Source: a virus. Taken from it: a stretch of 34,110 nt of DNA. This document shows positions 1 to 34,110 of this stretch, one piece after another. The first letter of the stretch is position 1. Every line of letters begins with the position of its first letter. The stretch is taken from IMG/VR virus record IMGVR_UViG_3300006803_000043, positions 1 to 34,110 of that record; one strand, written 5' to 3'. The notes below the pieces were generated by a model, which searched no databases, had not been told where the DNA came from, and saw only the letters and a program-made list of their open reading frames with translations. A program made the position numbers and the translations under genes.

Positions 1-288
1 AGTAATCATATTCATCTTACTGGCTATGCTATAGACATTAGTATTAACGATGACAATAGAGAAGAGACTATAATCGCTGCTAGTCGCTCTGGCTTCACTG
101 GCATCGGTGTGTATAAGACATTTCTTCATCTTGATGTCGGCTCTAGAAGATCATGGGTCGCTGGTCAAGACGCTATTGATATATCAGATAAAGAGAAGTT
201 GACCGGGTCAGCACTAGAAGAGATGATTACTATTCTGAGCACTCATGATAGTGACGGCTTCAGAAAAGATCGCGGCGAGACTTCTTAA
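1..288 (+). CDS. M15-type peptidoglycan peptidase, C-terminal part (5' end outside window)
   Basis: An open frame runs from the left edge to TAA at 286-288, giving 95 visible residues; the start lies outside the window. The fragment begins with HxHLTGYAID (the HxxGxAxD metal-binding motif; candidate ligands H5 and D12 of the fragment) and continues to GIGVYKTFLHLDVGSRRSW, where H43 and D45 form the HxD signature. This pairing is typical of zinc D-Ala-D-Ala carboxypeptidases and endolysins of family M15, which cut peptide bonds in peptidoglycan. It lies just upstream of the baseplate wedge genes but ends before the late promoter at 313, so it belongs to a different transcription unit or is read through from upstream. 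It could be a lysis endolysin or a tail-associated wall-penetration enzyme; the fragment does not decide. The tail after the motif (about 40 residues) is acidic and polar with no membrane segment. Confidence 0.8.
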   Translation, partial: SNHIHLTGYAIDISINDDNREETIIAASRSGFTGIGVYKTFLHLDVGSRRSWVAGQDAIDISDKEKLTGSALEEMITILSTHDSDGFRKDRGETS

Positions 289-312
289 TGATTATCTATT
301 TCATTTCGATTA

Positions 313-320
313 TATAAATA
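313..320 (+). promoter_or_regulatory. T4-type late promoter (TATAAATA)
   Basis: An exact TATAAATA box lies in the 55-base gap between the M15 peptidase and gp25, 24 bases before the gp25 start codon. In T4 this octamer alone is the late promoter, recognised by the phage sigma factor gp55 with the sliding clamp gp45. The surrounding bases are very AT-rich, and an AAAAGGT ribosome-binding site follows at 327-333. It probably drives the gp25-to-collar run of genes. Confidence 0.85.
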
Positions 321-343
321 CTCTATAAAAGGTAATATAAAAA

Positions 344-751
344 ATGGCTTTGTCAAGACGTACAATAACACAAGAGTTCTTTTCTGATTTCACTAAGAAT
401 CTAGATACGATTCCTGGTAGAACAGATTTGTCTCGTGTAGTTAATGAGAATGCTGTTAGAGAGTCTATCAGAAATCTAGTAGCGACTGATAGAGGCGAGA
501 GACTGTTTCAGCCGAATATCGGCTGTGATATACGCGGCTCACTCTTCGAGAACATAACACAAGCGACTATGATAATATTAGAAGAGAATATCAAATCTAC
601 TATACGCAATTACGAGCCAAGATGTAATCTTCGTAGTGTAGAAGTATCTGGGAATATCGACACAAACGAACTCTCAGCAAAGATCGTATTCAACGTCATA
701 AATAGTAGCAACATAACTTCAATCTCAATTGATCTGAGTAGGGCAAGATAG
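344..751 (+). CDS. 25: gp25-like baseplate wedge subunit
   Basis: This 135-residue protein belongs to the gp25 / GPW family of small baseplate wedge proteins, and its length is usual for the family. The core signature is DRGERLFQPNIG at residues 49-60, followed by GSLFEN; the family is recognised by this E-R-x-x-xP-x-x-G block. gp25 joins gp6 and gp53 at the inner part of each wedge and is conserved across contractile tails and type VI secretion. The ATG at 344 is chosen because AAAAGGT (327-333) lies at a suitable distance and a late promoter box lies just upstream. gp6 begins two bases after the stop. Nothing is odd about the protein. Confidence 0.95.
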   Translation: MALSRRTITQEFFSDFTKNLDTIPGRTDLSRVVNENAVRESIRNLVATDRGERLFQPNIGCDIRGSLFENITQATMIILEENIKSTIRNYEPRCNLRSVEVSGNIDTNELSAKIVFNVINSSNITSISIDLSRAR

Positions 752-753
752 AA

Positions 754-2514
754 ATGACTAGTATATCACCAGTAACAAATTTAGACTTCAATGAGACTAA
801 AGAGGCGCTTAAGACGTTTCTAAAGAATCAGAGTCAGTTCAAAGACTTCGATTATGAAGGCTCGAACATGAACGTTCTCATTGACGTACTATCATACAAC
901 ACATTCTATAATAGCTATTACTACAATATGGCGATTAGTGAGATGTTTCTTGATAGTGCTACTCAACGCAACAGTGTTATCTCTCATGCTAAAGAGCTTA
1001 ACTATATGCCTACGAGTAGACGTAGTGCAGCAACTAAAGCGACTATCAGTGTAACAGCTTCATCGATAAGTAGCAACTACTTTAATATCCCGAAGCATAC
1101 ACAGTTCATCGGCCGATGCGGCAACAAGACATATAATCTAATTACAGATAAAGCATATAACGCTGTACGAAGCACAAGCAACGATTCTGCTTATACTGTT
1201 ACAGATGTTGATCTATACGAAGGCCGTATGATTACCGAGACTTTATCGTCTGATCAAACAACACTCTCTAATGCGAATATCGACACAAGATCACTTATTG
1301 TTACAGTCAACGGCGATGTCTATACATATCGTGCTGATATCTTCGGGATCTCAGCAACTGATAAAGTGTTCTATATACAGCCAGAGAATGACGGAAATTA
1401 TAGCGTACAATTCGGCAAGAATAAGTTCGGCTCTGAGCCAACGATCACTGACTCTATCATAGCGACATATAGAGTAACTGCAGGACCTTCTGCGAACGGG
1501 ATTTCAAGTCTGACTAGCGGGGGATTTGGCGGCGCGTCATCGATCACTATATCTTTGAATGCGATAACAAGTGGCGGCGCCTTCGCTGAAGATATCGACT
1601 CTATTCGAACTTTTGCGCCGAAAGCATTGCAAGTACAAGAGAGAGCAGTAACGAAACGAGACTATGAAACTCTGCTTCGTGCTAGATTTCCGAACATTCA
1701 AGCGATTAGTGTGTATGGCGGTGATGAAGTAGATCCCCCACAATTCGGAAAAGTTATCATCTCAGTCGATGTTACTGGGGGTGAAGGCGCTGCTGATTAC
1801 GAGATCACGAACTTCAAAGAGTATCTAAGTGATAAGACTCCGCTTACTATTGAGCCAATATTTCTACCGGCTAAGTTTATGTATGTTGATGTTAGTGTAG
1901 CAGTAGCTTATGATAACAACTCAACGAATAAATCAGCGGCTCAGTTACAGATAGAAGTAGCGAATGCTATTACGGCTTTTCAAGATACTAATCTCAATGA
2001 CTTCAATAAGACACTTCGTCAATCTAAGCTTGGAGCCTATCTTGATGCTCTAGATATATCGATTGTTAGTAGTGACATTATAGCGAAGCCCATTATCGAA
2101 TATGTCCCGGCTCTAGATATAGCAAGTAGCCCATCGTTCACGTTTGAGACTGCGTTAGTACAGCCGTATGCATTTGATGCTACTACAGGATTCACATCGT
2201 TTGTCTCTGCTCTGAGAAGCTCGCAGTTCACAGTAGATAGCACGCCCGTGATTATACAAGATGACGGTATTGGCAATTTAATGCTTGTTACAGATAACAG
2301 TGATGTTCCTACTGTGTTTAAATCATCTGTCGGCACTATAAACTATACTACCGGCGCTGTAAGATTAATCAACTTGAATGTGAGTTCTTACGTAGGAAAG
2401 GCTATCAAGTTCACTGTAAGCAGTGTTAATAAAGATGTCAAGCCACCTAAAGATCGTATCATTACGATTAGAGCAGAAGATGTCACAGTAACAGCAACAC
2501 CATTGGTAGTCTAA
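754..2514 (+). CDS. 6: gp6-like baseplate wedge subunit (Baseplate J family)
   Basis: A 586-residue protein, somewhat shorter than T4 gp6 (about 660), of the gp6/Baseplate-J family. gp6 dimers form the continuous inner ring of the baseplate that links the wedges and passes on the contraction signal. The N-terminus has the typical F.....LK.FLK.Q..F.D.DYEGSN.N.L.DVL.YNT segment, and the middle carries the J-like region with RAVTKRDYETLLRARFPNI (about residues 290-310). The C-terminal 120 residues hold the DDGIGNLML and VGTINYTTGAV motifs I associate with the same protein in marine T4-like phages. It starts two bases after the gp25 stop with only a weak ribosome-binding site (GTAGGG, 738-743) inside gp25, so translational coupling is likely. 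Confidence 0.93.
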   Translation: MTSISPVTNLDFNETKEALKTFLKNQSQFKDFDYEGSNMNVLIDVLSYNTFYNSYYYNMAISEMFLDSATQRNSVISHAKELNYMPTSRRSAATKATISVTASSISSNYFNIPKHTQFIGRCGNKTYNLITDKAYNAVRSTSNDSAYTVTDVDLYEGRMITETLSSDQTTLSNANIDTRSLIVTVNGDVYTYRADIFGISATDKVFYIQPENDGNYSVQFGKNKFGSEPTITDSIIATYRVTAGPSANGISSLTSGGFGGASSITISLNAITSGGAFAEDIDSIRTFAPKALQVQERAVTKRDYETLLRARFPNIQAISVYGGDEVDPPQFGKVIISVDVTGGEGAADYEITNFKEYLSDKTPLTIEPIFLPAKFMYVDVSVAVAYDNNSTNKSAAQLQIEVANAITAFQDTNLNDFNKTLRQSKLGAYLDALDISIVSSDIIAKPIIEYVPALDIASSPSFTFETALVQPYAFDATTGFTSFVSALRSSQFTVDSTPVIIQDDGIGNLMLVTDNSDVPTVFKSSVGTINYTTGAVRLINLNVSSYVGKAIKFTVSSVNKDVKPPKDRIITIRAEDVTVTATPLVV

Positions 2515-2517
2515 TAT

Positions 2518-5500
2518 ATGAGTCTTACAATAAATGATAACATCTACTCAGATATAGCTTCTCAGTTTCCTAGTATATATCGGGAAGAGGGCAGCTTTCT
2601 TGTAGACTTTATTACAGCATACTACACACATTTTGATGCGACGAATGATAGAGATATTCCTAAGCTAAAAGATATCGATACTACGTTGACAACTTTTCTT
2701 GTTTACTATAAGAAGAAGTATCTTGCTGATTTGCCTATCGATACTGTTGTCGATACTCGTTTCATTATAAAGCATATCTCTGACTTATACAAGAGAAAGG
2801 GTTCTGAGGAGTCTCTGAGACTTCTATTCAGACTATTCTTTGATGAAGATATCGACGTATTCTATCCTAGCACAGCAATATTAAAGCCGTCTGATTCTGT
2901 ATTCGGTGGCGATACGTATCTTGAGATGTTGCCTGTATATACGATAGACAACTATCCTATACAGAAAGGCGATAAGCTAACTGGTAATGTATCGCTTGCT
3001 TCAGCATTTGTTGACGAGATAATCTTCGTTAACTTCTCGGGCGCACTATCGCCTATTATATATCTCTCAAACATATCCGGCAGCTTTATATCAGATGACG
3101 GTCTTACAAGAACAAGAGCTACTGTAGATTCATTGATCGGTAAGCTAATTCAAGGCAGCTTGAGTTCTATATCTGTTAGTCGTCTGGGTAGACAGCCTGA
3201 TCAGAAGATAGGCGATAAAGTAAAAGTCGTATCTACTCAGTCTGGTATTGATGCATCAGCATTTGTTACTGCTACGTCTACAGCAGAGACTGGATCTATA
3301 AACTACGAGATCACTGATGGCGGATTTGGCTATGCTGATCCCGTAACATCTTCTGCCTCAAACGATGTCGGTATCAGTAATCAAGTATTGATTGTCAAGT
3401 CTGATAATACTCAAGCGATTAAGACTGGCGATATAATCAACGCTTATGGAACGAATATCGTAACTACAGCTACTGGTGCTACAGCAGTCGCAAGCGGAAT
3501 GAAAGGTTCTGCTGTCGTCATTGCTTATGTACATCCTTTGTTGTATATCAAGACAATGAATAATGCTGATAGAATTGTCGAGCTGGCTAAGACATATACA
3601 GGCAACGATAATAATATTCTTCTCACTGAGTTGAATAGAGCTGTTCTTGGATCAGATCCTATATTGAGCGAAGTTAGTAAGATATATAAGAGCACACTTA
3701 CAATCGACGGCGTATATAGCGCAAGAAAGATTGGTGACATTGATGCCGACACGAACATAGATAACGATGACTTCTTAGCATTGACTGAATATATGCTCTA
3801 TGCAGCAGGATCATCGTACAACGCAGGAGTACTTACTGCGAGTAAGATAGAATTCATCGAATCAGTTCTGTTACCTCAACAAGGAGTCTATGACGACTTC
3901 GTTACATTGACTTCAGGTACACAGTCTCAGTTCATTGTTAATCACGATCCGAGTAAGACAGTAACTTTCTTAACCACCTCTGCATACAATGTATCATCTA
4001 GCTATACACTATCTTCGATTACTAACAGTGAAACTGTGACACTAATCACAGATCAAGTTGGGGACTTTGAGTCAGTAGTATTGAATGCAGGTACTATAGG
4101 TAATGCAGGCGATAACTTCGGCGGGGATGATGACTATGGAATGAGTGGATCTGGTGCTGAGAATATAGGCACTACATTAGGTGACGCATTCACACCAATC
4201 ACATTCACTATAGGCACAATCGACTCGCTTACATTAGTGCCTGGTGGCATAGACTACGAGAATGACGTATACTCCAATATAGAAAATTCTAGCATATTAA
4301 AGTTCAATAAGAAAGATATCATCTTTAACTTTCCAAGTACTGTTAATCTATCATTCAGTATTAACGACCAGATAACACAGGCAAGAAGAGTTGAAAATAT
4401 AGCCAATGTCGATATTACGTCGATCATAGTATCAAATAGCACTGGTAATTATGCGAGTGAGCCTACTCTCACTCAATCCGAAGGTAATACGATAGCGTAT
4501 ACAGCAAAGGCTAAGTTCGTCAAGAGAGTAGGTAACGACTTCTACTTCCGTCAGTTAAGCTTTTATGACTTCGACGACTCTAAGCAGATTAACTTCAATG
4601 GATTACTCGTTGATGTGACTGGTAGTACTCGTGACGCAAACTCGCTTCCCATGGGCGGCAACGCTGTTATAAGTGGTCAAGCTAGTTATGGTACTGGTCA
4701 AATTAAAGACATTAAATTAGAGAACACCGGCTATAGATTCACTGACGGCGAGACAGTGAATATTGTGTGCGACGAGATAGGAAGCTCTTCTTACGGAAAC
4801 GTAGTTGCGACTGCAAACGTGAGAGTACTAGGAACAGGATCTACTGAAGGAACATGGAAGACATCATCATCTTTCATAAGCGACAAAAATAAGAGAATAC
4901 ACGATAACGATTACTACCAAGAATACTCGTATGACATATCTTCTTCAGTACAGCAGAATAGATACGAAGGACTTATTAAAGAGACTATAGGCGTAGCAGG
5001 AACAAAACTCTTTAGCTCTTCTCTTGTAAGTGCAGTAAACAACTTCGATGTCGAGTTAGATGCTAGTATGGAATCATTCTATGTTAAGCCATTCATATTT
5101 GAAACGCAGTCTAGTCCAGTATTCTTGGGTGCGCCCAATGCTTCTGGCGTAAATTCATATGGCTCAAATGTTGCCATAGCAAGCACTACTGGAGACATCA
5201 CCTTTGATGCATTTAACCTTATCGGCGATGGCACAGTATATGCTCATGCCCTTGTAGGCGCATTAGCTGTTGGTGGAGGAAATGGCACTATAACAGGTTA
5301 CACTGGAGCAGTACTAAGCGGAGTTGCTATTAGTGGTACCTCTGGACAATTTACGTGTGATGCAACCACACTCACTGTAAACCAAATAATCAGTGTGACA
5401 GGTACATTTGACGGAACTTCAGGTAATGGAGCATTGGGAGGTGAAGCAGGCATATATAAAGTATCCTCTGTTACAGGAACCGCTTCTAACGTCACGGAAT

Positions 5501-6450
5501 TCACTCTAGTCGAGGCTAGAAATGCTATAGCAGGCCAATGGACAGCATCAACTTATGATGTGTCTCTAGTAACTGCCACAGGAAACACTGACGGGCTAAC
5601 ATTTGAGAGCGGTAAGTTATATTGGGGCGGTTCTGCTGTGTTTGACGGTAGTGGTCATCAGACAGGCATTAAGTTGTATGACATCCTTGATTTTACTACA
5701 ACACTGACAACCACTACCGGAACAACAACCGGCATAACGTATATTCCTGTAGGAAGTAGACAAAATCCTTTTGAGACAACTGTCGATGATGTGTTATTAG
5801 CTGGAGACGTACTTTCTCCAAACTCCACGCTCAAGACTAGATTCATGAGTAAAGTTGAGCTTGATTCTGCGTATGAGATTGGCGTTACAGATAATGCATC
5901 TATAAGCACCAGAAAATCTGCTGCGGATAATGAGTCTGCAAGCGAAGTGCTTATACCTTATCCAGTTCTTACTGCATATGATATATCGAATAAGTATAAC
6001 ACTATAGTTGGTACCACTCGCTTCAAAGACGACTCACACGAGGGTACCGAGGTACTTGAAGATAAAGTTTACATCAATCTATCTTCTAGAAATAATTGGA
6101 TTGGATATGATACTCTTGCTGTTAATATCAGTAGTAGAGATCAAACTTCTGGATTCAGATTTGCTATTGAAGCGACTGATGGCATAACAACTGCTAGGTC
6201 TGCCACAATTACTCTTCCTGCTTACAGTTCTACTAATCCCGAACAAGCTTTGTCCGCATCAATAGACATCAAAAATACACAGATAAATAGAAGTAATATA
6301 ACTATGGTCGCTCTGGTCTTTATACTTGATCCTTCAACACTTGACACTAGCGGCGAGACGTTTCCTAATGCCTATTTCCAATGGAAAATATGGTCAGAGG
6401 GCGCTCCTATAGTTGGAGAACTTCCAGCATACATTGAAACAGTGAGTTAA
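2518..6450 (+). CDS. 7: gp7-like large baseplate wedge protein
   Basis: A 1310-residue protein in the gp7 position between gp6 and gp8; T4 gp7 is about 1030. The first 130 residues contain LYKRKGSEESLRLLFRLFF, which resembles the P2 tail-protein-I type segment at the start of gp7-like proteins in marine T4-like phages. A segment near residue 790 with DNDYYQEYSYDI and a following VAGTKLF is also familiar from that family. In between lie repeated short motifs ending in G-x-x-Y (see findings), a dockerin-like calcium loop at residues 407-418, and one copy of the ISGTSGQF module at about residues 930-1010. Expected role: outer arm of the wedge, holding gp8, gp10 and gp11 equivalents. It begins three bases after the gp6 stop with no clear ribosome-binding site. 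The family call rests on position and N-terminal resemblance and is less certain than gp25, gp6 and gp8. Confidence 0.75.
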   Translation: MSLTINDNIYSDIASQFPSIYREEGSFLVDFITAYYTHFDATNDRDIPKLKDIDTTLTTFLVYYKKKYLADLPIDTVVDTRFIIKHISDLYKRKGSEESLRLLFRLFFDEDIDVFYPSTAILKPSDSVFGGDTYLEMLPVYTIDNYPIQKGDKLTGNVSLASAFVDEIIFVNFSGALSPIIYLSNISGSFISDDGLTRTRATVDSLIGKLIQGSLSSISVSRLGRQPDQKIGDKVKVVSTQSGIDASAFVTATSTAETGSINYEITDGGFGYADPVTSSASNDVGISNQVLIVKSDNTQAIKTGDIINAYGTNIVTTATGATAVASGMKGSAVVIAYVHPLLYIKTMNNADRIVELAKTYTGNDNNILLTELNRAVLGSDPILSEVSKIYKSTLTIDGVYSARKIGDIDADTNIDNDDFLALTEYMLYAAGSSYNAGVLTASKIEFIESVLLPQQGVYDDFVTLTSGTQSQFIVNHDPSKTVTFLTTSAYNVSSSYTLSSITNSETVTLITDQVGDFESVVLNAGTIGNAGDNFGGDDDYGMSGSGAENIGTTLGDAFTPITFTIGTIDSLTLVPGGIDYENDVYSNIENSSILKFNKKDIIFNFPSTVNLSFSINDQITQARRVENIANVDITSIIVSNSTGNYASEPTLTQSEGNTIAYTAKAKFVKRVGNDFYFRQLSFYDFDDSKQINFNGLLVDVTGSTRDANSLPMGGNAVISGQASYGTGQIKDIKLENTGYRFTDGETVNIVCDEIGSSSYGNVVATANVRVLGTGSTEGTWKTSSSFISDKNKRIHDNDYYQEYSYDISSSVQQNRYEGLIKETIGVAGTKLFSSSLVSAVNNFDVELDASMESFYVKPFIFETQSSPVFLGAPNASGVNSYGSNVAIASTTGDITFDAFNLIGDGTVYAHALVGALAVGGGNGTITGYTGAVLSGVAISGTSGQFTCDATTLTVNQIISVTGTFDGTSGNGALGGEAGIYKVSSVTGTASNVTEFTLVEARNAIAGQWTASTYDVSLVTATGNTDGLTFESGKLYWGGSAVFDGSGHQTGIKLYDILDFTTTLTTTTGTTTGITYIPVGSRQNPFETTVDDVLLAGDVLSPNSTLKTRFMSKVELDSAYEIGVTDNASISTRKSAADNESASEVLIPYPVLTAYDISNKYNTIVGTTRFKDDSHEGTEVLEDKVYINLSSRNNWIGYDTLAVNISSRDQTSGFRFAIEATDGITTARSATITLPAYSSTNPEQALSASIDIKNTQINRSNITMVALVFILDPSTLDTSGETFPNAYFQWKIWSEGAPIVGELPAYIETVS
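3736..3771 (+). other. Dockerin/EF-hand-like calcium-binding loop inside the gp7-like gene
   Basis: Residues 406-418 of the gp7-like protein read GDIDADTNIDNDD and run into FLALTEYML. Candidate calcium ligands fall at loop positions 1, 3, 5, 7, 9 and 12 (D407, D409, D411, N413, D415, D418), followed by a hydrophobic helix, as in one half of a type I dockerin. I see only one such loop, not the usual pair. Calcium binding is inferred. Confidence 0.7.
5308..5550 (+). repeat. ISGTSGQF module, copy A (in the gp7-like gene)
   Basis: This encodes an approximately 80-residue beta-rich module with AISGTSGQFTC, then a VTGTF strand, KVSSVTGT and FTLV. It shares a 28-base identical stretch (5327-5354) with copy C in the gp8 gene (9456-9483); copy B has one mismatch over the same stretch. 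The edges are approximate. Confidence 0.8.
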
Positions 6451-6459
6451 GGAAAGAAT

Positions 6460-7629
6460 ATGTCTACACTTATATTTACTACCGACCATGATCCCTTTCC
6501 GGCTAAAGCTGGAGATAACTTGGTGAATAATGGTAGTACAGCCAGAACATTTTCTGATAGTAGAAGTATATCTGGCGATGTCAGTAAAACGTATACAATA
6601 AGCTATCTGGGAGGCAATGGTGTCGTAGATAGTCCTCAAGATGTGACTGCGCCTATATCATATGTACCAGGAACAAATCTCACTGGAGTTTCTATTAGTG
6701 GTACCACTGGACAATTTACTTGTTCAGCCGCGACACTTAAGGTAGGCGACATAGTAACGATTAGCGGCACATTTGGTGGCTCAGGATCGATCAATAACTA
6801 TTCTCCTGGCATAGGGCTAGTGAATGCAGTCACAGGCACCTCGCCTAACGTAACAGGCTTTACGCTAACTACATCAGCAGGCTCTGCACTAACGACCACA
6901 GCAGGCACTCCAACAGGACTGACCTATGGAGTGCAACATTCATCTCCCGAGACATTAAGCGTTTTACTTTCACATGCGGTAGGCATCACATCTAATGGTG
7001 TGCTGATAATGCCACCATTTACTAGAGACATTGGCTTGTTTGGAAGTAGTCCAGTAGCCAATGCTCCTTTAGGATTCAACTGGGACGTAGTACATAAAAA
7101 CGAAGACTTTAACCTAGATCCGTGTGATGCCAAGCCCATAGATAATAGCGATACTAGCACAGATATATACACGTATAGATCTGGTAAGTTCTTGTCTTCT
7201 GGATGGGATAGCGTATTCACAGCCAGCTCGACATATTATACTTCTGGTCTAACTCATGCAGATGGGCACTCTAAGATTGTTGGTATATCCTTTGATGGTT
7301 ATCCAATATATGGACCTAAAGGATATGCGACACCTACTGTTAAGGGATCTGTTGTTTCTATGACAAGCTCTTATGTACTGAAGACTCAGGTCTCATCTGG
7401 TAGAGTGTTTAGCTTTGCACAGCAGAGTAATGGATCCTTTATACAAGACTATGAATATGTGGCTAATCTAGGATCTTTAGACGAGCATAACGGAAGATAT
7501 TGTGTTACTCCAGATTATCCCAACGGAACATACGCATACTTTATCAGCACAAAAGGTGACGGAAGTCCTAGTTATCCTTACATAATTGGACCAACAACGA
7601 AAGCACAGAGAACAGTAGCGATTACCTAA
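6460..7629 (+). CDS. YHYH-domain virion protein
   Basis: A 389-residue protein whose C-terminal two thirds match the YHYH domain: a conserved HADGHSKIVG, then GISFDGYPIYGPKGY, then SLDEHNGRYCVTPDYPNGTY. The domain is found in marine phage structural proteins and in bacterial and eukaryotic secreted proteins; its biochemical role is not settled. Residues 73-157 are a copy of the ISGTSGQF module placed before the YHYH domain. The gene starts nine bases after the gp7-like stop, and AAGGAAAG (6449-6456) overlaps that stop codon. Its position between gp7-like and gp8 suggests a baseplate-arm decoration or host-contact protein. I cannot assign an enzymatic activity. Confidence 0.8.
   Translation: MSTLIFTTDHDPFPAKAGDNLVNNGSTARTFSDSRSISGDVSKTYTISYLGGNGVVDSPQDVTAPISYVPGTNLTGVSISGTTGQFTCSAATLKVGDIVTISGTFGGSGSINNYSPGIGLVNAVTGTSPNVTGFTLTTSAGSALTTTAGTPTGLTYGVQHSSPETLSVLLSHAVGITSNGVLIMPPFTRDIGLFGSSPVANAPLGFNWDVVHKNEDFNLDPCDAKPIDNSDTSTDIYTYRSGKFLSSGWDSVFTASSTYYTSGLTHADGHSKIVGISFDGYPIYGPKGYATPTVKGSVVSMTSSYVLKTQVSSGRVFSFAQQSNGSFIQDYEYVANLGSLDEHNGRYCVTPDYPNGTYAYFISTKGDGSPSYPYIIGPTTKAQRTVAIT
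6676..6930 (+). repeat. ISGTSGQF module, copy B (in the YHYH gene)
   Basis: The encoded segment contains SISGTTGQFTC, LKVGDIVTISGTF and a closing VTGFTLT...GTPTGLTYG. By direct comparison 58 of 65 bases match between 6691-6755 here and 9455-9519 in the gp8 gene (copy C), including the 20-base block GCCGCGACACTTAAGGTAGG. That is far closer than the genes are elsewhere. Confidence 0.88.
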
Positions 7630-7642
7630 TAAGAGATTAAAA

Positions 7643-9952
7643 ATGGCAAAAGTAATAACAGAAAATTTTAGGATTGAGAACACGAACGAGCTGTTTACTT
7701 CGTTCAAGAATCTCAATGCTTCTTTGGGAGAAAACTTCACCACGCTCTTGGGCAGCTACAATACCTCAGCTAGCCTAGGATTAGGTGCTGATGATACGAC
7801 TGCGATCAGAGGATTCGTTGACGACCAGTTAAATGCTCTTAGACCAGAAGCAAACTATTACATAATGGCATCGTCAATTGATAAGACAGCCGGCATAGTC
7901 AATACGCAAAAAGAGAAGCGAGACTTTCAGAGACGGGTGGTGTTTGGAAATAAAGTCGATGTCGCAGACGTTAGATATATGTTCTACGAGAATAGCTGGA
8001 CGACAGGTACCATATACGACGATTATGATGATGTGCAAGATATCGCAGTCGCCAATAGTATAGTGACTGTAAAGGACGATCAAGGAAATTATTATATCTA
8101 TAAGTGTTTAGATAATAATAACGGCACTGCATCAACCGTTCAGCCTACATTCTCTAATATAGATTTAACAACATATATCTCTATCACTAGCAGTGACGGA
8201 TACGTATGGAAATATCTTTTCACTGTATCTGACTCTGATGCATTGGTATACAAGACTGTTGATAGTTTACCTTTGCCTTATCCAGATTATGGAAACACTG
8301 ACGTTATCTCTTCTGCTAAAGAAGAAATCTCTCAGATAATAGTAGAGCAAACTCCATCTGCACAATTTAACCAGTTCTTATTTGGACAAGCAACGGGTGC
8401 GGAAAATGGATCAGATGTAACTCTGGTATCAGAGGTTGCAAGAACTGATGGTAGATTTAAAGATGTCGTCGTTAGTATAACTCCTAAAACTGGTCGAATT
8501 CTAGCTCAGGCTAGTAATGCGTATAAGGGAATGTATTTAAGGTCTTCTAACGGAAAATTATATGATGTGGTCACATCAAGTACTCCGTCAGCCGATACGA
8601 TAAGTGTTGCATTAGAGACTACAGACACAATTCAGGGCGCAGGAGCTACAGGCAAACAGTGTCAGCTAGTTATCAAAATAAACGTTAGCAATAGCGATCT
8701 TTCAGGAACTCCTTGTTTGGCATACGGAATCATAGATGCGTTAGGTACATTATCTAAGGTAGCATTCGCTGAAAGAGGATCAAACTATAAATTCGCTAGT
8801 GCCGAGGTGATTTATCCTGAAATCATAACTGTTCCTGGACTCACTGCTCTAAGGGCAGTAGTGTCGCCTACTGGCGGCCATGGATTTAATCCCATATCAG
8901 AAATGGCCATGAGTAGACTTGCTATACTCACAGACTTTAACGGTGAGTCTACTACAGTGCCAGATTCTAACTATTACACTAAGGTTGGACTTATAAAAAA
9001 TCCTACATTTATAAACAGCTCCACTCCTACTTCTTTTGATAATAGAGCATCGTTAACGTTCGTAGGGCTATCAAAGGCTACCAGCTATCCTGTAAATCAC
9101 TTTGTCACACAACACATTCAGCCTGTAGACGTTAGGGATTTACAAGACTCAGAAGAGTATATCATAACCGATCTTGGCGTAAACTCTGCCGACGGAGTTC
9201 TTCCTACAACATTGGCTATGACACTAGCCGACTGGACAGCATTAGGATGGACTACTGGATATTCTGGAGACTCTGTGCCATCACTTGGAAGTAAGTTCAC
9301 TTCAAGTGGGACTTCTGCATGGAAAGCATCAAATGTTACCAAACGAGGCAAGGTATCCAAGGCTATATCAACTCTCACCGGTGCTTCAGGAGAAGAGACT
9401 GTTGTCGCCAGAATACACGAATCCCTCTTAGGAGGAGGAACGTTAAATAGTGTCGCTATTAGTGGTACCTCTGGACAATTTACTTGTGCGGCCGCGACAC
9501 TTAAGGTAGGAGATAGAGTTCTTGTTGACGGTACGTTCACTGGCACAGGATCGATCACGGGACACACGTCAGGCACTAGATATCTAGTGAGTGCTGTTAC
9601 AGGCACCTCACCTAGCGTAACGGGCTTTACTGTAACAGCAACAGGTGGTGGCGCAATAGTGACTGTAGAGGGCAACACAGTTGGCGCAACATTTACCTCT
9701 GAGAGCGACACTGTAGTTAGGTTAGTTGACTATAAGGGTAACTTCAAGAGCAAGCTACATATTGGACCTATACAGATTAGGTCCACACTTACAGCAGCCA
9801 ATGTCAGTACGGATAGTATAAATACAACTGACACCATAACTTATGGATCATATAACGAATTTAGTGGAGAGCTTCTTCACTTCATGGACTTTGATCCTAT
9901 AGAAAGAACTGCGACTCGTAAAGAGAAGATAAAGTTCATATTTGACTTTTAA
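7643..9952 (+). CDS. 8: gp8-like baseplate wedge subunit, enlarged
   Basis: A 769-residue protein, more than twice the length of T4 gp8 (334). The gp8 identity comes from several short matches in the right order: WTTGTIYDDYDD (119-130), NYYIYKCLDNNNG (149-161), DGYVWKYLFTV (185-195) and a C-terminal block LLHFMDFDPI...EKIKFIFDF that lines up with the end of T4 gp8. gp8 dimerises on the wedge arm and helps hold the tail-fibre network. The extra length includes a GSNYKFASAEVIYP segment, a Y.I..LG...W module (about residues 500-572) and an ISGTSGQF module (about 600-686), both placed shortly before the conserved C-terminus. The start follows the YHYH stop by 13 bases with a modest AAGAG site. 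The last 140 bases contain a perfect late promoter box. Confidence 0.93.
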   Translation: MAKVITENFRIENTNELFTSFKNLNASLGENFTTLLGSYNTSASLGLGADDTTAIRGFVDDQLNALRPEANYYIMASSIDKTAGIVNTQKEKRDFQRRVVFGNKVDVADVRYMFYENSWTTGTIYDDYDDVQDIAVANSIVTVKDDQGNYYIYKCLDNNNGTASTVQPTFSNIDLTTYISITSSDGYVWKYLFTVSDSDALVYKTVDSLPLPYPDYGNTDVISSAKEEISQIIVEQTPSAQFNQFLFGQATGAENGSDVTLVSEVARTDGRFKDVVVSITPKTGRILAQASNAYKGMYLRSSNGKLYDVVTSSTPSADTISVALETTDTIQGAGATGKQCQLVIKINVSNSDLSGTPCLAYGIIDALGTLSKVAFAERGSNYKFASAEVIYPEIITVPGLTALRAVVSPTGGHGFNPISEMAMSRLAILTDFNGESTTVPDSNYYTKVGLIKNPTFINSSTPTSFDNRASLTFVGLSKATSYPVNHFVTQHIQPVDVRDLQDSEEYIITDLGVNSADGVLPTTLAMTLADWTALGWTTGYSGDSVPSLGSKFTSSGTSAWKASNVTKRGKVSKAISTLTGASGEETVVARIHESLLGGGTLNSVAISGTSGQFTCAAATLKVGDRVLVDGTFTGTGSITGHTSGTRYLVSAVTGTSPSVTGFTVTATGGGAIVTVEGNTVGATFTSESDTVVRLVDYKGNFKSKLHIGPIQIRSTLTAANVSTDSINTTDTITYGSYNEFSGELLHFMDFDPIERTATRKEKIKFIFDF
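9136..9362 (+). repeat. Y.I..LG...W module, copy 1 (in gp8)
   Basis: The encoded segment contains EEYIITDLG, later ADWTALGW, then SLGSKFTSSG and a closing RGKV. It is a divergent copy of a module seen again in three other genes of the window (14511-14665, 19321-19502, 29998-30171). This copy is longer between the LG and W landmarks. Edges are approximate. Confidence 0.6.
9442..9699 (+). repeat. ISGTSGQF module, copy C (in gp8)
   Basis: The encoded segment contains AISGTSGQFTC, LKVGDRVLVDGTF, TRYLVSAVTGTS and VTGFTV. It shares 28 identical bases with copy A and is close to copy B along most of its length. It sits about 24 residues before the start of the final conserved gp8 region. Confidence 0.88.
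9817..9824 (+). promoter_or_regulatory. Possible intragenic late promoter (TATAAATA)
   Basis: A perfect TATAAATA lies inside the gp8 reading frame (reading through as S-I-N-T), 143 bases before the start of the 5.5-kb DUF4815 gene. Position and exact match fit an extra late promoter boosting the downstream genes. A chance match in AT-leaning DNA is also possible. Confidence 0.4.
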
Positions 9953-9966
9953 GGAAAGAGTAATCC

Positions 9967-12900
9967 ATGGGCATCAATACAGATTTAAAGGTTTCTCCAT
10001 ACTACGACGATTTTGACGAGACTAAGCAATTCAATAGAGTATTGTTTAAACCGGCAAAAGCGGTACAGGCTAGAGAGCTAACTCAACTTCAGACTATTCT
10101 TCAGAAGCAGGTCGAGAGGTTTGGATCAAATATCTATAAAGAAGGAACCATCATTAGCGGCATTAACTTAACTGCTCGTGATGATTTGAATTATATCAAG
10201 CTAAATGATCAGGCTGGCTTTTCAGATCCCACTCTGTTTGACGAGATAATAAACAACGAGACTGGCGTTAAGACCACTTTCACTGTTACTGGACAGACCT
10301 CTGGAATACAAGCCGAGATAGTTAAGGGTCAGAATGGCTTCCAAACTCAAGATCCAAATCTGAAGACTTTCTTTATAAACTATAGAAACACTGCACTGGA
10401 TTCTACGACCGCCGGTGATGTGAAAGAGTTTATACAAGGCGAAATTCTAGACATTAAAAACTCTAGTGGAGAAACTGTACAGAGTGTTACTGTTAATACA
10501 GGCGCAGGACATGCAGGCAAATCTTTTGGCATATCATGTGAAGAAGGCGTAATATATCAAAAAGGTCACTTCATATTTGTAGACAACCAGTTTATAGTTG
10601 TATCGAAGTACACTAATACGCCTGGAACAAGTTCAGTCGGTTTCACTGTAAGCGAAAATCTAATCAACTCTAGTGCAGATACTAGCCTATTAGACAATGC
10701 TTCAGGATTTAACAACGAGAATGCTCCAGGTGCAGACAGACTTCAACTAGTGCCGACATTGGTATCTTATCCAACAGCGTCAGAGCCTACAGAATTCTTC
10801 GCTCTTATTCGATATGTAGATGGTAAGCCAACTAGAATACGAAGCACAACAGAATTCAATTCTATCACGACAGAATTGGCAAGAAGAACTTATGAAGAAT
10901 CTGGCAACTATGTTACAAATGGACTAGACACGTCTCTAGAACAGATTGGATCTACATCGTATGCTGTAGTTTCTCCAGGTAAAGCCTACGTATTCGGAAG
11001 AGAGATAGGTAATGTTTCTTCTAAAAAGCTTGCTATTTCTCCAACAACAACAACACAGACTAAAACAAATCAGTACACTGGCATAGGATATGGTCAATAT
11101 TTAGAGTTCGATTCATCTGATGCTCAAGTATTGCATAATTTCAATCTTGACGGAACTAGGTATAGACTGATAGATGGTAGTGGTACGATTGCGACTTGCT
11201 CAGTATCTAACGTCACGCCAGGTAACGTATATGGCGTGGCCGATATTTACGCTAAAGGTCGAATATATATTTACGGCGTAGTAACCGTTGCAGGTAAGGA
11301 GAATCTTCTTCCTACACAGATAGGACAACTGGGGTCTGACGCTGGTCTCACGACTGTAATCGCTACTGGCGGATTTAAGTTCTTTGATCCAAATAGAGCT
11401 AGAAGAATATTTGATGCTGGTAAATCTAGTATGACCAGCATCACTAATGTGAATTTGGTTGAAAGACGAACAATCACTTCAACTGCTACTAGTGATAGTA
11501 GCCATGATGTTGTCACTATAGCCGCAACTGCAAACGAATTTCCTCAGATAGATAATATATTTGCTATAGCATCTAACGCAATACTCAAGCCAGCCCTTGC
11601 GCCTACTATAGACGGCAATGGAACAGTGACTATCAAGTTCACCAATAACGCTTTAGACGACAACTCTATAATCTACTATGATGCCATAGTAACCAATACT
11701 ACACAAGATTCGTTAGCAGAGCAAGACGTGTTTGTTAAATCCACTCTAAATCAGGGCACAGGAATTGCGAATATTGGTCTACCTAATGCAATACAGTTAA
11801 TCTCTGTCACAGATAACACTGGTGGAGATGATCCTAAGGACGTTACAGGTAAGTTTAGATTAGTAAATAATCAAAAAGACACTTTCTACGATCTATCATA
11901 CATTAAGCTGAAGTCTGGAGAGAGCATATCTAGCACTAGATCAGCTCTAACTATAAATGTTAAGGTTCTTTCTAGAACAACACCAAGTGCTGGTGGATAT
12001 TTAACAGTAGACAGTTACGCTGGCGTTACCAGTAAGAATTTGGTTAGAAAGTTTACAGCTAAGGACGGTATAGATTATAGTCCGTTGAACTGCTATGACT
12101 TTAGACCATACGCAACACCTAAAGTAGGATATGCACAACAAGCAGGTGGTGCCGGATCAGCAACTACATTAGACGCAGTAACGTTTAGTAACGGTATAGC
12201 TATTGGAGTAGATAGCGTAATCTCTGCTACGCACGAGTACTACTTATCAAGAGTAGATCGAATCATTGTTGATGAATATTCGAACATAAGCATCTTGAAA
12301 GGAACAGAGAGTGAAAATCCTAGCGCACCAAACACTGACGATAAGTTTGCATTAACTACTATCTTTGTTCCTGGTAACGTAACTAGAATTACTGGCGAAG
12401 ATAGAATACAGATTAAGGATATCTCTGTAAACAATTATACTATGAAAGATATCGGTAAACTTGAACAAAAAGTTGACAGCATGGTAAATTTGGTCAGCTT
12501 AAGTTTACTTGAGCAAGACACTAAAAGTCTTCTGATCAAAGGTGCTGATGGCACCGACAGGTTCAAGAACGGAATCTTAGCAGACTCCTTTAATGATTTA
12601 TTACTCGGCGAAGTTATTGATCCTGAGTTTAAAGCTTCGCTAGATAAGTCTAGAACAATCGTAAGTCCTGCAGTGAAGCAGTTCCCAATCGATTTGACGT
12701 ATCTATCTGGCAGCACAGCAAATCAGTGGAAAAACGTAGCCACTATAGCAGTGAGTAGTGCCGATGGCGTATCAGTAATCAGTCAACCATATGCGACAAG
12801 CTTCAGAAACTGTGTTTCTAACTTCTACAATTATGCTGGCAAAGCATTCATTTCACCCCCATTTGATTCTGGCTATGATGTGATTCAGAATCCAGCTATA

Positions 12901-15426
12901 GATTTTGAAATCGATATAGCTGGTCCTATACTGGATCTAGTTGACAATCTTCAAGAAATTATGCCATTAACAAAAGAAGATGTTGAGGTATTAGATAGTC
13001 GAAACTTTACTGAAAATCGCCGACGATTTAATGAGCAAAATCAGCGAGTAACAACATCTACTTTGACCAGTAGCACTAATAGCTTTACCACTGGTGTTGG
13101 TAACTTCGTGACAGATATAAACATGAAGCCTTATGTCAGATCCAAAGAAGTTAAAATATTCATAGGTGGATTAAGACCTAGCACACGACACTACTTCTAC
13201 TTTCAGCAAATAGACATAGCGTCTCATGTATACCCTGGTATGATATCATCGACTAGCGATGACGTTAACGATGTACAGATTAATGGTGTAAAAGGAGCTG
13301 CGGTTAGAACTGACGCTAATGGAACATTGACAGCGGTTTTCAAAATACCAGAAGGCACATTCTTTGTCGGAGAAAACATATTAGAGGTTTCGGATGTTGA
13401 TACATACACTTCTATAGGCTCTGCTAAGACTTCATATGCTCGTGCATCTTATAGAGCATACAACTTTAATGTCAATAAATCTGCTCTTAATGTGAATACC
13501 AGAACTGTAGATTTTGACACAGACATTGATATCACTGAAAGACTTGTACGAAGAAGAATAGCTGGCGATCCTATAGCCCAGACATTTAAGGTACAATCTT
13601 CAACTACAAACGACTCTAATATCGCTTTGATAAAAGAGGTAGATGTTTTCTTTAAGTCTAAGAGCTTGACCACTGGCATTACTCTAGAGATACGTGAAGT
13701 GTCAAATGGATATCCTTCTGCTAATGTTGTGGCTTTCGGAAGAAAGCATCTTCGTAGTGCAGACGTATTCGTTTCAGATACTGCTGCTACAAAGACCACG
13801 TTCACATTCGAAGATCCCGTAAGACTGAATGTAGAATCTGAGTACTGCTTCGTATTGTTACCTGATGCAAACTCTCCAGACTACCTAATATGGACGAGTA
13901 AAGTTGGTGGAACGGATGTTACATTAAATCAGGCTGTGACTAGTGATTGGGGCGATGGAGTTCTATTCACTTCTACTAATGATAGTGCATGGAAATCTTA
14001 TCAAGACGAAGATATCAAGTTTGACTTAAAGAGACACAATTTTCAAGACTCGACTCTAGTGACTAATCCTGTTACAGAAGAGTTTATAAATCTTGTTCCT
14101 AATAGTCCTGAGTTCTTGACAGTCAGAGATACAACTGGCCAGTTCGAGAATGATGAGCTTGCCTATGTAGTTAAGTCAACGGCATACAGCGGCTCAATAT
14201 CTGGTACCACTAAACAGACTCTCACGATCACAGGAAGTACAGCGTTCACGTCTACTGATTATGTCTATATTGAATCGGGCACGAATAAGCTTCTATCTAA
14301 GATCACTGGAATAACTACTGGATCTAACACAGTGATAACTCTAGAGACTCCATATAGCGGTACAGGAACAACTGGCACAGCGTACATATGCTCTGCGGGT
14401 AGAGTGTCACACTACAATAAGAATCGACCTACAAGTCTATTCTTAAACGCAAGTTCTGCTAGACAGTCTAACTATTTCAACGACAATGCTCCTGTAGCTA
14501 TAACGACCGTGTCTATTGGAAATACATACACAATCGTGAGCGTAGGATCAGACTCTAGCGTATGGAACGGCATAGGAGCAGGATCTACTCCGACAGTAGG
14601 ACAAACCTTCGTAGCGACAGGTTCTGGAACAGGACTCGCGGGTGGTGGTACAGTTAGAAATAATAATCAGAAGATTATAGGATACAATACTGGTGCATTT
14701 TCGTACATATCAACAGTAGACGATGAGAATATTTCTTATTTTCAGCCTCAGATATATACAAGTAACTCTAATGTAACATCGACTGAATTAACATTGATGA
14801 ACGGCGCTAGTATCGATAGACCAGTAGCGGCAAACGCCAATACGTATACTATAAACTCTGCAAGATCAATTAAGAGTGCTTCTAATAGAGCAGTAACAGA
14901 CGCGGCTGAAGACTTTATAATTAAGGTATCTATGGGCAATAGTGGATACACTGCGGCATCACCGATCATAGATTTTGATCTATCAATGCTTAATGTATAT
15001 AAGTATGACATAACAAATTCGGCAGCGACATCCTCGAATTGGATAACTAAAGAAGTTGTTCTTAAGGATGAACTATATGCGGATGATATGAAAGTGTTGT
15101 TGAGCGCATATAGACCTCCTGGCACTATAGTGGACGTGTATACTAGATATGTTTATCCGACTAATGTCGAGTCTCCTAGCGATTGGATTTTGCTGACAAA
15201 TAAAGATGCACATTTATATTCTAATGTAGCTAACACTCGTGACTATAGACAGTTTGAATATGACCTGAATAGTGTTGACTCGACTAACTATATGTCTTTT
15301 CAGTTGAAGCTAGTCATGAGACATATGACCTCAGGAGAATTATCAGCAGCTGGAACTCCCAACGTTACTCCAGACATTAATTTGTTTCCACATGTATACG
15401 ACTATAGAGCTATCGCACTAACATGA
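9967..15426 (+). CDS. Giant DUF4815-type baseplate/tail structural protein
   Basis: An 1819-residue protein, the longest in the window. The start carries the DUF4815 signature: SPYYDDFDETKQFNRVLF, then KAVQARELTQLQTILQKQVERFG and YKEGTIISGI (residues 10-65). The DUF4815 region probably covers about the first 900 residues; later parts are Thr/Ser/Gly-rich beta-type sequence, with a Y.I..LG...W module at about residues 1516-1566. In marine T4-like phages such a protein stands in the place of T4 gp9/gp10/gp11, so a peripheral baseplate or tail-pin role is inferred. The ribosome-binding site AAGGAAAGAG (9951-9960) overlaps the gp8 stop. The end overlaps the next start by four bases (ATGA). No enzyme motif or membrane segment is visible. 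Confidence 0.82.
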   Translation: MGINTDLKVSPYYDDFDETKQFNRVLFKPAKAVQARELTQLQTILQKQVERFGSNIYKEGTIISGINLTARDDLNYIKLNDQAGFSDPTLFDEIINNETGVKTTFTVTGQTSGIQAEIVKGQNGFQTQDPNLKTFFINYRNTALDSTTAGDVKEFIQGEILDIKNSSGETVQSVTVNTGAGHAGKSFGISCEEGVIYQKGHFIFVDNQFIVVSKYTNTPGTSSVGFTVSENLINSSADTSLLDNASGFNNENAPGADRLQLVPTLVSYPTASEPTEFFALIRYVDGKPTRIRSTTEFNSITTELARRTYEESGNYVTNGLDTSLEQIGSTSYAVVSPGKAYVFGREIGNVSSKKLAISPTTTTQTKTNQYTGIGYGQYLEFDSSDAQVLHNFNLDGTRYRLIDGSGTIATCSVSNVTPGNVYGVADIYAKGRIYIYGVVTVAGKENLLPTQIGQLGSDAGLTTVIATGGFKFFDPNRARRIFDAGKSSMTSITNVNLVERRTITSTATSDSSHDVVTIAATANEFPQIDNIFAIASNAILKPALAPTIDGNGTVTIKFTNNALDDNSIIYYDAIVTNTTQDSLAEQDVFVKSTLNQGTGIANIGLPNAIQLISVTDNTGGDDPKDVTGKFRLVNNQKDTFYDLSYIKLKSGESISSTRSALTINVKVLSRTTPSAGGYLTVDSYAGVTSKNLVRKFTAKDGIDYSPLNCYDFRPYATPKVGYAQQAGGAGSATTLDAVTFSNGIAIGVDSVISATHEYYLSRVDRIIVDEYSNISILKGTESENPSAPNTDDKFALTTIFVPGNVTRITGEDRIQIKDISVNNYTMKDIGKLEQKVDSMVNLVSLSLLEQDTKSLLIKGADGTDRFKNGILADSFNDLLLGEVIDPEFKASLDKSRTIVSPAVKQFPIDLTYLSGSTANQWKNVATIAVSSADGVSVISQPYATSFRNCVSNFYNYAGKAFISPPFDSGYDVIQNPAIDFEIDIAGPILDLVDNLQEIMPLTKEDVEVLDSRNFTENRRRFNEQNQRVTTSTLTSSTNSFTTGVGNFVTDINMKPYVRSKEVKIFIGGLRPSTRHYFYFQQIDIASHVYPGMISSTSDDVNDVQINGVKGAAVRTDANGTLTAVFKIPEGTFFVGENILEVSDVDTYTSIGSAKTSYARASYRAYNFNVNKSALNVNTRTVDFDTDIDITERLVRRRIAGDPIAQTFKVQSSTTNDSNIALIKEVDVFFKSKSLTTGITLEIREVSNGYPSANVVAFGRKHLRSADVFVSDTAATKTTFTFEDPVRLNVESEYCFVLLPDANSPDYLIWTSKVGGTDVTLNQAVTSDWGDGVLFTSTNDSAWKSYQDEDIKFDLKRHNFQDSTLVTNPVTEEFINLVPNSPEFLTVRDTTGQFENDELAYVVKSTAYSGSISGTTKQTLTITGSTAFTSTDYVYIESGTNKLLSKITGITTGSNTVITLETPYSGTGTTGTAYICSAGRVSHYNKNRPTSLFLNASSARQSNYFNDNAPVAITTVSIGNTYTIVSVGSDSSVWNGIGAGSTPTVGQTFVATGSGTGLAGGGTVRNNNQKIIGYNTGAFSYISTVDDENISYFQPQIYTSNSNVTSTELTLMNGASIDRPVAANANTYTINSARSIKSASNRAVTDAAEDFIIKVSMGNSGYTAASPIIDFDLSMLNVYKYDITNSAATSSNWITKEVVLKDELYADDMKVLLSAYRPPGTIVDVYTRYVYPTNVESPSDWILLTNKDAHLYSNVANTRDYRQFEYDLNSVDSTNYMSFQLKLVMRHMTSGELSAAGTPNVTPDINLFPHVYDYRAIALT
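14511..14665 (+). repeat. Y.I..LG...W module, copy 2 (in the DUF4815 gene)
   Basis: The encoded 50-residue segment contains GNTYTIVSVGSDSSVWNGIG, then VGQTFVATGSG and GGGTV. This is the most compact and typical copy of the module. Confidence 0.75.
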
Positions 15427-15611
15427 TAACTCAACAGGAATATACACGAGAGTCTAGCGGTGGATTAGTAAACACTGATGCCACTGCTTATAGGGAGGCA
15501 GTCGCTCAAAAATCGAAAGATAAATACATCAAAGGTCTAGAAGCTAGATTGTGTAAGCTAGAGACCGCAATGACACTTCTACAAAACACAGTTAACGAGA
15601 TGACGAAATGA
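15423..15611 (+). CDS. Small coiled-coil protein of unknown function
   Basis: A 62-residue protein. Residues 30-62 look like a coiled coil with regularly spaced hydrophobics (IKGLEARLCKLETAMTLLQ). The N-terminal half is polar (QQEYTRESSGG). It overlaps the DUF4815 gene by ATGA at 15423-15426 and the collar gene by ATGA at 15608-15611, so all three are probably translationally coupled. Despite its size I regard it as real: both overlaps are precise, the frame is fully open, and small proteins with a similar RESSGG...coiled-coil layout occur at this place in related phages as I recall them. A trimerising or assembly role for the adjacent fibre is a guess. Confidence 0.75.
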   Translation: MITQQEYTRESSGGLVNTDATAYREAVAQKSKDKYIKGLEARLCKLETAMTLLQNTVNEMTK

Positions 15612-17014
15612 GCACAAATAACATAGACGATATTGCTAACGGCACAACTTTCGGAGTTTGGAGAGATAGAACAAACGCATTAATCGACCATGCTAACAAA
15701 GGAGTCACACTGGGAGACAGTGAGACGAATGCGGGTAACATCAAGCTTAACGGAGACATAGTTCTAGAATCCGGTCATGAGATCACAGTCGATAATATTA
15801 CTGCTCAAGGCTCTACAATAACTCTTGATAAGAATCTTCTGCTAGATGACGGTAATATTAGAATAGACGGATCTGCTGCAACATCTCTAACATTCTCTCT
15901 AGCCGGTGTGACCAAGTGGACACAACAAACTAGCGCAGACCATGGATACTTTGAGATTCTTGGGGGAACTAGATCACTTAGAATAAATAATAGTGGAACG
16001 GATGTTGGCAAAATCACTGGCGCCAATTTAAAAATAGATGACGCTCTATTGCCAGACACCATCACCTCTAACCTTACTGGCAATGTCACGGGTAACTTGA
16101 CTGGCGATGTCACGGGTAACACATCAGGCTCTTCTGGATCATGCACAGGTAATGCAGCTACAGCCACAACACTAGCTACTAGCCGAACCATAGGCGGAGT
16201 AGCATTTAATGGTAGCGCGAGCATAAACTTACCGGGTGTTAACTCTACAGGTAACCAGAACACATCAGGCACGTCTAATGGTCTTACATCTGCCGCACTC
16301 AAAACTATATTAGAGTCCATTTATCCTGTAGGCGCTATTTACATAACTACGAAGGATGAGAATCCATACACAACCTTAAATGTTGGTACTAACTCCGCTA
16401 GTTGGAAAGCATTCGCACAAGGTAGAGCAATCGTAGGTGCAGACACTACGGGTATATCGATAACACAGGGCAGCCATGATGGCAGTGTTGCGACCTTTAC
16501 TGTAGACGTAACTGGTCTAGCAAATGGTAAGCATCCTATGTCTATTGGCGATAAGGTGACCATATCGGGAATAACCGGATGGCAATATTATGATCCTAAC
16601 TCCTCAAGTAGAACTATTACAGCTATAAGTAACGACACTATCACCTGTCCATTCTCTGAAGGTTCGGTGGAAACATATTCAGGATTCACAAATGCTGTTG
16701 CCATTCAGGAGCTATTTGCTGTAGGAGATAAGCGCGGGTACACCGGACACGAGTTAGCTCAAGATGAGATGAATCATAACCACAAATGGTATGATCATGG
16801 TCCAGGTAATAGTTGGAGCATCGACACAACAAACAATGCCGGTAGTAGTTCAAGTTATAATTCACAAGGAACATTGAGCGATATATCATCAGGAGAGCTT
16901 GAGTATGATTATCACACTCAAGAAAATAGACTTGCGAACTCGAATAATAGACCTGAAACTCACAACAACCTACAGCCATATATTGCGACTTACGTATGGA
17001 AAAGAGTTAGTTAA
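15608..17014 (+). CDS. Tail-collar (short tail fibre-like) protein
   Basis: A 468-residue fibre protein. The N-terminal 150 residues are a repetitive beta-rich shaft with low-complexity LTGNVTGNLTGDVTGN, followed by TLATSRTIGGVAFNGSASINLPGVN, a segment common before fibre heads. The head begins with the tail-collar motif SIYPVGAIYITT and AFAQGRAIVGAD and continues with KRGYTGHELAQDEMNHNHKW, ending in LQPYIATYVWKRVS, the usual terminus of T4 gp10/gp12-type collar heads. In T4 gp12 the HxH motif of this head binds a metal in the trimer; N-H-N-H is present here. Between the two halves of the head lies a 75-residue insert (about residues 294-370). It begins by overlapping the small coiled-coil gene through ATGA. 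Receptor binding or irreversible attachment is inferred. Confidence 0.88.
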   Translation: MSTNNIDDIANGTTFGVWRDRTNALIDHANKGVTLGDSETNAGNIKLNGDIVLESGHEITVDNITAQGSTITLDKNLLLDDGNIRIDGSAATSLTFSLAGVTKWTQQTSADHGYFEILGGTRSLRINNSGTDVGKITGANLKIDDALLPDTITSNLTGNVTGNLTGDVTGNTSGSSGSCTGNAATATTLATSRTIGGVAFNGSASINLPGVNSTGNQNTSGTSNGLTSAALKTILESIYPVGAIYITTKDENPYTTLNVGTNSASWKAFAQGRAIVGADTTGISITQGSHDGSVATFTVDVTGLANGKHPMSIGDKVTISGITGWQYYDPNSSSRTITAISNDTITCPFSEGSVETYSGFTNAVAIQELFAVGDKRGYTGHELAQDEMNHNHKWYDHGPGNSWSIDTTNNAGSSSSYNSQGTLSDISSGELEYDYHTQENRLANSNNRPETHNNLQPYIATYVWKRVS

Positions 17015-17025
17015 TCTACGCACAG

Positions 17026-17033
17026 TATAAATA
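17026..17033 (+). promoter_or_regulatory. T4-type late promoter (TATAAATA)
   Basis: An exact TATAAATA lies in the 52-base gap after the collar gene, one of only two gaps in the window longer than 20 bases. It is 33 bases before the next start codon, with ATAAAGG (17057-17063) as ribosome-binding site. It probably starts a separate late transcript for the adhesin-like genes. Confidence 0.85.
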
Positions 17034-17066
17034 AAAGAATACTTACCACTCTAGGGATAAAGGTAA

Positions 17067-20000
17067 ATGGCAAACAAAAAGTTTACAGAATTAGCATCGA
17101 TTAACAGCACTACTATAGTAGCGACTGACGTTTTTGCTGTTACTGATATATCTGATAATCAGTCAAAGAAAATAACATTAGCTGACTTGAGCTCCTCTAT
17201 ACTGACCGCTGAAATATTCATTCAAAAGGCAGGCTTAATAGTAGGCGGATTAAACGCATATGATCCCGATGGCAATGGTTCGAACGGATTAAGAGCGACG
17301 ACACTATTCGCTAACAGTGGATATAAAGCTGGATCATATTTTCTAGACTACAATAATTTTGTGAATAAGCCTCCTACCGTAGGCTCTTCTCCCAAGATCG
17401 TATCTGATCTAGGGGATCTGGCAAATAATTCAGGATTCATTAAGTACGACTCAACAGATGCTAAGTTAAGGTATACAACTAATAGTCTCACTATCACAAG
17501 TGATAATATTAACGAGGGTACGCTAAATAAGTTTTACAGTGCTGACCTTGTAAACGCATTGATTGAAGACTCATTCGCTAATTTGTTTAATACATATAGC
17601 GACTCATTCGATAACGGAGACGTTAGAGACAGCTTAAACGAAACTGCGGGACTCTTTGTCGATAACGGACAATCTAGTAAGATATTAATCTCCGACACAT
17701 CTCTTGTTCCGAACTACTCAATTGGCGATTCAGTAAGAGTCTTCGGTGCGTCTATAGCAGAGGCTGTAGGATCTATACTCGACGCAACTAACTTGACAAC
17801 TGCCGCAACCGCGAGTGGTTTTACTACTACTGGTCATGGTGCTGGTGATACTCAAGTTGTTATAAATTATAAAGTGTGTAAATTTGATACTATTACAGGC
17901 GTTATAGGATCAGCAAGTGCTGCTGTGCCTATTACAATTTCTAAGACAGGTGTGACTACTGGAAATGCTGATGTGTTATCGGCCTTCAATACAGACTACT
18001 TTATTAGATTAGCCTTTACTGGATCAGAAATTTCAGTTGCGAATAGAGGACTAGCGATATATCGACAAGTTGGAGGAGCAGGAGCATATAAACTACTCAC
18101 TGTTCTTGGACCTAAAGAGTTTGGTCCGACAGGATCAAATCTATGGACAGACTATTATACCTTTGATTACACTAGTTGGTCAGGCAAAGATCCTTTAGAT
18201 AACAGCTATAGTTCATCATATCCAATCACACACTTTCCTGTAACTCCACCGGCTACTGCACTTAGAGGTTGGGCTGATACGTCAATATCTTCTATCGATA
18301 CCACAACCTCGACTAGCACTTTCACGATTAATCTTTCTACTGTACTTTATATGAATAGTGATAAGATAGTCTCTGTTACACACAATGATACCGCTGATAT
18401 CGCAACTGCTATCAGCACAAAGGTTGCTGTTAATAAAAGAAATTTACAGCTAAATCCTAAGACTTATATTGTGACGACATTATCTCTTCCTGACAACTTC
18501 AGCTTAGCCGGTTCTCCTAATGTCACTAAGATATTAAGAATGCCATGGTCTGGTGGAGAATCTGGAACAACACACTCAAACATAATCAAGTCTGCAACAA
18601 CTGTTAATGCAAAAAATATATCTATAGTTGGAGTAGACATAGACGGCAACGTTAGTAATCAGTTTATCTTTCCAGATAGTTCGTCACCTGAGACGAACTA
18701 TCTTCTAAACTTTGGCACTCAGTCTCTAGGCGTTATTTTAGATCGATGCAGAATTAAGAATTCAGCAGGCGGAGGAGTATTTGCGACTTTTCCTGTGGAA
18801 ATAAAAATCAATACCTGTGAGATCAGCAATGGATCTACTAGTGATAGATTTGCATATTCTCCACTAGTGATAGATTCTGGCACAAATACGCAAGTTATTG
18901 GCAATATAATGTCAAACTTCTCAGATAGTGTCAATGCTTCAGTAACAACTAGAGGTGTTATCACTAACAACATGATACGGAATTGCGGAAGTGGTCTGTA
19001 TGTATATGGATCTACATTCCTTCTATCGTCTCCTAATGTGTTGACTGGCCCGGCTAACGAATTCTTACCTAATCCTGATATTCTTAATAGTGAGTTCGAC
19101 TCGATAAATATTACATTGACTAATGGTCAGACATTCACTAGTCCAGATTTCAAGTATCAAGAGAACGGAGTAGACTTCGCACTAGATCAAACAGCAACCG
19201 GTGGTGTATCGGCAGAGATAATACACAAGGCATTCTACCTTCAGAAAAATTCTTCTGGCGTAGAAAGCCTATACGGTACAATCAAAAACGCAGCCGATTA
19301 TAGCGCAGACAGCGCAACCGGTCTTAAGCATGGAGTTCGCTACACTATCATTGATCTAGGCGACACAGACTTTACTGAAGGCAACAATGCTGTAGTTAAC
19401 TATATAGGGGCAGAGTTTATTTATGATGATGGCGACTCTGGTAATTTAGGTAGCGCACTATTCACTGGAACCGGCACAGTCTCTAGTGGAGCACAAGACG
19501 CTATAGTTCTTAGTAATAGGTCTATCGATCAATCTACTAAACCAGGCGAATTTGGATTCCAGATCACTAACACATTGTCAACAAAAATTAAAGATGCTGC
19601 TGGTCAATTCTCATTCGATACTCTGAAGGCAGCAAATGCTAATCACGTTGGAATGGGGTGGTCTTCTTCGTATCGAAATGAAGTCGCACTAGCTACGCTA
19701 GCCAATGGCCAATGGGAATCAAATGTCGCTGAAAATGTTGACGAGGCCAATAAAACCTTTAATGCAGCTAGTTCTGTGGACGCAACAGTAAAAGAATCTA
19801 TAACTATCAGTAGTCATGGATATAGTATAGGCGATCAAGTAAAATATAAAAGTGGTGGCGGCACTGTTGTTGGTGGTTTAATCGACAACGCAGTTTACTT
19901 TGTATCTGGATGTGACTATGCTGTTGGAGAACTACGCCTGGCAGACACATACTTAAAGGCTCTCGGCACGACATTATCAACTGCTAATCTATCTATCAGC

Positions 20001-20618
20001 GGTACAGCAGGCCAATTCCTTGCTGCCAGTGGTATATCACTGAACATAGGCGATAGAGTCACGATCACAGGAGCGATCACTGGTGGCAATATTACAACTC
20101 CATCATACACTGCTGGACCACTTGTATGTAAAGTGTCTGCTGTAACAGGCAGTGAAGGCGCCAGAAGCGGATTCACTTTAGTACAAGAGAGTGGCCCAGG
20201 CACTGCATTGGTCACAGTGATAGGATCTGGAGCCGGTCTAGTTATAAAAAGACACGAGATACTAAACTTAACCGATGGTGTTGGAACATCTCACTCATTA
20301 AACAGAGCGGGTAATAACCCTAGATACTCTGTGGACGCAACTGGCATCAACAATAAATATTTACATATCGGTCAATTCGTCAAGTTGAGTAGTGGTCACA
20401 CAGGCTTCAATACAGATACAGGCATTAAGTATGGTGTTATTCAGAATATCACTGGCACCGGAAATACGAGAAGAGTCTTCATAGACTTTATTGGGGGCGG
20501 CAGAATATTCATCAATGGACAACCTGGTGGAGGCACTAACGGCTTAGTAGCAGGCGGCTCTGGCGGAACAATAAATACAATCGATACTTTTGTGATGGCA
20601 CAAGGTACGATAACTTAA
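17067..20618 (+). CDS. Beta-helix tail-fibre-like protein with inserted modules
   Basis: An 1183-residue protein. It starts with KKFTELASINSTTIVATDVFAVTD, a typical N-terminus of phage fibre proteins attaching to the baseplate or another fibre. Residues about 462-672 look like a right-handed parallel beta-helix: short strands such as NISIVGVDIDGN, GVILDRCRIKNS, VEIKINTCEIS and VITNNMIRNCGSGLYVYGS, as in pectate-lyase-like fibre domains. After it come a Y.I..LG module (752-812), an HGY...VKY module (about 911-1082) and, nested inside that, an ISGTSGQF module (about 970-1060). The C-terminus is Gly-rich (FINGQPGGG...GGSGG). I see no catalytic residues I could assign, so polysaccharide binding is as likely as cleavage. 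It is the first gene behind the second late promoter. Confidence 0.78.
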   Translation: MANKKFTELASINSTTIVATDVFAVTDISDNQSKKITLADLSSSILTAEIFIQKAGLIVGGLNAYDPDGNGSNGLRATTLFANSGYKAGSYFLDYNNFVNKPPTVGSSPKIVSDLGDLANNSGFIKYDSTDAKLRYTTNSLTITSDNINEGTLNKFYSADLVNALIEDSFANLFNTYSDSFDNGDVRDSLNETAGLFVDNGQSSKILISDTSLVPNYSIGDSVRVFGASIAEAVGSILDATNLTTAATASGFTTTGHGAGDTQVVINYKVCKFDTITGVIGSASAAVPITISKTGVTTGNADVLSAFNTDYFIRLAFTGSEISVANRGLAIYRQVGGAGAYKLLTVLGPKEFGPTGSNLWTDYYTFDYTSWSGKDPLDNSYSSSYPITHFPVTPPATALRGWADTSISSIDTTTSTSTFTINLSTVLYMNSDKIVSVTHNDTADIATAISTKVAVNKRNLQLNPKTYIVTTLSLPDNFSLAGSPNVTKILRMPWSGGESGTTHSNIIKSATTVNAKNISIVGVDIDGNVSNQFIFPDSSSPETNYLLNFGTQSLGVILDRCRIKNSAGGGVFATFPVEIKINTCEISNGSTSDRFAYSPLVIDSGTNTQVIGNIMSNFSDSVNASVTTRGVITNNMIRNCGSGLYVYGSTFLLSSPNVLTGPANEFLPNPDILNSEFDSINITLTNGQTFTSPDFKYQENGVDFALDQTATGGVSAEIIHKAFYLQKNSSGVESLYGTIKNAADYSADSATGLKHGVRYTIIDLGDTDFTEGNNAVVNYIGAEFIYDDGDSGNLGSALFTGTGTVSSGAQDAIVLSNRSIDQSTKPGEFGFQITNTLSTKIKDAAGQFSFDTLKAANANHVGMGWSSSYRNEVALATLANGQWESNVAENVDEANKTFNAASSVDATVKESITISSHGYSIGDQVKYKSGGGTVVGGLIDNAVYFVSGCDYAVGELRLADTYLKALGTTLSTANLSISGTAGQFLAASGISLNIGDRVTITGAITGGNITTPSYTAGPLVCKVSAVTGSEGARSGFTLVQESGPGTALVTVIGSGAGLVIKRHEILNLTDGVGTSHSLNRAGNNPRYSVDATGINNKYLHIGQFVKLSSGHTGFNTDTGIKYGVIQNITGTGNTRRVFIDFIGGGRIFINGQPGGGTNGLVAGGSGGTINTIDTFVMAQGTIT
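19321..19502 (+). repeat. Y.I..LG...W module, copy 3 (in the beta-helix fibre gene)
   Basis: The encoded segment contains GVRYTIIDLGDTDF, YIGAEFIYDD and LFTGTGTVSSG. The tryptophan is replaced by phenylalanine (TDF). It follows directly on a polar linker after the beta-helix. Confidence 0.7.
19797..20312 (+). repeat. HGF/VKY module interrupted by ISGTSGQF module (copy D)
   Basis: The outer module starts with SSHGYSIGDQVKYKSGGG and VGGLIDNAVYFV (residues 916-950) and is completed by EILNLTDGVGTSHSLNR (residues about 1063-1080). The two parts align with one continuous stretch in the next gene (HPFETGQPVKY through DLTSGGSGTDHALL, about 24304-24520). Between them, at 19974-20247, sits an ISGTSGQF module with SISGTAGQF, LNIGDRVTITGAI and KVSAVTGS. 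This is a domain within a domain. Confidence 0.72.
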
Positions 20619-20627
20619 GGAAGGAAT

Positions 20628-23600
20628 ATGTCAAGCATAACAAATGTAAACAATAACTCCAGTGTAGTAAATGTCGGTAGAACGACACCAGTATCTCCTG
20701 GTGCTCAAACGTCTGACAAATCTATTCCTGTAGTAGTAGCTACTGATCAGACTGCTATTCCTGTAGTCGAACAGAATAAGGTACAGTCCGAGGTTGCACT
20801 ATCTCTCTTGGGCATACCCAGAGCAGAAGTTGCATTAGGTATATTTGCCGATGTTAACACATATGACGTTAATCCATCTGAGTGGTCAAGTAGTCCAGCG
20901 TATCACATAGGTAGCTCAACTGCCTCTGAGCAAGGACATGGCATTAAGCATCTTCCTACAGAAGCTGGTGCATTAGTAGAAGCACCTAGAAACAAAGTAG
21001 CAGTTCTTACGTCAAAAAGATTCTTTAGATATCAGCCAGGTCGCGTATCAGCAGCCACATTCGGTATAAAATCGACAGTCGGCACACAAGGCGCTGACGG
21101 CACAGAATATTCTCCTAATCCATCAATCAGAAAATTCGGAATATATGACAACTTCGATGGATATTTTTGGGAAACAAGAAACAATAGTCTGGGCGATAAC
21201 TTCTCAGTAGTTCGTAGATCACAAGCACTTCTAAAATGTCCTAACACCACCTTTGGTATTGGCGGCACAACAACGTATAGAGGAGACTCAACTGACGGTA
21301 CTGGTCCAACGCCTACTATTCCTACGACACAGATAGACGACTATAGAATTATAGGTAAAGGTAAGCCAGAATCTGGCGCATATACTGATGTTGTTCCTCA
21401 GTTATCATCGGATCGTAAGATTCTTGAAGATAATAGATTTACTATAATTACCACTGCCAATGCCGCATTACCCGCTAACTTCTACACTCTCTTAGACACT
21501 GAACTCAATAATACTGAAACCGAGGCAACACTAGAAGCAAAATGTCTTCGAGATGCTGATTACTGGATAGACTTCTTCTTACTAGATATGGAATGGGGTG
21601 GTTTAGCGCACACTAAGATAAACGGAACGAACTATGCGACAGCAATTCTGCCTGCTCCAGATACATATGAGAAAGTATTCTATCTGCATTTGAAGAACGC
21701 ACTACTCGCATCTAGCAACGGATTCTCCAGTGCTGGTATCACCAAGCTCACTACTTTGATTGACTTACTTGTTGGTGCGGGCAATACCACGGGGAATGCT
21801 ACTGCAACAGGGGCAGTTAGTTCTTCTAATGGTGGCGCATCTGGAATATTCAACAAAAGCACTGCTGGCGCAAACGTACATACAGCACTTATTACGGACT
21901 ACGGTAACAAAAACAAGATCGATACGATCTTTGATGCCAAGAAACATTATTGGGCTTACCTAGTAACAACTAAAGATGCCGCCGGTGATGCTATTGTATA
22001 TACCGTGGGGGTTGCTGGCCTGAGTAGTGGACTAGAAGCCGAAGACTTAAAGTACAAATGTCAACGTGACGTTGGTTACTTGATAGACGGCTATAAGAAT
22101 GATATCGTAGGTGGCGGTGACGCAGAAACTGTTTACAATATGTCGATGTTCTTTAAAGCGTCTGGAATGTCAATCTACTCTCAGAGCATATCTGGATCAT
22201 CTGGTGAAGCCGTAGCAGCTGGTACCGCTGGTGCGATACTATCTGAAAGAGAGCGATATACACATCTAAGAGCCAAAATATTAGCATCTCTTGATGATAC
22301 TATATTCGGATATGTAAATGGCGCCGCTGACGGAGTTTACGATAAAGTAGAATCGCTATTAGATATGACGGTCGCTAATTTTATATCAGAACACTCAACT
22401 ACGATGAGTTATGGCAGTAGAGGATATGCAGGCAACTTGGTTGCTATGCGCGATGGACTAATCGTCACACACGCCGCAGTATATGATCCTAGCTTATTGA
22501 AAGATGCGAATCCTATAGTAACTGTCATTGAAAGTGATAGTGATGATAAACTTAAGTTAACTAAGGGCCATGTGACATTCGGTCAAACTATAAAGTACGT
22601 CTCTGGAACCATAGGTGGTCTAACACCTGGCACATTATATAAAGTCGCTAGAGTATATGGACCTAAGGGAAATATCTTCAAGCTAATAAAGGCTGATCCA
22701 GCTTTAGCATCCACTGCCGTTGCAATTAGTGGCTCGAACACAGGCGTATTCGAACTTGTTGTTCCATTCATATTCCCTAAAGATTATGATAATAAAGTAT
22801 ATAATGCTGCATCATTCACATCTAATGTTTTAGGAGTAAGTGTTGACTCGGTCTCAGGCATAGATATTCCAGCTGGTCCTGTTTTCCCATATGCATATTC
22901 TTCTACAGATGACTTGACTTCTGATGACTCAACAAATAAGACTATAGGGTTTATCAATACGGCACGTGATCTCTCTGTGCCTGCACAGTTTGAATTCTTC
23001 AGAACTGAGATGGACAGCATTAACTTTTATCCTGAATATATCAACTGGATTAAGAATAATGTTAAGCCTGAATACTGGGGCGTTTACGACTATCGTGTTC
23101 CTAGATCAAGATTTAGCCATGATGTGCTAAACGGAATAGCTGCATCATCAGCCCTTGCAAAAAATAGAGTATATAGTGACTTGGCGACTGCACCAGATGG
23201 TACAGTAGCTAGACCAGGTAAAGGATATGCTGCCACTGTAGGCGGAGTTGTCGAGAAACAGTCAAGCGAATACAACTTCGACTTCACTAAAGTAACAATG
23301 CTTAAGATTGAGTTCTCTTGGTACGGTGCGGTAGGTGCATTGTTCCTAGCATATGTTCCAGTTGCTAACGGCGAAGCACGATGGGTACGAGTACATCATC
23401 TAAGAGCTTCTAATCAGTTAAAAATTGCATCTCTTGGTAACGCAACATTACCTATCACGTATACCACATATGGTGGCGGTGAATCTGCTGCCACTACTGT
23501 TGGTCGAACATCAGGCACTAGAACTCTTACTCTAGGCGATGGCGAAACTAATGTTGATAAGGGATACGGATCTTCATCGAACCATATTGTTAAGTACGGT

Positions 23601-25031
23601 GCTTCATACTACATCGATGGTGGCGATAGAGGTACAGTAAGACTCTATAGTCATAATAATGATAGTTCAGTATCAGCATACGGTAGAAAGTTCACAGGCG
23701 ATGGCGACTGGTCAAACGAGTCAGAATATAATGCCGCGGACACTCTGACTACAATAAGTAGCGCCAATAACGAGACATTGGCATCAATCGATTGTGCGCT
23801 CGCAGATACAGACACACTAGTTGCATCATCCGCAACTCAAATAAATCCTAGATTCTTCATGGGCGCTAAATTACTAACTAATAATCCAGTGGATCAGAAT
23901 GTTAAAGTAATATGGGCAGATGAAACTAAAGTCTATCTATCTTCTGTGCCTCTAGGTGCACCATCAGCATTGATTGCAGATAGAGCAGCCAACGTATTCG
24001 GCATTCAAACTAAGAAGACTATACTAAGCACTCAAGAAGGTAACGCAGTAAGAAACAGAGTTCAAGTATATCCTACTAAACTGTCTGCTTCAAACACAGC
24101 AACCGATGCCACTCCTGTTAGACTTAGATTCAGAAAAACACCTAAGTTTCAATATTCTTGCGAGACTACTGGTAAAGTATCGATTGACACTGCTGACTAT
24201 ACAGTAACCACTGCAAACATTGCTATACCTCTAGTGAAGAATGTTAGTGTAACAGGTCTAAGTGCCACAGCGTTTGCTACTTCAGATACAGTGACAGCTA
24301 CTGCTCATCCATTCGAAACTGGTCAACCAGTTAAGTATAGCAAGGGCAGTGCTGGTAATACAGAAGTAGGCGGACTAGATGATAACGTGGTATACTATGT
24401 AAACAAAACTGGCGCAAATTCGCTGAAGCTTTACACCACGGAAGCACTCGCCCTATTGGGTGGCACTGCGATCGACCTAACATCAGGCGGTAGTGGTACG
24501 GATCACGCACTACTAGCACCAACTGGAGATTACATAGCAGACGGTAAGAGTGTGTATGGTTGGTTTAGAGGTAAAGTAGGAAACGATAAAGTTACTGTAT
24601 TCGGTAGACTTTATAGAGTTGCTACTAACTACTTCTTTGAAGTGTTAGAGTCATATAACGGCACTATAACATTGTTTAAAGGACAGAGATTCTTACCTGA
24701 TCTAAACTTCAGAGCTACAGGCGAGCAACAGCCATTGACCATTGATGAAGCGGTCAACTATACAGAGAAAGAAGGGCTAAGTTCAGTCAATATCGCTCCT
24801 AGAACTATTGTTCCTATTCCAGGAACAGGGGTAAACGTAGCGACTATATACTTACAGCCTGGAACAGAACAGATTGATCTTGCTACATATTTCGACTATA
24901 ATAAAGAATACCTATCATTCCCATTAACGAATGAAGCTGATACTCTTTACTTTTCAGTCGATTCTGATCAACCCGCAACGTTCGCTGGCAGAGATGAAAT
25001 AAGTCTGGGTGTAACTTGGGAAGAACAATAG
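20628..25031 (+). CDS. VrlC-like virion structural protein, paralogue 1
   Basis: A 1467-residue protein. Landmarks in order: LLGIPRAEVALGIFADVNTY (about 60-79), FRYQPGRVSAATFG (about 132), FSVVRRSQ, two helical repeats with a C.RD..Y.ID core (KCLRDADYWIDFF near 303; KCQRDVGYLIDGY near 476), HVTFGQTIKY, PRSRFSHDVLNG (about 825), VTMLKIEFSWYGAVGALFLA, KYGASYYIDGGDRGT (about 990) and an HPF...VKY module (about 1227-1298). I associate this landmark set with proteins called VrlC in T4-like cyanophages; the biochemical role is unknown to me. A virion surface or fibre-associated role is inferred from context. The ribosome-binding site AAGGAAGGA overlaps the previous stop. The next gene is a diverged tandem paralogue. 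Confidence 0.72.
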   Translation: MSSITNVNNNSSVVNVGRTTPVSPGAQTSDKSIPVVVATDQTAIPVVEQNKVQSEVALSLLGIPRAEVALGIFADVNTYDVNPSEWSSSPAYHIGSSTASEQGHGIKHLPTEAGALVEAPRNKVAVLTSKRFFRYQPGRVSAATFGIKSTVGTQGADGTEYSPNPSIRKFGIYDNFDGYFWETRNNSLGDNFSVVRRSQALLKCPNTTFGIGGTTTYRGDSTDGTGPTPTIPTTQIDDYRIIGKGKPESGAYTDVVPQLSSDRKILEDNRFTIITTANAALPANFYTLLDTELNNTETEATLEAKCLRDADYWIDFFLLDMEWGGLAHTKINGTNYATAILPAPDTYEKVFYLHLKNALLASSNGFSSAGITKLTTLIDLLVGAGNTTGNATATGAVSSSNGGASGIFNKSTAGANVHTALITDYGNKNKIDTIFDAKKHYWAYLVTTKDAAGDAIVYTVGVAGLSSGLEAEDLKYKCQRDVGYLIDGYKNDIVGGGDAETVYNMSMFFKASGMSIYSQSISGSSGEAVAAGTAGAILSERERYTHLRAKILASLDDTIFGYVNGAADGVYDKVESLLDMTVANFISEHSTTMSYGSRGYAGNLVAMRDGLIVTHAAVYDPSLLKDANPIVTVIESDSDDKLKLTKGHVTFGQTIKYVSGTIGGLTPGTLYKVARVYGPKGNIFKLIKADPALASTAVAISGSNTGVFELVVPFIFPKDYDNKVYNAASFTSNVLGVSVDSVSGIDIPAGPVFPYAYSSTDDLTSDDSTNKTIGFINTARDLSVPAQFEFFRTEMDSINFYPEYINWIKNNVKPEYWGVYDYRVPRSRFSHDVLNGIAASSALAKNRVYSDLATAPDGTVARPGKGYAATVGGVVEKQSSEYNFDFTKVTMLKIEFSWYGAVGALFLAYVPVANGEARWVRVHHLRASNQLKIASLGNATLPITYTTYGGGESAATTVGRTSGTRTLTLGDGETNVDKGYGSSSNHIVKYGASYYIDGGDRGTVRLYSHNNDSSVSAYGRKFTGDGDWSNESEYNAADTLTTISSANNETLASIDCALADTDTLVASSATQINPRFFMGAKLLTNNPVDQNVKVIWADETKVYLSSVPLGAPSALIADRAANVFGIQTKKTILSTQEGNAVRNRVQVYPTKLSASNTATDATPVRLRFRKTPKFQYSCETTGKVSIDTADYTVTTANIAIPLVKNVSVTGLSATAFATSDTVTATAHPFETGQPVKYSKGSAGNTEVGGLDDNVVYYVNKTGANSLKLYTTEALALLGGTAIDLTSGGSGTDHALLAPTGDYIADGKSVYGWFRGKVGNDKVTVFGRLYRVATNYFFEVLESYNGTITLFKGQRFLPDLNFRATGEQQPLTIDEAVNYTEKEGLSSVNIAPRTIVPIPGTGVNVATIYLQPGTEQIDLATYFDYNKEYLSFPLTNEADTLYFSVDSDQPATFAGRDEISLGVTWEEQ

Positions 25032-25034
25032 CAT

Positions 25035-28000
25035 ATGTCGAAGCAAATAAAGATCGGGCTGGATAAACTTCCAGCTCCGCTCACAAAGCAGTACACGCAA
25101 CTTATCGATCTAGAAGGATTGCCTTTACGGGATGCCGCAGGCAATCCTCTGGTAAGCGAAGGTAGCGGATCTCTAGGGATATTTAACTCTGCACAAAACG
25201 CTTTATCCACATACGTCAACGCCGAGAAGGAAACTGCACTCCCTATAGCAGAGCAGTTTCCTGAAGTATCTGCTGTAAGTAACTCATTATTAGGTGTGCC
25301 TAGGGCCGAAGAGCAACTAAGTCTATTCTCAGATGTTGCTACATATGGTCTAGATGAGGACGCTTGGAATCAATACACATTTACGCAGACTAGTAATATT
25401 CCGCCTGAGTGGTACAAAAAGAAGCACCCAATCTACGGCAGAAGAGAGAATCCAAGCTTTAACGAAGGTTCTGAAGAACAAGCATTATATCTACGAAACT
25501 TCTCTACGCAGTACAGCTTTCCTACAGGAACTATAGCCAGCAGAAAAACAGAGCCGACTCCCGCGTTTAGAAAATATATAAACTTTATTCTTATGGGTAA
25601 GTATCTCTATAGTATATTTAACTTTTATCCCTCTACGCAAGTCTTTGCAAAAAAATACCTTCTAGACAATGATGTATATTTTTTAACACCCGACAACGAG
25701 ACAGACGAGAACCCAATATCATTCGATACAGTATCAAGGGTCTTTGATGGACAGCAAGACTTTCACGATGTTGGATATGGTAACTATAACGGCACTGGAG
25801 TACTGACTAATGATATTCAGTCGGTGTTCGATAAAATCGAAGCATGGACATATCTATTTGGATTAATCCAAGACGGCACAGCTCAGTTTCCAAATCTTCC
25901 CGCAAACAATTCACAGAATATAACAGGAAGATTTGTTGATTCTGAACTATATAAAGCTATAAAGGTATTTTGTGTTCCAATTAACTGTGTTCCTGGTGGA
26001 ATAAGCGATTCAGTAAAAATAGCAGTATTGGAGAGTAAGGATACGTTTAGATATCAACCAGGCAGAGTCAGTGGCTTTACCTTTGGCACTAGATTAGAGA
26101 ATGACTCATCATCTAATGCTAACTTTCTTGAGTTCGGCGCATCTAACGACACAGACGAATATATGTTTCAGTTACGAGGCTCAGAGTTCAATATAGTTAG
26201 ACGTAGTACCTTGCCTCTAGGGGGTGCTCTACTTGAACGACAAGGGCTACCCGCTACCGCTGAAACACTCACTAGACAGAAAGGATTAGGATCGTCAGAA
26301 AGTCTATACGAGACTATTATACCTAGATCGAGATTCAACGGAGATGCCTTGTCAGGTAATGGCAAATCTGGATACGTTTTGACGTTTGAAGATGTTACGA
26401 TGTACAAGATAGAGTTCTCTTGGTATGGAGCAATTGGTGCAAAATTTTATGCATATGTTCCTATAGGTCCAGGAGAATGTCGCTGGGTTCTAATACACAG
26501 ACTCGTAATTGAAAATGGCATGGGCAAGCCCGTGCTAAAGAATCCAGATCTAAAGTTTAAGTACATAGTATACTCTGGAGACTCGGGAGGTCTAACCAAG
26601 CCATCATTCCTATACAAATACGGAAGCAGCTATTATATTGATGGCGGAGACGAGGGCACTAACACCCTAACCACCATTTCCAGTAATAGCAAGTCATTTG
26701 CGTCTACAGGAACTCCTATTATAGGAGTAAAGCCTAAAAATGTGATATTCAACTCAGATATATCATACACTGGTGACGGCGTAACTAACTATAAAAAGAT
26801 ATATCCTTTGACTGTATCAGCTTCAAGCGATCAAGACTGTAGAATCGATATCGTGCAAGTTGCCGGCAGTCCTGATGGAGCACACTACTGTTATCAGCCA
26901 TCTATACACAACGGAAAACATGGCCTATCGAGAGAGAATCTCACATTCAAATGGTCGTCCGACGGCACAAGTCTAACTCTGCAAAATGGTGCTACATTTA
27001 ATGCATCGGACAAAAACGCAAAAGTTATAGGCGATGGCATATACGGAGTCTATGTAAATGGAGCGGTTGGTGAAGACGCATCTACTATTTACAGACGGAA
27101 TATTGCTACAGGACCTTCTTATATATCATTAATCACTGGTGGTGCAGGTAGACTGGGCTCAGTTAAATCGTATACATCATATGACGGTCAGACTGTCACA
27201 CAGACAATCAACGAGCCCACCTTCACTGGCAGACTGTCTAACTATCACGCAGTGGCCGCTTCAACTACTCCTATAAATGCGAGTAAGTTTAAGATACATT
27301 TTTTGAATCCTAGAGCGAAAGATGCCGCATCAACTAAGCACTTTGCAGAGTTTGCAGTGGGTGTAACTCCACATAAGCCTAAGCTCGTTAACGCTGCCGG
27401 AGTAGATAGACTTAAGTTTGAGATAGACGCAGCCACTGAGTCTACGTCTGCTATTGACCAAGACTTCGATCTATATGAATATCCATATGTGGAGTACGCA
27501 CATAATCAGGTCAGATATTGGATTCGTGATAATTCTGACGCATATGAAGATGACATAGGCTATGGGGATCAAATGTCAGTTGATCCTAGAATTCCAAATC
27601 CTGAAGGATCGGATTCTGGATACATATCTACAGTTCAGGGAACTGTAGACTCAATAGATTATATAGTAACCACTAGCACTAAGATAGACGATGCTAGTAG
27701 CGCATACGATAACAAATACAAAATAGAGTTTAACAACGATCCAAATCTTGGGACTACAGGTACTCCTACTGGCATTATTGTGCCCACAAACTTTGCAGAA
27801 GGAATATCTGAACTTGGTGTAAACGGCGCATCATTGGATCCTAGAGTATACTTTATCAGTGAGGTTACTCCTGCTGCTGGAGTTACTCCAGCATTTGCAT
27901 ATGTGTCTACTGCTGCTGCCGATTCTGCTGATCCTTTCGCATCTCTCAGTAGTTCTGGTGATGTACTTCAACCTTTTGTCTTTGAAACAACTATTGTAAG

Positions 28001-28910
28001 TGCTACGCAGACTGACGATAATTTCGTCACAATTGTAACGACAAATCCCCATGGACTTCCATACACTCGGCCAGATGGTCAAGTGTCGATTACTTTTAGC
28101 CTTACCGGCTTCGAGGATGGAATTGTCGAGATAAACGGTGTGGCGACCAGCAATTCCATAAACGACCCTGGTCAAGTATCGCCTTCGAATGTCATCATTG
28201 ACAGCACCAGTTTCCGGATTGTAGAGCCCCACGCGACAGGTAGTACTGGTATTATAGGCAATACTTATCCTTCAGGATCAGCTAAACTTACTCAGACTAG
28301 ATACGTCTTAGTATCCGCAGATACTCTGCCGATTACTATTCAGAGTAAAGTCTTAACACTTAGCGATGACTTTAAGGTTGAGGGATATGATAATCAAGAT
28401 CCACCAGAGCGTATGTTTGGAAATAGAAGCTTTAGTAAAGTACAGGCACTTGCCTTTGATGACGCTCCTTTATACTTATTCTTTGCACTAAAGGACTACG
28501 CTAAAGTTAATAATATAAGTGTCGAAGAGATATATCCTACAGGCACAGTAGCGCACACACCTCAGTTTATAAAGGATGCATCCGCAGATAACTCCAGCCT
28601 CGATCTTGCGGTTTCCAGTGAGGGAGCAGTAGCGAGTAAATCTCCAGCATCATTCAATGAAGAGTCAAACCTATCTCCAACATTATTTGACTTGACAACA
28701 TTGAATCCATTGAGACCAGGAAATAGAATATACTCATTCTACGCTGCTGCAGGTAAGCCTACACAATTAGATTTACAGAATATCTTCGGCGTAGATAGAA
28801 AGAAAATATCCAGAGGTCTGTATAATAATTTAGCTACATACTTCACAGCAACAAAACTTACTGCTGGTAACGGCAACATAGAAATGACGCTAACAGTTAA
28901 GGAACAATAA
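25035..28910 (+). CDS. VrlC-like virion structural protein, paralogue 2
   Basis: A 1291-residue protein that shares with the preceding gene, in the same order, LLGVPRAEEQLSLFSDVATY (about 85), FRYQPGRVSGFTFG (about 337), FNIVRRST, PRSRFNGDALSG (about 430), VTMYKIEFSWYGAIGAKFYA (about 453) and KYGSSYYIDGGDEGT (about 528). It lacks the C.RD..Y.ID repeats. It has its own 250-residue N-terminal part with aromatic-rich sequence (YSIFNFYPSTQVF) and a different C-terminal half with a TTNPHGL...GQVSITFSLTGF module (about 1000-1070). The gene starts three bases after the previous stop with GGGAAGAAC upstream. Its last base is shared with the next start (TAATG). Most likely an ancient duplication that diverged in the accessory parts while the core stayed. 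Confidence 0.72.
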   Translation: MSKQIKIGLDKLPAPLTKQYTQLIDLEGLPLRDAAGNPLVSEGSGSLGIFNSAQNALSTYVNAEKETALPIAEQFPEVSAVSNSLLGVPRAEEQLSLFSDVATYGLDEDAWNQYTFTQTSNIPPEWYKKKHPIYGRRENPSFNEGSEEQALYLRNFSTQYSFPTGTIASRKTEPTPAFRKYINFILMGKYLYSIFNFYPSTQVFAKKYLLDNDVYFLTPDNETDENPISFDTVSRVFDGQQDFHDVGYGNYNGTGVLTNDIQSVFDKIEAWTYLFGLIQDGTAQFPNLPANNSQNITGRFVDSELYKAIKVFCVPINCVPGGISDSVKIAVLESKDTFRYQPGRVSGFTFGTRLENDSSSNANFLEFGASNDTDEYMFQLRGSEFNIVRRSTLPLGGALLERQGLPATAETLTRQKGLGSSESLYETIIPRSRFNGDALSGNGKSGYVLTFEDVTMYKIEFSWYGAIGAKFYAYVPIGPGECRWVLIHRLVIENGMGKPVLKNPDLKFKYIVYSGDSGGLTKPSFLYKYGSSYYIDGGDEGTNTLTTISSNSKSFASTGTPIIGVKPKNVIFNSDISYTGDGVTNYKKIYPLTVSASSDQDCRIDIVQVAGSPDGAHYCYQPSIHNGKHGLSRENLTFKWSSDGTSLTLQNGATFNASDKNAKVIGDGIYGVYVNGAVGEDASTIYRRNIATGPSYISLITGGAGRLGSVKSYTSYDGQTVTQTINEPTFTGRLSNYHAVAASTTPINASKFKIHFLNPRAKDAASTKHFAEFAVGVTPHKPKLVNAAGVDRLKFEIDAATESTSAIDQDFDLYEYPYVEYAHNQVRYWIRDNSDAYEDDIGYGDQMSVDPRIPNPEGSDSGYISTVQGTVDSIDYIVTTSTKIDDASSAYDNKYKIEFNNDPNLGTTGTPTGIIVPTNFAEGISELGVNGASLDPRVYFISEVTPAAGVTPAFAYVSTAAADSADPFASLSSSGDVLQPFVFETTIVSATQTDDNFVTIVTTNPHGLPYTRPDGQVSITFSLTGFEDGIVEINGVATSNSINDPGQVSPSNVIIDSTSFRIVEPHATGSTGIIGNTYPSGSAKLTQTRYVLVSADTLPITIQSKVLTLSDDFKVEGYDNQDPPERMFGNRSFSKVQALAFDDAPLYLFFALKDYAKVNNISVEEIYPTGTVAHTPQFIKDASADNSSLDLAVSSEGAVASKSPASFNEESNLSPTLFDLTTLNPLRPGNRIYSFYAAAGKPTQLDLQNIFGVDRKKISRGLYNNLATYFTATKLTAGNGNIEMTLTVKEQ

Positions 28911-31900
28911 TGGCAGTATTACGGGGTCTAAATTTATCTAGAAATCTAGGAGATGTGGACGATAAGGCCGCTGCTCTTATCAACTTAGGTCTCTCCGCTG
29001 GTGATATACAGTTAATATATAAACTGACCGATGCGAGTGGTGAAGACTTAGCGGTAACTGTTGATGATATACACACCTTATCAAATCTAAAGGTGGATCA
29101 AAAGAAAGACTTTTTTAGTATAAAAGAGTCCTCTGACGATGTAGGAAGAGAAATACAAAATATCAGTGATATAGCTGTTCCTCTCCAACATAATATGCGT
29201 ATAAACAATCAGATTAACACTAACTCATTGAAGTACAATTATCTGAATCTTACCGCAGCCAACGCGGCTGCAGCCGATGCGATCAAGAAAGCAGACGTTT
29301 CTACTTCTAGAGTATCATCTTGGTCAGAGCTAAGTACCGGTAATATTTCATACTCTGGCGAACTGAAGGTCATAGGCGATAAGATAACTTTACTCGGCGC
29401 AGGAAAACTATCTACATCGACTGCACCTATACCAAGAACATTTAGAGCGGAGTCTCCTACACATAGAGTTACTGTCAAGATAAACGGCGCAGATAAAGAC
29501 TTGGTAATGATGAAAGGTATTCCTTTAATATTTGAGGGATATTTTAAGAAGGCAGTTCTGAATGGTCGAGGTGTTAACACAGACGATAGATTTCGTGCCG
29601 CAGTTACTGCTGTAACTGATACTGCTAGTACAGATGGAAGAGGTGCACCTAACAACACTGTGCCGGTGACCTTTAGAATAACGAATTTGGACTCTGGAGG
29701 TCTTGTCTACAGTAGCGGAGATGACACCACATTGAATCCTGGATCTATAGGAAGTTCCGCAGACGTAGATTTTCCCGTATCATTCTCATTGTCTGACACA
29801 CGCGATAGAAGTAGAAAAATCGAAGTATTCTACAATCCAGCTAAAATTTTGATGTTAGGACTAACTAATAAGAATATAAACACCTGGACTAATGTTTCTC
29901 TGCCTGCACTAAAGAACCTAGAACTAGATCAGAATGATCTATATGTTGTTCCTAGCTTCAGAAGTGTTGATGTGCCACAAGGTCTTAACGTAGCAACCAA
30001 GCCCCTCATCAAGGGAAACAAGTATGTTATTGTTGCACCAGGAAACACATCAGATACAATCTGGGGCAATGCTGGCGCAGAAGCGTATGTAGCAGGCACA
30101 GAATTTACGTATACTGGAGCGGCAACGAGTGGTACAGGCACAGTTAAGAAGTCTAAAATGGCTCCAGACGGTCTAGCTCCTGTAATGGAAGTGTTGAAGA
30201 TTCCAGGAAATAATCTATCTAGAGCAAGAACACTTGATAATGAGGACATAACTGGCACGCATCAACTGAATAGTCTTCCTCTAACTATCAAAGAATTGGA
30301 CTTTAGCGGATGCTTTGCAGACGACGATATAATAGACTTGATCGACTATACAGCTTTAAAAAAACTCGACTTCGATTCATTCTATGGATCTGGTAGTTAT
30401 CGCTCAATGGTAGGAGGTGCTACCAATAGAGTCACTCCTAATGTATATGTTCCTGATGTAGCGGGCACAGGATTAGGTATAAAGTCATACAGAGTATGGC
30501 GAAATGATGTATATCAGAAGTTAGCGGAAGGAGTATATGCAAGCCAACGACTAGAGAATCTCGATTTATGGCAATCGACATCATCAGCAGGTTTAACTGG
30601 CGCAGAAAATATACGACTAGAGGACTTTAAGTTTACTGGTACATCTGGAACGTGTACATTTACAGCAATAGCAAACTGCTTAGAAGTAGGAGATGAGGTT
30701 CAGATTGTGGGCGCCCTTCCTAGCAACACTAATGATATTACATCTCCTGATCACACCAGCGGCACATACTATAAGATATCAGCGATAACGGTATCGGTAG
30801 ATGGAGAAATTACAGGAGCTACACTACAGACACAGGCTCCTGCTAGTGGTACACTAAATACGGTCGCTTCAACAACAGCAATTGCGGCTACTGTATTCAT
30901 AAGAGCATATTCTGACTTCATTCCTATTCCTAGAATAAATGTAGCATCTAGAAGCACATTAAAGACTATTAGACTCAATAGACAACGATTTAATGTATTG
31001 GACGTCAGAGACTGTACATCACTTACAAGCTACGAGCAAGCATATAGCGATTACATTGATAGTGGTAAATATACAGCAGCACAGAGATCGGTCGAGAGTA
31101 AGTTCAGTGGATGCAGCTCATTATCAACCATAAATTTTCTGGAGAGCGGCTCTATATCTGGTAGTATCACCACAGCGTTTGCCAGCCTTGCCAAGTTAAG
31201 CACATTGAGATTAAATAAAACGGGTGTTACTGGACAGATAACAGACGCAACATTCAACGGAACAACAGAGTTGAAGAATTTATATCTAGAGGGCTCCACT
31301 CTAGGAGTCGCCGGGCAAAGCTTTTTCAGCACAGACTGTTTTGAGAACACTAGCCTGATTAGACTTGATGTTCGAAACTCGGTTAACGTTACAGGATCTT
31401 TACCAAGTCTAACAACTCAAACGAATTTACAATATATATACCTATTAAACAATAGCATATCTGGAGGTTTGCCAGACTTCGCAGAAAACACAATTCTTCG
31501 TGATATCTATATCACTGGAAGAGTGGGCGGTAATTCTAGCGACTCTTTGCCTTCAGTAGTCGTTAAATCGGGCACCACAAACGGCACTTTCACTACAGCC
31601 AACATATTCTCAGTAGCACAGAACGATCTCATAACTGTGTCAGGAGATATATCAGGCTCAGCCACAATAACTGGATACACTAACCCTACAATATATAAAG
31701 TTAGTGCTGTGAATGGCAACAACTTCACACTCACAACAATTGGTGACGTAGCTATAGTGACTTCTTTCGGTGACGTAGGAGGTCTAGGCAGTCTAGGACT
31801 ATCTTTCGACACAACACCCAGTACAGGATTGACTGGTGGAATACCTGGTACAGGATTTACTGTTCGAGGAACAACAAGTAGGGTAGACCTTTCAAATAAC

Positions 31901-32320
31901 AGCTTAAGCGGCAGTATTCCAAACTTCTCGGGCGCTGCATATCGAACAATAAGGCTCAACTCGAACAACTTAAGTGGAGCCTTTCCAAATCTATCTTCAG
32001 CGTCATATCTGGAGTACTTTGAGGCTAAAGATAATAACATCTCAGGATATACAGCGGGCAGTTTAACTACTAACATTCGTTTGAAATCATTACTATTATC
32101 AAATAACAGTCTTACAGCCGCAGACGGTACAGTTATAATACAAGACCTCACTGACAACTGGACTCTCAGTCCGAGAAGAGGAGTGACTATTCAGCTAACT
32201 AATCAGAACGGTCTAACAGAGAACAGTCTAGCGACTGACGGCTCATCAGGCGACGAATCTACATATAATAAACTTCTCACCCTGAGGTCTAGGGGTTGGG
32301 TTATAAACTTAGATAGTTAG
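28910..32320 (+). CDS. Leucine-rich-repeat tail/adhesin protein
   Basis: An 1136-residue protein. The N-terminus (LRGLNLSRNLGDVDDKAAALINLGLS) resembles those of virion fibre proteins in marine T4-like phages. From about residue 330 to 1090 there are leucine-rich repeats: LPALKNLELDQNDL, LTIKELDFSGC, LSTLRLNKTGVTG, LKNLYLEGSTL, LQYIYLLNNSISGGLP, VDLSNNSLSGSIPNF and IRLNSNNLSGAFPNL. The last ones match the NxLSGxIP form typical of plant-type repeats. The solenoid is interrupted by a Y.I..LG module (364-421) and two ISGTSGQF-like modules (about 571-664 and 882-965). Such solenoids usually bind proteins or glycans, so receptor recognition is inferred. Start and previous stop overlap (TAATG, 28908-28912); ribosome-binding site AAGGAAC (28899-28905). 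Confidence 0.78.
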   Translation: MAVLRGLNLSRNLGDVDDKAAALINLGLSAGDIQLIYKLTDASGEDLAVTVDDIHTLSNLKVDQKKDFFSIKESSDDVGREIQNISDIAVPLQHNMRINNQINTNSLKYNYLNLTAANAAAADAIKKADVSTSRVSSWSELSTGNISYSGELKVIGDKITLLGAGKLSTSTAPIPRTFRAESPTHRVTVKINGADKDLVMMKGIPLIFEGYFKKAVLNGRGVNTDDRFRAAVTAVTDTASTDGRGAPNNTVPVTFRITNLDSGGLVYSSGDDTTLNPGSIGSSADVDFPVSFSLSDTRDRSRKIEVFYNPAKILMLGLTNKNINTWTNVSLPALKNLELDQNDLYVVPSFRSVDVPQGLNVATKPLIKGNKYVIVAPGNTSDTIWGNAGAEAYVAGTEFTYTGAATSGTGTVKKSKMAPDGLAPVMEVLKIPGNNLSRARTLDNEDITGTHQLNSLPLTIKELDFSGCFADDDIIDLIDYTALKKLDFDSFYGSGSYRSMVGGATNRVTPNVYVPDVAGTGLGIKSYRVWRNDVYQKLAEGVYASQRLENLDLWQSTSSAGLTGAENIRLEDFKFTGTSGTCTFTAIANCLEVGDEVQIVGALPSNTNDITSPDHTSGTYYKISAITVSVDGEITGATLQTQAPASGTLNTVASTTAIAATVFIRAYSDFIPIPRINVASRSTLKTIRLNRQRFNVLDVRDCTSLTSYEQAYSDYIDSGKYTAAQRSVESKFSGCSSLSTINFLESGSISGSITTAFASLAKLSTLRLNKTGVTGQITDATFNGTTELKNLYLEGSTLGVAGQSFFSTDCFENTSLIRLDVRNSVNVTGSLPSLTTQTNLQYIYLLNNSISGGLPDFAENTILRDIYITGRVGGNSSDSLPSVVVKSGTTNGTFTTANIFSVAQNDLITVSGDISGSATITGYTNPTIYKVSAVNGNNFTLTTIGDVAIVTSFGDVGGLGSLGLSFDTTPSTGLTGGIPGTGFTVRGTTSRVDLSNNSLSGSIPNFSGAAYRTIRLNSNNLSGAFPNLSSASYLEYFEAKDNNISGYTAGSLTTNIRLKSLLLSNNSLTAADGTVIIQDLTDNWTLSPRRGVTIQLTNQNGLTENSLATDGSSGDESTYNKLLTLRSRGWVINLDS
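29998..30171 (+). repeat. Y.I..LG...W module, copy 4 (in the LRR gene)
   Basis: The encoded segment contains KGNKYVIVAPGNTSDTIWGN, then VAGTEFTYTG and SGTGTVKKS. It lies between two leucine-rich-repeat-like segments (LKNLELDQNDL before, VMEVLKIPGNNL after). Confidence 0.75.
30622..30900 (+). repeat. ISGTSGQF-like module, copy E1 (in the LRR gene)
   Basis: The encoded segment contains FTGTSGTCTFTA, LEVGDEVQIVGAL, GTYYKISAIT and a closing ATLQTQ. It is a diverged copy, recognised by the order of landmarks rather than by DNA identity, placed between two leucine-rich-repeat-like segments. Confidence 0.6.
31552..31806 (+). repeat. ISGTSGQF-like module, copy E2 (in the LRR gene)
   Basis: The encoded segment contains VVKSGTTNGTFTTA, AQNDLITVSGDI, ITGYTNPTIYKVSAVNGNNFTLTT and LGLSFDT. 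It breaks the leucine-rich-repeat array: repeats end with LRDIYITG just before and resume with VDLSNNSLSG shortly after. Confidence 0.7.
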
Positions 32321-32328
32321 GAAAGAAA

Positions 32329-33360
32329 ATGGCTCAAGGATTTGTAATACAAAACAACTTAGTAGAGAGTAGTCCCGCTAGTGCCGATGCTAGTGCGATC
32401 AACAATCTTGCTGGCGAAAAAACAACCAACGACTTTCTATTGTTTGACGGAAACAGTAAATTTATCAGTAGATTATATCGATATGAATTTAATGTGATAA
32501 ATGCTACTGACCAGAATCCTAGTACACTGATCAATGATAGGTACACCGTTGTAGTAACGGCAGAAGGTAGAACAGCTTTCTCTAATGGCACATTGATAGC
32601 ATTAGGAAGCGAATCATCATATACCCATGTTGTAATGAACAGTAACGGAGTAAACACCTTTCAGGTTAGACTATCTACTGATGTGTTGACAAAGGCGCCA
32701 GTAGACATCTCTGGGTACGATTATTTACAAAGAAGGGATGCTATAAGCAAAGATAATGTATCTTTTTTTAGTGTTTCGAGATTTGACACGATAGACAGCA
32801 CATCGGTTGATGATTCATCTGTAGCTTCAAATACAGCGGATCTATATAACGTACATACCATCTCATCTATACTGTCATTTGCAAGAAACAATCTAACTCT
32901 CTTGCCGTATAAAAAGACTAGAGTGCCTTTAGGATATTTACCTAGTACGTTCGATAAGCCTGTTAAATTCTCGGGTGTAATAACCATAACAAACGACTCT
33001 GAAGTTACTCAAGGATCTACTAGTCCTGGCATATTCATGACTAGTCCTAGCAATGCCTCTGCCGCAGGTGTCAGAGCATTTAGCGATTCTTCTCAGCCTT
33101 GGACTGAAGACGGCACAGCAGGTAATGCTGCCGCATCAATTAAGACCACTAAAGCCTCGACTGAAGTGACAAACTTAGACTTTAATCCTGGCGATGTAGC
33201 ATTAAATGAGACACAATCAGCTACGCCCGAGTTCGCTCAAGGCACTACAGCGTCTTTACTCTCTGCGACAGATATTACCAGAACGATAGAATCATTTACA
33301 CATAAGATGCCTATGACTATAAATGGAGAAGAGTACTTTCTTTTAATGAGAAGTACTTAA
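32329..33360 (+). CDS. Putative virion structural protein, function unknown
   Basis: A 343-residue protein that I do not recognise by a named domain. It starts with AQGFVIQNNLVES, then a NLAGEKTTNDFLLFDGNSK segment and beta-rich sequence (RYTVVVTAEGRTAF, SYTHVVMNSNGVNTFQV), a possible linker at residues 155-180 rich in Ser and Asp, and a C-terminal part with SFTHKMPMTINGEEYFLL. There is no signal peptide or membrane segment. It is the last gene of the forward run and starts with a good site (TAGGAAAGA) overlapping the stop of the LRR gene. A fibre-associated or capping role is suggested only by position. It ends stop-on-stop against a minus-strand gene. Confidence 0.65.
   Translation: MAQGFVIQNNLVESSPASADASAINNLAGEKTTNDFLLFDGNSKFISRLYRYEFNVINATDQNPSTLINDRYTVVVTAEGRTAFSNGTLIALGSESSYTHVVMNSNGVNTFQVRLSTDVLTKAPVDISGYDYLQRRDAISKDNVSFFSVSRFDTIDSTSVDDSSVASNTADLYNVHTISSILSFARNNLTLLPYKKTRVPLGYLPSTFDKPVKFSGVITITNDSEVTQGSTSPGIFMTSPSNASAAGVRAFSDSSQPWTEDGTAGNAAASIKTTKASTEVTNLDFNPGDVALNETQSATPEFAQGTTASLLSATDITRTIESFTHKMPMTINGEEYFLLMRST
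33332..33357. terminator. Weak hairpin at the convergent gene ends
   Basis: AGTACTT (33332-33338) can pair with AAGTACT (33351-33357) across a 12-base loop, inside the last codons of the forward gene and next to the shared TTAA. There is no clear T-run on either side, so a true intrinsic terminator is doubtful. Its position between convergent genes is the main reason to list it. Confidence 0.25.
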
Positions 33361-34110
33361 GCATCCTTTATAAATCCTTTGTATTCTGTGGTGACGGGTG
33401 ATGCGCCTGTGGTGACGTGTGTTACTTTCAATATATCGGTTGTAGCATCACCTGCGCCAGCAGTATATGTTGCTATATTGCCAGATGGAACTCTTAATGA
33501 TATTCCTTCTACTTTTAATGATACCACAGTAAGATCCGAGAAATTTGTAGTAGTCTTTAATCCCAAATCTGTTCCTGTAAACGGTGGAGCGGTGTCTAGG
33601 GGAATAACACAATACTCTTTGTTTATGGGACTGCTAGGATTGTATGTTGCAGTGGTTGCTGTCTGAGGAATAATTATGACTGTTCTTCCCTCAGGTATAT
33701 CCTGGGTCATATCTTTATCAAGAACGATCTTAACTCCTGCATCCACACTCGCAACAAGGGTTGATACAGGAATAGCAGGAATAGCAGGAATAGCTCCTTC
33801 AAACTGAACTGTATCGCCCACGTTAATGCCAGTCGTACTTGCAAGGAATAGATGTCTAGGCTGTGATGATATATCTGCTAGTGCGTCAGTGACCTTACCG
33901 AATATTCCTCGACACTCAAACAATGAAGACTGTTCTCTAAATCCTGTGCTTGCGTAAACTCCAACAACAACATCTGCTGGTATATTAGAACCATTACCTA
34001 TTCCGTAACTCGCTTCTGTATCTAAAAGCGCAGAGCTGGTGGCACCATGTATCTGTGTGGTGTTTATAGTTATGAAATCGCCAGCAGCATCGTTACCCAA
34101 TGCACTACTC
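33357..34110 (-). CDS. Putative virion structural protein on the minus strand, C-terminal part
   Basis: The frame is open from the right edge of the window to the stop at 33357-33359, giving about 250 residues. A TTG at 34098-34100 could be a start, but the frame stays open upstream of it, so I treat the gene as running off the edge. The sequence is polar and beta-rich: FITINTTQIHGATSSALLD, an SVG-like module LFLASTTGINVGDTVQFEG followed by IPAIPAIPV and SVDAGVKIVLDKD, then EGRTVIIIPQT, and a C-terminus with SGNIATYTAG. The style matches the other virion proteins, so a structural role is likely, but I do not recognise the family. It is the only minus-strand gene seen, and its stop overlaps that of the forward gene (TTAA, 33357-33360). 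Confidence 0.65.
   Translation of the reverse strand, partial: SSALGNDAAGDFITINTTQIHGATSSALLDTEASYGIGNGSNIPADVVVGVYASTGFREQSSLFECRGIFGKVTDALADISSQPRHLFLASTTGINVGDTVQFEGAIPAIPAIPVSTLVASVDAGVKIVLDKDMTQDIPEGRTVIIIPQTATTATYNPSSPINKEYCVIPLDTAPPFTGTDLGLKTTTNFSDLTVVSLKVEGISLRVPSGNIATYTAGAGDATTDILKVTHVTTGASPVTTEYKGFIKDA
33769..33794 (-). repeat. 9-base tandem repeat (Ile-Pro-Ala) in the minus-strand gene
   Basis: Nearly three units of GGAATAGCA lie head to tail on the plus strand. On the coding (minus) strand they give IPAIPAIPV in a loop of a beta-rich segment. A perfect short repeat of this kind suggests slippage and possible length variation between strains. Confidence 0.85.

Follow-up and report, generated by a model that had tools for sequence, protein, structure and literature searches.

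How one small protein part comes to lie in five tail genes of a single phage, and what the phage might gain from it, is the question raised by the DNA analysed here, a window of 34,110 nt (IMG/VR record IMGVR_UViG_3300006803_000043, positions 1 to 34,110). In the window, which is the tail region of a myovirus of the T4 superfamily, the gene order gp25-gp6-gp7-gp8-VrlC-like is the same as in Sinorhizobium phage phiM12, and gp6 is 40% identical to that of phiM12. Between gp7 and gp8 sits a YHYH gene (6460-7629), which phiM12 lacks at this place. The window virus was also found in contigs of other assemblies at 99.7-99.9% identity. Rfam and tRNA searches of the window gave no match. An earlier sequence-only reading had placed six copies of a module of ~85 residues in five tail genes, and all six are present and in frame: a profile HMM built from these copies and widened with relatives found each of them in the window (E 1e-12 to 2e-29, each below 1e-11). 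Copy A, for which bounds of 5308-5550 had been given, is real and extends beyond 5550 to ~5604. The copies are as follows.

5311..5604, + strand: module copy A, in the gp7-like baseplate wedge gene 2518-6450 (HMM E 4.7e-19)
6673..6927, + strand: module copy B, in the YHYH gene 6460-7629 (HMM E 2.3e-29)
9440..9700, + strand: module copy C, in the gp8 baseplate wedge gene 7643-9952 (HMM E 1.1e-28)
19974..20246, + strand: module copy D, nested in an M2 barrel (see below), in the gene 17067-20618 (HMM E 2.1e-17)
30617..30895, + strand: module copy E, in the LRR gene 28910-32320 (HMM E 1e-12)
31547..31801, + strand: module copy F, in the same LRR gene 28910-32320 as copy E (HMM E 3.3e-17)

A fold shared by all six copies had been named as a check on their kinship. 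Copy C received a confident prediction, an all-beta barrel (AF2 with copy C and 41 relatives, 42 sequences; pLDDT 97.4), and the other copies are tied to it by sequence homology. AF2 and VIA-align place the module in the FCCH / P22 I-domain-like class of barrels (about 75-90 residues). The best VIA-align match of the copy C model was the FCCH domain of Uba1 (ubiquitin E1; Z 7.0, rmsd 2.4, 74 residues), and the best matches also include phage head-tail/tail-tube chains (Z 6.8 and 6.7), residues 285-369 of the LKA1 tailspike chain (Z 6.7) and V-ATPase N-terminal barrels; as Z values below 8 are at the level of chance matches among common arrangements, a common fold with FCCH/LKA1-type barrels is likely, and common descent does not follow. 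In addition, two viral predicted structures, both from uncultured phages, matched strongly (TM 0.85 and 0.89), and the module sequence profile matched 6mnt, a phage 'putative coat protein' entry of P22 type (E 1.4e-4, profile 7-64). Foldseek against the PDB returned no match below E 0.6. With 42 modules, no Pfam family reached its cut-off and E1_FCCH (PF16190) was not among the matches at E<=1; PHROGs matches of the modules were few and weak. A tblastn search of single modules against 50,697 phage records found no match at thresholds up to E 1, although masking of the query by the low-complexity filter may account for this, and a scan of genome contigs for relatives, a limited test, gave none.

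That the module is an inserted part can be read from gp8. The window protein has ~87 extra in-frame residues between '..ARIHES' and 'VVRLVDYKG', and gp8 of a related phage (contigs L014/L016, with stretches aligned at 71-75% DNA identity) reads '..AKIHESIVEGSNTKVKLVDYRG' at this site, without the module. The gp8 orthologs of four further lineages (48, 48, 40 and 33% identity) are also without copy C. Since copy C is missing from gp8 in five other lineages, with a clean empty site, we regard it as an inserted part, and by parsimony it was probably gained in the lineage of the window. The related phage carries the module at both the A and the B site, with copy A at the position of its first copy, plus one extra copy in gp7 and none in gp8. 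The gp8 insert thus lies within a host fold that exists without it, as in a phage insertion domain, and the same holds for a second gp8 series in which the insertion can be followed step by step. Among three phages of 90-92% DNA identity, one gp8 gene was found in three states, with a second barrel type alone (M2, in L073), with M2 interrupted by the module (M2[M1], in L058) and with a further module within the inserted one (M2[M1[M1]], in L080). This amounts to a natural record of domain insertion in one gene of closely related phages, from empty through one insert to a nested insert. The gp8 gene of L058 (8978-11707) also has repeats of 'GGSGYSTAPxVxIxGDG', another type of repeat that these tail genes have in common.

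The more striking feature is this nesting, which the sequence-only reading had missed. The module (M1) is often split, in contigs of related viruses, into matched halves enclosing one or more whole copies, and the split falls at profile 28-36, the loop that follows the strand of model residues 28-33; a gp7-type gene of L058 reads full(full(full)). Exceptions to the matched halves are L067 (contig end), L073, L085 and L090 (permuted or partial), L043 (partial fragment) and L132. In L073 (11138-17491, aa 1880-1975) and L085 (5274-6260, aa 78-164), the module looks circularly permuted, with the last strands before the first. In four contexts the module breaks the M2 barrel (recognised by '..HGF..GD.V.Y..') at one and the same loop, namely in window copy D, L017 and two L058 genes, the copy D nest itself being present in L017 and L058 as well. 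M2 was defined from the first profile rounds only, later M2 profiles being contaminated by the module, and a mixed M1/M2 alignment, which was misaligned, was left out of folding. In one hhalign comparison M1 and M2 matched at E 1.3e-4 with a probability of 27%, which is suggestive only of a relationship between the two barrel types. The window holds these M2 parts and, around copy A, a possible decayed outer module.

5164..5307, + strand: possible decayed outer module, N-terminal half, interrupted by copy A (weak; profile 1-42, E 0.34)
5632..5742, + strand: possible decayed outer module around copy A, C-terminal half (weak; profile 49-83, E 0.66)
19776..19973, + strand: M2 barrel, first part ('SSHGYSIGDQVKY'), interrupted by copy D, in the gene 17067-20618 (M2 profile E ~1e-21)
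20247..20312, + strand: remainder of the interrupted M2 barrel ('HEILNLTDGVGTSHSLN'), from the alignment of five nested proteins
24267..24527, + strand: uninterrupted M2 barrel, in the gene 20628-25031 (M2 profile match)

At the place in L016 that corresponds to 5164..5307, a profile match of E 0.08 was obtained. The nested model of the copy D region (five sequences) was of low confidence (pLDDT 62) and was set aside for this weakness. Promiscuous phage domains are a known kind, and the presence of copies in several genes of one genome together with self-nesting at a fixed loop is an undescribed variant in the literature searched. It is possible, though we hold it doubtful, that the module's own loop acts as a standing landing site at which recombination repeatedly puts barrels into barrels, so that tail proteins grow; no description of protein growth by self-nesting was found in the literature searched.

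We consider it probable that the module is a promiscuous insertion domain of the virion, spread by ectopic recombination and kept for a likely benefit in adhesion or stiffening. A small beta-barrel of this kind would enter loops of tail proteins whole and in frame, leaving the host protein fold intact on both sides, and its targets would include loops of its own kind of barrel, which would give copies nested in copies. Each new gene or loop may have been entered initially by a rare in-frame joining, and afterwards copies in different genes of one genome would swap sequence and nested cargo through ectopic homologous recombination or gene conversion. The host proteins that could be named are virion structural proteins, i.e. 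baseplate wedge, gp8, VrlC-like, tail sheath, head closure and tailspike. Most likely, the barrels decorate the particle and are exposed on the virion. We infer that their benefit is adhesion or stabilisation: extra surface barrels on baseplate, sheath and spike would probably be kept for adding weak contacts to the host surface or for stiffening the particle. In two tail sheath proteins (L046 9215-11158 and L062 414-2399), the module sits at two different positions.

The main rival to this reading of decoration and benefit is neutral or selfish growth, in which insertion of a barrel is harmless, recombination copies it and the phage gains nothing. The ends of the barrel probably lie close together, which would make its insertion harmless, and there are copies inside copies, where a specific function is unlikely; moreover, presence and nesting vary among phages that are 90-92% identical, and the possible outer copy in the window looks decayed. 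Against this stand the residues of the module fold, which are conserved across loci from many metagenomes, and the nameable hosts, which are virion structural proteins just as with phage Ig-like domains; for these and for extra sheath domains, weak adhesion or stabilisation has been proposed (PMC9230969). On balance, we regard growth without benefit as rather unlikely.

The DNA of the copies bears on how an insertion domain with such a benefit would have spread. The sequence-only reading had described the copies as near-identical in DNA. Copies A and C share an exact block of 29 nt, one more than had been counted (A at 5326, C at 9455), and copies B and C share the reported exact block of 20 nt (B at 6727, C at 9491) and match at 58/66 bases rather than 58/65; these two blocks are the longest exact repeats of the window. 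Direct exact repeats of at least 16 nt in the window comprise the A/B/C blocks only, plus one 9-nt tandem repeat. Over whole modules, DNA identity is 68% for B/C, 61% for A/C and 57% for A/B, so that near-identity holds for short blocks of A, B and C, but neither for entire modules nor for D, E and F. Codon resampling, with the proteins kept and window codon usage, reached the 29-nt run of A/C in 0/1500 trials (maximum 22), and the B/C value of 70/90 exceeded the maximum (69) of 4000 trials; A/B gave 63/90 against 54.4 +/- 2.8, and B and C had an excess of identical codons (z 4.3). The DNA shared by A/C and by B/C is not explained by protein conservation plus codon usage. The flanks, which were to be compared with the modules as a check on copying, are at or near background past the first 30-60 nt, below the similarity within A-C.

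These data argue against old paralogy, i.e. ancient duplications whose DNA similarity reflects only protein conservation and codon bias. It would be in line with the A and B sites common to the window and L014/L016, and with copies D, E and F, which show no excess of identical codons relative to A-C. Yet for A-C it is rejected by codon resampling, copy C is new to the window lineage, and the DNA of B resembles that of C (68%) more than that of its positional counterpart in L016 (61%); we consider old paralogy as the sole explanation very improbable. Among ~180 modules of other phages, the nearest DNA relatives of A, B and C are one another, C being closest to the window's own B and A closest to C. 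A+C forms a supported clade (100/93), and modules cluster by phage (15 changes, against a minimum of 19 and a mean of 22 in 300 label shuffles). Together with the empty gp8 site, this upholds the earlier view that copying, not common descent of whole genes, accounts for the shared module. As the DNA similarity among A-C is patchy and the A+B+C clade is unsupported (65/1), the direction of copying among the three is not fixed. The claim of recent copying is thus partly supported: it holds for A-C and across the family as a whole, and for D-F it is unproven.

Nests themselves appear to have moved between genes. The gp8 nest of L080, taken as 303 nt with both junctions, aligned end to end with nothing but its own group and gp7-type nests (83-85% for the gp7-type genes of L058, L064, L068 and L071); un-nested copies aligned partially, mostly inside the module. 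The same nest structure is therefore present in two unrelated genes, and from these alignments nests appear to move between gp7 and gp8 genes by recombination, as expected if homologous recombination runs through the shared halves of copies. In addition, a 40-nt block in the C half of the outer copy in L080 recurs in the insert that this copy carries and is not shared by the L058 counterpart, a pattern expected from gene conversion. In L132 (7017-10670, aa 332-451), the inner copy ends as outer C halves typically do and the remainder is gone; one C half seems to have been deleted by recombination of the inner with the outer one.

A dedicated mobile DNA element read in frame by chance (a transposon, an intein or a hidden homing endonuclease) would also give in-frame insertions with a patchy distribution, both of which are known from the ShiLan insertion in phage methylases (PMC11855218). 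That insertion hides an out-of-frame HNH nuclease, whereas none was found in the module: in 66 modules, alternative frames were open no more often than under codon resampling, and hidden ORFs were rejected on this ground. No nuclease or splicing ORF lies within the insert, the L058/L073 junction is clean with no target-site duplication seen, the module spans only ~260 nt (~85 aa) with no Pfam match, and its ends are the ends of the domain. With no hidden reading frame, nuclease or target duplication found, a dedicated element is hard to credit. Equally implausible are nests made by metagenome assembly, given that, although every locus is a metagenomic contig and assemblers are misled by repeats, the same nests were found again in independent assemblies (L058-L061; L080-L082) and in other phages (L064, L068, L071), nests are always in frame with matched halves, and window copies A-C were found in other assemblies too.

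The insertion domain favoured here has known relatives in kind. Residues 285-369 of the LKA1 tailspike (gp49) have been described as an insertion domain with the P22 coat I-domain and the V-ATPase barrel as structural kin (PMC5701251); like the module, the LKA1 and P22-type barrels are six-stranded barrels inserted in a virion protein, but they are described as a single insertion in one protein, whereas the module has many copies in unrelated genes, some of them nested. Phage Ig-like domains are likewise promiscuous and pass between structural proteins of phages, and a role in adhesion or stability has been proposed for them (PMC9230969). The structural matches listed for the copy C model are barrels, with no Ig sandwich among them, which does not in itself weigh against an Ig-like fold. 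The module units differ in sitting within loops of their hosts, in nesting, and in the DNA that copies in separate genes of the same genome have in common. Smug et al. (2023; PMC10684548) reported that unrelated phage proteins, chiefly receptor-binding and baseplate proteins, have recent homologous domains in common, as is the case for the module; their survey compares proteins across phages, whereas the module copies belong to a single genome and come with empty sites and nests built in steps.

One part common to unrelated tail genes of one genome indicates that copying a part between genes is a way for phages to construct and remodel their tail proteins, and gene conversion can confound domain counts and phylogenies of such genes. 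The origin of in-frame domain insertions and the effect of extra barrels on phage attachment become testable questions. Besides, the gp10-like protein of the window (16508-16651, residues 301-348) gave a weak Pfam E1_FCCH match (E 0.016) and may hold another barrel of this fold class. An imperfect 24-nt tandem repeat in the gp10-like gene (16069-16120) gives 'LTGNVTGN' repeats, and a 9-nt tandem repeat of 3.1 copies lies at 33767-33794 in the minus-strand gene 33357-34100.
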